Below are positions 1 to 43,267 of a DNA stretch of 43,267 nt, piece by piece. The notes under the pieces were generated by a model. That model saw only the letters and a program-made list of their open reading frames with translations. It was not told where the DNA came from and did not search any database. The position numbers and the translations under genes were made by a program. The stretch comes from a virus, in the IMG/VR virus record IMGVR_UViG_3300044712_001783, positions 1 through 43,267 of that record. One strand, written 5' to 3'. How positions within the stretch are numbered: the stretch's first letter is position 1; every line of letters starts with the position of its first letter.

Positions 1-1
1 T

Positions 2-1498
2 GCCCACATCACCGATATGAAAAACAACAAACGGGAGGTCTCTACTGCTCCTTATGTTGTGATCAGGGGCAAGAAACTTGAAGCGCCAGACTACGATGAG
101 ATCATCGAGAGCGGCGTGATCAAGCTTCCAACGGATCTGGGACCGTTGAAGACATCCAGCTATTTGATCGGGCGCATGAGCGAATACTATGCCAAGTTCT
201 TCTATGTTGAGAACAAGAGCACCTATAAATTCTGCGCGTCCTATTCACTCTTCACATGGGTCAATGACTGTTTCGAAGCGCTGAACTTCCTGCGGGCACG
301 TGGGGGGAGCGGCTCGGGTAAAAGTGACTTCATGTATTTGGTGGGACTGACATCGTATCGCTTTGCAGTGACTCTTTCTACGTCGTCGAGCGCTTCCTAT
401 CGAGGGCTGGCAAAGATGTACAAGGCTTCCGTGATGATCGACGAAGCGGATAACTTGATGAAGAAAGACGATGGCACGATGGAAGCCTTCCTGAAGGGGC
501 GAGCGATGAAGCGTTATTCCAACAGTTTGAACATGATGGAAACGATGACGCCGAATGGAAAGGTGTTCGTGCCATCCACTACGCCAGTGTATGGTCCCAC
601 ATTCATCACGATGTACAAGAGCTTTGCGGATGCAGGTATTGAGAACCGGTGCGTGACGTTTGACCTCAGCCAGGTGGATACGCTCACGTTAGATAAGTTC
701 GATATGGAGCCAGGCTATTACCCGCCCGAGTTGGAAACGGAAGCCATCGAGATCCGAAATATGTGCCTGCGTTGGAGGCTTGAGCACTGGCTACCGAAGA
801 TCGAGCTCACGCCTGATCAACGGAAGAAACAAAAGCTGGCAGATCCACTGGTATCACCACGTGTGAACCAGGTGCTGCGTCCGATGAAGGTGCTGGCTGT
901 GTTGCAGGATGACAAGGATCTGTTGGATGATCTCTTCCAGATCGGGCGGGCAAACTACGAGGATGAAATGATCAAGCGGGCGGGCAGCTTCGAGGCAATG
1001 GCACTGCGAACCATCGTGGCATTGGATATTGCCGCGGATCTGAAGACCGGGAAAGCCCCGCAAGCTAGCAAAACCTATGCCGAAAAGGTGAAGGGTTATG
1101 GTGAGCAGGTAAAGATCGGCAAGGTGGGACGGTTCGGGCTGGTGCGCTATGTACTTCTCAAGGACATGGCGAAGATCATGAATGAGATGCTGGACTTCGA
1201 GAACCTGGCAGATGGCGCTTCGGAAGACAAGAAAAAGTCTGCGGTGAAGAGCAGGGCGGTGGGGGAGATCTGCCGCGAGTCGTTCCGCCTGCCGATGGAA
1301 CGGGTAACTGAAGGATGGGCTGCCATTTTGGATCGAGACCGGATCGATATTGCCAAACTGCGCTTTGGTCTGGACCGGGAAGGTGATTACAGACCGGATG
1401 TTGAGCCCGCTGCTGAGCCTGCTACTACTTCTGAACCCAGCCAGAGCGACTTTTTGACCGATTCTTCTGCTGACGACGAGGAAAGGTGGAAGTTATGA
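2..1498 (+). CDS. Primase-helicase homologue, C-terminal helicase part (5' truncated by window edge)
   Basis: The frame is open from base 2, so the ATG at 17 need not be the start. From that ATG the product is 493 aa. It has a Walker A motif GGSGSGKS (residues 96-103) and a Walker B-like SVMIDEAD (138-145), followed by an EIRNMCLRWR segment. The same order of motifs occurs in the helicase half of the 1002-aa primase-helicase at 39370-42378 (GDAGAGKS, VMFEEAD, LRYLRNLCLVWR, then a PR/PMK-LA region and a C-terminal winged-helix-like part). I infer that this is the C-terminal half of a diverged homologue whose Toprim half lies outside the window. Its likely role is DNA unwinding at the phage origin. 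The acidic Ser-rich tail (about 455-490) is not shared. Confidence 0.75.
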   Translation, partial: AHITDMKNNKREVSTAPYVVIRGKKLEAPDYDEIIESGVIKLPTDLGPLKTSSYLIGRMSEYYAKFFYVENKSTYKFCASYSLFTWVNDCFEALNFLRARGGSGSGKSDFMYLVGLTSYRFAVTLSTSSSASYRGLAKMYKASVMIDEADNLMKKDDGTMEAFLKGRAMKRYSNSLNMMETMTPNGKVFVPSTTPVYGPTFITMYKSFADAGIENRCVTFDLSQVDTLTLDKFDMEPGYYPPELETEAIEIRNMCLRWRLEHWLPKIELTPDQRKKQKLADPLVSPRVNQVLRPMKVLAVLQDDKDLLDDLFQIGRANYEDEMIKRAGSFEAMALRTIVALDIAADLKTGKAPQASKTYAEKVKGYGEQVKIGKVGRFGLVRYVLLKDMAKIMNEMLDFENLADGASEDKKKSAVKSRAVGEICRESFRLPMERVTEGWAAILDRDRIDIAKLRFGLDREGDYRPDVEPAAEPATTSEPSQSDFLTDSSADDEERWKL

Positions 1499-1799
1499 AG
1501 TTTTATGTAGTCTATGTAGCATTTTCGGGGGTGCCAGGACAGGAGCGAGATATTTCAAATATTTCTCTCTTTCGTATGGCAAAAAGTGCCTTTTTTGGTT
1601 CATTTTTCTACATGATGTTCATAAATCTTGCTATACGAACGATTTTGCACCATTCCACTGCCTATTTTATGAACTTCATGAACATTTATGTAGAAGGGTT
1701 ATTTAAGCGATTTTGCAGATATGCCTCATTTATATGGGGTGGTTTTATGAACTTCGCAGAGACCCCTTTCTACATACAAGTACATAACGGAGGGCGAAT
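1499..1799. other. AT-rich iteron-like region, candidate replication origin
   Basis: No convincing gene lies here. An open frame from 1486 lacks a usable ribosome site and has repeat-driven composition. Repeated words are GTTCATAAA (1617-1625) with reverse complements at 1666-1674 and 1744-1752 and a short copy at 1678-1683; TTTCTACAT (1605-1613, 1767-1775) with its reverse complement at 1688-1695; and ATGTAG at 1505 and 1514. Dense direct and inverted repeats just downstream of a replicative helicase suggest initiator-binding iterons or operators. The region after the second primase-helicase (42379-42691) has the same character. Confidence 0.45.
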
Positions 1800-1904
1800 A
1801 TGAAGGTCATTCGAGGATGTTTGTATGGGTTGTTGTTCTCTATCCCACTGTGGCTGATGGTCATTCTATTGGTCCGTTGGTTTGTGAAGGCAATTGGAGG
1901 TTGA
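1800..1904 (+). CDS. 34-aa single-pass membrane protein
   Basis: The ATG at 1800 follows the ribosome site GGAGGG (about 1790-1795). The product starts MKVIRGCLYG and has one hydrophobic helix (about 9-26) with positive residues on both sides. It is too short for family assignment. The stop at 1902-1904 is one base from the next ATG, and its final codons carry that gene's GGAGG, so the two are translationally coupled. It opens a run of tiny membrane proteins. The duplicate locus at the right end has a different 36-aa membrane peptide in the same place. Function unknown. Confidence 0.55.
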   Translation: MKVIRGCLYGLLFSIPLWLMVILLVRWFVKAIGG

Positions 1905-1905
1905 A

Positions 1906-2091
1906 ATGAAAAGAGTTCAGAGGCGCAAAAACTCCAGACGGTCAAAGGGGATCACACGGACGGTGATCAAGTCACCGTTTGAGAAGTGGTGGGATGGGGC
2001 GAAGCGGAGATGGGGTCCGCGGATTATGAAGGGGTTTGCGTTCATCGGTGCGGTGGCAGTGATCGTTGTGGCTGTGAAGGAGATCTTATGA
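1906..2091 (+). CDS. Small basic protein with C-terminal membrane helix
   Basis: I chose ATG 1906 because GGAGG at 1897-1901 sits just upstream; a TTG at 1894 in the same frame has no such site. The 61-aa product has a very basic N-terminus (residues 1-18, rich in Arg/Lys), a W-rich amphipathic part (FEKWWDGAKRRW) and one C-terminal helix (FAFIGAVAVIVVAV). Bases 1950-2076 recur exactly at 43141-43267, where another version with a different N-terminus is cut by the window end. Topology suggests a membrane-anchored protein with a nucleic-acid- or phospholipid-binding tail. Function unknown. Confidence 0.6.
   Translation: MKRVQRRKNSRRSKGITRTVIKSPFEKWWDGAKRRWGPRIMKGFAFIGAVAVIVVAVKEIL
1950..2076 (+). 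repeat. Exact 127-bp repeat, copy 1
   Basis: Identical to 43141-43267, which is the window's last 127 bases. The bases immediately before differ (G at 1949, A at 43140), and everything further upstream is unrelated at DNA level. The length equals a k-mer size widely used in de Bruijn assembly, so this is probably a graph junction rather than a biological duplication. Confidence 0.9.
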
Positions 2092-2225
2092 ACAAAAAAT
2101 TCGACCAGGAGAAGTGGAATGGTTACAACGTGATCGTTGCTGTGTTGCTATCTATCCTGTCGCTGATCGCGGCATTGATCCTTCTGATCAGTAAGGCGGC
2201 ACCGGTCTTCTTGGGAGGTGGGTGA
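2088..2225 (+). CDS. 45-aa single-pass membrane protein
   Basis: The ATG at 2088 overlaps the previous stop (ATGA), so translation is coupled. The product has a polar N-terminus (MNKKFDQEKWNGYN) and one long hydrophobic helix (about 15-40). The frame is open upstream, but earlier starts lie inside the preceding gene. No family recognised. Its stop overlaps the next start (TGATG), so it belongs to one tightly packed operon of small membrane proteins. Confidence 0.55.
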   Translation: MNKKFDQEKWNGYNVIVAVLLSILSLIAALILLISKAAPVFLGGG

Positions 2226-2620
2226 TGGATGTGAAGTGTTTGATCGTGCCTGGATTTCTGATTGCCATGGTGTTGATCACGGTCGTGTCTTCGGCGGCGG
2301 GAAGATTGGCACAGCAGCGTGAGACAGCTCGCCAGGTGTGGCTGAATGACTCGATGAAGGGCAGCAAGATGGTGGTGCCTGCGGCGGTGTGGGAGCCGGG
2401 GCAGCCGGTGATCGAAGAGCACGTGCCGGTGCCTGATGAGAACTCCACGGAAAACTACCTGCATGAGATGGCAGAGCGCAGGGAACGGCAGAATGCTCGT
2501 GCAAAAATGATGGCGATCAAGCGGGCGCATGAACGATCTGCGCAGGAGGCAGCCCACCGGTCGGATGTGGATGCGATTATCAAGCGGGCGTATGCCAGTT
2601 TGGGAAAGGAGTTGGAGTAA
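2225..2620 (+). CDS. Membrane-anchored protein of unknown function, 131 aa
   Basis: The start ATG 2225 overlaps the preceding TGA and has GGGAGG upstream (2213-2218); a GTG three bases earlier is possible. Residues 6-24 form a hydrophobic N-terminal anchor or uncleaved signal. The rest is soluble, with an Ala/Glu/Arg-rich probable helix or coiled coil from about 80 to the end. No catalytic motif is visible. It overlaps the next gene by one base (TAATG). It may be a tethered accessory factor of the early operon, but nothing in the sequence shows its role. Confidence 0.6.
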   Translation: MDVKCLIVPGFLIAMVLITVVSSAAGRLAQQRETARQVWLNDSMKGSKMVVPAAVWEPGQPVIEEHVPVPDENSTENYLHEMAERRERQNARAKMMAIKRAHERSAQEAAHRSDVDAIIKRAYASLGKELE

Positions 2621-3015
2621 TGGACATTAGGAAATGGGGTGCTGATGCTGGCGATATCTGGGACCTAAGCCTTAATGATGAACCTGGTCAGAGAGGGCTG
2701 GTCCTGCCAGGCTCCGAGATACAGGTCCTGGATGTTGGTCTGTATTTGAACGAGATAGAAGGGCATGAATATTGGAAGGAACATGAATGCACACAGTTCC
2801 ATTTGTTCGTGCGCGGCATGGAAGTGTGGGTGCTGGAGTTTCGTGGTCGAACAAGTGTGTATAGCGATCCTAGCTACAAAGTGGCATTCGGCGCTCAGCC
2901 TGAATTCTCAGTGATGCTCTCGATTGACGAAGCGCACGAGCTATTGCTGAAAACTTTGCCGCCAATTGAGTATGTGCGCGTAACGCCCGAAGAGTGGGCT
3001 GCAAGGAGGTCGTGA
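2620..3015 (+). CDS. Hypothetical soluble protein, 131 aa
   Basis: The ATG 2620 overlaps the previous stop. The product is acidic and mixed alpha/beta with no membrane segment or signal and many aromatic residues. It starts MDIRKWGADAGD and ends in TPEEWAARRS. I do not recognise a family. Its last codons contain AAGGAGG (3003-3009), the ribosome site of the next gene, so the two genes are coupled. Confidence 0.55.
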   Translation: MDIRKWGADAGDIWDLSLNDEPGQRGLVLPGSEIQVLDVGLYLNEIEGHEYWKEHECTQFHLFVRGMEVWVLEFRGRTSVYSDPSYKVAFGAQPEFSVMLSIDEAHELLLKTLPPIEYVRVTPEEWAARRS

Positions 3016-3881
3016 TGTTTGACTCTTGGAGTGAAGGTCCGCGGGATTGGAAGTGGATTGTTCCTGGCGTGCTGGGGATCATGCTGTGCCTGGTGGTCTA
3101 TCAATGTTGGATGATCGGCACGGATGGCTTTCTGTTGGTTGCATTGGCTCTGGCGTGTGTGGCTTGCATCTTCTTTCTTTCGGCGTTGACGAACTATATC
3201 TGGCTGGTGAAGAGACGCAGCGAAGAGCTTTATCGCGAGCATATGGAAGCGTTGAACGCCACCCCATTGACGAAGTTGGCAGATGCCATGAAGCAGATGC
3301 ACCCCGAGGCTGTGCGTGTGTTGGATAAGTTCGGCATTCGCACTATGTGGGGCGTGGATGTTGGGAAAACGTTGGGCGAGCGGGATTGGGTGCTGCTGGG
3401 AACAGACGTGCCTGTGCGCTTTGGGTTCATCGAGTATGTGCTGAACAAGAGTGGCAAAGCTCTGTATCCTGCCTACCGATTCGCGGAGGGCAGCAAGAAG
3501 TGGGACCCGGATGGCGTCACGTTGGACCGAGATCAGCATAAGGCATTTGAGAAGTGGATGTTTGCCCGCACTATGGTCACTCGTTCGCATGGCGATTACA
3601 AGCCTGCTGAGTTCATCCCGCCTTTCACTCCCAAGACGATCATGGAATTGATGGGCTTTACTGGGGAGCAGGAGCTTTATCGACCGGATGATGAGCGGGA
3701 GGTGAAGCAGCTTCCGACTGAAAGCGTGAAGCGGGAATCCGTGGGGCATCCCGCAGGGGGATCAAATGTGGCGAAGGCGGAGCGTCCTGAACCGGATTTG
3801 ACGGAGGAGGAGCTGGCGGCTAGTCGGGCTGAGATGGAGTTTTATGCAAGTAAGTTTGTGGATGGCAAGGTGCCTTCGTGA
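3015..3881 (+). CDS. Two-helix membrane protein with large cytoplasmic domain, 288 aa
   Basis: ATG 3015 is preceded by a strong AAGGAGG; the same frame opens earlier, but only inside the previous gene. Two hydrophobic helices (about 14-31 and 38-60) are followed by a roughly 225-residue soluble domain that would face the cytoplasm by the positive-inside rule (KRR after helix 2). The C-terminal 60 residues are polar and Pro/Glu-rich, probably disordered. No known domain recognised. It is the last gene before the partition pair. Confidence 0.6.
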   Translation: MFDSWSEGPRDWKWIVPGVLGIMLCLVVYQCWMIGTDGFLLVALALACVACIFFLSALTNYIWLVKRRSEELYREHMEALNATPLTKLADAMKQMHPEAVRVLDKFGIRTMWGVDVGKTLGERDWVLLGTDVPVRFGFIEYVLNKSGKALYPAYRFAEGSKKWDPDGVTLDRDQHKAFEKWMFARTMVTRSHGDYKPAEFIPPFTPKTIMELMGFTGEQELYRPDDEREVKQLPTESVKRESVGHPAGGSNVAKAERPEPDLTEEELAASRAEMEFYASKFVDGKVPS

Positions 3882-3891
3882 AGGTGAGAAG

Positions 3892-3926
3892 GTTCAGAAG
3901 TTCATAAGTTCAAAGGTTTCATAAAA
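3892..3926. promoter_or_regulatory. Tandem GTTCANNN repeats upstream of parM-like gene (candidate parC)
   Basis: Three contiguous 8-bp units, GTTCAGAA (3892), GTTCATAA (3900) and GTTCAAAG (3908), are followed by a variant beginning GTTTCATAA (3916). In type II plasmid partition the centromere parC consists of short direct repeats just upstream of parM, bound by ParR, which also represses the operon. Position and periodicity fit, but similar filler repeats occur elsewhere in this window, so the centromere role is an inference. Confidence 0.4.
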
Positions 3927-3938
3927 GGAGTATCTATC

Positions 3939-4916
3939 ATGGCTATCAATTTTGGTTTCGATATGGGAATGGGTGCGCTGAAGTTGTGGAGCGCAGCAGG
4001 CGGCTGGCAGTTAGTGAGCCAGGTGGCGAGCAACGGTCATGGTCATCTTTCGGATGGCATCCTGGGATTGAAGAATCGCAAGCGCCCGATGTTGATCAGC
4101 GGTGATTTCGGTTCGTTCTACGTGGGAGATGGGGCGCATGAGCATGGGCGACCGGTGGAGAACCTGGATTTCGACCGCTTGACAGGCGCACCAGAGATGC
4201 GCGTGCTGCTGTATGCAGCGCTGGCGCAATATCAAAGTGAATATGGTCCGTTCGATGAGGCGCTTTCGTTGATGGTCGGTCTTCCGCTCCAGATGATGAC
4301 TGGTGAGATGGCAAAGGACTATCAGAAGGGTGTGAAAAGCTGGTTGAAGGGTACACATACATTTGAAGTGGATGGCATCACGCACACGGTGGAAGTGGAA
4401 GATGTGAAGCAGACATCCCAGCCGGTGGGAGCGTTGTTTGACTATGTTCTCGATCATCGCGGTCATATGATCGGCGAGCGCGGATCTGCGCTGCTGGATG
4501 AAGTGGGCGTGATCAGCGTTGGATTCAACACAGTGGAGTTGCTGGTGGTGAAGGAACGCGGTGCGCTGGAACGCTTCACCCGTGGCAATACGCTGGGTGT
4601 GCGGCGCTTGTTGGAACTGATGAACCGTGAAGGTCTCTTCAGCCTGGGCGAGTTGGATTCGAAAGTGAGATCTGGTGGGATGCGTGCAGAGATGCGCCAG
4701 GCAATGCCGGTGTGGAGCCGCGAGGTGAACGGTGAGATCGAGAAGGTGTGGGGCGGCAGCCATCGTCGTTTTGCGAAGGTGTTGATCGTGGGCGGTGGTG
4801 CTCTTCTGCTCCAGGATGCGTTAACGCAACAGTTCGGTCATAAGGCTTGGGTTCCTGAAGATGCGGTGCTCTCGATCGCTCGTGGGCTGTGGAAGCTGAG
4901 CGTGATGAAGAGGTGA
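3939..4916 (+). CDS. ParM/Alp-type actin-like segregation ATPase
   Basis: The 325-aa product has the actin-fold signature order: phosphate-1 loop FGFDMGMGALKLW (5-17), a VGLPLQM segment (113-119) typical of ParM/StbA-like proteins, a phosphate-2 region VGVISVGFNTVEL (189-201), and the adenosine motif VLIVGGGALLL (281-291). The usual Asp of the phosphate-2 DxG is replaced (SVG), which is odd. ParM-family filaments push plasmid copies apart when captured by ParR bound to parC. AAGGAG at 3926-3931 supports ATG 3939. A small putative ParR follows at once. It implies segregation of a low-copy extrachromosomal form of the phage. Confidence 0.75.
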   Translation: MAINFGFDMGMGALKLWSAAGGWQLVSQVASNGHGHLSDGILGLKNRKRPMLISGDFGSFYVGDGAHEHGRPVENLDFDRLTGAPEMRVLLYAALAQYQSEYGPFDEALSLMVGLPLQMMTGEMAKDYQKGVKSWLKGTHTFEVDGITHTVEVEDVKQTSQPVGALFDYVLDHRGHMIGERGSALLDEVGVISVGFNTVELLVVKERGALERFTRGNTLGVRRLLELMNREGLFSLGELDSKVRSGGMRAEMRQAMPVWSREVNGEIEKVWGGSHRRFAKVLIVGGGALLLQDALTQQFGHKAWVPEDAVLSIARGLWKLSVMKR

Positions 4917-4917
4917 T

Positions 4918-5169
4918 ATGAGCAGACAAAAAGACCTGATCCGTTCACGGCGCATCCGGTTGGAAGGGTGTCTGAAGCCTGGCATCGATCCTGAGATCGA
5001 TAGGGTGCTGGCTTGGCTGGACTCCCTTCCACCGCGGACCAAGTTCCCTTCTGTGATCGCACGTTTGATCGCAGGCGGCTTGATCCAATCAATCAATGTC
5101 CAGGATGATGAGCTGGCGATGCAGGTGCAAGCGGCTCAGGACATCATGGCGAACTTTGTAGTGGAGTAA
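4918..5169 (+). CDS. Putative ParR-like partner of the actin-like protein, 83 aa
   Basis: ATG 4918 lies two bases after the actin gene's stop, with GAGGTGA as ribosome site. The N-terminus is basic (SRQKDLIRSRRIRL), as expected for the beta strand of a ribbon-helix-helix DNA-binding protein, and is followed by two predicted helices (PEIDRVLAWLDSL; FPSVIARLIAGG) and an acidic C-terminal tail that could contact the filament. Small genes directly after parM/alp genes usually encode ParR/AlpR. Size and position carry the call; the fold is inferred. Confidence 0.6.
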   Translation: MSRQKDLIRSRRIRLEGCLKPGIDPEIDRVLAWLDSLPPRTKFPSVIARLIAGGLIQSINVQDDELAMQVQAAQDIMANFVVE

Positions 5170-5214
5170 TTCTTAACCGTCAACAATAGCACTCCCATTC
5201 TTAACCGTAAAGAA
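5170..5214. repeat. Two direct repeats TTCTTAACCGT(C/A)AA
   Basis: TTCTTAACCGTCAACAA at 5170-5186 and TTCTTAACCGTAAAGAA at 5198-5214 are spaced 28 bp apart immediately after the putative parR stop. They could be an alternative ParR-binding or operator site. The rest of the gap to 5335 is purine-rich filler (GCAGAAGGCAGAA type) with no other signal seen. Confidence 0.4.
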
Positions 5215-5335
5215 TTTTTGCCTGCGCTCGGACAGGTGCAGGAAAGCGACACATGCGGGAGGTGGGGAAGGGGAGGAGTGCGAAGAAGAGTGCGGATGGC
5301 AGAAGGCAGAATGAGGAATGAAAGGAGTTTTGAAA

Positions 5336-5581
5336 ATGGCTATTCAGACTTGTAACAGGTGCAAGAAAAACATCGAAGGCGAGTTTCGAATGGAGTTGAT
5401 GAACGGTCCGAAGGGATATCGTCGCTATGCGGTGCATGTGAATTGCGCGGTGAAGCCTGCGGGACGGATGGGCGGGAGACAGATCGCGAAGATGAAATTG
5501 CAGAAGGCAGAAGGCAGCGAGCAGATGGCGGATGAGAATGTTTCCACCACATGTTCGCTTGGTGGAGATATGCGAGGGTGA
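5336..5581 (+). CDS. Small zinc-finger-like protein, 81 aa
   Basis: ATG 5336 was chosen because AAAGGAG (5321-5327) lies eight bases upstream; an ATG at 5318 would include that site in the gene. Cys pairs TCNRCK (about 6-9) and HVNC (about 34-37) make a probable treble-clef or ribbon zinc site. The middle is basic (RYAVHV). The tail contains the filler-derived KLQKAEGSEQ. It probably binds nucleic acid; role unknown. Its stop overlaps the region just before the next start (TGAGATG). Confidence 0.55.
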   Translation: MAIQTCNRCKKNIEGEFRMELMNGPKGYRRYAVHVNCAVKPAGRMGGRQIAKMKLQKAEGSEQMADENVSTTCSLGGDMRG

Positions 5582-5582
5582 G

Positions 5583-6218
5583 ATGAAAGAGAGACCTATT
5601 CTTTTTTCTGCTGAGATGGTGTTGGCGATCTTGGATGATCGCAAGACACAGACCAGGCGAGTTGTAAAACTTGTAAATGAATATGGCTTGCCTCTCCACT
5701 ATTCTCGTATCGTTGATCATCCATGCCCCTATGGAAAAGTTGGTGATCGGCTTTGGGTGAGAGAGACATTCCAACTCACAGAACCGGATGGCTCAGTTGG
5801 TGATGAATGGATAGGTGACACAGCTATAGAGTTGGATGGCATTCCTAAAGAGAGACCAGAAAGCCTTGGGTATTGGATCTATTTGCATTACCGCGCTGAC
5901 AATCCAGAAATGTGCAACTGGTGGCGACCTTCGATCTTCATGCCACGTTGGGCAAGCCGAATCACGTTGGAAATTGTTGGTGTGCGAGTAGAACGATTAC
6001 AGATGATCTCGCGTGATGATGCAAAAGCGGAAGGCATGAGCAATGTTTGGAAATGGGATCGAGAGAGAAATAAAAAACATCCAGAACATTTCAATCGTGG
6101 GCAATACAACCCTTATAAAGCCAACTATAGTGTGCTTTGGGACGAGATCAATGGCAAGGGTGCCTGGGATTTGAATCCTTGGGTGTGGGTGATCGAGTTC
6201 AAGCGGGTGGAGGCATAG
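5583..6218 (+). CDS. ASCH-like phage protein, 211 aa
   Basis: The start MKERPILFSAEMVLAIL (5583) is preceded by GAGGGTGAG. The opening followed by DDRKTQTRRVV is characteristic of a widespread phage protein family related to ASCH (PUA-like) RNA-binding domains; the later GDRLWVRETF and RVERLQMISRDDAKAEG segments fit the same family. ASCH proteins bind RNA, and a few are nucleases or hydrolases acting on modified nucleosides. The role in phages is unproven. It lies in a run of nucleic-acid-related early genes. Confidence 0.7.
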   Translation: MKERPILFSAEMVLAILDDRKTQTRRVVKLVNEYGLPLHYSRIVDHPCPYGKVGDRLWVRETFQLTEPDGSVGDEWIGDTAIELDGIPKERPESLGYWIYLHYRADNPEMCNWWRPSIFMPRWASRITLEIVGVRVERLQMISRDDAKAEGMSNVWKWDRERNKKHPEHFNRGQYNPYKANYSVLWDEINGKGAWDLNPWVWVIEFKRVEA

Positions 6219-6219
6219 C

Positions 6220-6852
6220 ATGAGACACAACCTTGCCATGGAATTAGCTGAGCGTTTGGTGACGTATTTTCGACCGGCTGCCGCACAGATCGAGGTGGTG
6301 GGTTCGGTGCGACGGTGGAAGCCGGATGTGCATGACATCGAGCTGCTGATGGCACCAGATCACACTCCCCTGCCCCGCCCACGCGCTGAGTTTGGGATGC
6401 CAATACCCAAGTATCACAAGTACATGATCGATCAGTTAGTGGCGTTGATGGTGGCACGCGGTGAAGCGTTGTTGCAAGCCAACGGTGATCGCTATAAAAA
6501 ACTATGGATGCTGGAATGTGAAGTGCAGTTGGATCTCTTCCTGTGTTTCTCGCCTTCAGAATATGGCGTGTCGAAGGTGATCCGCACGGGTCCGAAGGAT
6601 TTCAGCCAGTGTTGTGTGACAAACCGCAGCAAAGGCGGCTTTCTCCCTGATGGCTATTTCGTCAAGCATCAGGTTGTGTGGATCGAGAAGGAGATCGGGC
6701 GCTTCGATGTGCCAGAAGAGCAGGAAGACGCGGCGAAGCTATTGACCCATGAGAACCATTTGTCCATGCCAAAGGAGATGGATTTCTTGAACTTCCTGGG
6801 TTTAGGTTGGGTGGAACCGAAGGAACGTGTGGCGAGGTGGAGACATGGATGA
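6220..6852 (+). CDS. Pol X / DNA polymerase beta-like nucleotidyltransferase, 210 aa
   Basis: Residues 28-44 carry GSVRRWKPDVHDIELL, matching the Pol X GS-x-RR...D-x-D/E pattern, with metal ligands D39 and E41. VQLDLF (103-107) supplies the third acidic residue, D105. Further on is a Pol X-like basic and aromatic part (FSQCCVTNRSKG). The second ligand is Glu rather than the common Asp. The protein lacks the helix-hairpin-helix and PHP domains of bacterial PolX, so it is a minimal nucleotidyltransferase. It could fill short gaps in DNA or modify nucleic acid ends. It overlaps the next gene by eight bases. Confidence 0.65.
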   Translation: MRHNLAMELAERLVTYFRPAAAQIEVVGSVRRWKPDVHDIELLMAPDHTPLPRPRAEFGMPIPKYHKYMIDQLVALMVARGEALLQANGDRYKKLWMLECEVQLDLFLCFSPSEYGVSKVIRTGPKDFSQCCVTNRSKGGFLPDGYFVKHQVVWIEKEIGRFDVPEEQEDAAKLLTHENHLSMPKEMDFLNFLGLGWVEPKERVARWRHG

Positions 6853-7153
6853 TCAGAAGGCAGAAGGCGGAATACAGAATGATGAAGAACGCTCGTTGCC
6901 CGATGATCTGGAACATATCGGGATGGGACCGGACTGCGTTGAATGCGGGAACCCTACGAGCTGGCTGCCGTGTTGGAATTGCGGCGGCAAGGGCGGGTGG
7001 GATGATGAAGAGTTGATGGAAGAAGATCCGCTTTGGTATGGACCCGGTGATTATCGCCGATGTGATGAATGCCGTGGAAAAGGCGGTCATCATTACTGCT
7101 TGAATTGCATGAAGATCGTGAAGGTGAAGCATGATCGAAGTGTTGAAGGTTGA
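6845..7153 (+). CDS. DnaJ-type zinc-ribbon protein, 102 aa
   Basis: Four Cys clusters (CVEC, CWNCGGKGG, CDECRGKGG, CLNC) reproduce the CxxCxGxG spacing of the DnaJ central zinc domain, here about residues 30-92, with no J domain. Such free-standing ribbons in phages are probable nucleic-acid- or protein-binding adaptors. The first ten codons contain filler (GCAGAAGGCAGAAGGC), so the native start may be later. It overlaps the next gene. Confidence 0.6.
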   Translation: MDDQKAEGGIQNDEERSLPDDLEHIGMGPDCVECGNPTSWLPCWNCGGKGGWDDEELMEEDPLWYGPGDYRRCDECRGKGGHHYCLNCMKIVKVKHDRSVEG

Positions 7154-7586
7154 GATCTCGCCGGATGGGATGAAGACCATCCGTTTGATGAGCAATCGGA
7201 GCGAGACGGATGCGCGGTTGTTGAAATTGGTTCCGGGTGCAGCTCGGGAGTGGGCTAAGATCGTGCGGGAGTCCAATGAAATGCTGAGCCTGCATAACAT
7301 CACAATCACGTATCCGCTGCGGGAGATGGTGGATGTGCGGGCGGCGTGTGCGGATGGGCGTGCCAGGCGTTTGGCGGTGTGGAAGCTGGTGCCCGAGGAA
7401 GAGTATCGCGTGAGAGAGATCATCGGTTTCCTGGTAGGTTGGTATTTTGTGCAAACGCATCGCCATCCTGAATTTGCCTTCATGAAGAAACTGCCTGCGG
7501 GTGTGGAGGATGATTTGGATGTGTGCGGTGTGGCGCTGCGTGAAGCGGAATGGGCAATGACTGGTTGTGTGATGGTCGGTGGCTGA
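7131..7586 (+). CDS. Hypothetical protein, 151 aa
   Basis: ATG 7131 lies inside the end of the previous gene, with a GAAGGTGAAG ribosome site. It is a mixed alpha/beta soluble protein without signal or membrane helix; a short hydrophobic stretch (IIGFLVGWYFV, about 104-114) looks like a buried helix. No family recognised. It overlaps its neighbour by 23 bases, so it is part of the early operon. Confidence 0.55.
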   Translation: MIEVLKVEISPDGMKTIRLMSNRSETDARLLKLVPGAAREWAKIVRESNEMLSLHNITITYPLREMVDVRAACADGRARRLAVWKLVPEEEYRVREIIGFLVGWYFVQTHRHPEFAFMKKLPAGVEDDLDVCGVALREAEWAMTGCVMVGG

Positions 7587-7635
7587 GAGTGAAGAGTGAT
7601 GCGTATGGCGTAAGGCGTTGAGCAAAGGAGTTTTT

Positions 7636-7965
7636 ATGAACAAGATGAAGCAATGGCAATGCGGGAATGGTCATGGTTTGGGTGTGATCTGTTGGAACGG
7701 GAACGATGTTCCGCAGTTGATGCTGTATCGCCATGCGATTGATTACACTGCGGAAAAGCCTGCGGCGGTGGATCTGATGATCGGTCCACTGATCGGGAAT
7801 ATGCCTGTGCAGTGTGATATCTGCAATGACGTGAAACTCTGGGATATATCGGTAGATGCGCTGGCGGAATTGATCGTTTCCCTTCAGGATGACAAGATCG
7901 CGCAGCTCCAGGCGCGGATCGTGAAGATGCAGCAGCACTCGCGGATGAAAGTGGCATTCGAATGA
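7636..7965 (+). CDS. Small Cys-containing protein with C-terminal helix, 109 aa
   Basis: ATG 7636 follows AAAGGAG (7624-7630). WQCGNGHGLG near the N-terminus and QCDICND (about residues 57-62) could form one zinc site (C, H, C, C). The last 35 residues are a heptad-like helix (LQDDKIAQLQARIVKM), suggesting dimerisation. It is the last gene of the early operon, followed by the promoter/terminator region. Function unknown. Confidence 0.55.
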   Translation: MNKMKQWQCGNGHGLGVICWNGNDVPQLMLYRHAIDYTAEKPAAVDLMIGPLIGNMPVQCDICNDVKLWDISVDALAELIVSLQDDKIAQLQARIVKMQQHSRMKVAFE

Positions 7966-8002
7966 TGGTACTGGGGAGGCATTAGAACGGATTTTCTGAC
8001 TC

Positions 8003-8031
8003 TTGACCTTTTTTTTAACCGGTGTTAAAAA
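8003..8031 (+). promoter_or_regulatory. Sigma70-like promoter upstream of late genes
   Basis: TTGACC (8003-8008), a 17-bp spacer and TAAAAA (8026-8031) give a reasonable -35/-10 pair. Transcription would begin about 8038, and the leader would contain two hairpins: CCGGTC/GACCGG (8048-8064) and the terminator at 8079-8106. The arrangement resembles phage late promoters followed by an early terminator. Confidence 0.5.
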
Positions 8032-8078
8032 TAGGTTGTAAGCGCATCCGGTCCGAGTGACCGGGAAGTTGTCGAGTA

Positions 8079-8115
8079 GCGCCCGATGTCATTTGACATC
8101 GGGCGCTTTCTGTTT
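8079..8115 (+). terminator. Intrinsic terminator before late operon
   Basis: A perfect 12-bp stem GCGCCCGATGTC / GACATCGGGCGC (8079-8090, 8095-8106) with an ATTT loop is followed by TTTCTGTTT. It can end the early operon, and it also stands about 40 bases downstream of the 8003 promoter's expected start, so it could gate late transcription. Confidence 0.85.
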
Positions 8116-8119
8116 AACC

Positions 8120-8170
8120 CCACCCCCACCCAGCCTCCCCCAAATACGGGGAGCACGGATTTGGGGGAGG
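8120..8170. repeat. C-run/G-run hairpin repeat, type 1
   Basis: A C-rich lead (8118-8131) precedes a perfect 12-bp stem CCTCCCCCAAAT (8134-8145) / ATTTGGGGGAGG (8159-8170). A close relative sits at 42713-42769. It lies just upstream of the holin-like gene's ribosome site AAAAAGGAG. Confidence 0.75.
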
Positions 8171-8184
8171 AGCAAAAAGGAGCA

Positions 8185-8574
8185 ATGGCGATGAAAAAAA
8201 GGTTTTTGATTCTTGTCGTGGTGATCGTTGGTGTGTTTGTATTGACGGCTTGTTCGGTGGCGCAGGGCGTTACGCAGTCACTGGTTGGTTTGCCCGATGA
8301 TGCAAACATCCTGATCTTTGCGCTTGTGACTGCGGGTGTGACCTGGCTGCTGTTGAAGCTGAGTGAACTCACGCATGTGAACCTGAACGGATACGCCAAT
8401 GCCATTGCTGCGGCACTGGCTCCTGTGTTGGTGACGTTGATCGAAGCGGCGCTGAAACTCATTCCCCCTGTCTTTGACAATCTTGTTTTGAGCATTATCC
8501 ATTTGATCGTGCTGTTGATCAGCTCGCTCGGAACGTTCTTCCTGTTCAAGCGGACCGCTCCCAGCTTGAAGTGA
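8185..8574 (+). CDS. Holin-like multi-pass membrane protein with lipobox
   Basis: ATG 8185 follows AAAAAGGAG. The 129-aa product has an N-terminal hydrophobic segment ending in a lipobox LTAC (C22), then three further hydrophobic stretches (about 40-58, 67-90, 95-118) and a basic end (FKRTAPSLK). Small multi-helix proteins at the start of late operons are typically holins, which open the inner membrane for lysis. The lipobox is unusual in a holin and could be real lipidation or chance. The terminase lies four genes downstream. Confidence 0.55.
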   Translation: MAMKKRFLILVVVIVGVFVLTACSVAQGVTQSLVGLPDDANILIFALVTAGVTWLLLKLSELTHVNLNGYANAIAAALAPVLVTLIEAALKLIPPVFDNLVLSIIHLIVLLISSLGTFFLFKRTAPSLK

Positions 8575-8587
8575 TTATTAGCAAGGA

Positions 8588-8848
8588 ATGTTCGTGGATG
8601 AACCACACACTCAACGCATCCAATCCATCCCGGTCAGACATCCAACGCCGTCACGAGGCGGGCAGTATGTCGTTGTGGCACAACTGCGGGATGCTGCCGG
8701 GCGATGGATGGCTCCCACGATAACGTGCAGCGAGTCCATTCAGCAGATGATCGAGAGCGGACGATATGCACGAGATGTGGCTGTGGCGTTACTGGTTGGT
8801 TATTACTGGTTTGAGTTGTGGATGAAGGATGTAGGCAGAAATGAATAA
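8588..8848 (+). CDS. Hypothetical protein, 86 aa
   Basis: ATG 8588 has only a weak site (AAGG, spacing about 2), and no other start fits better. The N-terminal half is polar, with a strand-rich QYVVVAQLRDAAGRW; the C-terminal half has a mildly hydrophobic stretch (VAVALLVGYYWFELW, about 65-79). It overlaps the next gene by eight bases. No family recognised. Position between holin-like and spanin-like genes suggests a lysis-related role, but no catalytic residues of an endolysin are visible. Confidence 0.5.
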   Translation: MFVDEPHTQRIQSIPVRHPTPSRGGQYVVVAQLRDAAGRWMAPTITCSESIQQMIESGRYARDVAVALLVGYYWFELWMKDVGRNE

Positions 8849-9341
8849 TCTGATGACATTCATTCTCGCAATATTGGGGTCTTCTGCCTTGGGTGCAGTG
8901 GTCACCTTTTTTCTTTATCGCCGCAGGATCAAGGCGGAAACCACATCGCAGGAAGTAGATGCCGATAGCAAGATGTCGGATCTGCTTGGCAAGATGCAAA
9001 GCGAAAATGTGGATCTGTATAGGAAGAACGCAGATCTGGAAAGAACCAATACAGACCAGGCGCACCAGGTCCTTTTGCTTACAGCGCGGTTGAGAGATCG
9101 GGACGATCAATTGGCAGCGGTGACACGGCAGCTCGATCTGCTGCGGAACTTGGCAGAGCAGACCCCGATCACTGAGATGCTGCGCTCGCAGTTGAATCAG
9201 GTGAATGAGACCACTGCCAAAATGCAGGATGCTCAGAAGATCTTGCAGGATCTGTTAGTGGAGAAGGAGAGGACCATTCAGGTTCTCTTTGAAACCAATA
9301 AAGATATTAAGTTGCAAAAGCCACCCAAGAAGGAGGCATGA
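8841..9341 (+). CDS. N-terminally anchored coiled-coil protein, spanin-like
   Basis: The 166-aa product has one N-terminal transmembrane helix (about 4-26) and then an almost unbroken coiled coil (about 35-160) with a basic end. This is the topology of inner-membrane spanins (Rz type), which help disrupt the envelope in lysis, and it follows a holin-like gene. No outer-membrane partner with a lipobox is nested in it that I could see, so the spanin assignment is by topology only. The stop overlaps the next ATG. Confidence 0.5.
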   Translation: MNNLMTFILAILGSSALGAVVTFFLYRRRIKAETTSQEVDADSKMSDLLGKMQSENVDLYRKNADLERTNTDQAHQVLLLTARLRDRDDQLAAVTRQLDLLRNLAEQTPITEMLRSQLNQVNETTAKMQDAQKILQDLLVEKERTIQVLFETNKDIKLQKPPKKEA

Positions 9342-9760
9342 TGGACGCGAAATACGAACTGAAGGTGATCGTTCCCCTTGGGGCGAAAATATTGGATCAA
9401 CCGAGACCCGAAGCCAAAGGCGCTCATAAACGTCGGGATGATCCGGTAGGCACTAAATTACAGGCTACTGACATCCTGATCATCGAGGGTGTGCCTTATG
9501 GTGAGTTGATCCCCAGAGATCCCCAAAAGCCTGAATATGTGCGTATTAGCGAAGCGGGCGGCTTGGTGAAAGATCAAGTCACCGGCAAAGTGACCCAGTT
9601 CGATGGCGTGCTCACCTATTGCCAGGTGAAGAACCTTGTGACCACTGCCCCTGCATCTGATCTTGTGAGTGCTCTCCAGCAACACACAACGGCATTACAG
9701 AACAACACAAGTGCCCTGACTTTGATGACTGTAGCCATCAGAGATATGGCAGGGAAGTAG
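9341..9760 (+). CDS. SH3-like protein with coiled-coil tail, 139-140 aa
   Basis: AGGAGG at 9331-9336 favours ATG 9341 over the adjacent ATG at 9338. Residues 4-75 (YELKVIVPLGAKILDQP, then a KLQATDILII segment and a YGELI/YVRI pair) look like a bacterial SH3 barrel with a strand pattern. The tail (about 105-140) is a Gln/Thr/Ala-rich helix. SH3 domains often bind cell wall, so a lysis or virion role is possible, but no enzymatic domain is attached. Confidence 0.5.
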   Translation: MDAKYELKVIVPLGAKILDQPRPEAKGAHKRRDDPVGTKLQATDILIIEGVPYGELIPRDPQKPEYVRISEAGGLVKDQVTGKVTQFDGVLTYCQVKNLVTTAPASDLVSALQQHTTALQNNTSALTLMTVAIRDMAGK

Positions 9761-9766
9761 CTTCCA

Positions 9767-10465
9767 ATGGCAAACGGACGTTTGGATAAACCTGTTTTTC
9801 AGTTGCCCATGCCTCTCTCTGGCTTTGATGATGTCATCCAGCCTACTGATGAGAAGATGACCAGCGAAGCTGCATTGGCGGCTCTTTCCGCGTGGCGAGT
9901 GAAGGAACCACAATTCATTGATGATGCAGACGGCAAGAAAATGCAACTGGGCGAGCGTGAAGTGGCACCACGCTGGATGGATCTGTTCAAACGTTTGGTG
10001 GAAGTCGGTTGGAAATGGCGCGTGGCTGTTTATATTGCCTGGGCAGCACAACCAAAGAAGTACCGTCAACCTGCCACACAGGAAGAGCTTGCGATTCAAT
10101 GTCTTGGATTGACATCTGATCGAGCTATAGCTACATGGCGCAAGAACAATGAAAGCATTGATGAAACAATATCCGTTTTACAGGGTGCCATTATCTTTGA
10201 TGCGCTGCCTGATGCGATGAATGCGATGGTGGAAGTTGCCAGTGAAGCCGATTACAAGGGACACCAGGACCGCAAGTTGATGTTCGAGATGGCTGGTATT
10301 TATACACCGTCATCGAAGATCACAGCGGAGATGGCAAAGAAACTGGTTAACAGTAATCCAGACGACCTGGAATCGCTGAGTGATGAAGAACTCCGCAAGC
10401 TGGAAGGGAACATCAACACAGCGATCACCAATAAACACAAGAAGGAAGGGGAAGAGGACGCCTGA
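9767..10465 (+). CDS. Terminase small subunit-like protein, 232 aa
   Basis: It lies directly before terL with a one-base stop/start overlap. Residues about 84-125 (WRVAVYIAWAAQP, then PATQEELAIQCLG and RAIATWRKNN) look like an HTH of the phBC6A51-type small terminases, which recognise the packaging site. The C-terminal acidic/basic helical tail (from about 195) would contact the large subunit. The call rests on the HTH pattern and position. Confidence 0.65.
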   Translation: MANGRLDKPVFQLPMPLSGFDDVIQPTDEKMTSEAALAALSAWRVKEPQFIDDADGKKMQLGEREVAPRWMDLFKRLVEVGWKWRVAVYIAWAAQPKKYRQPATQEELAIQCLGLTSDRAIATWRKNNESIDETISVLQGAIIFDALPDAMNAMVEVASEADYKGHQDRKLMFEMAGIYTPSSKITAEMAKKLVNSNPDDLESLSDEELRKLEGNINTAITNKHKKEGEEDA

Positions 10466-12057
10466 TGGTTGCCCCGACTGTGAATCGTAGTGATCTGGCG
10501 AAGGCAGAACGCGCACGGCGTGAGCTGGCTCGTCGCCATTTAATCGATTACAGCCGCTATGTGGCTCCCTGGTATGAGCCTGCAAAGCATCACATCTATC
10601 TGGCTGGAAAACTGGAGAAGGTGAAACTCTTCATCGAGACCAAAGGTGTACAGGGCATCGGGCGTTTGATCGTGTGTGAGCCGCCTCAATATGGCAAGAC
10701 CGAACAGACCAGCCGTTTATTCCCTTCGTGGGTGCTGGGTGATCTACCCGATACGCGCATCATCCTGACATCCTACGGCGCAGATCTGGCAACTGAAAAC
10801 AGCCGCATCACTCGAAACTATGTAGGCAGTGATGCGTATGCCAACATCTTCGGGGCACGCTCCGCAGTGGATGAACCTGTGGAGCTGAGCATGGAAAGCC
10901 GCAGCGTGGTCTCGTGGAATTTGAAGGATCATCGCGGGTCCGTGTTCGCTTCTGGTGTGGGCGGTGGTATCACCGGTCGCCCGGCAAACCTGGTCGTGAT
11001 CGATGACCCGTTCAAGAGCCGTGAAGATGCGGAGAGCGAGGTCTATCGCAAAAAGGTGATGAGCTGGTACCGGTCGGTGGTGTATCCCCGTGTAGCGAAC
11101 ACTCCGGGCGCGGCGATCATCATCATGCACACACGCTGGGATCAAGAAGATCTCGTTGGTCAATTATTGACCCAGATGGTGAGCGATGCGGAAGCCGATC
11201 AATGGGATGTTGTTTTTCTTCCCGCGATTGCTTTGGAAGAAGATCAATACCCAAAAACGGAAGAAGAATTTCGCGAGAATTTGCTGCGCGGAATTTATAT
11301 CCCTAAAGGTGGTGATCCACTCGGACGCAAGCCAGGCGAAGCATTATGGGCGGAGCGTTCGAGCGTGCAGAAGATTCTGCGCACCAAAGCCAACATGCTG
11401 GATTATGACTTCGAAGCGCTCTTCCAGCAGATGCCCCGCATGGCAGAGGGTGAATTCTTTGATGATAAGGATTTTGAGATCATCGAGAAAGCTCCCGAAG
11501 GTTTGCAGTGGTATCGCTATGTGGATTTAGCGCTGGGTGAATCAAAAACCAGCGATAACAATTCTACGATTGCAGGCGCGATTAACGAGAGAACTGGCGA
11601 CCTGATCCTGCGTGATCGCATCAAGGTACGCGAGCTGAAAGAATTCCTGCCACGAGTGCGCACGGCGATGCTTTCTGACGATGAGCGCAATACTGAATGG
11701 GGCTTTGAGGATGTGGCGTTTCAAAAGTTAGTCATCCAACAATTCATGGCGGATAAGACTTTGATGAAAGTGCGGATGCGTGGCGTGAAGCCTTTGGGCG
11801 ATAAGGTGGAGCGTGCGCGTCCGTGGCAGCTTCGAGCGAAACAAGGACACGTCAAGCTGGTGCGTGGTCCGTGGAATTTGGACTTTATCCGCGAGGTGAC
11901 TTCGTTCCCTAAAGGTCGCCATGATGATGATGTGGATACCGTGAGCGGCGATGTGCAGATGATCGCCGAAGACGGTGGCGCAAACAAGACCGCTACGAGC
12001 GAGTCCATCGTTGTGAGTGCTGATGAATTATTTATGGAGCCATCATGGAACCAGTAA
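10465..12057 (+). CDS. terL: Terminase large subunit
   Basis: The 530-aa packaging motor has Walker A-like CEPPQYGKTE (71-80), an adenine/coupling segment ILTSYGADLA (100-109) and Walker B LVVIDDP (176-182). The RNase H-like nuclease domain starts at YVDLALGESK (352-361) and ends near HDDDVDTVSG in the C-terminal 40 residues. Terminase cleaves concatemeric DNA and pumps it into proheads through the portal. The end overlaps the following small gene. PPQYGKT instead of the more common PPRHGKS is a conservative variant. Confidence 0.93.
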   Translation: MVAPTVNRSDLAKAERARRELARRHLIDYSRYVAPWYEPAKHHIYLAGKLEKVKLFIETKGVQGIGRLIVCEPPQYGKTEQTSRLFPSWVLGDLPDTRIILTSYGADLATENSRITRNYVGSDAYANIFGARSAVDEPVELSMESRSVVSWNLKDHRGSVFASGVGGGITGRPANLVVIDDPFKSREDAESEVYRKKVMSWYRSVVYPRVANTPGAAIIIMHTRWDQEDLVGQLLTQMVSDAEADQWDVVFLPAIALEEDQYPKTEEEFRENLLRGIYIPKGGDPLGRKPGEALWAERSSVQKILRTKANMLDYDFEALFQQMPRMAEGEFFDDKDFEIIEKAPEGLQWYRYVDLALGESKTSDNNSTIAGAINERTGDLILRDRIKVRELKEFLPRVRTAMLSDDERNTEWGFEDVAFQKLVIQQFMADKTLMKVRMRGVKPLGDKVERARPWQLRAKQGHVKLVRGPWNLDFIREVTSFPKGRHDDDVDTVSGDVQMIAEDGGANKTATSESIVVSADELFMEPSWNQ

Positions 12058-12302
12058 GGTTCGAGCAAGCGAACAGAGAATTGTTGAAGCCAAAAGGCAT
12101 GACCGATGAAGAATGCGGAAGCCTGCCTGTCTTCAGCGATGGTGAGCAATGTATTTCGCTTTGGAAGATGACGTGGAAGGAACGCTTCTCCGCGTTGTTC
12201 TTCGGGAAGATTTGGTTGAGTGTGTATAGCGGGCATTCGCAGCCGCCCGTTTGGCTCATGGCTGCGAAAGAGATCTTCAAGAAGGAGAGCAGCAATGGCT
12301 AA
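12045..12302 (+). CDS. Hypothetical protein, 85 aa
   Basis: ATG 12045 overlaps the terL end by 13 bases. The product is amphipathic, with a W/F-rich middle (SLWKMTWKERFSALFFGKIW), and looks like many short phage proteins predicted to sit at membranes or in structural complexes. The next gene's ribosome site (AAGGAG, about 12281-12286) lies in its last codons. No family recognised. Confidence 0.5.
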   Translation: MEPVRFEQANRELLKPKGMTDEECGSLPVFSDGEQCISLWKMTWKERFSALFFGKIWLSVYSGHSQPPVWLMAAKEIFKKESSNG

Positions 12303-14928
12303 TAAAATCGCGAAGGGTCAATTACTCACTGAGCTGGTGAAGGGGTCAATGGAATACACCATGAGCCTGATCAAGGCGGCATTTAGTTCTCAGTTTCCCA
12401 ATCGGGATATGAGTCCTTATTTCTGGGTCGAAGAGATCTTCAGTGATTATGTGATCGTCAAAGCCTATAGCGACAGTTCGCTGAAGAGTGATGAATATTA
12501 CAAGGTCCCATACACGAAGAATGGTGATGTTTATACCTTCGTGGAAAAGGATAAGTGGGAGGTTGTTGAACTGGCATATCAGCCGCAGACATCTGCGGAT
12601 GTTGCGGAAGGGAGGGTATCAATACCTGCTGGAAGATCAGGAAAGAAGCGCAATCGCTTCGATGAACGGATCGATGCGCAGGTATCCCTGCTCGAAACGG
12701 TGGAGGGTAAGCGGAGGGTCAAGATCGAAGGTGCAATTACGGCGAATGTTGTTAACGGCAACCGTCGCCGATATCCCAGTGCTGTGGTCGAAGCAGCGAT
12801 CGATGAATTACGCGGTCATCTGAACGAGAGCGCAGGACAGGGACGTGCTATTCAGGTTCTCGGGGAGGCGGAACATCCGTCTGATAAGAGCGGGCGTGCA
12901 AACCTGCTGGAGACAGTCACCAAGTGGGAAGAGGTCACGTTTGATGGTCAACGTGTGGATCTCACTGGGCGCATTCTTGAAACCAGCAAAGGCAAAGACA
13001 TCCTAGCTCTAATGGAAGGCGGCGTGAAGCCTGGCGTGAGCTTGCGTGGGTACGGTGAAGGCAAGTCTATTGGAAAGGGCGATGATAAGGTCTTCGAAGT
13101 TTCGGAACTGCACATCACAGGCTTTGACCTGGTGCTCGAACCATCCTTTGAGAACTCCGCCCAATTGGTTGAATCAATTAACTCACAAGGAGATGACGAA
13201 ATGAACCCCGAGGAAATCCTCAAACTGTTGAAAGATCACCCCGAACTCTTCAAGGGCATCACTGAAGCCCAGGTGAAAGCCATGGGCGAAGAACAACTCA
13301 AAAATCTCGAAACCCGCATCCGCACGGCTTTGGGCATCGATGGCAACGCGGACATCGCCGAATCGTTGAAGGCGACCGCTGAGAAGGCTCGCAAGTTCGA
13401 AGAGAGCCAGGCGAAGACTGCGATGGATTCTGCGATCGCAGAAGCGACCAAGGATCTGCCGTTCGGTGAGAAGCTGAACAAGGTCTTTGTCGAGTCCTTC
13501 AAGAACATGGAATTCACCACGGTAGACCAGGTGAAGAAGTTCGCAGAGAGCCAGCGCAAGCAGTTCGCTCAGCTCGCTGCCTCCGGTGTGCTCAAAGGCA
13601 TGGGCTTCGATGAGAAGACCCAGCGTGTGCAAATGCTCGGTGATGTGCTGGAGAATGAGACCGGCACGCCTGAATTCGGTCGTGCTGCCTTCGAGATCAC
13701 GGAATCGGTGCGCAAGCATGAGATGCGCCCGGTGAAGGATCTGCGCAAGAACGAAAGCCGCGCTGCGCAGTTTACCATCCAGTTGCTGGAGCGCTTCGAT
13801 AAGCTGTATCAGCGCCAGTTGATGGCGGAGGCGCAAGCCTTCACAGAGGCAGAAGCTGCCAGCGACCTGAACCTGCCCTACAGTGTGAGCCGTGCCGTTA
13901 TCGCAGAAGCATTCCCCACCCTGGTGGCTGCGAATGTGTTCGATATCGGCATTATGAATGGCAGCCCGGAGAACATCTGGTATGAAGCCTTCACGGGTGA
14001 AACCGGCTACACCGTCTCGATCACCGATGAAGTGGAGACGGCTGGCGCAGAGGGCACCTGGTATGACCTGTCTCATGCCAACCTGGTCCCTGGCACCGTT
14101 GTTGTGACCAGCAATCCCGCTGGAACCACCTACGTGGAAGGCACTGATTATGTCATCGATTACGAGCTGGGCAAGATCAAAGCCCTGGCTGCGGGCGCCA
14201 TCGATGCCAATGATGTGCTGGTCGATTACGACTACAACGCTGTAACCGAGGGCGAGGGCGCTGAGATCCAGCAAGCCAAGACCACGCTCAGCTACCAGAC
14301 CATCACCGCCCGCGCATTCCGCGTGGCAGACCAGATCAATCACGAGGCGATCGTGTTCTCCCGCTCGCAGTTGGGCTGGGATGCAGTTGCCCGCACGATG
14401 GCAAACATCATCCGCGAAACCCGCCGCATTATCGACCGCCATTTGATCGAGAAGGCGCTGGCTGCTTCGTTGAGCGTTGCCAACAACAGCGGCGGCACAT
14501 GGACCAATGCCACCGATCCGTTCAGCGAATTCGCTGAGAAGCTCGGGTATGCCAAGGTCAAAGTGGCGAATCGCTACTATGAACCCACCGGCTACTTGCT
14601 GAGCGAGACCAATTCAGATCTGCTCTCGAACTGGGACGGCTTCACCCGCACCGGCTTCCCGAATGCCCTGCTCGATGCGGCTGGCTTCGTGGGTGGGATC
14701 AAAGGTTTGCCCGTCTTCAAGAGCACCCAGATGCGCGATGGTTGGGGCTTGTGCGTGAACCGTGAGATCGTCATGCACCGCGTCTTCCAGCCCATGACCG
14801 TCAAGGGTCCGTTCCCCACCTACGGCGCGAACCGCAAGGTGATCGCGGCGGAGCAGTATTACTCAGAAGAGTACAACGCTTCGCTCGCCCCGATCGCGAA
14901 CAAAGCTGCGCATATCGTTATTGCATAA
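12295..14928 (+). CDS. Prohead protease - scaffold - major capsid protein fusion, 877 aa
   Basis: ATG 12295 follows AAGGAGAGCAGCA; the frame is open earlier, but only inside the preceding gene. Residues 145-290 form an assembly-protease domain with the His-Ser pair in GEAEHPS (H194) and GVSLRGYG (S249). Residues about 303-540 are helical and charged (scaffold or delta-domain-like). From about 545 on (ASDLNLPYSVSRAVIAEAFP, then many beta strands) lies the capsid protein. The protease would free mature capsid protein by cleaving the scaffold after assembly. An internal ribosome site AAGGAG (13187-13192), eight bases before Met303 (13201), would also give a 575-aa scaffold-capsid protein without protease. 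Confidence 0.8.
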   Translation: MANKIAKGQLLTELVKGSMEYTMSLIKAAFSSQFPNRDMSPYFWVEEIFSDYVIVKAYSDSSLKSDEYYKVPYTKNGDVYTFVEKDKWEVVELAYQPQTSADVAEGRVSIPAGRSGKKRNRFDERIDAQVSLLETVEGKRRVKIEGAITANVVNGNRRRYPSAVVEAAIDELRGHLNESAGQGRAIQVLGEAEHPSDKSGRANLLETVTKWEEVTFDGQRVDLTGRILETSKGKDILALMEGGVKPGVSLRGYGEGKSIGKGDDKVFEVSELHITGFDLVLEPSFENSAQLVESINSQGDDEMNPEEILKLLKDHPELFKGITEAQVKAMGEEQLKNLETRIRTALGIDGNADIAESLKATAEKARKFEESQAKTAMDSAIAEATKDLPFGEKLNKVFVESFKNMEFTTVDQVKKFAESQRKQFAQLAASGVLKGMGFDEKTQRVQMLGDVLENETGTPEFGRAAFEITESVRKHEMRPVKDLRKNESRAAQFTIQLLERFDKLYQRQLMAEAQAFTEAEAASDLNLPYSVSRAVIAEAFPTLVAANVFDIGIMNGSPENIWYEAFTGETGYTVSITDEVETAGAEGTWYDLSHANLVPGTVVVTSNPAGTTYVEGTDYVIDYELGKIKALAAGAIDANDVLVDYDYNAVTEGEGAEIQQAKTTLSYQTITARAFRVADQINHEAIVFSRSQLGWDAVARTMANIIRETRRIIDRHLIEKALAASLSVANNSGGTWTNATDPFSEFAEKLGYAKVKVANRYYEPTGYLLSETNSDLLSNWDGFTRTGFPNALLDAAGFVGGIKGLPVFKSTQMRDGWGLCVNREIVMHRVFQPMTVKGPFPTYGANRKVIAAEQYYSEEYNASLAPIANKAAHIVIA
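13187..13203 (+). promoter_or_regulatory. Internal ribosome binding site and start within the capsid fusion
   Basis: AAGGAG (13187-13192), eight bases, then ATG 13201 in frame with the large fusion. The new N-terminus MNPEEILKLL begins exactly at the junction between the protease and scaffold parts. This is the best ribosome site in the area and predicts two products from one frame in different amounts. Confidence 0.7.
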
Positions 14929-14939
14929 CCTAATCTACC

Positions 14940-14974
14940 CCCATCCCCTACCCTTCCCCCTAAAAGGGGAAGGG
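14940..14974. repeat. C-run/G-run hairpin repeat, type 2, after capsid gene
   Basis: Stem CCCTTCCCC (14951-14959) / GGGGAAGGG (14966-14974) with a C-rich lead from about 14938. It lies between the capsid stop and the decoration-protein start and has no T tract after it, so it is not a classical terminator. Confidence 0.75.
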
Positions 14975-15012
14975 AGTTGGTGGAACAAGCATATCTATTT
15001 TGGAGATTAACA

Positions 15013-15561
15013 ATGGCTACCCCTGATGTCAATCTGCGGTCCGGCGCGATCAATACCGGAAAAGTAATTGCAGCGAAGATCGGTGCCCTGGCTGTGACCG
15101 CTGCCAAACTGGCTGCGGATGCAGTGGAAACGGCGAAGATCGCGGCTGGTGCTGTGACCGAAGTGAAGATCGCCGCGGCTTCTCTCACTGGCTTGATCGC
15201 CAAAGTTGTGGCGGATAAGAACGTGATCGGCGGTCTCACCGTTTTGCATCGCATCGATGTAGCGGATGCCAGCGGCAACACGGATGTGACGTTGACCCAT
15301 AAGACCCGCATCATCGATGCGTGGGCTGTGAACACCGGCATTGCTGCACATGCTGCGAATGATACCTGGCAGGTTAAGAATGGTGCCACGGCGATCTCGG
15401 ATGCAGTGGCGAAAACTGCCACGGTCAATGCGATCAAACGCATCTCGACGATCGATCCCGCTGCGGCTGAGATCGCAGCCGGTGGGACGTTGCGCATCGC
15501 AGCGGTGAAAGACACTAACGCGGCTGTGACCGTGTACGTGCTCGGCATTCGCGTGTCGTAA
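15013..15561 (+). CDS. Putative head decoration / fibre-like protein, 182 aa
   Basis: ATG 15013 is preceded by GGAGATTAACA; an earlier TTG (14977) would cross the hairpin repeat. Residues 17-57 repeat an ...AAKI/AAKL/TAKI/EVKI...A-V-T pattern of about 7-8 residues, typical of trimeric phage fibre stalks. The C-terminal half is beta-rich (HRIDVADASGNTDVTL and onward). Its place right after the capsid gene suggests a capsid decoration or head-fibre protein, expected in high copy. No catalytic residues. Confidence 0.55.
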   Translation: MATPDVNLRSGAINTGKVIAAKIGALAVTAAKLAADAVETAKIAAGAVTEVKIAAASLTGLIAKVVADKNVIGGLTVLHRIDVADASGNTDVTLTHKTRIIDAWAVNTGIAAHAANDTWQVKNGATAISDAVAKTATVNAIKRISTIDPAAAEIAAGGTLRIAAVKDTNAAVTVYVLGIRVS

Positions 15562-15576
15562 CAAATTCACTTGTTT

Positions 15577-15606
15577 CCCTTCCCCTCTCCTCCAAAGGGA
15601 GAGGGG
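15577..15606. repeat. C-run/G-run hairpin repeat, type 2, after decoration gene
   Basis: Stem CCCCTCTCC (15582-15590) / GGAGAGGGG (15598-15606). It sits between the decoration-like gene and the next gene. Same family as 14940-14974 and 21263-21304. Confidence 0.75.
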
Positions 15607-15624
15607 AGTTGACTGGAGCGCAGC

Positions 15625-15936
15625 ATGGCAATGGTAAAGATCAAATTTATTGGAACGCTTTCGCGAGTGATCGCAGGGAAACGCATGTACAACGGCGATA
15701 CCCAAGAGATCAATGAAAAGCTGGTGGATGGTCTGCGCGGTGATCCTGATGTGGTGATCGTGGGTGAAGAGCAACGAGTGGAAGTTTCAGACGAGTCGAC
15801 TGAGTCAAAAGAGTCTGAGATCCTGAAACTGGAACCACCTGCGCAGCCAGTCAAGCCCGTGCGCAAAAGCAAGGCTCACCAGGCTGTTGTAAAACAACCG
15901 GCGTCACCCGAGAAAAAGAAGCGGAGCAAGAAATGA
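15625..15936 (+). CDS. Small structural-region protein, 103 aa
   Basis: The ATG at 15625 follows GGAGCGCAGC. The N-terminal 45 residues form a compact beta-rich unit (VKIKFIGTLSRVIAGKRMYNG). The rest is charged and probably disordered, ending in a Lys-rich tail (EKKKRSKK). Such proteins between capsid and head-completion genes are often minor head components. It overlaps the next gene by four bases. No specific family recognised. Confidence 0.5.
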   Translation: MAMVKIKFIGTLSRVIAGKRMYNGDTQEINEKLVDGLRGDPDVVIVGEEQRVEVSDESTESKESEILKLEPPAQPVKPVRKSKAHQAVVKQPASPEKKKRSKK

Positions 15937-16571
15937 CCAAGACGCTTGCGGATATGGTGCTCGATTTGCAGGAGGATGTGCCTGCGGTGGATGGCGTCCC
16001 ATCGGATGCGCAGTATGAGCGTGCCATCAAGGATGCGGTGGCGGAGTTTTCGCGTTTGTGTGGTTTGGTGAAGAACACGCAGCTCAGCATCGTTTCGGGC
16101 ACTGCCAGCTATGAACTGCCTGCGGACTTCCTGAAGAAGATCGCGATCGATAGTCCATTTGATCCTGAGCACAACGTGATCATTACTGCCACGGGAATTA
16201 TTCCCATGGGTTCCACACCCATCGAGGAAGAACTGACCATCCGCAATAAGACGCTCACCATCTACCCCACTCCCCAGTACACCATGCAGCGCTATATGGA
16301 ATATAAAGCGGCGTGGATCTTGAACGAAACAAACGAATACGATCTCACCGATGATGAAGTGGAGATCGTGATGTTGAAGGCGAAAGCCAGTTGCTTCGAG
16401 AAGATCAACAATGCCAGCGCCTCCACCGGGTTCCGTTATTCGGTGGGCAATATGTCTGTTGATAAAAGTGGCATGGGTGATGGATATTCCAAGCGTGTGA
16501 GTGAATTGGAAGACAAGTTCGAGCGGGCTTGCAACCGCTACAACGGAAGTGTGATGGTGCGCGGATGTTAA
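15933..16571 (+). CDS. Head-tail adaptor-like protein, 212 aa
   Basis: The N-terminal part (TLADMVLDLQEDVP, then YERAIKDAVAEFSRL) is helical, followed by a beta insertion (SGTASYELPADFLKK) and a C-terminal helical bundle. This organisation is typical of phage connector proteins (HK97 gp6/SPP1 gp15 class or its gp-W-like relatives) that dock under the portal. Position after capsid genes and before a head-closure-like gene supports it. No enzymatic motif. Confidence 0.6.
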   Translation: MTKTLADMVLDLQEDVPAVDGVPSDAQYERAIKDAVAEFSRLCGLVKNTQLSIVSGTASYELPADFLKKIAIDSPFDPEHNVIITATGIIPMGSTPIEEELTIRNKTLTIYPTPQYTMQRYMEYKAAWILNETNEYDLTDDEVEIVMLKAKASCFEKINNASASTGFRYSVGNMSVDKSGMGDGYSKRVSELEDKFERACNRYNGSVMVRGC

Positions 16572-16885
16572 CAGCTTCAGACTGGCAATACATGAAAAAC
16601 ATGGCGGCAAAGGTCCGCAGCGATCGATCCTTCGATGTGGAGTTTCGCCGCGGTGAAACTGTGCTCGATCCTCAGGAAGTGCGCATCGAAGCCATCGCCC
16701 GTGGTTCGCGTTTGCAGACCGATGCAGCTCGCGAGGTGGATACGGCTGTGGTGGTGTTCGGCGCTCCCGATCTGGATGTGCAAGTGGAAGACCGCTTCAC
16801 ACTGGATGAGAAGTTGTACCGCATCGTGGGCGTTGCTCCCAACCGTGACATCGATACGCAGGCGGCTGCGGTGGCGGTGGAGTAA
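16565..16885 (+). CDS. Head closure-like protein, 106 aa
   Basis: Start MLTASDWQYM at 16565 overlaps the previous stop; the frame extends further up without a start signal. The product is mostly beta (VEFRRGE; AVVVFGAPDLDVQVEDRF, then YRIVGV), as in head-closure/stopper proteins (SPP1 gp16 class) that plug the connector after packaging. Small size and order (adaptor, closure, gp10-like) fit. It shares one base with the next start. Confidence 0.6.
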   Translation: MLTASDWQYMKNMAAKVRSDRSFDVEFRRGETVLDPQEVRIEAIARGSRLQTDAAREVDTAVVVFGAPDLDVQVEDRFTLDEKLYRIVGVAPNRDIDTQAAAVAVE

Positions 16886-17325
16886 TGACCGATAGCGGTT
16901 TCACCTGGGTCGTTTCCCCTGAAGTGATCGCTGATGGTCTGGAGCAATATGGCGAGCGGGCTTTGATCGCGCTCCAGGCGGTGGCAAATTACTGGGGTCA
17001 ATCTGTCCAGGACCAGGCGCGGAAAGATGCGATCTGGGAAGACCGCACTGGCAATGCCCGCGGAGGTCTCTTCTTCGCGGTGGATGGTTTCGACCTGGGC
17101 ACCATCACCGGCACCGTTACACCCGAAGCCGCAGCGGAGATGAAAGATGATGTCACCATCGAATATGGCAGCAAGGACATGCTCATCATCACGCTCGGGC
17201 ATACCGTTTTTTATGGCAAGTTTCTGGAATTATCGAACGGCGGCACCTACGCCATTGTCATGAGCACGCTCGAAAAGAATCTGGGCAACCTGGAACAACT
17301 GGTTCAAGGTGTCTTCCAAGGATAG
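16885..17325 (+). CDS. HK97 gp10-like tail/neck protein, 146 aa
   Basis: An N-terminal helix (LEQYGERALIALQAVANYWGQSV) is followed by RTGNARGGLFF, a beta region and YGKFLELSNGGTYAIV near the end. The G-x-FLE..ggtyAi segment is a hallmark of the HK97 gp10-like family, which sits at the head-tail junction and helps tail completion. It follows the closure-like gene with a one-base overlap. Confidence 0.75.
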   Translation: MTDSGFTWVVSPEVIADGLEQYGERALIALQAVANYWGQSVQDQARKDAIWEDRTGNARGGLFFAVDGFDLGTITGTVTPEAAAEMKDDVTIEYGSKDMLIITLGHTVFYGKFLELSNGGTYAIVMSTLEKNLGNLEQLVQGVFQG

Positions 17326-17329
17326 ATCC

Positions 17330-18607
17330 ATGGCGACTTTACGGCAACGAATCAATGCTTTTTTCAATCCACCCTCAGCTGAGGGGGAGAGCACGGCTGT
17401 GCAAACCGCAGGCGCTGAGTCGGTGGTCAATGAGTATGAAAAGCTCAAAGCGGACCGCGATCGCATGGCGATCATCAAAACATGCAGGCGCATGTACAAG
17501 GAAGATCCGCGTGTGAAGAAAGCCTTGAAGATGTATTCCACCGATCTGGTCAAGGCGGGTTTCATCGTCAAGACCAAGAACGAACAGGCAAAGCAGATCG
17601 CCAAAGATCTTCAGGCGCGGCTGGGACTGAATAAGAAATTGCAGGATGTCACACGTCTCTCGGGACGTGATGGTGATTCGTTCTACGAAGTGGTGATCGA
17701 TGACCAGCTCAACATTACCGAACTTTCGCGCAAGCCCACCCTGCGCATGAGACGCAACAGCAATGGTGCGGATAAGTTCGTGGACCCGATGAAAGCGTTC
17801 TACATGATCGATGAGAATTCCATGGGCACGGGCATCCCGGAGAATGCGGTCTGGTTCGCTCAGTGGCAGATGATCCATGCGCGTTGGGACCATGATGACG
17901 AGTCCCGTTATGGCAACCCGATGTGGGCGAGCGCCACCGGAGCCTTCAAGCGTGTGACCGAGGGCGAGACAGATCTGGCAGTGCGTCGCAAGGTGCGTGC
18001 GGGCATGAGGCTTTTGCATGTGGTCGAAGGCAATGAGAGCGATGTGAAAGCCTATAAGGAATTGAACAAGCCTGCATTGCAAAACCCCACCGCAGCGCAC
18101 ATCGATCTATTCTCGAATAAAGCGGCATCCGTCACAGCCATCCAGGGCGATGCGCATCTTAACGAGATCAATGACATCCTGCACCAGGTGGCGACCATGT
18201 TCGCGGCTTCAGATGTTCCGATGGAATTGGTTGCGTATGGTGAAGGGCTGAACCGTGACATCCTGGGCGAGAAAAAAGAAGAGTATGACGAATCGCTCGA
18301 TGATGGGCGCGAATGGCTCACAGATGAATTCATCAAGCCTCTGCTCGAACGTCAGTGGCTGCTGATGGGCATCCTGCCTGCCAGCGTTCAATACGAGATC
18401 ATCTGGCGCACGGCGAAACCACTCACCCCCGCAGATCTGCGAGACCTGGCAGATGCCATCTCCCGCCTGCGCTTGTTGGGTGTGAAGGATGAGATCTTGC
18501 AGCAGCTCATGGCGCTCTTCATCCGCAATGTGGATGATGACCTGATGGATATGGATGGTTTCAGCGTGGATCAGTTCGCACAGAATTTGAAAGGGATCAG
18601 CGTTTGA
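17330..18607 (+). CDS. Portal protein, 425 aa
   Basis: ATG 17330 follows CCAAGGATAG. Residues 25-120 contain the wing/clip part (RRMYKEDPRVKKALKMYSTDLVKAGF, read from about 45). The GDSFYEVVIDD and PMKAFYMIDEN regions are typical of portals, as are the long helix about 290-330 and the crown region at the end. The dodecameric portal is the DNA entry channel and docks TerL. Its place after capsid and neck genes, rather than directly after terL, is unusual. The stop overlaps the next ATG. Confidence 0.75.
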   Translation: MATLRQRINAFFNPPSAEGESTAVQTAGAESVVNEYEKLKADRDRMAIIKTCRRMYKEDPRVKKALKMYSTDLVKAGFIVKTKNEQAKQIAKDLQARLGLNKKLQDVTRLSGRDGDSFYEVVIDDQLNITELSRKPTLRMRRNSNGADKFVDPMKAFYMIDENSMGTGIPENAVWFAQWQMIHARWDHDDESRYGNPMWASATGAFKRVTEGETDLAVRRKVRAGMRLLHVVEGNESDVKAYKELNKPALQNPTAAHIDLFSNKAASVTAIQGDAHLNEINDILHQVATMFAASDVPMELVAYGEGLNRDILGEKKEEYDESLDDGREWLTDEFIKPLLERQWLLMGILPASVQYEIIWRTAKPLTPADLRDLADAISRLRLLGVKDEILQQLMALFIRNVDDDLMDMDGFSVDQFAQNLKGISV

Positions 18608-18765
18608 TGAGAATGTTTATTCAGTACCTTCGCTTGCTGATCATCCTGCCATTTTTATTGGCGTGGTTTGTTTCGAGCATGATTATGTGGATCGTCTTTC
18701 CTGAATTCTCTCGTGAGCTTTGGAGACAAACGATCACAAAGGTCACTGGCGAGGAATATCAATGA
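18607..18765 (+). CDS. 52-aa single-pass membrane protein
   Basis: ATG 18607 overlaps the portal stop (TGATGA), and its stop overlaps the MuF start (ATGA), so it is translationally coupled on both sides. One hydrophobic helix covers about residues 8-31, then a charged tail. A membrane peptide inserted between portal and MuF genes is odd; it may be an independent small gene rather than a virion part. Too short for family assignment. Confidence 0.5.
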   Translation: MRMFIQYLRLLIILPFLLAWFVSSMIMWIVFPEFSRELWRQTITKVTGEEYQ

Positions 18766-19982
18766 CCACCTATTTGCTGCCCATCACGATCATTGAGGCA
18801 TCCAACAAGAAGCTCATCGAGCAGTTGGATTCCATTCCGCTCACGCGCATCGAGAAGGCGAGCTTTGCAGCGTTGATGCGTTTGCAGCTCTACTTCACCG
18901 GGCGCACGCAGGAATTGTTATTGCAGTTCGTGGAAGATGCTCAGGCGCTCATCATGAAACGCGGCGGCAAAGATCAGGTCATCGATGGTGTGACCGGATT
19001 GAACCTGCAAACCGAACTGGTCAAGATGTGGAGCGATAGCTGGGCGGATTGGATGAAGGAATTTGAGCAGGCTCGCAAAGAAGCGGGCATGATCGCCTTC
19101 GGTGTGGCAGCCGTATTTCACGATCGCTTAATTGTGCCCGCGGCGAAAGAACAGATCTCCGAAGCCATCCTGAATGAAGCCACGGTGGTGGATGGTGTGT
19201 ATGACCCGCAGTTGAAGATCCTGTTGAACACCGCAGAGAATTATTTATATGGTGATTCTCTGAACCTCTCCGGGCGGATCTGGCGTATTGACCGCGAAGC
19301 CCGCAATGGCATCACCGATGTGATCATGAAGGGTGTCACCAACCAGGATTCCGCCTGGAATATAGCGCAGGAATTTGAGCAGTTCCTGGGCACCGATCAG
19401 GATTGCCCACGTTGGACTTCCACGCGCTTGTACGGTCTCACCAAGACCCAGATCGCACAAGGTGACACCACTGGATTACAGACACGTCCCAAGGGCGCGA
19501 TGCGGGGTAGCCTGACATTGATGGCGGAAGATAGTCCATGCAATGGCAGGGGCGTGGCATATAACGCGCTGCGCTTGGCACGCACCGAGATCCAGAAGAT
19601 CCACGCCCTGGCAACGGACCGGATGCTGGCAAAGCAGCCCTGGGTGCAAAACGAGAAGATCAATATCTCCCCGTCGCACGGTGAACCAGACGAATGCGAT
19701 GACGCAGCGCAAGGTGGCGTGAACCATGATGGTGTCTATCCTGTGGGAGCCATCGAGCTTCCGCTGCATCCTCACTGCCTGTGCTTCAAGACCGCAGACC
19801 TCATGCCCCAGAAGGAATTCACTTCGAAGCTGAACGGCTGGCTGAAGGGCGAGCAGGATTGGGCAGAGATGGATTCATATGCCGATGATCTGGGTGTTGA
19901 TCTGAGCGTGAGCCACAAACCTGCCACACTGCAATTGGCAGTATGGATGTTTTCAACTCAATTAAAGGACATTTTGCAATGA
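18762..19982 (+). CDS. Mu gpF-like head morphogenesis protein, 406 aa
   Basis: I prefer ATG 18762 (coupled to the previous stop) over an in-frame ATG at 18720. The C-terminal half holds the MuF pattern: RIDREARNGITDVIMKGV, then ALRLARTEIQKIHALATDRM and SPSHGEPDECDDAAQGG, and a final GAIELPLHPHCLC with paired Cys/His. MuF-like (SPP1 gp7-like) proteins are minor head proteins found next to portals, sometimes carrying C-terminal toxins. Here the C-terminus (about 340-406) has no recognisable toxin. Confidence 0.8.
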   Translation: MTTYLLPITIIEASNKKLIEQLDSIPLTRIEKASFAALMRLQLYFTGRTQELLLQFVEDAQALIMKRGGKDQVIDGVTGLNLQTELVKMWSDSWADWMKEFEQARKEAGMIAFGVAAVFHDRLIVPAAKEQISEAILNEATVVDGVYDPQLKILLNTAENYLYGDSLNLSGRIWRIDREARNGITDVIMKGVTNQDSAWNIAQEFEQFLGTDQDCPRWTSTRLYGLTKTQIAQGDTTGLQTRPKGAMRGSLTLMAEDSPCNGRGVAYNALRLARTEIQKIHALATDRMLAKQPWVQNEKINISPSHGEPDECDDAAQGGVNHDGVYPVGAIELPLHPHCLCFKTADLMPQKEFTSKLNGWLKGEQDWAEMDSYADDLGVDLSVSHKPATLQLAVWMFSTQLKDILQ

Positions 19983-20392
19983 GCCTTACATCCGATATCA
20001 AAGCAGCTCTCGAAGCAGATCTGGCGCTGATGGCTTTGTTGACCGGCGGCATTCATACGGGCATCGAAGAGATCAACAGGCAGTCTGCTGCGGGTGCGTT
20101 TGATGCGAACAAAGAGATCCTGCCATGTGTGCTGATCAAGATCCCACTCGAAGTGCCTGCGGGTCCATACGTGTCTTCGGTCCGCACCACGGTGACGATC
20201 TATTTCTACCAGCGCAGCGGATATGGCGTGATCGATCAAGCCATAAGTCTCGTGTTCACCGACCTCAATGAAAAACAGATCGGCACGCGAGTGTGGAATT
20301 TGCAATACGAAAATGGTGTGTATCAACAGCGGGACCAGGCTTTAGATTGTCCACTGGGCACGCTGAGATTTACGGCAGTGCGCCGACTATAA
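19979..20392 (+). CDS. Tail terminator-like protein, 137 aa
   Basis: ATG 19979 overlaps the MuF stop (ATGA). An N-terminal helix (LTSDIKAALEADLALMALL) is followed by alternating strands, including VRTTVTIYFYQRSGYG, and a final LRFTAVRRL. This is the fold pattern of tail terminator/completion proteins (lambda gpU / SPP1 gp17 class) that cap the tail tube. It lies right before the major tail protein. Confidence 0.6.
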   Translation: MSLTSDIKAALEADLALMALLTGGIHTGIEEINRQSAAGAFDANKEILPCVLIKIPLEVPAGPYVSSVRTTVTIYFYQRSGYGVIDQAISLVFTDLNEKQIGTRVWNLQYENGVYQQRDQALDCPLGTLRFTAVRRL

Positions 20393-20406
20393 AAGGAGAT
20401 TGAACA

Positions 20407-21246
20407 ATGACTGCTACACCTGGGCAAAACGATAAGCCATTTGGAATGAAAGAACTCATCGTCGAGAACATGGCTGGCACCGAACGGGTAGTTCTCCCGG
20501 CGGCGCTCGAACTCGGCTTTGAAGAGATGGTGGTGTCCGCTGAGTTTTACGGCAACGATGACTTGCAGGGACTCGTGACACAACCATTGGGCGTGAAAGG
20601 GACGTTTAAGGCAGGCGGATATCCGCTCAATGCCATGTCCCTGATGACAGGTCATGACTACCAGGTTGCGGGAAGCACACCTGACCAGGTTGCCACCCTG
20701 CAAGCGGATTCCGCTTCCTACCCGTATTTCAAGATCTACGGCAAGAGCCTGGGCGATGAAGGCGATGATGTGCATATCAAGATCTTCAAAGCCAAGCTAA
20801 CCAGCTCGCCCAAGGGATCGTTCAAGCGCGGCGAATTCTTCATGCTCGAAACGGAATTCACCGGCGTGAAGGTGGACGGCAAAGCCTTTGATGTAGTCGC
20901 CAATGAAACCGCTGCGAATCTGCCTGCGCTGCCTGACACTCCCGCGGCAATCAGCGTTGTGACCGTCCCAGCGGATGCTGCCACTGGCGTTGTGATCACT
21001 GCCAATCTGACGGCTACATTCAGCAATCCGCTCGCATCGGGCGCGGAAAGCGGGATCATTCTCACCACCGCAGCAGGTGTACCTGTGGCGTGCGCTCGCA
21101 CGATCAATGCCGCCCGCACGGTTGTGACCTTGGACCCGACTGCCAGCCTGAGCGGCACCACCGATTACCTGCTCATCATCGCAGGCGTGGAAGATGTCTT
21201 CGGGCAGGTGCTCGCGGATACCGTGAAGAATTTCACCACGGCATAA
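20407..21246 (+). CDS. Major tail protein with C-terminal Ig-like domain, 279 aa
   Basis: AAAGGAG precedes ATG 20407. Residues 1-170 are beta-rich and polar, as in tail-tube proteins; 178-279 (SVVTVPADAATGVVI, then LTATFSNPL and a final LADTVKNFTTA) match a Big_5-type bacterial Ig-like domain. Tube proteins with an added Ig domain display it on the tail surface, where it can aid weak cell binding. The hairpin repeat at 21263-21304 follows directly. Confidence 0.75.
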   Translation: MTATPGQNDKPFGMKELIVENMAGTERVVLPAALELGFEEMVVSAEFYGNDDLQGLVTQPLGVKGTFKAGGYPLNAMSLMTGHDYQVAGSTPDQVATLQADSASYPYFKIYGKSLGDEGDDVHIKIFKAKLTSSPKGSFKRGEFFMLETEFTGVKVDGKAFDVVANETAANLPALPDTPAAISVVTVPADAATGVVITANLTATFSNPLASGAESGIILTTAAGVPVACARTINAARTVVTLDPTASLSGTTDYLLIIAGVEDVFGQVLADTVKNFTTA

Positions 21247-21262
21247 CGGCAAGTATTTACCC

Positions 21263-21304
21263 TCACCCCTCACCCCTTACCCCTCTCCCTGAAAGGGAGA
21301 GGGG
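21263..21304. repeat. C-run/G-run hairpin repeat, type 2, after major tail protein gene
   Basis: A perfect 11-bp stem CCCCTCTCCCT (21280-21290) / AGGGAGAGGGG (21294-21304) closes on a GAA triloop, with C-rich lead from about 21260. No T tract follows. Confidence 0.8.
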
Positions 21305-21321
21305 AATAACTTTGGAGCATT

Positions 21322-21804
21322 ATGAGCGATCAACTCGAAAGACTGAAACAATCACAGCGAGCCCGACGCGAGATGCTGTCGCAATGGCGCTCGAATCGGC
21401 TTGTGGAAAAAACACTTCCCAGCGGCATGATTGTCTGGTTGAAAGATGTGAGCATGATGGATCTTGTGCTCACGGGCAAACTGCCTGAAGGCATTATGGA
21501 TTTTGTCGAGAAGTCAACCGAAGATGGCAAGAACGAAATTGACCTGAAGGAAGTTGCCAAGGCAGGTCCTGGCATGGGCGAGATGATGAATATTCTCGCC
21601 ATGTTGTGCATCGTGGAGCCTCCAGTCGCTGAGATCGGCGATGAAGAGCATCTCGGGTTGAATGAGATCACCGGCGATGACAAGATGTTCATCATGAACT
21701 GGGCTAATCGGGAGGTGAAGGAGATCCGCCCCTTTCGTGAAGGAGAGATGGAATCTGTGGCGACTGTACAGCCTGGCGACGGGCTACTCCAAGAGACCCA
21801 GTGA
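21322..21804 (+). CDS. Tail assembly chaperone, upstream frame, 160 aa
   Basis: ATG 21322 follows TTTGGAGCATT. The product is helical with a beta start (LVEKTLPSGMIVWLKDVSMMDLVLTG), matching the first tail assembly chaperone (lambda gpG position) between the tube and tape-measure genes. These proteins coat the tape measure during tail polymerisation. A second frame (21719-22000) overlaps its end and lacks its own ribosome site, suggesting frameshifting. Confidence 0.65.
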   Translation: MSDQLERLKQSQRARREMLSQWRSNRLVEKTLPSGMIVWLKDVSMMDLVLTGKLPEGIMDFVEKSTEDGKNEIDLKEVAKAGPGMGEMMNILAMLCIVEPPVAEIGDEEHLGLNEITGDDKMFIMNWANREVKEIRPFREGEMESVATVQPGDGLLQETQ

Positions 21805-22000
21805 GATCATCGGGCTGGAGACGGAGATCGCAGCCTGGTCGCTGGATGAAGCCTGTCTCATCGTTGGAAGGCGTATCGAAAAAATGCTGAACGAAAACAA
21901 AGATCCATTTGCAGATCAGTTGCCAACAAAGGAAAGATATCGCAGTGCAAAGGGTCTCGCAAAACGCAAAGTCAGGATCAACAAAGATGGAACGTGGTGA
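21737..22000 (+). CDS. Tail assembly chaperone, downstream frame (probable frameshift extension)
   Basis: This frame is open from 21719 (after a TGA at 21716) to 22000 and encodes a helical segment (EIIGLETEIAAWSLDEACLIVGRRIEKML). The only early start is GTG 21737, without a ribosome site. It is in the +1 (equivalently -2) register relative to 21322-21804. Candidate slip sites are CGC CCC TTT CGT (21727-21738) and GGA GAG (21742-21747), where GAG can re-pair two bases back. In most siphophages the two chaperones are joined by -1 slippage; here the register differs. Confidence 0.55.
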   Translation: MKERWNLWRLYSLATGYSKRPSEIIGLETEIAAWSLDEACLIVGRRIEKMLNENKDPFADQLPTKERYRSAKGLAKRKVRINKDGTW

Positions 22001-22003
22001 TCA

Positions 22004-23758
22004 ATGGGCATCCAATTAGGAAGTGCATACGGTAAGGTCGCTCTCGATGTGAAGGGCTTGCTCGATGCTGTGAAGCAGGGCAAGACCGGCATGATGCAGC
22101 TCGCAGCCGTGGGGGAGCAGGTGGGTGATGGCATGAAGAGGGCAGGACAAGCTCTCACGATTGGTTTGACTGTGCCCATCGCTGCATTGGGTGTCGCCTC
22201 CATCAAGACTGCCAGTGACTTTGAAGAGACCAAAAACAAAGCCATGGTTGCTTTCGAAGACATGGCAGATTCTGTTGTCTCCAATGCCAACCGCGCTGCC
22301 ACTCAAGTTGGTTTGAGCAAAACGCAATACCTGGACTATGCCTCCACTATTGCCGCTGCATTGAAAGCGGGCGGCATGAGCGTGGTCGAATCCACGCAGC
22401 TCTCCGAGGAGGCGGTGAAGCACTTCGCAGATCTGGCATCCTTCCACAACGCGCAGGTCGAAGAAGTGGCGGCTGCCTGGCAGAGTGCCATCCGTGGACA
22501 GTATGAACCCATTCAGCGATATTTCCCATTTATCAATGATGCCTACATGAAGACCTATGGCGTTGCCAATGGTCTCGTAGATCAAAATACCAAGAACCTC
22601 ACCGCAAACCAACGGGCATTGATCTTGAATGCCATCGCACTGGACGAAAAACTGAACCCAGCGCTGAACGATTTTGCGGAAACATCCGGCGGGCTGGCAA
22701 ACCAGCAGCGCATTTTAAGAGCTGAATGGCAGAACGCGCTGATCATGCTTGGACAAAACCTATTGCCAATGGCGCTAAAAGTGGTTTCTGCCTTCAACAG
22801 CTTGTTGGAAAAATTCAACGCATTATCACCCGTTCAACAGCAGATGATCATCGGCTTTTTGGGTATTCTCGCGGCGGCGGGACCCGTGCTTACTGTCTTC
22901 GGAACGCTGGTCTCTACGGCTTCCCGTTTGGCTGGTGTGGCAAGCGGGCTTTCTCAATTGGGCATCACGTTTGGTTCGTTGAGCACGGCTCTCACCACGG
23001 TAGCGCCTGCGGCGGCTGCCATTGGAACAGCATTGGTTCCGGTCTTGATCGTTCTGGCTGGTATAGGCTTTTACGTTGGCATCCTATACATCATGTGGCG
23101 TACCAACTTCCTTGGGATGCGTGACAACGTGACCATGTTTGTGAAGGTGTTCAAGGCATTATGGGCGGCATTGCTGGCGTTCCTGCGTGGTGATACCGAC
23201 GCGGCGTTGAAACATGTGGGCGAAGCATTGGAAGCGTTCAAGGAACGTTTTGCAAAGTTCGGCAGCATGGAACAATTCAAAGCGGGCTGGAATATCTTCA
23301 TCAATTGGCTGAAGAGTGCGGTGCAGGGCGTGGTCACATTTCTTTCGAAAGCCTTCAGCAATGTCAACTGGGCGACGATCGGGAAATACATTCTCTCCGG
23401 GCTGGCGAATGGCTTGTTGGGTGGTCTGCCCAATCTGTTGATCATCGCCACCAAGATCGCTAAAGACTTGCTGGCACAGATCAAAAAGACCCTGGGCATC
23501 GCCTCCGATTCGAAGGAAGCCATCAAGCTGGGCTTTTATACGGGGCACGGCTACACTACCGGCTTTCAACAAGGTCTCGACCCGAATGTGATCGCCCGCG
23601 GTGTGGCACGTTCCGTGAACAATTTTGCATCGTCGAATCAGCAGAATATCTCCATGCAATTTGCAAACGGTATTACCACGCGACAGGTGCAGAGCATGAT
23701 CGCAGATAACAATGAGCAACTGATGGGCACACTCATCAATGCCCTGGGAGGTGCATAG
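22004..23758 (+). CDS. Tail tape measure protein, 584 aa
   Basis: The product starts MGIQLGSAYGKVALD, which is typical of TP901-type tape measures. Residues 40-95 (an Ala/Gly-rich, partly hydrophobic region including TIGLTVPIAALGVA and FEETKNKAMVAF) match the conserved core. Hydrophobic helices lie at about 280-305 and 335-365 (membrane-insertion segments). The C-terminal part (about 470-500) has GLPNLLIIATKIAKDLLAQIKKTLGI-like sequence and an ..LGIAS.SK motif seen in other tape measures. The protein sets tail length; 584 residues imply a short tail. It shares one base with the next start. Confidence 0.85.
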   Translation: MGIQLGSAYGKVALDVKGLLDAVKQGKTGMMQLAAVGEQVGDGMKRAGQALTIGLTVPIAALGVASIKTASDFEETKNKAMVAFEDMADSVVSNANRAATQVGLSKTQYLDYASTIAAALKAGGMSVVESTQLSEEAVKHFADLASFHNAQVEEVAAAWQSAIRGQYEPIQRYFPFINDAYMKTYGVANGLVDQNTKNLTANQRALILNAIALDEKLNPALNDFAETSGGLANQQRILRAEWQNALIMLGQNLLPMALKVVSAFNSLLEKFNALSPVQQQMIIGFLGILAAAGPVLTVFGTLVSTASRLAGVASGLSQLGITFGSLSTALTTVAPAAAAIGTALVPVLIVLAGIGFYVGILYIMWRTNFLGMRDNVTMFVKVFKALWAALLAFLRGDTDAALKHVGEALEAFKERFAKFGSMEQFKAGWNIFINWLKSAVQGVVTFLSKAFSNVNWATIGKYILSGLANGLLGGLPNLLIIATKIAKDLLAQIKKTLGIASDSKEAIKLGFYTGHGYTTGFQQGLDPNVIARGVARSVNNFASSNQQNISMQFANGITTRQVQSMIADNNEQLMGTLINALGGA

Positions 23759-24129
23759 TGGCTGATTTCAAGATCGGCACGACCGAAAGCGGCATGACCA
23801 ACATCGAGTCATTGACCGTTCCGCTGCCACTGCCTGAATTCGACTTCCTGCCTTTTGCCCGCACCGTGTCTTTGGGCAGCGGCGGCACACGCGGCGTGGG
23901 ATCTCCGATGGCGACATGGAACTTCCAAATGCTCAGCCTGGAAGAATACACCCAGCTCCGCACCTTCTGCACCGGCTCTTCTGCGGAAGTGTTCATCCGC
24001 ACGCGCATCGATGATGATACCTATGCAGATTTCAGCGCCAAAATGATCCTGCCCAATGAAGGCATGGGGCGCTGGTATGGCAACCGCAGGAATTACAAAG
24101 TCACTTTCCGCAATTTGGTGGAGCTTTAA
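23758..24129 (+). CDS. Distal tail / minor tail protein, 123 aa
   Basis: A GTG start (23758) overlaps the tape-measure stop (TAGTG) with GGGAGG upstream (23747-23752). The beta-rich product (LPEFDFLPFARTVSLGSGG and YKVTFRNLVEL) is of the kind found between tape measure and tail hub genes, where distal-tail proteins form the hexamer ring at the tail tip. The assignment is by position and strand pattern. Confidence 0.55.
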   Translation: MADFKIGTTESGMTNIESLTVPLPLPEFDFLPFARTVSLGSGGTRGVGSPMATWNFQMLSLEEYTQLRTFCTGSSAEVFIRTRIDDDTYADFSAKMILPNEGMGRWYGNRRNYKVTFRNLVEL

Positions 24130-27117
24130 ATGCCGCGTCCGCTCACTTCTGATGAACTGATCTTGCTCCGCTCCGATGTGCAGTGGAGCAAATTGTATTT
24201 GGCGATCTTGAAGCCAAATACCATCTACACGGCGCTCTTGAACGGTGTGCCATCGTCGAACGATCGCGTCTCGCAGATCACCTTCGATGGCGCCAGCGGC
24301 ACGCTCAGCGATGTGAAGCCCGGCATGACGCTCTACGTGGGCAGCAGTGCAGGCGCTTTTGATCTGGGCATGTGTCGCATCCGCAAGGCACCGATCGCTG
24401 GCACGTTTTATGTTGGTCTCACCAGTGAGATCACGTGGGCAGATAATTGTTACCTCACCGTGGTGGATGACTTCGACCTGTGGGCAAAGCACGCCACCAT
24501 CAACAGCTCTGCCCTGGCGATGGATGTGGATGTCACCTATAGCAACCAGCACACAGCCTTCAGCCCTGTTCCCGTGTTGGGATCGCACGCAGTTGCCTGG
24601 CTAGATGAAGCCAGCGTGGATGTGGATTTCGATGCGGGCGATTCGTGGGTGATCGGTTCCACCATCTCAGGATATGCCTGGTTCGCTCCGGGATCGAGCG
24701 CATCCAGCGGCATGACCTCCGCCACACCCACGATCACCTACGACACTCCAGGCTGTTACCGTGTCCTGTGCACCGTCACCGCGGCGAATGGAAAGACCAC
24801 CACCGGCGTGCGGCATGTCTTCGTCTACGATCGCACGGACAATCAACCTTCCACGGTCTTCCAGCTCTCGCAGTGCGTGGGCGATTATGACACCGGCGGC
24901 TGGATGTTCGATATGTCCATGCAGGCAGAAGCCAGCCTGAGCGAGATCCGCGATCGATCGTTGGTGGTGCTCTTCGCGGAGGATTGGTATGGGAGCACGC
25001 AGCAATCCATCGGTCCGATCGAGAACCGTGAAAATATCGTGTGTGTGGGGCGCGTGGTGGGGGAGAGCATCCGCTGGGACCGTGAATCGGGTCTTGTCCA
25101 TTTCACAGTGCAGGGCTTCCAGTATTGGTTGAACAAGATCAAGACCTTCCCCGTGGATCTGCTCTTCGCAGCCAACACTCCCACGAGCTGGTCGCAAATG
25201 CCCGCCATGACCGTGGACCGCATTCTCTATCACGTTCTGTACTGGCATTCCACTGCCATTGAAACCATGGATTTCTACCCCACACAAAATACATGCTATG
25301 CGCCTGATGGCAAGACCATGGCATCCACCATCTGGGGGCAGCTCTCCGATATTGCGCTCAGCCGCGTGATGGCTTCACCTGGTGTGGACCGCTTCGGACG
25401 TTTGCATGTGCAGATCGATTCACAGATGGTGCCCGAGGTAGATCGCGATTGGGCAAACGTGATGGATATCACCGACGTGGATTTCAACGAAGCCATCGAG
25501 CTGCAACGTGTCACTGTGCAAGATTGTTCACTGGTGACTCTTTCCACACAGCAGGCAGATATCTCAGGCAAAGTGCAAGTGCTCTATAGCCTTTCGCCTG
25601 GGCACGTCCCACTGCGCTACGGTGAGCCTGAGCAGGCAGACCGCTTGCTGGCAGCCACACAAGCCAAGTCGAATCAATTGGCTGGCTTGTTGCTGGGCTG
25701 GCGCACGAACGAATATCCCGACATCCCGCTAGTCTTTGCCATGAACAATCGGATGCTCGATCTGTATCCACGGCAAATGTGCGGCTTGACCATCGCAGAA
25801 GGCAACACTCCACGCGGCATCGCCTTCGATGGCAACATCATCCCAAGGCGCATGACTATTTTCTTTGATGCAGATTCGGGCTATATGCACTCTGAGCTGA
25901 ACTTTGAAGCGGAGACCTTCGAGCAGATCAATACCAACGGCGATGTGCCCGAAGGATCTGACCTTTCTATTCCACCCATTCCCAACATCAAGATCCCGAA
26001 TCTGCCTCCGCTCGAACCGATCTTCTGGGGTGATGTCTCCTCCGCTCCCAACGGACCCAGCACGGTCATTCTGCTCGATGATGACAAAGGCATTCTCTTC
26101 ACCAAAAACTTTAGCGCTGATGTCTCCGAGATCCTTTGGCAGTTTGCCAACGCTGGCATCGATGCCGATGACATCCCCAACATAGCAGATGTTTGTCTCA
26201 CGCCCTCCGGGTCTGTCTGGGTCTGGGCATATCCCAGCACAAGCAGCTTCTCGCCCACATCGGGCGGCGGCATCTACTATGCTTCTGCCCTGGGAGGCAT
26301 GTTCACAAAAGTTGTTGATTATGACTGGTTCATTTCCAACAGCTACACCATGACCGATAAATTCATCGCCGGGTTTGCGATCAACCCGCAGGTGCCCGAA
26401 GAAGTGGCATTTGTGGCGGGCTGTAATGACTTCGGTCCCTTCACCGCCGATGTGAATTTTTGGATCGGCAACCGCACCGGCTTCACGCGCAAGGCGATCT
26501 GCACCAATGTAAATCGCTTCGCTGGCATGATGCGGTATGCCGCAGGCAAATGGATCTTGCTGGCTGAACAATTCACCTTTATTGGTTTTTGGGATAGTCG
26601 CCTGTGGCGCTTCACTGCGGATGGCAGCGCCGTCGAATATCAGACCGGCATAAGCTCTGGCACCGGAGCCTTAACTCAGCGCCTGTTGATGGCGGGCACG
26701 TCACCGCTTTGGTATTACTTCCGTGTCTTCGGAAATGGATTTTTCATTAGCAACGACAATGGCGACACCATCACCCTCACAGGCGATAACAAAGAGAGCG
26801 GCGGCGATTTTGGATATGCCTGCACCCCCAACGGGCAGACCATCATGGGCGTATGGGACACCGGGCAAAAAGGCATCTCCACCGATTACGGCACCACCTG
26901 GACGGGTCTTCCATCATTGCCACCTGGTGGTTCCTATTGCTTCGCTTATGCAGGCGGCTCCGGCTCTAACATCCGTTGGATCGCCGCGCGTGGTGTGGTG
27001 CGCTATAGCAACGATCTTGGCACCAGTTGGTATAACAAGGAAGGCAATTTAGGGTATCTAATTCCTGTGGGCATGAGCATCATCAAAGCCATTGTGCCTG
27101 GCATCTCGTGGAGCTGA
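24130..27117 (+). CDS. Tail hub / tip protein with PKD-like and Asp-box propeller regions, 995 aa
   Basis: Residues 1-140 resemble the entry domain of tail-tip proteins. A PKD/Ig-like unit covers about 158-238 (VDFDAGDSWVIGSTISGYAWF through TVTAANGKTTTGVRHVFVYD, here only in outline). The middle (270-620) has the hub-like pattern of strands. The C-terminal 330 residues contain Asp-box-like repeats such as ISNDNGDTI, ISTDYGTTW and YSNDLGTSW, as in sialidase/BNR beta-propellers. Such propellers bind or cleave surface glycans. It is probably the tip complex with receptor contact. Catalytic residues of a sialidase were not identified. Confidence 0.65.
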   Translation: MPRPLTSDELILLRSDVQWSKLYLAILKPNTIYTALLNGVPSSNDRVSQITFDGASGTLSDVKPGMTLYVGSSAGAFDLGMCRIRKAPIAGTFYVGLTSEITWADNCYLTVVDDFDLWAKHATINSSALAMDVDVTYSNQHTAFSPVPVLGSHAVAWLDEASVDVDFDAGDSWVIGSTISGYAWFAPGSSASSGMTSATPTITYDTPGCYRVLCTVTAANGKTTTGVRHVFVYDRTDNQPSTVFQLSQCVGDYDTGGWMFDMSMQAEASLSEIRDRSLVVLFAEDWYGSTQQSIGPIENRENIVCVGRVVGESIRWDRESGLVHFTVQGFQYWLNKIKTFPVDLLFAANTPTSWSQMPAMTVDRILYHVLYWHSTAIETMDFYPTQNTCYAPDGKTMASTIWGQLSDIALSRVMASPGVDRFGRLHVQIDSQMVPEVDRDWANVMDITDVDFNEAIELQRVTVQDCSLVTLSTQQADISGKVQVLYSLSPGHVPLRYGEPEQADRLLAATQAKSNQLAGLLLGWRTNEYPDIPLVFAMNNRMLDLYPRQMCGLTIAEGNTPRGIAFDGNIIPRRMTIFFDADSGYMHSELNFEAETFEQINTNGDVPEGSDLSIPPIPNIKIPNLPPLEPIFWGDVSSAPNGPSTVILLDDDKGILFTKNFSADVSEILWQFANAGIDADDIPNIADVCLTPSGSVWVWAYPSTSSFSPTSGGGIYYASALGGMFTKVVDYDWFISNSYTMTDKFIAGFAINPQVPEEVAFVAGCNDFGPFTADVNFWIGNRTGFTRKAICTNVNRFAGMMRYAAGKWILLAEQFTFIGFWDSRLWRFTADGSAVEYQTGISSGTGALTQRLLMAGTSPLWYYFRVFGNGFFISNDNGDTITLTGDNKESGGDFGYACTPNGQTIMGVWDTGQKGISTDYGTTWTGLPSLPPGGSYCFAYAGGSGSNIRWIAARGVVRYSNDLGTSWYNKEGNLGYLIPVGMSIIKAIVPGISWS

Positions 27118-27118
27118 T

Positions 27119-28057
27119 ATGAGCAAATTGATCAACTCTCGTTTACGCAAAACGCTGAAGAAGGTCACACAGCCGCAAACCGGCTGGCTGGATGTCTTCC
27201 CGGCGGTGATCGGCAAAGCAGATGGCACCATTCTCACCGGCGTGGATGGCTTGATCTATGCCCGCAATTTTCTGAATGGGCAGGTGCTTACCGTCTATAA
27301 CTTTGTGGCTCCCAATATCGCAGGCTTGCAGGTGGAGATCGGGCGCAAAGTGGAAACGCCAGGACTGTGGCAGGTGAAGGGAGTCCGCGAAACCTACCAG
27401 GTTCCCGCAGGCGGATCGCAATCCAGCGCTTCGCATTCTCACGATAACCTGTTCATCTCGCGTGATCGTTTCATGCCTTTTTTGGTTTTCCCGCTCGACG
27501 GCACGGGCTTCATGGTGCAGGTCTATGGCGATGTGATTGTTAAGGAAGATGGTTCCTTTGGCTCGATCGCGTCCCAGCAATTGGATCTCTCTTCTCACGT
27601 GCCTGCGACCGGAGCTTTGTACGCGCTCATCGAAGCGGATGAAGATGGCGTGCTCTACGTCACCGAGGGCACACCCGTGGATGCCAAGGAACTTCTCACG
27701 CTGGGTGATATCCCATCCATCACCGCAGGCAGAAAACCTTCCTGTGCTGTGCGCTTATATGCAGGGCAGGCGCAGCTCTATCGCGATCCGGCATCCATCA
27801 ACGATTTTATTGACCTGCGTTCGATCACCAGCACGAACAGCCCGATCAGTGTTTTGGATGATCTGAACGATGTCACCATAGTCAGTCCAAGTGATGGTCA
27901 ATTGCTGCGCTACCACGCTGCCACATCGCAGTGGAAGAATGTGAATGCCTCCACGCTGAAATATCGGCAGTTCGTTTGGGCGAGTGATGGTGCAGGCGGT
28001 TGGGAGTTCGTTTCATCCGCAGGTGAACCCGTCTTTAACCTTGAGAATATTCAATAG
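27119..28057 (+). CDS. Baseplate / tail fibre attachment protein, 312 aa
   Basis: ATG 27119 is one base after the hub stop; an earlier in-frame start lies inside the hub gene. N-terminal residues include a strand-rich LLGVDG-like region and a Ser/His-rich linker (GGSQSSASHSHDN). The end (VLDDLNDVTIVSPSDGQLLRYHAATSQWKNV, in outline) is a motif very common in fibre proteins of tailed phages just before trimerisation segments. I infer a fibre-base or upper-fibre component. Next gene starts eight bases later. Confidence 0.55.
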   Translation: MSKLINSRLRKTLKKVTQPQTGWLDVFPAVIGKADGTILTGVDGLIYARNFLNGQVLTVYNFVAPNIAGLQVEIGRKVETPGLWQVKGVRETYQVPAGGSQSSASHSHDNLFISRDRFMPFLVFPLDGTGFMVQVYGDVIVKEDGSFGSIASQQLDLSSHVPATGALYALIEADEDGVLYVTEGTPVDAKELLTLGDIPSITAGRKPSCAVRLYAGQAQLYRDPASINDFIDLRSITSTNSPISVLDDLNDVTIVSPSDGQLLRYHAATSQWKNVNASTLKYRQFVWASDGAGGWEFVSSAGEPVFNLENIQ

Positions 28058-28065
28058 GAGCATGT

Positions 28066-29556
28066 ATGGCAAACATTGAAGACCTTATTATGCGTGACAC
28101 CCGTGCCAATCAGCCAGCAGCGGGAATAGCTGGTAGGTTGTATTTTGTCACGGACGAAAACGTGACCGAGCGCGATAACGGTGCGGCTTGGGAATCGTAT
28201 TCAGGCGACCCAGGCGGCGCTGGCTCAGACACCACGGCAATTCATGTGGATGTGGCTGGCGAAATAAATGGGCTGACCGAAAAGACCACCCCTGTTGGCA
28301 ATGATATTCTGGTCATCGAAGACAGTGAAGATAGCTTTGCCAAAAAATATATAAAGATTTCAAGCCTCCCTAGCAGCGGTGGCGGGGTTAATCCATTGTT
28401 ACCCGTCACCGAAACCATGGACTTGCAGGATCTGTTCGCTGATACGAACGGAACGAATCTCACGTCCCATACAATGGATGCTGGTTCAGGCTGGAGCGCT
28501 GTCACCGGCTCGATCACCGTGCAGGGCAACCAGGCACAGTGCCAGAGCGGCACGAACGATTACCAAACGGTGGGCGCATATCATAATATCAAGTTGGTGT
28601 GCGATATTAAGTGCGGCGAAGCAACTGCAAACTGTGCTCCGTCCATTATCTTTCGTGGCACAGCATCGAATCGCTACCTGTTCGCATACTTCTCTGGCGA
28701 TGGAAATGGCGTGCTGTATTATCGTAATGGTGGCTCGTTCAATCAGATCGGCACCTTCCTCTGGGCGGCTGATACATCCTGGCATACTGTCACGATCACG
28801 GCGATCGGCACGACCATTACGATTCAGATCGATAGTGGCATGGTCTGGACGTTTGCCAATATTACGGTGCAGGCGGGCGGTCTCAATTGTGGCATTCGCG
28901 GGTTCATCAACGGCGGCAACAAGGACATGTTCGATGGCTTCCATGTGTATGGTGATCCCACGGAGGACGACTTCCCCGGCACTCTGTTCCCCAACAATGT
29001 GCTGACCGATAATTTCACCTATGCTGACACCACGCGGCTGAACACCTTTGGCTGGACGGAGGATGTTGGCACCTGGCAGGTGGATACAAACAAAGCCAAG
29101 CAAACATTGACCTCATCCCCAACCAATGGTTATGTTGTGGAACAGGATTTTGGAATTTATGACCTTGCCGTGGAAGTGAAGATCACCACACCCGCTTCAG
29201 GCGGCTCGATCTGCGGCATTCTGTTCCGCAGCCAGGATAAGGACAACTACATCGAAGTGGAATTGAACACGTCCAACGCTCCCACCAAGGGATTTGCCTT
29301 GTGGTACACGAATAATTCTGGCGTCTTTACCGAGATTGCAAGCGCCGATTTCACGCCTGCCACGAGCACCACCTACACCTTCCGAATATGGGCAAAGGGC
29401 AATGTCATCAAGGCGCATCTGGTCGAAGCCAACTTGATCATCCTTGGCTACTGCGACATGTTCCTGAAAGCCACCAGAGCAGGGCTATTCGAAGCCCGAG
29501 ATGGCACACGCATCAACCCCAACCTCTACGATGATTACAAAGTCTACTCTGCCTGA
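28066..29556 (+). CDS. Tail fibre / receptor-binding protein with two lectin-like domains, 496 aa
   Basis: ATG 28066 follows AGGAGC. The N-terminus (MANIEDLIMRDTRANQPAAG, then GRLYFVTDENVTERDNGAAWES) is the usual fibre anchor. Two concanavalin-like beta-sandwich regions (about 125-305 and 315-490) share the arrangement strand-rich core, SIIFRG or GILFRSQDKDNYIEVEL, then WHTVTITAIG or YTFRIWAKGN. These are glucanase/lectin-like folds used for glycan binding. It is the last late gene and is followed by a terminator, as expected for the adhesin. Confidence 0.65.
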   Translation: MANIEDLIMRDTRANQPAAGIAGRLYFVTDENVTERDNGAAWESYSGDPGGAGSDTTAIHVDVAGEINGLTEKTTPVGNDILVIEDSEDSFAKKYIKISSLPSSGGGVNPLLPVTETMDLQDLFADTNGTNLTSHTMDAGSGWSAVTGSITVQGNQAQCQSGTNDYQTVGAYHNIKLVCDIKCGEATANCAPSIIFRGTASNRYLFAYFSGDGNGVLYYRNGGSFNQIGTFLWAADTSWHTVTITAIGTTITIQIDSGMVWTFANITVQAGGLNCGIRGFINGGNKDMFDGFHVYGDPTEDDFPGTLFPNNVLTDNFTYADTTRLNTFGWTEDVGTWQVDTNKAKQTLTSSPTNGYVVEQDFGIYDLAVEVKITTPASGGSICGILFRSQDKDNYIEVELNTSNAPTKGFALWYTNNSGVFTEIASADFTPATSTTYTFRIWAKGNVIKAHLVEANLIILGYCDMFLKATRAGLFEARDGTRINPNLYDDYKVYSA

Positions 29557-29559
29557 AAA

Positions 29560-29589
29560 CAAAAACCCGCTCTCATGAGCGGGTTTTTG
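29560..29589. terminator. Bidirectional intrinsic terminator between late operon and serine recombinase
   Basis: Stem CAAAAACCCGCTC (29560-29572) / GAGCGGGTTTTTG (29577-29589) with a TCAT loop. The A run and T run let it end both the rightward late transcript and the leftward recombinase transcript. The recombinase stop lies inside it. Confidence 0.9.
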
Positions 29590-31213
29590 TCACTGTGACA
29601 ACTGCCGGATAACTGAACAGTTGCCTATAGAGAGGTGCCCCCATGGGGGTGCGATTCATAGGCAACAGCTCCACGGGGGCTGATTCAAAAGGGGGCGAGC
29701 CTGTGAAGGGATAATAATATTCGACCAGGCAAAAGATCTTATCTCCAACACGCTCCGCTCGCACTTTGTGGATCAGTTCCTTCAGGTACTGGCGTTTGTC
29801 TTCGTAGGGGGCTTCTTTGATGCGTTGGATCAAGGTTTTGGAAACGGTGACAATTTGATCGTAGGTGAGACGCGGAACCGCCTGGACAGGAATATCCAGT
29901 TCTTCGAGTTCCTTCTTGATCTCAGCTTGGCGTGCTTCCGCATCCCGCAGGCTTTTGGCGATGGCGGTGCTCAGCCCCATCTCACCGATCGCTGCGGTGT
30001 AATTTGCGATCGCTCTGGCAACGGAGGCGCGTTCGTCGTGCAATTCCTTGCGGCGTTCGGTTCGTCTTGCTTCGCCATGCGTTTGATTTTCGATCGCGAT
30101 CTCCTGAATGGCGGCGATGTTGTCAGGTGCAAGGATATGGTTTTCAATGGTATCGATCACTAGCTCTTCGAGCCTACGGCGGTTGACTCTGCCAGCATCG
30201 CAGCCAGCGTGGCGCTTGGATCGTGAGCAGCGATAACCTTCATCGCGATTTTCGACTTTGTTGCGGATGGTGGTGTTGCCATTCATGGGCGCTTCACAAC
30301 GGGCGCAGATGCAATACCCGCTCAGCAGATAGGCAGAGTTGGTGCGCTTAGGATGGCTTTCTTTGAAAATGGTTTTGGCGTGATCTTCGGAGCGCTTTTG
30401 CACGGCGTTCCAGGTTTCCATATCGATCAACGCTTCGCAGTAATTCTCAACAACAAGATCCCCGAATTCGAGAATACCGATGAACAGTTTATTGCGGAAG
30501 AAGGTGGTGTATGAATTCGTGGAACCGAAGATGCGTGTGGCTTTGTGTATCTCTGCCACCGGTGCTCCACTAGCTTTCATGCTCCATGCTTTGAGCACAC
30601 GCTTGCGCAGCTTCGGATCGGGCACCCAGCGGTGATTGGTGCGGGTTTCGCCTTTGCGCGGATTGATGGTCTTGATCGGTTCCCGCTTAAATCCCCGCGG
30701 CGGTGTGCCTGGCATAGCTCCCTGCATCACCAGCGCCCGCAGACCATCACGCGCATCGATGGCAGTTTGCTCACTGCGCTCTTCATTCGCCATATCGATG
30801 AACATCTCCGCGAAGATGGCAAACTTGCCTTCGGGGATTTGATCGGTGAGCGAATGGATGGTGATGCCATTGCGCCTGAGACGTTGTTTGTAGTACGTGG
30901 AATCTTCGAGATTGCGACCGAAGCGGGAGAAGCTCCACAACAGCAAGCCATGCGGATTGTGTTCCCCGTTATCTGATTCTTTGATCATGCGTAGGAAGTC
31001 TTCACGCCCCGCAGTGGATGTGCCACTCTTGGCTTCATCTTTATAGACGTGGATCAGCTCCAGCTCGTGTAGTTTGCAATAGCTCTCGATCACTTCAAGC
31101 TGCCGGCTGATCGAGCGGTCCTGATTGTCTCCGCCGCTGTCGCGCAGATATGCCCAGACCGTGGAACCGGGCGGAAGTGTGGAAGGAGGAGGAACGTGGT
31201 TTGAAGAAGACAA
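29573..31213 (-). CDS. Large serine recombinase (phage integrase), 546 aa
   Basis: The N-terminal resolvase domain has YLRDSGGDNQ (catalytic S26, R24), then an EIFDM-like AEMFIDMANEERS helix and WSFSRFGRN. The recombinase domain follows (about 165-290), then a zinc ribbon (CICARC at about 317-322 and YRCSRSKRHAGC) and a coiled coil (about 395-460), in the standard order of large serine integrases. They join attP and attB without high-energy cofactors. The start is an unusual TTG (31213-31211) without a clear ribosome site, so the true start is uncertain. The 3' end contains a nested palindrome (29620-29666). Confidence 0.92.
   Translation of the reverse strand: MSSSNHVPPPSTLPPGSTVWAYLRDSGGDNQDRSISRQLEVIESYCKLHELELIHVYKDEAKSGTSTAGREDFLRMIKESDNGEHNPHGLLLWSFSRFGRNLEDSTYYKQRLRRNGITIHSLTDQIPEGKFAIFAEMFIDMANEERSEQTAIDARDGLRALVMQGAMPGTPPRGFKREPIKTINPRKGETRTNHRWVPDPKLRKRVLKAWSMKASGAPVAEIHKATRIFGSTNSYTTFFRNKLFIGILEFGDLVVENYCEALIDMETWNAVQKRSEDHAKTIFKESHPKRTNSAYLLSGYCICARCEAPMNGNTTIRNKVENRDEGYRCSRSKRHAGCDAGRVNRRRLEELVIDTIENHILAPDNIAAIQEIAIENQTHGEARRTERRKELHDERASVARAIANYTAAIGEMGLSTAIAKSLRDAEARQAEIKKELEELDIPVQAVPRLTYDQIVTVSKTLIQRIKEAPYEDKRQYLKELIHKVRAERVGDKIFCLVEYYYPFTGSPPFESAPVELLPMNRTPMGAPLYRQLFSYPAVVTVTKTRS
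29620..29666. repeat. Nested inverted repeat in recombinase 3' end
   Basis: Outer arms GTTGCCTAT (29620-29628) and ATAGGCAAC (29658-29666) enclose an inner perfect palindrome CCCCCATGGGGG (29638-29649). The whole is 47 bp, the size of an att site for serine integrases, but its centre (AT) is symmetric, which argues against a directional crossover site. Other possibilities are an RNA hairpin or a recombinase-binding accessory site. Confidence 0.5.
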
Positions 31214-31256
31214 GATCTTTATTAGATAGGTCTAAAACAAATGAGAAAATAAAAAT

Positions 31257-31742
31257 TTATTTAGGGGGGGCTTTTGGGGATTTGCTCTTTGTCATAAGTG
31301 TATACATAATAAGAATAATGAGCAGTAAAAGATAGAAAGCAGTAAGAACTAAAGATTTATTTAGAAACCAAATAATTCCATTGAGAGTGTCCAAACGTCC
31401 GAGTTGATTATCAGAGATATAAAGCCAGGAACAGAACACCGCCCAAGCGACTAATGAAACCAAAAAAGCAGATCCAGTTGAAATTCTAATTTGCCCTTGT
31501 AATCCCTTTTCAGTGAACTCTGTCCATGTTTTGGCAAATTTTTCTTTACTATTCTCGGTATCATCATCCTCTTTGGCTACTGTAGTTGAATTCGACATCC
31601 AATAATTATTAATTGTTGTTCTAGGTTCAAAGGGCGTGGTCGTTAAATCCGAAGCTAAGTCATCATCTTGAATATCTGATGCTGGTGGAAGGCGAAGTTG
31701 CGTGCCACTAAAACGGTTATGTTTCTTATAACCTTTTGACAT
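31257..31742 (-). CDS. Two-helix membrane protein (partner in AT-rich module), 161 aa
   Basis: I chose the ATG at 31742 (start MSKGYKKHNR), two bases after the upstream gene's stop; an earlier in-frame start lies inside that gene. Residues 1-85 are polar and acidic (DDDTENSKEKF). Two transmembrane helices occupy about 94-113 and 128-150, with a Lys-rich end (KSKSPKAPPK). No known domain. It is coupled to the TIGR04255-like gene and lies in a locally AT-rich stretch, as recently acquired cargo would. A membrane effector of a two-gene exclusion or defence pair is plausible, not shown. Confidence 0.55.
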   Translation of the reverse strand: MSKGYKKHNRFSGTQLRLPPASDIQDDDLASDLTTTPFEPRTTINNYWMSNSTTVAKEDDDTENSKEKFAKTWTEFTEKGLQGQIRISTGSAFLVSLVAWAVFCSWLYISDNQLGRLDTLNGIIWFLNKSLVLTAFYLLLLIILIMYTLMTKSKSPKAPPK

Positions 31743-31744
31743 GC

Positions 31745-32458
31745 CTAACCCTTTATAAGCAAGTCGCGCACTCTTGCGTAACGATCCCAACCTGCTGAAT
31801 ATAATGTCTGGAGAGTTGATATGATTTCTCGACTTGCTAAATTCTTCTTAGGTTTAACAGAATAATCAATATCGTAAAATATACCAACACTTGGGAAACC
31901 CTCCTTCACTGAAAAAAATTCGGGGAATTGCCTAGATGTCATTGGACCAGTCATGGTCTTAAATTCACCAATGGAATCTTTAAAATCTATTGAAACACCA
32001 ACATCAATTAGTTCCGCATCAACGCCTATCGCTGTCTTTGCTTTATCTGGGATGTTGAAGTAACGAGTGGCATATCTGTTTCTAAGACTTTCGAAGGTGC
32101 CAGGGAATGGTGTACAAAATTTATTCCTAACTCCGATGCGTTCGATATAAATCGGATCACCAAAATGTTCTAATGCCATGACGAAGTTGATTAACTTGTT
32201 TGTAAAGTTGTAGAAGTAGTCTTTATTAGGAATGTTTATCAGCATTGCCCCACCATTTCTGTATGCCAAGAACAAAAGCCTCTCTTTATCTTCAGAGAAT
32301 ACATCGAGACGGTTTTCAACAATTTGCCAATGCTCAAGACTCATGTGCTTAGATAGTTTTTCTGCCCATTCCCCTCGATGATCTAGTAGCTTGGCATTTG
32401 GTTTATATCGGATTTCAAAAAGAGATTCGTTATCTAGTGGTTGAATGTTTTTTGCCAT
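31745..32458 (-). CDS. TIGR04255-like protein (AT-rich cargo module), 237 aa
   Basis: The product shows the general layout of the sporadically distributed TIGR04255 family: an opening strand/helix (ESLFEIRYKPNAKLL), IERIGVRNKF in the middle (R-x-G-x-R pattern, about 106-115), and a C-terminal VGIFYDIDYS strand followed by a helical TLQTLYSAGWDRY. The family is patchily distributed in bacteria, and its biochemical function is unknown to me. Gene order (soluble protein then two-TM protein, two-base gap) suggests that the two products act together. Base composition is visibly more AT-rich than in phage structural genes. Confidence 0.45.
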   Translation of the reverse strand: MAKNIQPLDNESLFEIRYKPNAKLLDHRGEWAEKLSKHMSLEHWQIVENRLDVFSEDKERLLFLAYRNGGAMLINIPNKDYFYNFTNKLINFVMALEHFGDPIYIERIGVRNKFCTPFPGTFESLRNRYATRYFNIPDKAKTAIGVDAELIDVGVSIDFKDSIGEFKTMTGPMTSRQFPEFFSVKEGFPSVGIFYDIDYSVKPKKNLASREIISTLQTLYSAGWDRYARVRDLLIKG

Positions 32459-32520
32459 GTATTGTTCCTCATGAAGGCAGCGCTATGTGGTATGTCCGAT
32501 CGCTTTGAACTGTCGTTAAT

Positions 32521-32805
32521 TCATTTGTAACAACCAATATCCTTCATGCGCGTATCGACAGCTTTCATATATCCTTCATCCTGTTTGAAGTTTGGCGTGC
32601 CAGCATCACGCTGGGCATTTGCATTGGCGGTGTCAAATTCTTTTTGCAGTGCGCTGCAATCGGTGAGAGCGAAGATGCGATCATACACTTCCGCATTTCC
32701 ACCATATTCTTTGATGTAGTCTTCGGTAGTGGTGGGGGATGATGAGCCTGCGCAGGCAATGATTGCCAGAGCAAGGATGGTGAACGCGAACAACACTTTA
32801 TTCAT
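32521..32805 (-). CDS. Small secreted lipoprotein, 94 aa
   Basis: A typical lipoprotein signal: MNKVLF, hydrophobic core, lipobox IIAC with Cys18, then a Ser/Thr-rich spacer (AGSSSPTTTEDY). The mature part has two Cys (CSALQ and DIGC), likely disulphide-bonded. Lipoproteins expressed from a lysogeny block commonly alter the cell surface, including superinfection exclusion by blocking DNA injection. No direct homologue recognised. It overlaps the next upstream gene by eight bases and is transcribed away from the repressor in the same leftward unit. Confidence 0.65.
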   Translation of the reverse strand: MNKVLFAFTILALAIIACAGSSSPTTTEDYIKEYGGNAEVYDRIFALTDCSALQKEFDTANANAQRDAGTPNFKQDEGYMKAVDTRMKDIGCYK

Positions 32806-33031
32806 ACGGGTTCTTCAACGCTTTGATAAAGCGATCACATTCATCACGAGCCTCATGCAATGCTTCGAGATAATCCTTAAATTCCTGCCAGCTTGAAAAA
32901 TAGTTTTCTGGCTCGCTTTGATATCGTTCGTTGATCTCGATTGCCAGAGTAAGAGCGGCTCGCTGAGTTTCCAATCGCTCCAGCAAAATACGAGCTTCCA
33001 TTTGTTGTTTGTTTACAACATCTTCGCTCAT
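32798..33031 (-). CDS. Coiled-coil protein, 77 aa
   Basis: Almost entirely helical with heptad spacing (LLERLETQRAALTLAIEI; FKDYLEALHEARDECDRFIKAL), acidic, no membrane segment. It overlaps both neighbours by a few bases, so it is part of the leftward operon from the repressor to the lipoprotein. Function unknown; dimeric adaptor or regulator possible. Confidence 0.5.
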   Translation of the reverse strand: MSEDVVNKQQMEARILLERLETQRAALTLAIEINERYQSEPENYFSSWQEFKDYLEALHEARDECDRFIKALKNPYE

Positions 33032-33237
33032 AGCCAGTGCGCCTTGAAAAGGAAATAGGTCATCTTCACACTCCCGCGCTCATGGATATATCTTAAAAAG
33101 TCTACGATGGTTTTTCTCGACCACCATTTTGCACGGATGTAGATCCATGCCCGTTGCCATGGTTTGAGATGTTTCCAATAAAGGTTAATTTGTTCGAGTC
33201 TTTCTTCGCTTAGATGCTGTTGAAGTGTTTTCGTCAT
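33028..33237 (-). CDS. Small basic protein, 69 aa
   Basis: Start at MTKTLQQHLSEERL (33237) is preferred; an earlier in-frame ATG (33291) would overlap the repressor gene further. The middle is W-rich and basic (WKHLKPWQRAWIYIRAKWW), so binding to nucleic acid or membrane is possible. It overlaps the repressor 3' end by 53 bases in another frame, an overlap that lowers confidence. Confidence 0.4.
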   Translation of the reverse strand: MTKTLQQHLSEERLEQINLYWKHLKPWQRAWIYIRAKWWSRKTIVDFLRYIHERGSVKMTYFLFKAHWL

Positions 33238-33601
33238 GGTTCTTGGTAAAGTATTGGCGAGCATCTTCAGCGAGTTTCCTTTGATGCTCATGCGATAAAT
33301 TCGGGAACATCTGATTGATCTCGATTAAGTAGGGGTTTGGCTTTTCGATTTCCAGCACTTCATAGATCTCATCCCCGATCTTCTCTTCCAGCACCAGCAG
33401 GTGCCGTTGATCCTTGGGCTTATAGCGCCCCTTGATCCAATCATCCACCAGTTGCTGTTTCAAGACCAGGTTCAATTTGTTCTCAGATAACCAGCGTGCA
33501 TACGCGCTGATGGATGATCTGCGGTTTGGTTGCGTTTTCTCCCACTCTGAAAATCGATCAAATAAATAGTCTTTGAACGGCGGATAGGTCATTAGGGGCA
33601 T
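33185..33601 (-). CDS. CI-like HTH repressor, 138 aa
   Basis: Start MPLMTYPPFK (33601) follows ACAAGGTAGTAAA on the minus strand; the frame extends upstream without a good site. Residues about 25-75 contain a helix-turn-helix in the order SISAYARWLSENKL, then QQLVDDWIKGRYKPK, like XRE/CI-type DNA-binding domains (the W-x-xG-x-x-P pattern ends the recognition helix). The rest is a short charged region without a peptidase dyad, so it lacks a LexA-like self-cleavage domain. It faces the Cro-like gene across 98 bp, the standard lysogeny switch. Confidence 0.65.
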   Translation of the reverse strand: MPLMTYPPFKDYLFDRFSEWEKTQPNRRSSISAYARWLSENKLNLVLKQQLVDDWIKGRYKPKDQRHLLVLEEKIGDEIYEVLEIEKPNPYLIEINQMFPNLSHEHQRKLAEDARQYFTKNHDENTSTASKRRKTRTN

Positions 33602-33699
33602 TTTACTACCTTGTAACACGGGCTTGACAAAATTACATAACAGTTGTAACATGCGTGATACAGTAATTTACGTTATAACGTAAAAACAAGGATAACGAA
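33602..33699. promoter_or_regulatory. Divergent switch region with operators and rightward promoter
   Basis: The rightward promoter has TTGACA (33624-33629), 17 bp, then TAACAT (33647-33652). TTGTAACA occurs at 33611 and 33645. A perfect 18-bp palindrome TTTACGTTATAACGTAAA lies at 33667-33684, after the likely rightward start site. The repressor and the Cro-like protein would bind these to choose between leftward and rightward transcription. Confidence 0.7.
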
Positions 33700-33993
33700 A
33701 TGACAGAGATCAACCAGGTAGTTAAAGCATATCGAGAACGCCACAATTTATCCCTGCGCAAATTTGCAGACCAGATCAACCAACATTTGATCAATACCGA
33801 TGTCACCCACCAGACCGTCTCTCGCTGGGAAAGTCAAGAAAAACCCGCTGAACCAGACATGCGCCTGCTCTTCGAATGTGTAGCTACCTACACCGATTGG
33901 CGGGCGCATTTCGCTGTGGATTGCTTGCGCTCCATGTTTCCTGATTTGTTCACATCGGGGATCGTGGTGATCAACCTCCCCACGGCTGAATAG
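33700..33993 (+). CDS. Cro-like HTH regulator, 97 aa
   Basis: Residues 1-55 form an XRE-type HTH: NQVVKAYRERHNLSLRKFADQI, then HQTVSRWESQEKPAEP, which is the classical QTVSRWE recognition helix. ATG 33700 follows ACAAGGATAACGAA. It is the first gene of the rightward early transcript, opposite the repressor, so it is the expected lytic-side regulator. The C-terminal half is a short helical extension. Confidence 0.8.
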   Translation: MTEINQVVKAYRERHNLSLRKFADQINQHLINTDVTHQTVSRWESQEKPAEPDMRLLFECVATYTDWRAHFAVDCLRSMFPDLFTSGIVVINLPTAE

Positions 33994-34005
33994 TGATGCG
34001 CCTCA

Positions 34006-34039
34006 AGCCATCCACCCTTCTTGGCTCGGGTGGATGGCT
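34006..34039. other. Perfect 12-bp hairpin after Cro-like gene
   Basis: AGCCATCCACCC (34006-34017) pairs with GGGTGGATGGCT (34028-34039) around a 10-base loop. No T tract follows, so a partial terminator, processing site or antitermination signal is possible. It lies between the Cro-like gene and the next ORF, where lambda has nutR/tR1. Confidence 0.6.
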
Positions 34040-34100
34040 GGGCACAACGGGTAGAAGCAATGGCGTGCTTCAACGTCGATGATAGCGATTTTTAGGAGCA

Positions 34101-34433
34101 ATGATGGAAAGTGTCAATTTTTCGACCGTTTTTAGTAAGGAGTTTGTAGTGGCATTCTTGGTTCTCGTTTTGTTTGGTGTTTTCTACAACCAGGTCGTTG
34201 AGAAATTCCAGAAGCGCACCCAGCGGTACACCGCGGAATTGGTTGTGATCGGCGTGTTGGTCACACTCGTGGCATCTGCCTTCGTGATCGGTTGGTTGCC
34301 TGTATTGGTGGTTTCTGCCTTCTTCATTGCCAGCGGCTCCCCCATGATCATCGGTTCCTGGATACGCACCGCACGCGACGAGGATCATACCCGCCAACTC
34401 ATGAAAGACAAACTCGATGGCAAAAAGAGTTAG
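34101..34433 (+). CDS. Multi-pass membrane protein, 110 aa
   Basis: Two adjacent ATGs (34101, 34104) follow AGGAG (34094-34098); the second has the better spacing. Three hydrophobic segments (about 16-31, 46-62, 64-84) with charged loops (EKFQKRTQRY). No family recognised. It overlaps the next gene by 17 bases. Early small membrane proteins of temperate phages often act in exclusion or host takeover, but nothing here shows it. Confidence 0.6.
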   Translation: MMESVNFSTVFSKEFVVAFLVLVLFGVFYNQVVEKFQKRTQRYTAELVVIGVLVTLVASAFVIGWLPVLVVSAFFIASGSPMIIGSWIRTARDEDHTRQLMKDKLDGKKS

Positions 34434-34656
34434 GCAGGCAGTTGGTGGCAGCACCTTCGCAGCGGAATGCGACCAGATCCGCATGTCCAACACCATCATT
34501 CGCAACGCGGTCGCCATCATCATTGATGGCACCCCCGGACCCCAAGCCCTGCTTGCCCTTGCAGGAAAGATCGCAGTCGAAAGTTCCCACATCACCGAAT
34601 CCATCACCCAGTTGGAGCGCATCGGAGAAGCCGCGAAGAGTCAACGAACGCGGTGA
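34417..34656 (+). CDS. Hypothetical helical protein, 79 aa
   Basis: ATG 34417 overlaps the previous gene. The product is mostly helical with a basic start (MAKRVRQAVGG) and a helical end (HITESITQLERIGEAAK). It stops at TGA 34654-34656, but the +1 frame continues with protein-like sequence to 34777 (see next entry), so this may be the first half of a frameshifted or split gene. No family recognised. Confidence 0.5.
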   Translation: MAKRVRQAVGGSTFAAECDQIRMSNTIIRNAVAIIIDGTPGPQALLALAGKIAVESSHITESITQLERIGEAAKSQRTR

Positions 34657-34777
34657 CGAGATCGAGATCTGCTGGGTCCCGCTCCCACCCGAACGCAGAG
34701 CAGGATATCGAGCGGCGATGGAATGGATCACCATGATGATCCTGGAAGAAGTGAGCAAGCTGAACATTGAAAGTTGA
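34655..34777 (+). CDS. Protein-like +1 frame continuation, 40 codons
   Basis: After the stop at 34654-34656, the +1 frame reads DEIEICWVPLPPERR, then a helical AAMEWITMMILEEVSKL, ending at TGA 34775-34777. It has no obvious start of its own: the frame's nearest ATG is 34526, inside the other ORF and without a ribosome site. Possible explanations are +1 frameshifting at CGG TGA C, a sequencing error, or a broken gene. Confidence 0.35.
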   Translation, partial: DEIEICWVPLPPERRAGYRAAMEWITMMILEEVSKLNIES

Positions 34778-34783
34778 ATATTG

Positions 34784-34852
34784 CGTGAATGGCACGAACC
34801 TTTACCGGTAGTGATGGACCAGCCTCTCTCATCACCTTTCGTGCCATTCACG
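34784..34852. other. Long inverted repeat, structured non-coding element
   Basis: Perfect 15-bp arms CGTGAATGGCACGAA (34784-34798) and TTCGTGCCATTCACG (34838-34852), with a nested GTGATG/CATCAC pair (34811, 34830). It lies in the 233-bp gap 34778-35010, which otherwise shows no strong plus-strand gene. It could be a terminator-like or regulatory RNA, or a recombination or protein-binding site. Confidence 0.6.
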
Positions 34853-35010
34853 GAGTGGTCAACACTCCACATCCACCCAAGCAGACCAGCAGTGCGACGG
34901 TGAGACTTATATAGATCATCAAATGATTCTGCTGGCATGGTTTCCCTCCAATTAAAGCGTGGACCGTCGAGATGACCGGGCTGCGCCAGGGGGGCAGAAG
35001 GAAAGGAACA

Positions 35011-35271
35011 ATGGCACTTAATCAAAGCATTCCGCAGGAACGAATTCCACTTGGTGGAGGCAACTCTGCCACCATGGAAGAGATTAAAAACGTTTGGAAG
35101 TTGATCAGCCACAAGCGCACCATCACGGTTCGGCAGATCGCGGCAGAGATGAAGTTCGGCACCAGCAAGACCTTTGGCATCATCACATTTTTGAAACAGT
35201 GCGGATACATCTCCAATAAAGATCATCGCTATGCCTGGGATGTGCGCCTTCCCTACGTGGAGGTCTCATGA
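35011..35271 (+). CDS. Winged-helix-like DNA-binding protein, 86 aa
   Basis: GAAAGGAACA precedes ATG 35011; an in-frame upstream ATG (34972) is weaker. Residues 22-70 have the pattern of a winged helix: MEEIKNVWKLISHKRTITVRQIAAEM and FGTSKTFGIITFLKQCGYI, then a wing-like KDHRYAWDV. This is the usual early-region regulator size. It overlaps the next gene by four bases. Confidence 0.6.
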   Translation: MALNQSIPQERIPLGGGNSATMEEIKNVWKLISHKRTITVRQIAAEMKFGTSKTFGIITFLKQCGYISNKDHRYAWDVRLPYVEVS

Positions 35272-35495
35272 ACATCCTTATTTGCAAAAAGTGCGGCTCA
35301 GAAGCAGATCTCAACAAAGATCCAAAATCCGCCAATGGCTGGCAGGTTGTTCCCACGGTCATCTGTGCCGAGTGCATAGAAAAAGACCTGGCATCCCGCC
35401 CCACACATGCACTTGTGGAGGAGAAAAGTCACTACCGCGGAAAAGTGATCGCCACCCTCACGCTGATCCCGCTCGATCAAGGCAGGCAGGCATGA
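35268..35495 (+). CDS. Zinc-ribbon protein, 75 aa
   Basis: CKKCG near the N-terminus and CAEC (about residues 33-36) give a four-Cys ribbon. The rest is small and mixed, ending in LTLIPLDQG. Such ribbons bind nucleic acid or proteins. Overlaps its neighbours (ATGA type), one of several zinc-ribbon genes in the early regions here. Confidence 0.6.
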   Translation: MNILICKKCGSEADLNKDPKSANGWQVVPTVICAECIEKDLASRPTHALVEEKSHYRGKVIATLTLIPLDQGRQA

Positions 35496-35569
35496 TCACC
35501 TATTTCATTATTTTCATAATCGTGATCCTTGTGTTGGCTTACGAAGCCAAATACACATTCAACAAGTAA
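35492..35569 (+). CDS. 25-aa membrane peptide
   Basis: ATG 35492 overlaps the preceding TGA. The product is MITYFIIFIIVILVLAYEAK followed by five polar residues: a single hydrophobic helix with a short charged end. It is too short for any assignment, but coupled translation supports expression. Confidence 0.4.
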   Translation: MITYFIIFIIVILVLAYEAKYTFNK

Positions 35570-35585
35570 TCATTCGGAGGAACCC

Positions 35586-36464
35586 ATGAACAACCAAAGC
35601 AAGACCCCGCAAGAAATTGTTGCACTCATTGAATATGCAGAAGAACAATCCGTTCTCATGGCTCAAAAGCTCGAACAGAAAAAGATCGAGGAAGAGCAGC
35701 AGAACGAACTCCGCAATCGTGAAGTGGCGCAGCGCTTATTCGACGATGCCATTGAAATGATCCCAGATGTCATTCGCCCCTTTGTGAAGCTCGATGGTGT
35801 CGATATCTCAGATCAAAGTCACTACGGCATGACCTGGAACGATCTCATTCTCGAATTCCACATCCCTGAACTGGCTCCCATCGCCATGGTCTTCGATGTC
35901 GATAGGCAAACAGACAAACCCAAGTTAACCAAGTGGATCGTCTCAGGCATTGGCGAGACCGACTACGACTCAGACCTTGAAGTTTGCAAGACAGCCGTTT
36001 TCAAGTTTGGTGATCGCTATCAGAAGGTTGTAAAGGATAAAGAGATCAACCTGTATGAAGTTTTGCAATATGCGAACAATGTGGCAAAACAATTGCCCGA
36101 ATTTCAGCAATCCTTGGATCTCAGTTTATTTAGACTGATCAAACGACAAAGAGAAAACGAAGCCCTTGAAGAAAAGCAGCGCTCCGGAGAACAAGCACTC
36201 TTTGACGCCATCAAGAATGATGGTATCGCCATCCACCTGCTCAAAGCCTTTGTATTGCTCCGTGATGAACGCTCCAATTTCGAACAGCGCCTGAATGAAG
36301 CAGATGAGTCCTTGTACTGGATTGATGAACGTTGGTCTCGCCAAGCCGCAGATCTCCGTCGCCAGGCAGAAGATGCTGATCGGCGTGCGGCAGACGAAAA
36401 AGCCCAGCTCCAAAATGTTCTCGATGACGTTGAATCCAAGCTGAAAAAAGCAATCCGCGGTTAG
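35586..36464 (+). CDS. Coiled-coil protein, 292 aa
   Basis: ATG 35586 follows TCGGAGGAACCC; an earlier in-frame start would include the preceding peptide gene. N-terminal (10-55) and C-terminal (190-292) coiled coils flank a compact alpha/beta domain (about 60-165, with WNDLILEFHIPELAP). The C-terminal heptads are Ala/Arg/Asp-rich (AADLRRQAEDADRRAADEK). No catalytic motif recognised; a DNA-binding or recombination accessory role is possible given that an integrase gene follows five bases later. Confidence 0.55.
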   Translation: MNNQSKTPQEIVALIEYAEEQSVLMAQKLEQKKIEEEQQNELRNREVAQRLFDDAIEMIPDVIRPFVKLDGVDISDQSHYGMTWNDLILEFHIPELAPIAMVFDVDRQTDKPKLTKWIVSGIGETDYDSDLEVCKTAVFKFGDRYQKVVKDKEINLYEVLQYANNVAKQLPEFQQSLDLSLFRLIKRQRENEALEEKQRSGEQALFDAIKNDGIAIHLLKAFVLLRDERSNFEQRLNEADESLYWIDERWSRQAADLRRQAEDADRRAADEKAQLQNVLDDVESKLKKAIRG

Positions 36465-36469
36465 TAGCC

Positions 36470-37393
36470 ATGAAAACTCAAACAGCACCGCTTTCTCTTA
36501 CCGTCCCTGCAACTTGCGAACCTGCAACCTGGAACCTGGAACTTTCCAACCATCTTGCAAAGATTTATCGCAACACCCACACTCGCGAGACCGCAGCACA
36601 ACACATCCGCGTCTTCGTGCTCTGGTACCAGGCAACCTTCCACCAGGAATTCGCCCCTCAGCTCCTCACCAACTATGACCTGCACCTATACCGTGCCTGG
36701 TCTCTCGATCGCGAGAAGGTCAAAGCCTCCACATGGAACTCTCGCCTGTGGGCGCTCACCATCCTATGCAACTGGATCGGAGATCCGTCCTTGCTCAAAG
36801 ACATCGAGCAAAAAGCGCAGGTCCGCGGCTCCACTAAACACCGCTCCCTAACCAGCGACGAATATCACCGCCTGGTCCATGCGCTCGAGCAGAACACAAA
36901 GCGCACCGTCACCCAGTTCGAACACATCAACGCCGTCCGCGATTGGGCATCCGTCATGCTCATGCTGCATGGTCTGCGTGTGGAAGAAGTCACCCTGGTA
37001 GATCTGGATGATGTCACCCTCAACGAACGCAGTGGGGAGGTGCTTGTACGAAACGGAAAGGGCAGCAAGGAGCGGACCGTCCCATTGAACCTGATCGCCC
37101 GCAACGCCCTCCGCCTCTGGCTGGATGTGCGAGCAGGTACCGATATTAAAAGCTTGATCGGCGTCTCCGATCGCACCCTCCAACGCAATGTCGCAGCCCT
37201 GGGCGCTCAGATCGGCGTCCCTGATCTCACCCCCCACTGGGCACGCTACACCTTCGCCAAACGCCTGGAGCGCAAAGAGATCCCGCTGGAGACCATCCGC
37301 GATCTGCTAGGGCACTCCAGCATCGAACAAACCAAACGCTACCTGAGATCTTCACTCGAAGAACTCCAGTCCGCTGTGGAAGAGGTGATGTAG
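36470..37393 (+). CDS. Tyrosine recombinase, Xer-like size, 307 aa
   Basis: Catalytic residues are complete: R170 (HGLRVEEV), K197 (NGKGSK), H256 and R259 (TPHWARYTF), H282 (LGHSSI) and Y291 (TKRYLR). An N-terminal SAM-like core-binding domain covers about 25-110. The N-terminal 25 residues are encoded by filler repeats (ACCTGCAACCTGGAACCTGG), so the native start may be later. The size and lack of arm-binding domain resemble XerC/D rather than lambda integrase. It could resolve multimers or integrate at a dif-like site; such a site lies two genes downstream (39158-39185). Confidence 0.85.
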   Translation: MKTQTAPLSLTVPATCEPATWNLELSNHLAKIYRNTHTRETAAQHIRVFVLWYQATFHQEFAPQLLTNYDLHLYRAWSLDREKVKASTWNSRLWALTILCNWIGDPSLLKDIEQKAQVRGSTKHRSLTSDEYHRLVHALEQNTKRTVTQFEHINAVRDWASVMLMLHGLRVEEVTLVDLDDVTLNERSGEVLVRNGKGSKERTVPLNLIARNALRLWLDVRAGTDIKSLIGVSDRTLQRNVAALGAQIGVPDLTPHWARYTFAKRLERKEIPLETIRDLLGHSSIEQTKRYLRSSLEELQSAVEEVM

Positions 37394-39012
37394 TGTCACG
37401 CAAGAAGTCATACATCACGCTCACTGATCAATTCTGTGGAGCTGGTGGATCTTCGATCGGTGCCACGCTCGCAGGGGCAGAAGTGCGCCTGGCAATGAAC
37501 CATTGGAAGCTCGCTATCGAGACCCACAACACCAACTTTCCAAAGGTTGATCACGATTGCGCTGATATCTCCGCAGTCAACCCACGCAAATATCCTTCCA
37601 CCGATATCTTGATCACCAGCCCTGAATGCACGAATCATTCATTGGCGAAGGGCAAACCGCGGCGCTTTTACGAAAGAGATCTCTTTGGCACCGATCTACT
37701 CGATCCTTCTGAAGAACGCAGTCGTGCCACCATGTGGGATGTTCCACGCTTTGCAGAATATCACGACTACAACATCATCATCACCGAGAACGTAGTGGAT
37801 GCGGTCAAGTGGCGCATGTGGGATGCCTGGCTCTCTGCCATGCACGCACTGGGATATGAGCATGAAGTTGTGTACTTCAATTCCATGTTTGCATTCCCCA
37901 CACCCCAAAGCCGCGATCGCATCTATGTTGTCTTTTGGAAGAAGGGCAACCGCAAGCCAGATCTCGAATTTCACCCCATCGCACACTGTTTGAAGTGTGA
38001 CCGGGAAGTTGAATCAATCCAGACCTGGAAGAAGCGTGTGAAGTGGGGCAGGTACAAGTCTCAGTATTTCTATCGCTGCCCACGCTGCCATGAAGCGGTT
38101 ACACCTTATCACTTCGCAGCTTTCAATGCCATCGATTGGACCATCGAGGCGGAACGCATTGGAGATCGCAAGACCCCCCTCAAACCGAAGACACTCGCCC
38201 GCATCCAATATGGCTTGGAGCAGTATGGCAGGCAGGTGATGGTTGTCACCGGTCGCTATACCAGCGGGATGGAATGCCGGGTTCGCAATGCGAACATCGA
38301 ACCCATGCCCACACAACCAGGTGATGCCAGTCACTATGCTGTTCTTCCGTGGATGGTGGAGACTGCGCACAGCCAGGGCAATGGCAAATACGTTACCGGC
38401 TCCGCAGATCCTGCCCCCACACAAACAACCGCTCAGACACTGGGTATCGTGGCTGGCTTCCTCACCAGGAACTATGGTGGCGCAGCAAAGCCAGAATTCA
38501 TGCCTAGTGGACTCGATGAAGCCACTGGGACCTTCACAGCCAGCGGAAATCAATCTCTGCTGACAGTTCCATCATCTATTCAGAAATCATTCGGCTTGAT
38601 CAATCCTGGCTTCATCGCTGAGCTGCGTGGGACTGCCCACGCACGCGGTCTCGAAGAACCCCTGATGTGTGTCACTTCGAGTGGAAGCCATCATGCGCTT
38701 CTCTCCGCTGGTTCGTTCCTCTCCTATTACTACGGCACAACGCAAGCCAGTGGCATGACAGATCCCATCCACACAGTGACCGGTCTCGATCGCGCTGCCC
38801 TGGTCCAAGCTCTCGATAGTCTCACTGTGGAGGATCTCTACTTTCGAATGCTCCATCCACATGAGATCGGCAAAGCCATGGCATTCCCTCAGCAATACAT
38901 TGTGCTTGGCACTAAGCGTGAGAAGGTCAAGCAGTATGGCAACGCGGTCACTCCACCGGTCATGAAGATGCTGATCGAGCGCTGCATTGCCACACTCGGA
39001 AAAGGTAACTGA
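37393..39012 (+). CDS. C5 cytosine DNA methyltransferase with inserted zinc ribbon, 539 aa
   Basis: GTG 37393 overlaps the recombinase stop. Motif I DQFCGAGGSSIG (12-23), motif IV SPECTNHS with catalytic C79 (PEC instead of the usual PPC), motif VI ENV (132-134), motif VIII QSRDRIY (172-178) and motif X YGNAVTPPV near the end are all present. A four-Cys ribbon (C199, C202, C229, C232) precedes a long target-recognition region of about 240 residues with repeated P-x-T/H-x segments. It methylates cytosine at C5 in an unknown site, probably to protect phage DNA from restriction. No partner nuclease is nearby. Confidence 0.88.
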   Translation: MSRKKSYITLTDQFCGAGGSSIGATLAGAEVRLAMNHWKLAIETHNTNFPKVDHDCADISAVNPRKYPSTDILITSPECTNHSLAKGKPRRFYERDLFGTDLLDPSEERSRATMWDVPRFAEYHDYNIIITENVVDAVKWRMWDAWLSAMHALGYEHEVVYFNSMFAFPTPQSRDRIYVVFWKKGNRKPDLEFHPIAHCLKCDREVESIQTWKKRVKWGRYKSQYFYRCPRCHEAVTPYHFAAFNAIDWTIEAERIGDRKTPLKPKTLARIQYGLEQYGRQVMVVTGRYTSGMECRVRNANIEPMPTQPGDASHYAVLPWMVETAHSQGNGKYVTGSADPAPTQTTAQTLGIVAGFLTRNYGGAAKPEFMPSGLDEATGTFTASGNQSLLTVPSSIQKSFGLINPGFIAELRGTAHARGLEEPLMCVTSSGSHHALLSAGSFLSYYYGTTQASGMTDPIHTVTGLDRAALVQALDSLTVEDLYFRMLHPHEIGKAMAFPQQYIVLGTKREKVKQYGNAVTPPVMKMLIERCIATLGKGN

Positions 39013-39157
39013 GATGCCAGGTCTTCACTCAGCGTGGGCGCTCGGTCGGTGTGGCGGCGGTCACTGTGTTTTATCAGTAGAAGAAAGAATCTCTTTGTTC
39101 ACCTTATTCATTTGCGCAATGGCTCGGGCGCAGGCACGCCCCCAAAAACATTTCTGC

Positions 39158-39185
39158 CCGTCGCATAACAGGCATTATGCGACAA
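39158..39185. other. dif-like recombination site
   Basis: Left arm CCGTCGCATAA (39158-39168), 6-bp spacer CAGGCA, right arm TTATGCGACAA (39175-39185). Two 11-bp arms with a 6-bp spacer are exactly the layout of bacterial dif, and CGCATAA...TTATG are its most conserved bases. A partial third arm lies at 39245-39253. With a Xer-like recombinase upstream it fits a resolution or integration site. Confidence 0.6.
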
Positions 39186-39258
39186 GATCGTTCCTTGGCT
39201 GGCAATCTTAGCCGTCAAGATGGGCGCTAAGGCAGGGAGTATCTGTCGCATAAGGCTT

Positions 39259-39287
39259 GGGTGGTAGGGGGGCGGGGGTGCTCGGGG
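39259..39287 (+). other. G-quadruplex-type motif upstream of primase-helicase
   Basis: Runs GGG (39259), GGGGGG (39267), GGGGG (39274) and GGGG (39284) with loops of 1-5 bases satisfy the usual G-quadruplex pattern on the plus strand. More G runs follow to about 39305. Confidence 0.45.
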
Positions 39288-39369
39288 ATCTCGGGCAGGG
39301 TTGGCTGGGCTACAGGTGGCGATGTGGCTCAGATAGTTAGCAAAATTCTGGAAAAACGGGTAAAGGCTC

Positions 39370-42300
39370 ATGGATAACTTCGTAGCTGAATTGAAGAAGC
39401 GAGTACGGATCGAAGATGTGATCAGCGAGACCGTGGAACTGGAACGAAACCGCGGTCGAGGCTTCACGCGGGGGGCAAAGAAGGGCGTTGGTGAGCATGG
39501 TCTGGTTGTGGACCTTGATGGGCAACGCTTTGCGTGGAATGGGAACGCTGACTATGGCAATGGTCAGTACAACGATGTCATTACGTGGGTGATGATCCGT
39601 GACAGAGTTGATTTTCGGCGGGCGGTGGAGGTGTTGGCTCGCAAAGTAGGGATGGAGCTTCCGAAGTGGAGTGAAGAGCAGCAAGTTCAATTCGCGGCGG
39701 TGCGTGCGAAGGAAGAATTGCTTGATATCGCTCAGCGCATCTTCGCAGAGTGGCTTTGGAAAGATGAGAAAGCCCTGGCGTATGTGCGCGGGCGTGGCTG
39801 GAGTGATGAGACGATCAAGAAAGCGGGTCTTGGCTTCACCGGTTGGGGCACCCCAGCCGAGTATGAACAGATGAAGAACGCTTTTGCTACTGCTGGGGAT
39901 CTTCATTCAGCGGCGGCGGTTGCGGTGCTGGGGCTGCGGGGTGGTGTGGGAGCCTGGTGTGAGAAGCGAAACATCGAAGCGAAGGCACGCTGGCTCGAAC
40001 GCGATGCCATCCCTTCGATGATGGGATGGGGCGAGACCGTTGGGTTGATCTATCCGTGCATTTACTTTGGGCGCACTACTTATTTGTATCGCAGGCATCT
40101 GAAACTCAACGAAGACAAAAGCGCTCTCATTGGTTCAGATGAACCGAAGAGCTACAACCTGCCTGTGGAACTGGTGGGCAATCGCCAGTTGTATTTCAAC
40201 CATGTTTATTCGCCGCGAGCTGAGCGTGTGGTGTTCGTCGAAGGTCCTGCGGATGCTGTGACGCTGGGGCAGTGGGGCGTGGATGCGGTCTCGATAGCGG
40301 GAACAGCCTGGGGTGATCATGAAGCGGAGCTGCGTCGCTTGAAGGATGCGAAGGCTGGTGACAAGCCTGCTCACGAGGCGCTTTATGTGGCGCTCGATTC
40401 CGATCAAGCCGGTCGTTCTGCGATGTTTGGCAAGGATGGCGAGTTCCCGCTGGTGAATATCTTCGGGGCGATGTGCCGCGTGATCTATTGGAAAGAGAAG
40501 GACGCGAACGACTGGTTGCAGGCAATGATCCGTGAGGGGAAGAGCGCGGAAGAGCAAACACAGGCGGCACTGGATGCGATCGGTGGAGCAAAGCCGATGG
40601 CAATCGAGGTGGCGAAGTGGGCAGGCTCGCGGACGGATGATCATGCCAAGACCAAGGCGTTGAAACGTGCCTTCGAAGTGATCGCGCAGATGGGTGATGA
40701 GAACACGATCATGCGCTATGCGTCGGACTTCCTGAGCGCATTCAAGCCTTTGGGCGAGACCGTGAAGGGCATCCGCGAATTTTCGCGGCTGTTGAAGGCG
40801 GCACAGGGCAAGGGTGAAGGGGATGAAAAGAAAGAGGAAGTGATCTACACGTTCGGCGGTCGGATCGGGGATTGGCTGGTGGAATATTGCTATGACCCAG
40901 AGACGCGCAAGGCTCGCTTTGCCTATCGAGATCCGAATGGAAAGGTGGATGAAGCGGACGATCTGGTGATCGATGGCATTCGCTACAAACCGATGCCACC
41001 TGATGACAAGATGATCCGCATTGGCGCCATTCTTTTCCCGAGTGCGCTGGCTCGTAAGAGTGATGGGACTGTTGACCGCAAGAGCACGGCGGAATTGACC
41101 GAGGTGATCGCGTTCAAGTATCGCCAAAACTATTTGTTCCCCCATGCAAAGTGGTCTTACATGGCTGCGTATTGGACGCTGGGCACGTGGCTTTATGACA
41201 ATTTCAATCAGCTCGTTTATTTGCGCATGGTGGGCGATGCGGGAGCCGGGAAGAGTGCGTTGCTGAACCTGCTTGGACAGGTGTGTTATCGCTCGATCAA
41301 GATGAGCGGTGCTGATTCGGAGAGCACGTTCTTCCGCGTAGTGGATGAATATCGTGGGACGGTGATGTTCGAAGAGGCAGATCTGCCCGAAGGATCTGGA
41401 GCGGATAACCCGATCGTGAAGTTCGTGAACCTGGGTGCGATGCGCGGAAACTACATCTACCGCATGGAGGAATATATCAAACCAGATGGAACGAAGGGGT
41501 GGAGACCAAGCCCGTTCGAGACCTACTGCCCGAAGATGTTCGCAATGCGTGGTGACTTCATGGATAACGCTGTGGCTTCGAGATCCATCTCGATCAAGTT
41601 GACCGCGGCGGAGCCTTCTGCGCTGATGGATAAGGGCATCGAGTTGCAGATGAGCGAGAAGACGATGAAGGAACTGCGCTACCTGCGGAATTTGTGCCTG
41701 GTGTGGCGCATGTATGAATTCAGCTTTCAGGAACGGAAGCTGAGCTGGGATCTGGTCGATTTTGAGATCCCGGCACGCTTCAACCAGGTGACGATCCCGA
41801 TGAAGAGCCTGGCTATGAACCTGGATGGTTCGCGGGATGAGAAGTTTCTGGCACAGGTGACGAACCTGCTGCGGGAACATTATCAGGAGATCGTGGGAGA
41901 CAACTCCACCACCTGGGAAGCCCGTGTGGCTGAGGCAGCGTGGAAGATGTACATCTACCCGGATCTGCGGGCGCGTTGTGACATCCATTCGAACGGTTCC
42001 ATCTTCATGAAAATTGGCGACGTGACCGCGATCGCCAACAATATCGCCGATGAAATGAACGAACAGGGCGCAGATCTGCGTGTGAAAACTGAAGTGACCA
42101 GTGAAGAGGGGCAGGGCAAGAACAAGAAAAAGAGCTATGAACTGGGCGCTCAGAAGGTGGGGAAGATCATCCGTGACACGTTCCAGCTGCACACTCCACC
42201 GCGGCGGGGGAACGGTGTGTATTTCGAGTGGGATGACGAGAAGATGATGAGCATTGGGAAGAAGTACGGGGCGCTGCCTCCGATGGAAAAGATCGAGAAG

Positions 42301-42378
42301 GCACGCCAGGAGCTGGCTGCACTGCGGGCAAAGGTGGCGAAACCCTTGCAGATCGGTCTGGAGGGTGCGGATGACTAG
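39370..42378 (+). CDS. Primase-helicase, 1002 aa
   Basis: N-terminal residues 10-100 match the DnaG-type N-terminal domain in outline (YNDVITWVMIRDRV, then FRRAVEVLARKVGMELP) but without zinc-binding Cys. The Toprim domain has VEGPADA (290-296) and DSDQAGR (343-349), the catalytic Glu and DxD of primases. The helicase part has Walker A GDAGAGKS (622-629) and Walker B VMFEEAD (665-671), then a winged-helix-like end. It would prime and unwind DNA at the phage origin. The start ATG 39370 has only GGTAAAGGCTC upstream. A diverged truncated homologue opens the window. Confidence 0.9.
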   Translation: MDNFVAELKKRVRIEDVISETVELERNRGRGFTRGAKKGVGEHGLVVDLDGQRFAWNGNADYGNGQYNDVITWVMIRDRVDFRRAVEVLARKVGMELPKWSEEQQVQFAAVRAKEELLDIAQRIFAEWLWKDEKALAYVRGRGWSDETIKKAGLGFTGWGTPAEYEQMKNAFATAGDLHSAAAVAVLGLRGGVGAWCEKRNIEAKARWLERDAIPSMMGWGETVGLIYPCIYFGRTTYLYRRHLKLNEDKSALIGSDEPKSYNLPVELVGNRQLYFNHVYSPRAERVVFVEGPADAVTLGQWGVDAVSIAGTAWGDHEAELRRLKDAKAGDKPAHEALYVALDSDQAGRSAMFGKDGEFPLVNIFGAMCRVIYWKEKDANDWLQAMIREGKSAEEQTQAALDAIGGAKPMAIEVAKWAGSRTDDHAKTKALKRAFEVIAQMGDENTIMRYASDFLSAFKPLGETVKGIREFSRLLKAAQGKGEGDEKKEEVIYTFGGRIGDWLVEYCYDPETRKARFAYRDPNGKVDEADDLVIDGIRYKPMPPDDKMIRIGAILFPSALARKSDGTVDRKSTAELTEVIAFKYRQNYLFPHAKWSYMAAYWTLGTWLYDNFNQLVYLRMVGDAGAGKSALLNLLGQVCYRSIKMSGADSESTFFRVVDEYRGTVMFEEADLPEGSGADNPIVKFVNLGAMRGNYIYRMEEYIKPDGTKGWRPSPFETYCPKMFAMRGDFMDNAVASRSISIKLTAAEPSALMDKGIELQMSEKTMKELRYLRNLCLVWRMYEFSFQERKLSWDLVDFEIPARFNQVTIPMKSLAMNLDGSRDEKFLAQVTNLLREHYQEIVGDNSTTWEARVAEAAWKMYIYPDLRARCDIHSNGSIFMKIGDVTAIANNIADEMNEQGADLRVKTEVTSEEGQGKNKKKSYELGAQKVGKIIRDTFQLHTPPRRGNGVYFEWDDEKMMSIGKKYGALPPMEKIEKARQELAALRAKVAKPLQIGLEGADD

Positions 42379-42691
42379 TGAACTAGTGAAGAGGAATGGG
42401 TCTCTGCTGCTGCAAGACATTATGTTTTGTGGGGCGGGCGTGTTTTGGTGTTCACCTGTTCACTACGGGCTGTTTTTTGCGATTTTTTCGGTTTTTTGCG
42501 CGTTTTTGGTCATTTACTTCACTACTTACTACATGAATATATATGAAGTAGTGAGTAAGTATGAACAACATGGTTGGAGTATGTGTCAATTTGCCATGTA
42601 TTTAGTGAACAAGTGAACACGCGATTTTGGGTATGTTCATTCATGTTCACTAAAGGTACTTTCGTGCGCGTAAGCAATTATGGAGGAAGGT
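42379..42691. other. Repeat-rich region after primase-helicase, candidate origin
   Basis: No convincing gene. GTTCAC at 42450 and 42458 (8 bp apart), inverted GTGAAC at 42605 and 42613 (8 bp apart), GTTCAT at 42635 and GTTCAC at 42645. An imperfect inverted repeat built on TCACTACTT / AAGTAGTGA lies around 42519-42556, flanking the AT-rich ATGAATATATATGAA. The T-run segment 42471-42505 precedes it. Iterons plus an AT-rich part beside a replication gene suggest an origin. Confidence 0.5.
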
Positions 42692-42979
42692 ATGGATAGT
42701 CACATTGTAGGAAACCCCACCCCTAGCCCCTCCCCAAATGCGGGGGGAGCGCCCGAATTTGGGGGGGGGAACTCGATTGCGGTGGTGCAGTTTGTGGAGT
42801 TGATCCGCGGGGAGCGGACCAGGCAGGAACCGGTGAGCAGGGGTGTGGTGGAGATGTTTTGTCTGGATGGATATTGCCTGGGCTGCTGCGGTGTGCATCC
42901 GATCGATTTTGCAAAGAATGGAAGCGGACGAGTGTTGTGGATGCGGTGTCGGTTTTGTGGGAAGGAGAGTGCTGGATGA
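42692..42979 (+). CDS. Small zinc-ribbon protein carrying the C-run/G-run repeat, 95 aa
   Basis: GGAGGAAGGT just upstream supports ATG 42692 over 42680. Residues 6-27 (NPTPSPSPNAGGAPEFGGG) are encoded by the type 1 hairpin repeat, inserted in frame. The body has CLGCC and a late CRFC, so a zinc ribbon is likely. A run of nine G (42761-42769) lies within the coding part and could slip. Stop overlaps next ATG (ATGA). Confidence 0.5.
   Translation: MDSHIVGNPTPSPSPNAGGAPEFGGGNSIAVVQFVELIRGERTRQEPVSRGVVEMFCLDGYCLGCCGVHPIDFAKNGSGRVLWMRCRFCGKESAG
42713..42769. repeat. C-run/G-run hairpin repeat, type 1
   Basis: Stem TCCCCAAAT (42731-42739) / ATTTGGGGG (42757-42765), with the same C-rich lead and loop theme as 8120-8170. 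Here it lies inside the coding frame of the 95-aa protein. Confidence 0.75.
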
Positions 42980-43086
42980 AGAGAAGAGCAAATGGGCAGC
43001 GTGTGCCGCGTGGGTATAACCTGGTTTCGTTTTTGCTGGCATTGCTGGCGTTGATATTGCTACTTTGGAAAAGTGGAATTATTTGA
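42976..43086 (+). CDS. 36-aa single-pass membrane protein
   Basis: ATG 42976 overlaps the previous stop and has GGAGAG (42964-42969) upstream. Basic start (MKRRANGQRVPRG) and one hydrophobic helix (about 17-31). It occupies the same place as the 34-aa membrane protein at 1800-1904 in the other copy of this locus, but the two are not similar in sequence. Function unknown. Confidence 0.55.
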   Translation: MKRRANGQRVPRGYNLVSFLLALLALILLLWKSGII

Positions 43087-43099
43087 AAGGAAGGTTGAG

Positions 43100-43267
43100 A
43101 TGAAAGGTCGAAGGTCGAAGGTAAAAAGTCGAAGGTTGAAGATCACACGGACGGTGATCAAGTCACCGTTTGAGAAGTGGTGGGATGGGGCGAAGCGGAG
43201 ATGGGGTCCGCGGATTATGAAGGGGTTTGCGTTCATCGGTGCGGTGGCAGTGATCGTTGTGGCTGTG
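43100..43267 (+). CDS. Second version of the basic membrane protein, 3' truncated by window end
   Basis: AAAGGAAGG precedes ATG 43100. The first 14 codons (MKGRRSKVKSRRLK) are encoded by a GTCGAAG-type filler repeat and differ from the other copy; from codon 15 the sequence is identical to 1950-2076, ending in the membrane helix. If the molecule is circular, the reading frame continues at 2077 and ends at 2091, giving 60 residues. Confidence 0.6.
   Translation, partial: MKGRRSKVKSRRLKITRTVIKSPFEKWWDGAKRRWGPRIMKGFAFIGAVAVIVVAV
43141..43267 (+). repeat. Exact 127-bp repeat, copy 2 (window end)
   Basis: Identical to 1950-2076. It is the last 127 bases of the window, so it is the closing overlap if 1950-43140 is a circle. 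Confidence 0.9.

Follow-up and report, generated by a model that had tools for sequence, protein, structure and literature searches.

A viral contig that probably joins the complete circle of a phage genome, about 41 kb long, to a piece of a sibling's replication region

Genes and repeats at the two ends of the window

The window analyzed here is the whole of virus record IMGVR_UViG_3300044712_001783 (43,267 nucleotides). The genes, the long repeat, and the larger segments described below are given on its plus strand, with the exception of a serine recombinase. The window begins inside a gene, in a frame open to base 2. This frame (positions 2 to 1498) encodes the C-terminal half of a primase-helicase, here called T type, which carries the Walker A motif GGSGSGKSD. 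Judged against open frames of 1,035 to 1,067 codons, the contig start truncates the gene at about residue 560. The protein matched no Pfam or PHROGs family at an E value of 0.001. The gene is followed by an AT-rich region (1499 to 1801; 37% GC) with TGAAC/GTTCA repeats, a candidate origin by its sequence, and by a small gene encoding a basic/membrane protein (1906 to 2091). Farther downstream lies the gene for an actin-like protein (3939 to 4916; ALP_N, Pfam PF17989), which serves as a landmark downstream of the replication cassette and whose product is 86 to 89% identical in five relatives.

At the right end of the window is a second, full-length primase-helicase of 1002 aa (39370 to 42378), the main or M type. 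It has the Walker A motif GDAGAGKSA and matches the PHROG DNA primase family (E = 7.4e-21); the best E value in a search of PDB sequences was 0.051. This gene, too, is followed by an AT-rich candidate origin with TGAAC/GTTCA repeats (42379 to 42679; 40% GC) and by a version of the small gene (43100 to 43267). Between the two ends are the terminase large subunit (10465 to 12057; PF03237), the prohead protease (12220 to 14928; PF03420, phrog_207), the serine recombinase (29573 to 31213, minus strand; PF00239), and a tyrosine integrase (36470 to 37393; PF00589).

An exact-repeat search of the window revealed that positions 43141 to 43267 are identical to positions 1950 to 2076 over exactly 127 bases. 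These last 127 bases occur twice (starts at 1950 and 43141), the opposite strand carries none, and no further direct exact repeat in the window reaches 25 nt. The match extends zero bases to the left, with G at 1949 and A at 43140; two different bases enter the shared 127-mer. To the right, the first copy is followed by an A, and the second copy, which is flush with the contig end, terminates the contig. The exact repeat and the mismatch directly to its left had been described in a sequence-only reading of the window, and both were confirmed. The same reading called the flanks to the left of the repeat unrelated, which is correct by blastn but not biologically, since the same small basic gene begins in both flanks: the N-terminus is MKRVQRRKNSRRSKG in the left version and MKGRRSKVKSRRLK in the right, each followed by ITRT. 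On translation, the frame is open across both junctions; the left version crosses 1949/1950, and the right version is complete only when joined to positions 2077 to 2091. Homologues of the small gene were sought in the first 12 relatives, and none stood above chance level among the matches listed.

The segment to the left of the repeat (1 to 1949), referred to here as the tail, occurs once in the record. It comprises the 3' half of a primase-helicase of the other type, a TGAAC-repeat region, and the first part of the small gene. Together, these features support the view that the tail represents a sibling phage's allele of this locus and stops within the small gene that the two phages have in common. 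The tail had been described as foreign. It does appear to come from another phage, but "foreign" is too strong for a sibling's version of the same locus, which is not random DNA. It had also been described as repeating part of the replication module in diverged form. The locus is indeed the same, but the C-terminal half of the M-type protein and the tail protein share only 26% identity, which marks the latter as a different type of the gene rather than a slightly diverged copy.

Gene order and end repeats in relatives

We examined 24 related records, of which 16 have the primase-helicase slot and 14 have both a primase-helicase and the actin-like gene detected. In all 14, the actin-like gene follows the primase-helicase on the same strand at a distance of 1.7 to 3.7 kb. 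The corresponding spacing is 2.4 kb in the tail and would be 2.75 kb if the window were closed into a loop. Given this order in the relatives, the full-length primase-helicase of the window needs the two ends to be joined. The early operon had been described as continuing over this junction, and it would do so: the small gene is completed there, and the gene order of the relatives spans the closure. GC skew is high on either side of the closure.

Each of the 16 slot-bearing records has one primase-helicase in the slot, which is of the tail type in four, the main type in three, and a third type in nine. The M-type protein is 71 to 75% identical to its counterparts in relatives G004, G005, and G006, and the tail protein is 73, 71, 59, and 54% identical to the products of the G001, G002, G003, and G009 genes, respectively. 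The sibling phage from which the tail would derive was not found, the nearest tail-type protein being the one at 73%, and an exact search of viral_contigs with the first 40 bases of the 127-mer gave no hit; in both searches, records very near the window may have been left out. An exact 29-base search of genome_contigs likewise gave no match for the sibling or the 127-mer.

We considered whether one real molecule carries both replication cassettes, as a partial duplication or an exchange intermediate, with the contig stopping at an unresolved 127-base repeat. The open frame over 1949/1950 and the natural-looking distance from the tail helicase to the actin-like gene would fit such a molecule, as would a second, short helicase-like frame in G005, which lies at another place in that genome and has a similar counterpart in virus Rctr41k. 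However, none of the 16 slot-bearing relatives has two primase-helicases in the slot, the contig starts partway through the tail gene, and the repeat, whose length is that of a standard assembly k, has equally long counterparts elsewhere in the genomes of relatives. We regard this explanation as unlikely.

The end repeats of the relatives bear on two further explanations. Exact 127-base end repeats are present in three of them (G007, G009, and G011), at genome positions different from that in the window; two others have repeats of 126 bases and one has a repeat of 123, and in 17 of the 24 no repeat of 20 or more bases reaches the ends. The end repeat of G009 lies in the capsid-protease gene, that of G011 between the serine recombinase and a homologue of the gene at 24130 to 27117, and those of G007 and G005 between the portal and tape measure genes; none of these four is at the locus of the window's repeat. 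Exact direct terminal repeats of about this length are found in real phages such as the T7-like ones, and the 127 bases could in principle be the natural terminal repeat of a linear phage to which the left piece was misjoined. A repeat at the same place in relatives was looked for under this explanation and was not found: the end repeats share their length but not their place, 14 relatives are continuous through the locus of the window's repeat, and the 127 bases are part of a protein-coding sequence in the early operon. We consider a natural terminal repeat very unlikely.

Least probable, to the point of being negligible, is that the two copies are the attL and attR sites of an integrated prophage and that positions 1 to 1949 are host DNA. 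The phage does encode a tyrosine integrase and a serine recombinase, but its integrase gene and the repeat are 5.7 kb apart and separated by other genes. Moreover, the DNA outside the repeat encodes a phage-type primase-helicase, and a search of viral contigs placed relatives of this protein in the phage's primase-helicase slot in four of them.

A comparison of genome size was also dropped. Virus Rctr41k (KX853513.1) resembles the window in its capsid-protease (61% amino acid identity), terminase (54%), portal (49%), and actin-like gene (54%), its prohead protease counterpart being annotated as capsid protein and protease, and it is of similar size (41,271 bp). Unlike the window, it is listed as a partial record, without an end repeat and without a full primase-helicase of these types; the only match is 27% over 162 residues in a 232-residue protein. 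Its length is therefore no proof of the loop length and was not kept as support for a 41-kb circle. A literature search found no paper on this virus.

A probable tail and loop through one shared 127-mer

We conclude, with a probability of about 90%, that the contig consists of a whole phage genome, circular and about 41 kb in size, and a piece of a sibling's replication region that the assembler attached to it. JGI assemblies use k values of up to 127. The window would be a tail-plus-loop path in a k = 127 de Bruijn graph, in which positions 1950 to 43140 make up one phage's genome, closed at 41,191 bp, as suggested by the repeat, the gene order of the relatives, and a toy graph. The tail would be the same locus of a co-occurring sibling, with the other type of primase-helicase and its own candidate origin, and the two phages would share at least 127 identical bases inside the small gene that follows. 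The first copy of the repeat would be the node at which the loop starts. With two paths leading into this 127-mer and one leading out, the assembler would have run through the tail and the whole loop and stopped on meeting the 127-mer again. We infer the value of k behind the window, the assembler used, the presence of two phages in the sample, the single exit path, and a loop that is circular (or circularly permuted) in nature. The join at 1949/1950 itself is probably genuine DNA of the sibling.

A path of this kind had been proposed from the sequence, and a toy k = 127 graph made from the circle 1950 to 43140 and the tail returned the window letter for letter. The outcome was unchanged when the sibling sequence was continued beyond the shared node by 0, 300, or 2000 bases. 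Since the circle was assumed, this is a check of consistency and shows sufficiency only.

The structure is mostly a known assembly effect. In the simulations presented in the COBRA paper (PMC10914622), metaSPAdes and MEGAHIT leave maxK-long sequences at contig ends at such breakpoints, and the window resembles such contigs from circular or strain-variable viruses in having what would be a maxK overlap at its end where sequence is shared or repeated or a circle closes. Unlike the end-to-end overlaps of that description, that of the window is set 1,949 bases in from the contig start, after the tail from the presumed sibling, and so would be missed when the two contig ends are compared. The exact tail-plus-loop form was not found described in the literature searched by general terms and for the COBRA paper.

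Relative G011 (IMGVR_UViG_3300050508_000118) offers a parallel, with an 876-base tail and a loop closed by its exact 127-base end repeat. Whereas the window's tail carries a different gene type, that of G011 partly repeats, in variant form, the right end of the same contig; the two align at 89% over positions 1 to 235 and at 84% over 718 to 1003, including the exact 127 bases, and the middle is unaligned.

A complete phage genome would be hidden in a contig that an end comparison would call incomplete, and counting genes on the contig in its present form would credit the phage with two replication modules in error.

Replication cassettes and their candidate origins

The tail preserves evidence that two alleles of the replication cassette met the same downstream gene, and it offers a well-defined setting in which to ask whether the helicases of phages move together with their origins. 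Across the relatives, similarity of the candidate origins tracked the helicase type (Mantel rho 0.42; 0/2000) and did not follow the actin-like gene (rho -0.23; 1952/2000) or the terminase (rho 0.08; 515/2000). Control regions upstream of the actin-like gene and the terminase showed little dependence on helicase type. That the candidate origin follows the helicase, and not the other two genes, fits what would be expected of an exchangeable cassette, and the cassettes exposed by the tail look interchangeable.

In lambdoid phages, initiator-origin cassettes are swapped with the replication protein and origin together. The cassettes described here are alike in that replication protein and origin would be exchanged jointly; they differ in their proteins and in the predicted origin lying downstream of the primase-helicase. 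We tentatively suggest that this lineage may hold several mutually divergent cassettes, each a primase-helicase with a matching TGAAC-repeat origin, which occupy one slot and are exchanged whole, with the crossover here in the small gene that follows. If so, siblings in one sample would share sequence past the crossover (at least 127 bases are seen here) and yet replicate by different machinery, and cassette exchange would perhaps be a way to evade replication incompatibility or anti-helicase defenses.

Terminal repeat and probable assembly path

The window, a complete IMG/VR virus record, ends in a 127-base sequence that has exactly two copies, at 1950-2076 and 43141-43267, counting both strands. 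Identity breaks off immediately at the left edge (G at 1949, A at 43140), as the sequence-only reading had claimed, and the right edge is set by the contig end. No further direct exact repeat of at least 25 bases was found in the window. The loop implied by the repeat, 1950-43140, is 41,191 bases long.

That reading had described the record as a path from a left tail (1-1949) into the loop through one shared 127-mer. Graphs with 127-base nodes were built from the circle 1950-43140 and the tail, extended by 0, 300 or 2000 shared bases. All three resolved into two unitigs of 41,318 and 2,076 bases, which, joined by their 127-base overlap, regenerated the window base for base. At k values of 99, 119, 125, 129 or 141 the length differed, as it must. 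Because the circle was assumed as input, the reconstruction demonstrates that tail plus loop is a sufficient reading, not a unique one. Assembly at JGI employs k-mers of up to 127. In the COBRA simulations, which covered repeats, genome-shared regions and within-population variation, metaSPAdes and MEGAHIT are reported to leave contig-end sequences of maxK, and IDBA_UD of maxK-1 (PMC10914622).

The comparison set comprised the full records of 23 related viral contigs (G001-G023) and Virus Rctr41k (KX853513.1), n = 24; other, mostly shorter, related contigs lay outside it. Exact repeats extending to the contig end were found in 7 of the 24 records, and none was found in the other 17. Three measured 127 bases: those of G007 (end to end, between portal and tape measure), G009 (end to end, in the capsid-protease gene) and G011, where a tail of 876 bases precedes the repeat and the locus is flanked by the serine recombinase and the 24130-27117 homologue. 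The repeats of G005 (8-133, with a tail of 7, between portal and tape measure) and G018 (28-153, with a tail of 27) measured 126 bases. G015 has an end-to-end repeat of 123 bases, and G001 one of 86 bases, whose copies lie a short distance apart and form no loop. The 126-base repeats are perhaps k-1 overlaps. None of the repeats in G009, G011, G007 and G005 lies at the window's locus. In G011 (IMGVR_UViG_3300050508_000118), the tail aligns with the right end of the same record over bases 1-235 (89%) and over 718-1003 (84%, with the exact 127 bases included), while the middle is unaligned. G011 thus combines a tail partly allelic to its own end with a 127-base end repeat, and is therefore a second, independent case of the window's structure.

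Junction genes and identity of the tail

A small gene at the right end of the window is interrupted after 56 codons and reaches a proper end (...VVAVKEIL, stop) when 2077-2091 is appended. In the tail copy, the frame is open through 1949/1950. The gene starts 15 codons ahead of the shared part in the tail and 14 in the loop version, with different sequences. The two left flanks of the 127-mer had been called unrelated, and indeed blastn found no similarity between them; nevertheless, the same small gene lies on either route into the 127-mer, so the flanks are homologous in position. GC skew was 0.17 to 0.30 per kb window over 39-43 kb, 0.23 to 0.34 over 2-8 kb, and -0.08 to -0.14 over 36-39 kb.

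Of the 24 records, 14 showed both the primase-helicase slot and, downstream, the actin-like gene (3939-4916 in the window). In all 14 the two are consecutive on the same strand with 1.7 to 3.7 kb between them, and their order is the one that the closed loop predicts; the distance is 2.75 kb in the closed loop and 2.4 kb from the tail helicase. This order, like the completed small gene, fits the proposed continuity across the junction. In G001 and G016 only the helicase was detected, in G023 and Rctr41k only the actin-like gene, and in 6 records neither.

The tail reading frame (2-1498) is open to the contig start. Its product matches the C-terminal half of a primase-helicase in each of G001, G002, G003 and G009 (73, 71, 59 and 54%, respectively). 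In G001, G002 and G009 these tail-type proteins come from open frames 1,035 to 1,067 codons long, and in G003 the primase and helicase parts are split over separate frames. The window's own 1002-residue primase-helicase (39370-42378; main type) has its nearest kin in G004, G005 and G006 (71-75%) and is 26% identical to the tail protein. The tail had been taken for a diverged repeat of part of the replication module; it does hold part of a primase-helicase, but one of another type. The slot is occupied in 16 of the 24 relatives by one primase-helicase each (4 tail-type, 3 main-type and 9 of a third type). G005 has an additional 218-codon helicase-like frame elsewhere, the beginning of which is much like Rctr41k_12. 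In G009, which carries a 127-base end repeat, the tail-type helicase lies beside an actin-like gene that shares 86% identity with its counterpart in the window. Since tail-type genes fill the slot in relatives, one type to each, the tail represents another allele at this slot. What had been called a "foreign" tail is a sibling phage's allelic cassette, not DNA from an unrelated source, and the join at 1949/1950, where it meets the shared small gene, is probably genuine in that sibling. Overall, the structure first proposed is correct, and the proposed cause very probably so.

Other genes and possible host

The actin-like gene is present in 16 of the 24 relatives (86-89% in five) and is followed by an 83-codon gene; the pair might function in segregation or positioning. 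A single 902-codon gene (12220-14928) contains a prohead protease domain. Its Rctr41k counterpart is annotated as capsid protein and protease, so the two may be fused in this product. A large serine recombinase (29573-31213, minus strand) and a tyrosine integrase (36470-37393, plus strand) occur in this one phage, as both do in eight relatives (G002, G003, G005, G007, G009, G011, G012 and G013). Terminase relatives L110 and L111, at 81% and 78%, are encoded on MAG contigs, the two MAGs being labelled Anaerolinea thermophila and Anaerolineales bacterium. This faintly hints at an Anaerolineae host, as contigs in MAGs can be misbinned.

Region behind the helicase

The 350 bases past the helicase stop have a GC content of 38% in the tail and 42% in the loop, versus 53%. 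This stretch is AT-rich in 15 of the 16 slot-bearing relatives, the exception being G013. The motif TGAAC/GTTCA, chosen post hoc after inspection of the sequences, occurs 5 and 8 times in the two 350-base window regions, which contain the candidate origins at 1499-1801 and 42379-42679, in direct and inverted orientation. It occurs 3 to 8 times in 14 of the 16 relatives (shuffle expectation, 0.6 to 0.84) and is absent from the 350-base regions of G008 and G010. It ranked first among 5-mers in these regions, with GTGAA and AAAAA close behind. Compared with 400-base windows along the same records, its count was exceptional (<5%) in 14 of 18 regions and unexceptional in G008, G010, G013 and G016.

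Local alignment of the regions gave a mean z of 17 within the tail type, 39 within the main type and 2.6 between these two, although some within-type pairs were unlike (minimum z, 1.3 for the tail type and -0.8 for the third type). The tail region scored 10 to 27 against G001, G002, G003 and G009, and none of the other 13 regions exceeded 3.5 against it. Among 17 genomes, with the window entered by its main region and the tail excluded, region similarity correlated with helicase similarity (rho, 0.42, a value reached in 0 of 2000 permutations), and not with the actin-like gene (rho, -0.23; 1952/2000; gene present in 105 of 136 pairs) or terminase (rho, 0.08; 515/2000). Helicase similarity was itself unrelated to the actin-like gene (0.02; 740/2000) and weakly related to terminase (0.23; 113/2000). 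Mean z for the region behind the helicase was 16.6 within versus 1.5 between helicase types; the controls, 350-base stretches upstream of two other genes, hardly differed, at 6.5 versus 5.7 for the actin-like gene and 19.8 versus 17.6 for terminase. By these comparisons, the helicase appears to move together with the region behind it. This is consistent with the notion of a replication protein that travels with its own origin, for which the region is a candidate.

Follow-up and report, generated by a model that had tools for sequence, protein, structure and literature searches.

An actin-type segregation operon alongside an integration module in a tailed phage of Anaerolineae

Partition genes in a phage genome are often taken as a sign that the lysogen is kept as a plasmid. 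The locus described here lies in a 43,267-nucleotide stretch of viral DNA (positions 1 to 43,267 of IMG/VR record IMGVR_UViG_3300044712_001783, hereafter the window), and it raises the question of whether that reading holds when the same genome carries an integrase, a preliminary description of the sequence having concluded that an actin-type partition operon indicates extrachromosomal lysogeny. The window is identified as phage DNA by a gene for the large terminase subunit (10465-12057, + strand; Pfam Terminase_6N; PHROG 38, 2e-90), which was matched in 21 of 25 records with parMR, and the host of the phage is a member of the Anaerolineae (Chloroflexota).

The parM/alp gene (3939-4916, + strand) encodes a 325-amino-acid actin-like ATPase that matches Pfam ALP_N (5e-12) and MreB-like_C (9e-8) as well as PHROG 691, 'partition protein' (8e-30). 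In a profile search of the PDB, the protein matched pCBH ParM (1.8e-11), Alp12 (4e-6), CorM (2e-5) and also pSK41 ParM. An AlphaFold model (pLDDT 88.0, pTM 0.88) was compared with known structures, as the preliminary description had proposed, and VIA-align returned Dh-cParM1 as the top structure (Z 32.8, rmsd 2.6, 310 aligned), with further matches to pCBH ParM (Z 28.6), CorM (28.5) and AlfA (24.1), and with MreB and Hsp70 below the ParM and CorM structures at Z of about 23; a second comparison was in agreement. On the modelled fold, the product is an actin-family ATPase nearer to ParM and Alp proteins than to Hsp70 or MreB, and an Hsp70-type identity was set aside given its clearly lower scores.

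The phosphate and adenosine motifs previously attributed to this protein were recovered in part. The phosphate-1 motif, D8-x-G-x-G-x-x-K15, is conserved at D8, G10, G12 and K15 in all 28 family rows with residues there, and the GGG of the adenosine motif (G285-G287) is found in 29 of 29. The DxGxxTxD motif of phosphate-2, however, is replaced in the family by S-[VI]-G-F-x-T-x-E, the position of the first aspartate being occupied in the window by S193, by serine in 28 of 29 members and by threonine in one. Of 14 new loci, 13 likewise have serine there and the 14th gave no pattern match, whereas the aspartate is present in pCBH ParM, in CorM and in the SPO1, API480, Lactobacillus and Halomonas proteins. 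This substitution was unexpected, and given the missing aspartate, ATP-driven dynamics cannot be assumed for the protein. We take the phosphate-2 aspartate to be the counterpart of D170 of ParM. Mutation of that essential residue (D170A) stops filament dynamics and leaves static filaments, according to PMC5539076.

Two bases past the parM stop begins an open reading frame for an 83-amino-acid ParR-like adaptor (4918-5169, + strand). All 31 loci of the first set have a small adaptor-like frame, recognised partly by eye, behind ParM, as do 13 of 14 new loci; in the first set it lies within 316 nt of ParM at 28 loci and at 489-673 nt in the other three (L006, L007 and L014). A weak model (pLDDT 72.6) predicts helices at residues 25-36, 42-52 and 63-80 and contains no strand; this helix layout fits a ribbon-helix-helix protein, and the segment before the helices is presumed to form the DNA-contacting strand of such a fold. 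Searches with the adaptor returned nothing above the curated cut-off in Pfam and no match in PHROGs or NCBIfam, and neither the fold search nor the profile searches gave a ribbon-helix-helix match. Stray weak matches to VARLMGL (0.18), UPF0352 yejL (0.005), MobC_2 (2 of 30 adaptor members, best 0.002) and DUF6703 (2 of 30, 0.0033) were set aside. Alignment with hhalign to the adaptors of two Lactobacillus plasmids, API480 and SPO1 gave probabilities of 3% and 0.7%; phage-type and other adaptors align with each other (A6 vs A5, 97%). Sequence, fold and synteny together uphold the proposal that a tailed phage here carries an actin-type segregation operon, including the small gene directly behind the ATPase gene. 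A gene just upstream of parM (2994-3881, + strand; 295 amino acids) possibly belongs to the same operon; its product has two hydrophobic stretches near the start, as judged by eye, and no Pfam or PHROG match, and a homologue lies upstream of ParM in 11 of the 24 loci L002-L025, some of which have little upstream DNA.

A partition operon of this type would be expected to act on a nearby DNA site. Directly after the adaptor gene lie two quasi-palindromes of about 19 bp, ATTCTTAACCGTCAACAAT (5169-5187, + strand) and, 28 bp from it, ATTCTTAACCGTAAAGAAT (5197-5215, + strand), with zero and one mismatch, respectively, to a family pattern that occurs four times in the window at up to three mismatches (0.05 expected). 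Such pairs recur at the same place in relatives. Repeat pairs downstream of the adaptor scored better than shuffles (p<=0.05) at 37 of 44 loci, at least four of which (L011, L014, L016 and L145) score on other repeats, and pairs upstream of parM did so at 9 of 41. Of 18 direct pairs selected by eye, 17 have a spacing of 27-28 bp, and the 47 sites chosen by hand show a stronger palindromic character than shuffled sequences, with 0 of 5000 resampled means as high as the observed one; no pair was recognised at 4 of 31 loci (L011, L012, L024 and L025). The preliminary description had given the region 5170-5214 only as a binding target. It had also drawn attention to three tandem copies of a GTTCA repeat ahead of the operon. 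This triple (GTTCANNN; 3892-3912, + strand) does exist, occurring once in the window and in 0 of 100 shuffles, but it is a poor candidate for a centromere because five relatives that are 86-89% identical (L002-L006) do not have it within 150 bases ahead of parM; the repeat-pair test upstream of parM in the window gave p 0.24. The upstream repeats at the nine loci mentioned above differ in sequence. Judged from these comparisons, the pair behind the adaptor gene, rather than the GTTCA triple, is likely to be the DNA site of the cassette, and as a repeat next to parR it would correspond to the nearby centromere of type II (ParMRC) systems. The pair is followed by a conserved non-coding element (5216-5277, + strand; ..TGCSTGCGCTCGGACAGG.. 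and GTGGGGRAGGGG), apparent in an alignment of 19 chosen sequences; as a candidate structured RNA it was rejected, with no Rfam match in the window and five loci and no consensus fold in two pairs.

Comparison of related loci shows that the N-terminal half of the adaptor is swapped between near-identical actins while its tail persists. ParM is 94% identical between L004 and L005 vs 42% for the N-terminal part of the adaptor, and 91% vs 24% between L003 and L006, whereas L006 and L009 share 80% in ParM vs 91% in the adaptor part. Among the 10 closest loci, the DNA site tracks the N-terminal part after correction for ParM (partial r 0.62, p 0.0004), with ParM having an effect of its own (partial r 0.45, p 0.017). 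When the 27 loci for which a pair was picked are taken together, the site follows ParM (partial r 0.54) more closely than the adaptor part (0.19, p 0.011), and in a 19-locus phage set the association with the adaptor part reached p 0.07, the correlation with ParM distance being the stronger in both larger sets. The sites in this analysis were picked by eye, and the four loci lacking a pair were excluded.

The window also carries a complete integration module. The integrase-type serine recombinase noted earlier is indeed present (29573-31213, - strand; 546 amino acids; Pfam Resolvase and Zn_ribbon_recom; PHROG 95 integrase, 2e-73), together with an uninterrupted attP at 29620-29666, in which the arms GTTGCCTATA and CATAGGCAAC flank a tRNA-Glu-like core, GGTGCCCCCATGG, that corresponds to the antisense 3' end of tRNA-Glu and is matched by tRNA-Glu genes in Anaerolineae. 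A strict version of this target pattern was found in 0 of 120 Anaerolineae genomes and a relaxed one in 4 of 41 (three tRNA-Glu, one tRNA-Leu), so only some members of the class are compatible with tRNA-Glu as the target. Of 18 records with a judgeable att region, 16, the window among them, have an intact attP, and the other two, both relatives, have inserted at tRNA genes. One of the two (G326; ParM 69% identical) sits in tRNA-Asp with both attL and attR visible and a confirmed chromosomal flank; the other (G427; 71%) sits in tRNA-Ala with one junction (attR), in a record that begins past the expected position of the integrase. No integrated copy of the window's own phage was detected; when 396 Anaerolineae genomes were searched with TerL, seven of them had distant matches.

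Of the 25 records, 14 matched the integrase query, 12 of these, the window among them, over nearly the whole length; so did 3 of 14 further ones; the unmatched parMR records (11 of 25 and 11 of 14) include fragments, and some may be other elements. One apparent integrase-less relative, G429, proved to carry a divergent 516-amino-acid serine recombinase that the first query had missed. A tblastn search with three integrases found none in G428, G431, G433, G435, G437, G439 or G440, as searched up to the final 2,479 bases in G437 and the final 7,824 in G440, with G434 and G438 outside the set.

Given the integrase and attP in the same genome, and relatives that sit in tRNA genes, the cassette is most likely not the sole means of lysogenic inheritance but serves the excised or newly replicated circle. 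We therefore consider that it probably constitutes a three-part, actin-type system for segregating or positioning the free circle of a temperate tailed Anaerolineae phage. Adaptor dimers would bind the two quasi-palindromic sites 28 bp apart, just 3' of their own gene; the C-terminal helix of the adaptor, kept during exchange of the N-terminal half, would recruit the ATP-bound actin filament; and the filament may then push or position copies of the circular genome. In the life cycle, this could mean positioning the circle, separating sister circles, or keeping an episome until integration. DNA binding, filament formation and this timing are all predictions. Several observations weigh against this reading, among them the failure to find a ribbon-helix-helix match for the adaptor, the four loci with no recognised pair, the closer tracking of ParM by the site in the larger locus sets and the missing phosphate-2 aspartate. 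In addition, two sites are few for a centromere (CGP3 has 24 repeats), the 16 unintegrated records among the 18 judged also fit a plasmid state, and many parMR records lack a match to the integrase of the window.

The most serious alternative, which we regard as possible although unlikely, is a true phage-plasmid, in which lysogeny would normally take the form of a partitioned circular plasmid and the serine integrase would be secondary or decaying, integration being optional as in ICE-like elements. The phage structural genes and plasmid-type maintenance genes that such an element combines are both present. The uninterrupted attP in 16 of 18 records fits this alternative, although intact attP and permuted records would equally be expected from phage DNA undergoing replication or from virions filled by headful packaging. 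Two relatives, Rctr41k and G306, retain an intact attP with a C-terminal remnant of the integrase, and G429, its integrase still present, has a 123-base exact end repeat, as expected of a circular molecule, in which episome and virion DNA are indistinguishable; the window has no exact end repeat of 10-400 bases. Genes that travel with the cassette in phages point the same way. These encode an Xer-like tyrosine recombinase (36470-37393, + strand; Pfam Phage_integrase, 7e-25; NCBIfam XerA, XerC and XerD below cut-off), with matches, several of them weak, in 15 of 25 records, and a 1002-amino-acid primase-type replication protein (39370-42378, + strand; CHC2 zinc finger and Toprim near cut-off; PHROG 6444, 7e-21; NCBIfam dnaG below cut-off). 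Related ParMs, several with an adaptor, also occur in Anaerolineae contigs devoid of the window's phage genes, and in one of these the ParM-adaptor pair lies beside FtsK-like, Xer-like, AAA_25 and primase genes.

On the other side, no replication initiator was found among the window proteins scanned, which represent part of the open reading frames, and at the level of the clade the integrase, attP, G326 and G427 are at odds with a phage that does not integrate, a statement about the clade rather than the window's own phage. A dif-like site, previously cited in favor of an extrachromosomal state, is at chance level: the best match differs from the dif arms at 5 of 22 positions, a result that 17 of 40 Markov surrogates equal or better. 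The search used E. coli/B. subtilis-type arms and could have missed a lineage-specific site, and the earlier mention had come without coordinates. The claim that the operon indicates plasmid lysogeny thus keeps some footing in the intact attP sites, the end repeat of G429 and the integrase scraps of two relatives, but 'indicates' is too strong a word beside an integration module and two integrated relatives.

The cassette could instead be a device of the lytic stage, its filaments serving, once the phage has infected or been induced, only to position its DNA for replication or packaging, with no role in inheritance; we consider this improbable. SPO1, a strictly virulent phage, has an actin-like gene with a 141-amino-acid gene overlapping its end, so the pair of actin and small gene alone does not imply plasmid lysogeny. 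In the window, parMR lies on the same strand as, and upstream of, the terminase and head genes. Such a function has been proposed for AlpC of CGP3, and the actin genes of virulent phages suggest it as well. In the CGP3 paper, circular phage DNA is reported to fall about two-fold when AlpA or AlpC is lost, and the two genes are reported to be induced early. It is less obvious what part the related ParMs would play in phage production in those Anaerolineae contigs that lack the phage genes of the window, or in G435, which has a 127-base end repeat and no match to the window's terminase, although G435 is classed as a virus record and L029 has a tail-sheath-like gene about 5 kb away. It is more improbable still that the two sites act as an operator or promoter element of the gene block behind them, with the adaptor as its transcription regulator and the actin regulated rather than tethered to DNA: the pair does lie between parR and the next gene block with a second conserved element behind it, and ribbon-helix-helix adaptors often act as regulators, but the pair stays after parR though the following genes vary between loci (by eye), and the adaptor is conserved in its tail as well as in its N-terminal part.

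Known systems share parts of this arrangement. The parN site of pLS32 lies downstream of alfB, a layout like that of the window, although AlfA is a weaker structural match to the ATPase than Dh-cParM1. The ParM-ParR-parC systems of R1, pSK41 and pCBH share the actin fold, gene order and small adaptor; parC of R1, however, is upstream of parMR, according to PMC4489591. The same paper describes srpMRC of SXT/R391 ICEs as a type II actin cassette in an integrating element, with a motor gene followed by a small adaptor that has no recognisable domain, as in the window; srpC, however, has four 13-bp repeats upstream of srpM, and the element is an ICE rather than a phage. In CGP3 (PMC4446434, PMC5539076), AlpA-AlpC-alpS likewise combines an actin-like protein, a small adaptor and DNA repeats in an integrating phage with att sites, but its 24 repeats lie upstream in the promoter region, in contrast to two copies downstream of the adaptor, and its gene order is reported to differ from that of motor-before-adaptor loci such as the window. 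The consensus of alpS, TTAAnnG, is similar to TTAACCG at the core of the window sites, a likeness over five fixed bases that may be coincidence. Temperate mycobacteriophages with parA/parB also pair a partition system with repeats, but PMC3585329 describes these as ParA/ParB systems that in First stand in place of the integration cassette, whereas the window has both.

A close counterpart is the virus Rctr41k (KX853513), from a DAMO/AAA enrichment culture, with a ParM 54-55% identical, an adaptor, a TTAACCGC site pair, attP and Xer-like genes; its actin gene, however, is annotated as hypothetical, and its integrase is a 211-amino-acid C-terminal remnant with no Resolvase match. PMC5099504 makes no mention of Rctr41, 41k, ParM, Chloroflexi or actin, and a literature search on phage-plasmids with ParM and an integrase, and on ParM in Anaerolineae prophages, found no description of the cassette among the papers listed.

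These results imply that the inference of plasmid lysogeny from partition genes can fail, as a full integration module is present in the same genome and relatives are integrated. A more speculative extension, which we put forward only tentatively, is that a clade of phages and other mobile elements of Anaerolineae uses an actin whose filaments, given the replacement of the phosphate-2 aspartate by serine, may need little or none of the normal ATP hydrolysis, together with a two-site centromere and with adaptors in which exchangeable DNA-binding heads are joined to a constant filament-binding tail. The phages of this clade would then be dual-mode, integrating at tRNA genes and also persisting as actively partitioned circles. 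The absence of that aspartate would offer a test of how far hydrolysis is required in actin-driven DNA movement. With an actin that is nearly constant, an adaptor whose N-terminal half is exchanged, and a DNA site that follows among the closest members, this series of cassettes is a good system in which to study the co-evolution of adaptor and centromere.

The 43,267-base IMG/VR virus record carries a tailed-phage gene set (terminase, head protease, portal- and head-morphogenesis-like proteins, and primase), indicating that it represents a tailed phage, and encodes two recombinases, a large serine recombinase (29573-31213, minus strand) of the integrase type proposed in the preliminary description and an Xer-like tyrosine recombinase. 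The window contains no exact end repeat of 10-400 bases. We also observed that the matches of window 17-1498 and 39370-42378 overlap in one place in the relatives G310, G316, and G324, as if these two genes were a single gene there.

Both ORFs of the suspected partition operon, 3939-4916 (325 aa; ParM) and 4918-5169 (83 aa; the ParR-like adaptor), were present as originally described. ParM matched Pfam ALP_N and MreB-like_C and PHROG 691 'partition protein', and its AlphaFold model (29 input sequences; mean pLDDT 88.0, pTM 0.88) had ParM, Ta0583, and CorM types as top Foldseek matches. Comparison by VIA-align gave a Z score of 32.8 for Dh-cParM1 (rmsd 2.6, 310 aligned), 28.6 for pCBH ParM, 28.5 for CorM, and values near 23 for MreB and Hsp70, so that ParM-type structures outscore the latter two, bearing out the predicted ParM/Alp-like fold. 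The phosphate-1 and GGG motifs are conserved in this ParM family. Its phosphate-2 pattern is S-[VI]-G-F-x-T-x-E; position 193 is Ser in 28 of 29 sequences and Thr in one, whereas pCBH ParM, CorM, and the SPO1, API480, Lactobacillus, and Halomonas actin-like proteins have Asp. Among distant Anaerolineae relatives, some have Asp (L049, L050, L056), others Asn or Gly, and many gave no match to the pattern, so that the Ser is, at least roughly, a mark of the window's clade. D170 of ParM presumably corresponds to position 193, as the motif alignment to pCBH suggests. One study reports that ParM D170A leaves static filaments (PMC5539076). The gene immediately upstream of parM (2994-3881), with a homologue in the same place at 11 of 24 loci, looks by eye to encode a small membrane-anchored protein, possibly a partner of the filament.

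An ORF of 73-102 residues, identified by position, size, and C-terminal tail and in part by eye, lies 3' of ParM at all 31 loci of the first set (the window and L002-L031), within 316 nt at 28 and at 489-673 nt in L006, L007, and L014. It was also found at 13 of 14 new loci (15 from a later scan, minus one distant locus); at the remaining one, L158, the sequence stops 152 bases past ParM. Its sequence pattern makes the adaptor a likely candidate for a ribbon-helix-helix protein. Its tail (for example DELxxQVxAAxDIMANFVVE) is conserved and its N-terminal part variable. The latter departs from ParM identity in both directions, being 42% identical between L004 and L005 (ParM 94%) and 24% between L003 and L006 (ParM 91%), but 91% between L006 and L009 (ParM 80%); given that the tail is kept throughout, we read this as putative DNA-binding heads swapped on a constant filament-binding tail.

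Directly 3' of parR are two copies of a candidate site, ATTCTTAACCGTCAACAAT and ATTCTTAACCGTAAAGAAT (5169-5187 and 5197-5215), 28 bp apart and without another match in the window at up to two mismatches. Inspection revealed a direct or inverted repeat pair at this place in 27 of 31 first-set loci. An automatic comparison with shuffles (p <= 0.05) likewise returned 27/31, together with 10/13 new loci, versus 7/29 and 2/12 upstream of parM; other repeats account for at least four downstream scores. Spacing is 27-28 bp in 17 of 18 direct pairs and more variable in inverted ones; palindromy is higher in the copies than in shuffled ones, so both arrangements would be equivalent. Among the ten closest loci, the site tracks the adaptor N-terminal part after correction for ParM distance (partial r 0.62, p 0.0004), and ParM has its own effect (partial r 0.45, p 0.017); across all 27 loci, the adaptor contributes little (0.19, p 0.011) and ParM distance is the stronger correlate (0.54). 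The GTTCA triple noted upstream of parM (3892-3912) is a real repeat; as the centromere it was rejected, being missing at the same place in L002-L006. Short low-complexity repeats (GTTCA, GCAGAAT, and TCAGC units) occur in intergenic spaces of the window (also 42450-42462 and 42635-42649) and L002-L006. A conserved non-coding stretch, TGCSTGCGCTCGGACAGG .. GTGGGGGAGGGG (5216-5277), follows the site pair, also in L002-L010, L013-L018, L022, L023, and L030; it matched no known RNA, and no conserved fold was found. In some relatives, a CTCCCCCAC arm is complementary to its G-rich part.

Viral contigs, searched once by sequence and once by profile, yielded 23 relatives (L002-L006, L008-L025), and the phage record Rctr41k has a ParM 54-55% identical to the window's. 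A first scan of genome contigs found no ParM relatives; a profile-based second scan gave six, each with Anaerolineae, Anaerolineales, or Chloroflexi as its title, and 26 of 298 sampled genomes of class Anaerolineae had one at E <= 1e-20. The most likely host, given these titles and genomes, is thus a member of the Anaerolineae (Chloroflexota). Some ParM relatives lie in Anaerolineae contigs that lack the phage genes of the window, so the cassette appears to circulate among phages and other elements. Five of these (L027, L029, L098, L099, L102) hold an Xer-like recombinase homologue; in L029 (G004 contig C15, 133.6 kb), the ParM-adaptor pair accompanies FtsK-like, Xer-like, AAA_25, and primase genes, with a phage-tail-sheath-like gene ~5 kb away.

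The integrase gene contains, close to its 3' end, an attP (29620-29666), a dyad GTTGCCTATA...CATAGGCAAC around the core GGTGCCCCCATGG. Some Anaerolineae have tRNA-Glu genes whose antisense 3' end matches this core. In this phage group, the attP core resembles a tRNA 3' end. Of the 18 parMR records with a judgeable att region, 16 have an uninterrupted attP with a tRNA-like core (the window, G304, G306, G308, G310, G315, G316, G318, G319, G323, G324, G325, G430, G432, G436, and Rctr41k), the arrangement being weakest in G310 and G316; G429, whose integrase is divergent and in which no attP was recognised, falls outside this count. In G326 (L076, L077; ParM 69% identical to the window's), the att halves stand at opposite ends, the right-end phage arm runs into a complete tRNA-Asp gene, and outward DNA starting at the junction matches Anaerolineae genomes (best five 78-81% over ~235 bases). 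The right end of G427 (L189; ParM 71%), the only one seen, passes from phage arm to tRNA-Ala. These junctions indicate that both are integrated prophages with the same cassette.

Free DNA is also common in these data, plasmid prophage, replicating phage, and virion being indistinguishable. This follows from gene orders of ten relatives, most of them covered in part, which by gene-by-gene comparison are compatible with one circle opened at different points; from exact end repeats in G429 (123 bases) and G435 (127 bases; no match to the window's terminase); and from attP kept beside integrase remnants. In Rctr41k (L125, 37684-38319) and G306 (L126, about 17564-17842) the integrase is reduced to C-terminal pieces, and L116 (about 5594-5887) likewise has a match over the C-terminal end only beside an intact attP. 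The main rival is a true phage-plasmid with optional integration. While the common free forms agree with the extrachromosomal lysogeny first proposed, the integrase with its attP and the integration of G326 and G427 at tRNA genes speak against it, and we consider a true phage-plasmid rather unlikely.

The best-supported reading, which we hold to be reasonably probable, is that the actin-type cassette would segregate or position the circular form of a temperate phage able to integrate. AlpAC of prophage CGP3 and srpMRC of ICE R391 offer close precedents. The combination of an actin cassette and a serine integrase in an Anaerolineae phage clade seems new, as do the two-site element downstream of the adaptor gene, the exchange of the adaptor N-terminal part, and the Ser in phosphate-2.

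Follow-up and report, generated by a model that had tools for sequence, protein, structure and literature searches.

The locus described here raises the question of why a tailed phage should carry a simple Xer-like tyrosine recombinase of its own together with a dif-like site a short way downstream. The window (i.e. the whole stretch of DNA analysed) is a linear virus record of IMG/VR, 43,267 bases long; it encodes head and packaging genes of tailed-phage type, and no Rfam match was obtained anywhere within it. On balance, the sequence comparisons below suggest that the locus is a self-contained phage resolution system that works like TnpI/irs, probably converting multimers of circular phage DNA to monomers.

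Organization of the locus

The relevant features of the window are as follows:

3939–4916, plus strand: ParM-like actin (ALP_N, PF17989), of the plasmid/viral DNA segregation type
29573–31213, minus strand: large serine recombinase, a probable phage integrase
36470–37393, plus strand: Xer-like tyrosine recombinase of 307 aa with a core-binding and a catalytic domain (Pfam PF00589, NCBIfam, alignment of relatives, AlphaFold/Foldseek)
37393–39012: C5 methyltransferase gene, between the recombinase gene and a non-coding gap
39158–39168, plus strand: core left arm CCGTCGCATAA, the less conserved arm in relatives
39169–39174: central spacer CAGGCA, 6 bp
39175–39185, plus strand: core right arm TTATGCGACAA, strongly conserved
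39185–39243: interval from the right-arm 10-mer to the third 10-mer, 59 bp in the window
39243–39253, minus strand: third half-site CTGTCGCATAA (plus-strand reading), in left-arm orientation and inverted with respect to the right arm
39370–42378, plus strand: DnaG-like primase (zinc ribbon and Toprim) fused to a helicase-like part

The sequence-only reading of this DNA had described an 11-6-11 dif-like layout with a third half-site, placed in a non-coding gap two genes after the 307-aa recombinase. The coordinates agree with that placement: CCGTCGCATAA-CAGGCA-TTATGCGACAA forms the core at 39158–39185, within the non-coding gap before the primase gene, and the core and the third half-site (39243–39253) are both conserved in relatives. 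The exact 9-base half-site has no further copy elsewhere in the window, and there is a single core site. In the window alone a three-part match is only moderately unlikely: of 60 first-order Markov copies of the window, 5 gave one or more such matches, with a mean of 0.08 per copy. It is therefore conservation in relatives that carries the case. The methyltransferase gene does intervene as had been noted, but it is not conserved with the module and, as L004, L011 and L018 lack it, was rejected as a module partner. A G-rich tract, GGGGGGCGGGGGT, follows the third half-site (39260–39290); it is conserved in the window's clade and absent from distant ones.

The recombinase

The enzyme had been taken for a Xer-like recombinase that lacks an arm-binding domain, and the domain, family, residue and structural comparisons all bear this out. 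Only the catalytic domain PF00589 was matched in the Pfam scan, and neither that scan nor the AlphaFold model contained an arm-binding domain. Scores against the NCBIfam models were below cut-off for XerA (92.6 against 220 bits), XerC (87.6 against 335) and XerD (65.5 against 330), as was that against the integron integrase (IntI) model TIGR02249 (55 against 265 bits). The catalytic residues R170, K197, H256, R259, H282 and Y291 are all present and are invariant in 19 relatives. In the AlphaFold model, whose mean pLDDT of 85 and pTM of 0.58 leave the domain arrangement uncertain, residues 1–17 are disordered and are followed by core-binding helices and then the catalytic domain; the best solved structures matched by Foldseek were XerA, XerH, IntI and Cre. 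Arm-binding integrases make up the majority of phage tyrosine recombinases: a 2021 survey counted 27 phages with simple enzymes such as this versus 410 with arm-binding ones (PMC8138268).

Conservation and spacing of the three-part site

Close relatives of the recombinase were identified in Virus Rctr41k and on four IMG/VR contigs, of which three have all three half-sites at the corresponding position. The fourth contig and Rctr41k end before that position is reached; in L011, the three half-sites are kept with a recombinase that is only 36% identical. A scan of viral-contig DNA with the pattern TTATGYGACA-N58-62-TGTCRCATAR returned 29 contigs, 26 of which encode a relative of the recombinase (two of these genes are cut by contig ends) and 27 of which have the primase directly downstream of the site. 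One contig of the scan set (L031) stops ahead of the recombinase gene, and another (L046), a 17-kb fragment without the recombinase, has its site 3' of the primase. The match in L033 looks like chance, and the three-part matches in assemblies of Bacteroidota, Pelagicoccus and Olsenella seem to be accidental or to stem from other repeats. Two contig ends fall near the site: Rctr41k (L002:41271, the end of KX853513) stops within a few bases of the expected start of the left arm, and L114 starts (L114:1) shortly before the primase, at the expected far side of the site. As physical junctions these were set aside, two cases being too few and not significant.

For a control set not selected for the site, 77 phage loci were chosen by primase similarity alone and searched for symmetric three-part arrangements with inner TTA/TAA bases and gaps of 30–120. 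The gap was 60 in 27 of the resulting 36 matches, 59 in two and 61 in two, i.e. 59–61 in 31 of 36. Among 43 diverged sites pooled from all sources, whose half-site consensus is conditioned by partly pattern-based selection, 38 have 60 bp between the 10-mers, compared to 59 in the window. A third half-site some 60 bp from the core, as originally proposed, is thus a fixed property of the relatives. The spacer of the core measures 6 bp in 29 of the pooled sites and 7 bp in 14, with 8 bp in a few relatives elsewhere. The middle of the interval carries a motif, TGGCGGTTAGATTGGG..GTAAGG, that is present in many relatives and conserved in the window's clade. The interval also shows a candidate fourth, degenerate half-site (gap 25 or 37) that is only weakly above background, a signal that may reflect shared ancestry.

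Association of the site with the recombinase

Within the primase-selected set, 41 loci have a close relative of the recombinase and 27 of these carry the site, versus 4 of the 36 loci without one (p ~7e-7); in those four the contig ends leave too little upstream sequence to show the gene. Half of the 14 apparent failures (L086, L107, L141, L148, L151, L152 and L153) carry the site on inspection, with one arm decayed or with a spacer that is altered or 8 bp long. About seven of the 41 recombinase-bearing loci have no clear site on inspection, mostly those with weaker recombinase scores, although L102, L115 and L154 combine a strong score with no clear site. Loss of the site from relatives that keep the recombinase, which the sequence-only reading had named as an observation that would tell against it, was therefore mostly not what we found: preset rules recovered the site in 27 of the 41 loci, and inspection in about 34.

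The association extends to loci that have no primase. Plasmid NZ_CP144923 of Brevibacillus borstelensis carries IR1, IR2, DR1 and DR2 copies of one half-site upstream of its recombinase, and the chromosomal loci L217 and L219 have the core and a third half-site directly upstream of theirs, with gaps of 62 and 51, respectively. A recombinase relative in Priestia adjoins a Tn3-family transposase. Such a site was not found with the plasmid relatives of Ammonifex, Carboxydocella and Thermus. Since the site occurs in recombinase loci without the primase and is mostly missing where the recombinase is missing, it belongs to the recombinase.

This distribution bears on two explanations that tie the element to its neighbor, and the fixed position just 5' of the primase gene would suit either of them as well as it suits resolution. 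One is that the element serves as a replication origin whose half-sites are iteron-like boxes for the primase-helicase or an initiator. The constant position beside the primase and the conserved motifs within the 60-bp interval are in its favor; nevertheless, the site is absent from primase loci that have no close recombinase relative and present in recombinase loci that have no primase, which makes this explanation very improbable. The other is that the half-sites form an operator at which the recombinase or another dimeric protein controls the primase and replication operon, recombination being secondary or absent. In nearly all of the phages the primase gene does begin 0–200 bp after the site, and the binding of TnpI to irs regulates genes of its transposon (PMC7157771). 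However, the 6–7 bp spacer and the ATAA/TTAT inner ends typical of Xer sites are kept, the catalytic residues are intact, no primase accompanies the site in the plasmid and chromosomal relatives, and in L046 the site lies 3' of that gene. We thus consider an operator without a main role in recombination quite unlikely, yet regulation of the primase operon is compatible with resolution and may plausibly coexist with it, by analogy with TnpI, which also regulates.

Several related arrangements were noted alongside. A dif-like core, TTTGCGTCTAA-TAGGCA-TTAGGCGTAAA (L162:18199–18226), lies just upstream of the tyrosine recombinase of Moorella phage MCACPph1, which has a second integrase at the opposite end; only the core was seen in this phage, with no three-part site. 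In two chromosomal elements from a single-contig genome of the same phylum (L201:8368–12551 and L204:9090–13297), a recombinase relative lies directly upstream of, and overlaps, a DnaG-type primase gene, and no three-part site is recognizable. Perfect 9-6-9 palindromes, GTCGCATAA-N6-TTATGCGAC, occur on four unrelated phage contigs (L007:1173–1196, L010:13236–13259, L008:137–160 and L009:5710–5733). They were set aside as they have no third half-site and no tyrosine recombinase was found on the record; possibly they are sites for a host Xer.

Joint variation of the half-sites

Across the phages, the half-sites change together, as illustrated by CTGCGGATAA, TTGCGTATAA and GTACGCATAA. Whole half-sites are replaced together in L104, which reads CTGCGGATAA-N6-TTATCCGCAG-N60-CTGCGGATAA, and in L029/L105, where the three are TTGCGTATAA, TTATACGCAG and TTGCGTATAA; L090 and L097 have further versions. 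In 31 distinct loci the right and third half-sites had 16 of 32 departures from consensus in common, a value reached in 0 of 5000 shuffles. The correlation between half-site change and recombinase distance was weak (Mantel rho 0.20, a value reached or exceeded in 69 of 2000 permutations). Of the three half-sites, the left arm varies most across sites, and in this respect resembles the weaker arm of a dif site.

Together, the right and third half-sites also form an inverted repeat, and a folded single strand in which they are paired could serve as the substrate, as with CTXphi attP or integron attC. The strand indeed folds better than shuffles (z -2.9). A hairpin, however, needs no exact 60-base loop, yet the gap is fixed; moreover, pairing generally stops at the 10-bp half-sites, and the left arm keeps the layout of a double-strand core. 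We therefore regard a folded substrate as extremely improbable.

Possible integration at a host site

The sequence-only reading had offered either multimer resolution or integration at the host dif as the role of the locus. Under the latter, the three-part site would be attP, the recombinase an integrase acting at the host dif or another chromosomal site, and the third half-site an arm-like regulator of direction. The core does resemble a bacterial dif (11-6-11, with CGCATAA and TTATG), there is a single site in the window, and the vibrio IMEX phages use dif-like attP sites (PMC5357621). The IMEX phages, however, have no recombinase of their own and rely on host XerCD to reside as prophages at dif, whereas the phage described here encodes its own enzyme with the site and no split sites were found. 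The comparison with host dif that had been suggested gave no support: the palindromic core, at up to three mismatches, had no recurrent chromosomal match in 41 relatives of the Anaerolineales assembly that carries the element, and three pattern searches among Anaerolineales relatives yielded no recurrent dif candidate. Split copies of the site, the other expected sign, were likewise not seen, every copy found being intact, bacterial assemblies included. The recombinase has no arm-binding domain, and many relatives carry a serine integrase (PF00239 in 21 of 34 related records); given the serine recombinase of the window, the tyrosine enzyme need not be the integrase. Taken together, an attP function appears unlikely, and resolution is the better supported half of the original proposal, in view of the single site, the phage's own recombinase, the TnpI/irs-type architecture and the ParM-like actin.

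Comparison with known systems

The closest parallel is with Tn4430 and Tn5401, where recombination takes place at the IR1-IR2 core of irs and DR1 and DR2 are further subsites bound by TnpI (PMC7157771). Both systems combine a two-domain tyrosine recombinase, a core of inverted half-sites and at least one accessory copy of the half-site to one side of it; the full IR1-IR2-DR1-DR2 arrangement is present in the Brevibacillus plasmid relative, and the Priestia relative lies beside a Tn3 transposase, as TnpI does. The phage system differs in that only one accessory half-site is clear, separated by a constant gap of 60 bp, that the half-site sequence is dif-like and that the site lies beside the primase gene, 0.3–4.4 kb from the recombinase. 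A clear DR1 is missing from the window and was seen only in the Brevibacillus plasmid relative. No Tn3-family transposase was found among the window proteins scanned, and the neighbors are phage genes; with no linked transposase, the phage system works like TnpI/irs and is not a member of that family.

The fold, the 11-6-11 layout, the CGCATAA/TTATG core bases and the stronger and weaker arms are shared with Xer/dif systems (XerCD, XerH, XerS and archaeal XerA). In contrast to these, the phage enzyme is single and scores far below the XerC, XerD and XerA cut-offs, the site has an extra half-site and does not lie at a chromosome terminus, and there is no evidence for control by FtsK. Plasmid multimer resolution at cer and psi (PMC5357621) likewise uses 11-bp half-sites, a single core and one-sided accessory DNA, but the accessory DNA of cer binds host ArgR and PepA, whereas that of the phage is a recombinase-type half-site.

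Integron attI also joins a simple core to extra half-sites for its recombinase, IntI, and IntI genes occur in some of these phages: the proteins of L004 (411 bits) and Rctr41k (383 bits) both pass the TIGR02249 cut-off, and those of L006, L043 and L056 strongly match the L004 protein. The genes lie at L004:10642–11955, L002 (KX853513):4680–5678, L006:8087–9181, L043:9469–10446 and L056:11974–12948. The phage recombinase differs in its low score on the IntI model, and the phage site is kept where IntI is absent. In Cre/lox of phage P1, a simple phage-encoded tyrosine recombinase acts on an inverted-repeat site present once per genome, and the pair serves in circularization and dimer resolution. 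Unlike the phage site, lox has an 8-bp spacer and no accessory site, and the kinship of Cre to the phage recombinase is at the level of fold only.

A proposed resolution mechanism

A two-domain enzyme without an arm-binding domain, an extra half-site on one side and a single site together lead us to read the locus as TnpI/irs-like resolution. What speaks for this was observed directly in the architecture, the fixed spacing, the joint change of half-sites, the co-occurrence with the recombinase, the catalytic residues and the single site of the window. From these, we infer half-site binding, strand exchange, resolution selectivity and the biological substrate as follows. A recombinase dimer would sit on the two core arms and exchange strands across the 6–7 bp spacer, while the third half-site, about 70 bp away, would also be bound by the recombinase as an accessory, non-exchanging site. 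The accessory half-site would impose selectivity for two directly repeated sites on one molecule, such that dimers or multimers of circular phage DNA arising in replication would be reduced to monomers without host ArgR, PepA or FtsK. The circular forms considered are a replicative form, a plasmid-like prophage and a terminally redundant genome.

The window and 14 of 34 related phage records that bear the site have a ParM-like actin gene, which fits an extrachromosomal stage. Similar actins occur in integrated prophages as well, e.g. AlpC of corynephage CGP3, and since a serine integrase is common in these phages, a long plasmid stage is not assured. A more speculative extension, rather doubtful at present, is a widespread phage module in which one recombinase and one three-part site at the head of the replication operon might both resolve multimers and control primase expression, thereby coupling the separation of copies to replication.

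Significance for uncultured phages

The layout is conserved across dozens of distantly related phages; the hosts of the phage described here are probably Chloroflexota. No description of this phage module was found in the part of the literature searched. Its parts are of known kinds; what is new, as far as checked, is its occurrence in phages, the rigid 60-bp placement of a lone accessory half-site and the joint variation of half-sites throughout the family. A branch of uncultured phages thus shares a simple recombinase with a well-defined target of three half-sites that keep a fixed spacing and change jointly. The phage series lets half-site specificity be read from sequence, and the module offers many ready-made, possibly orthogonal recombinase-site pairs. 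The phage system also provides a direct test of how, in the absence of host proteins, selectivity for resolution is imposed by an accessory half-site.
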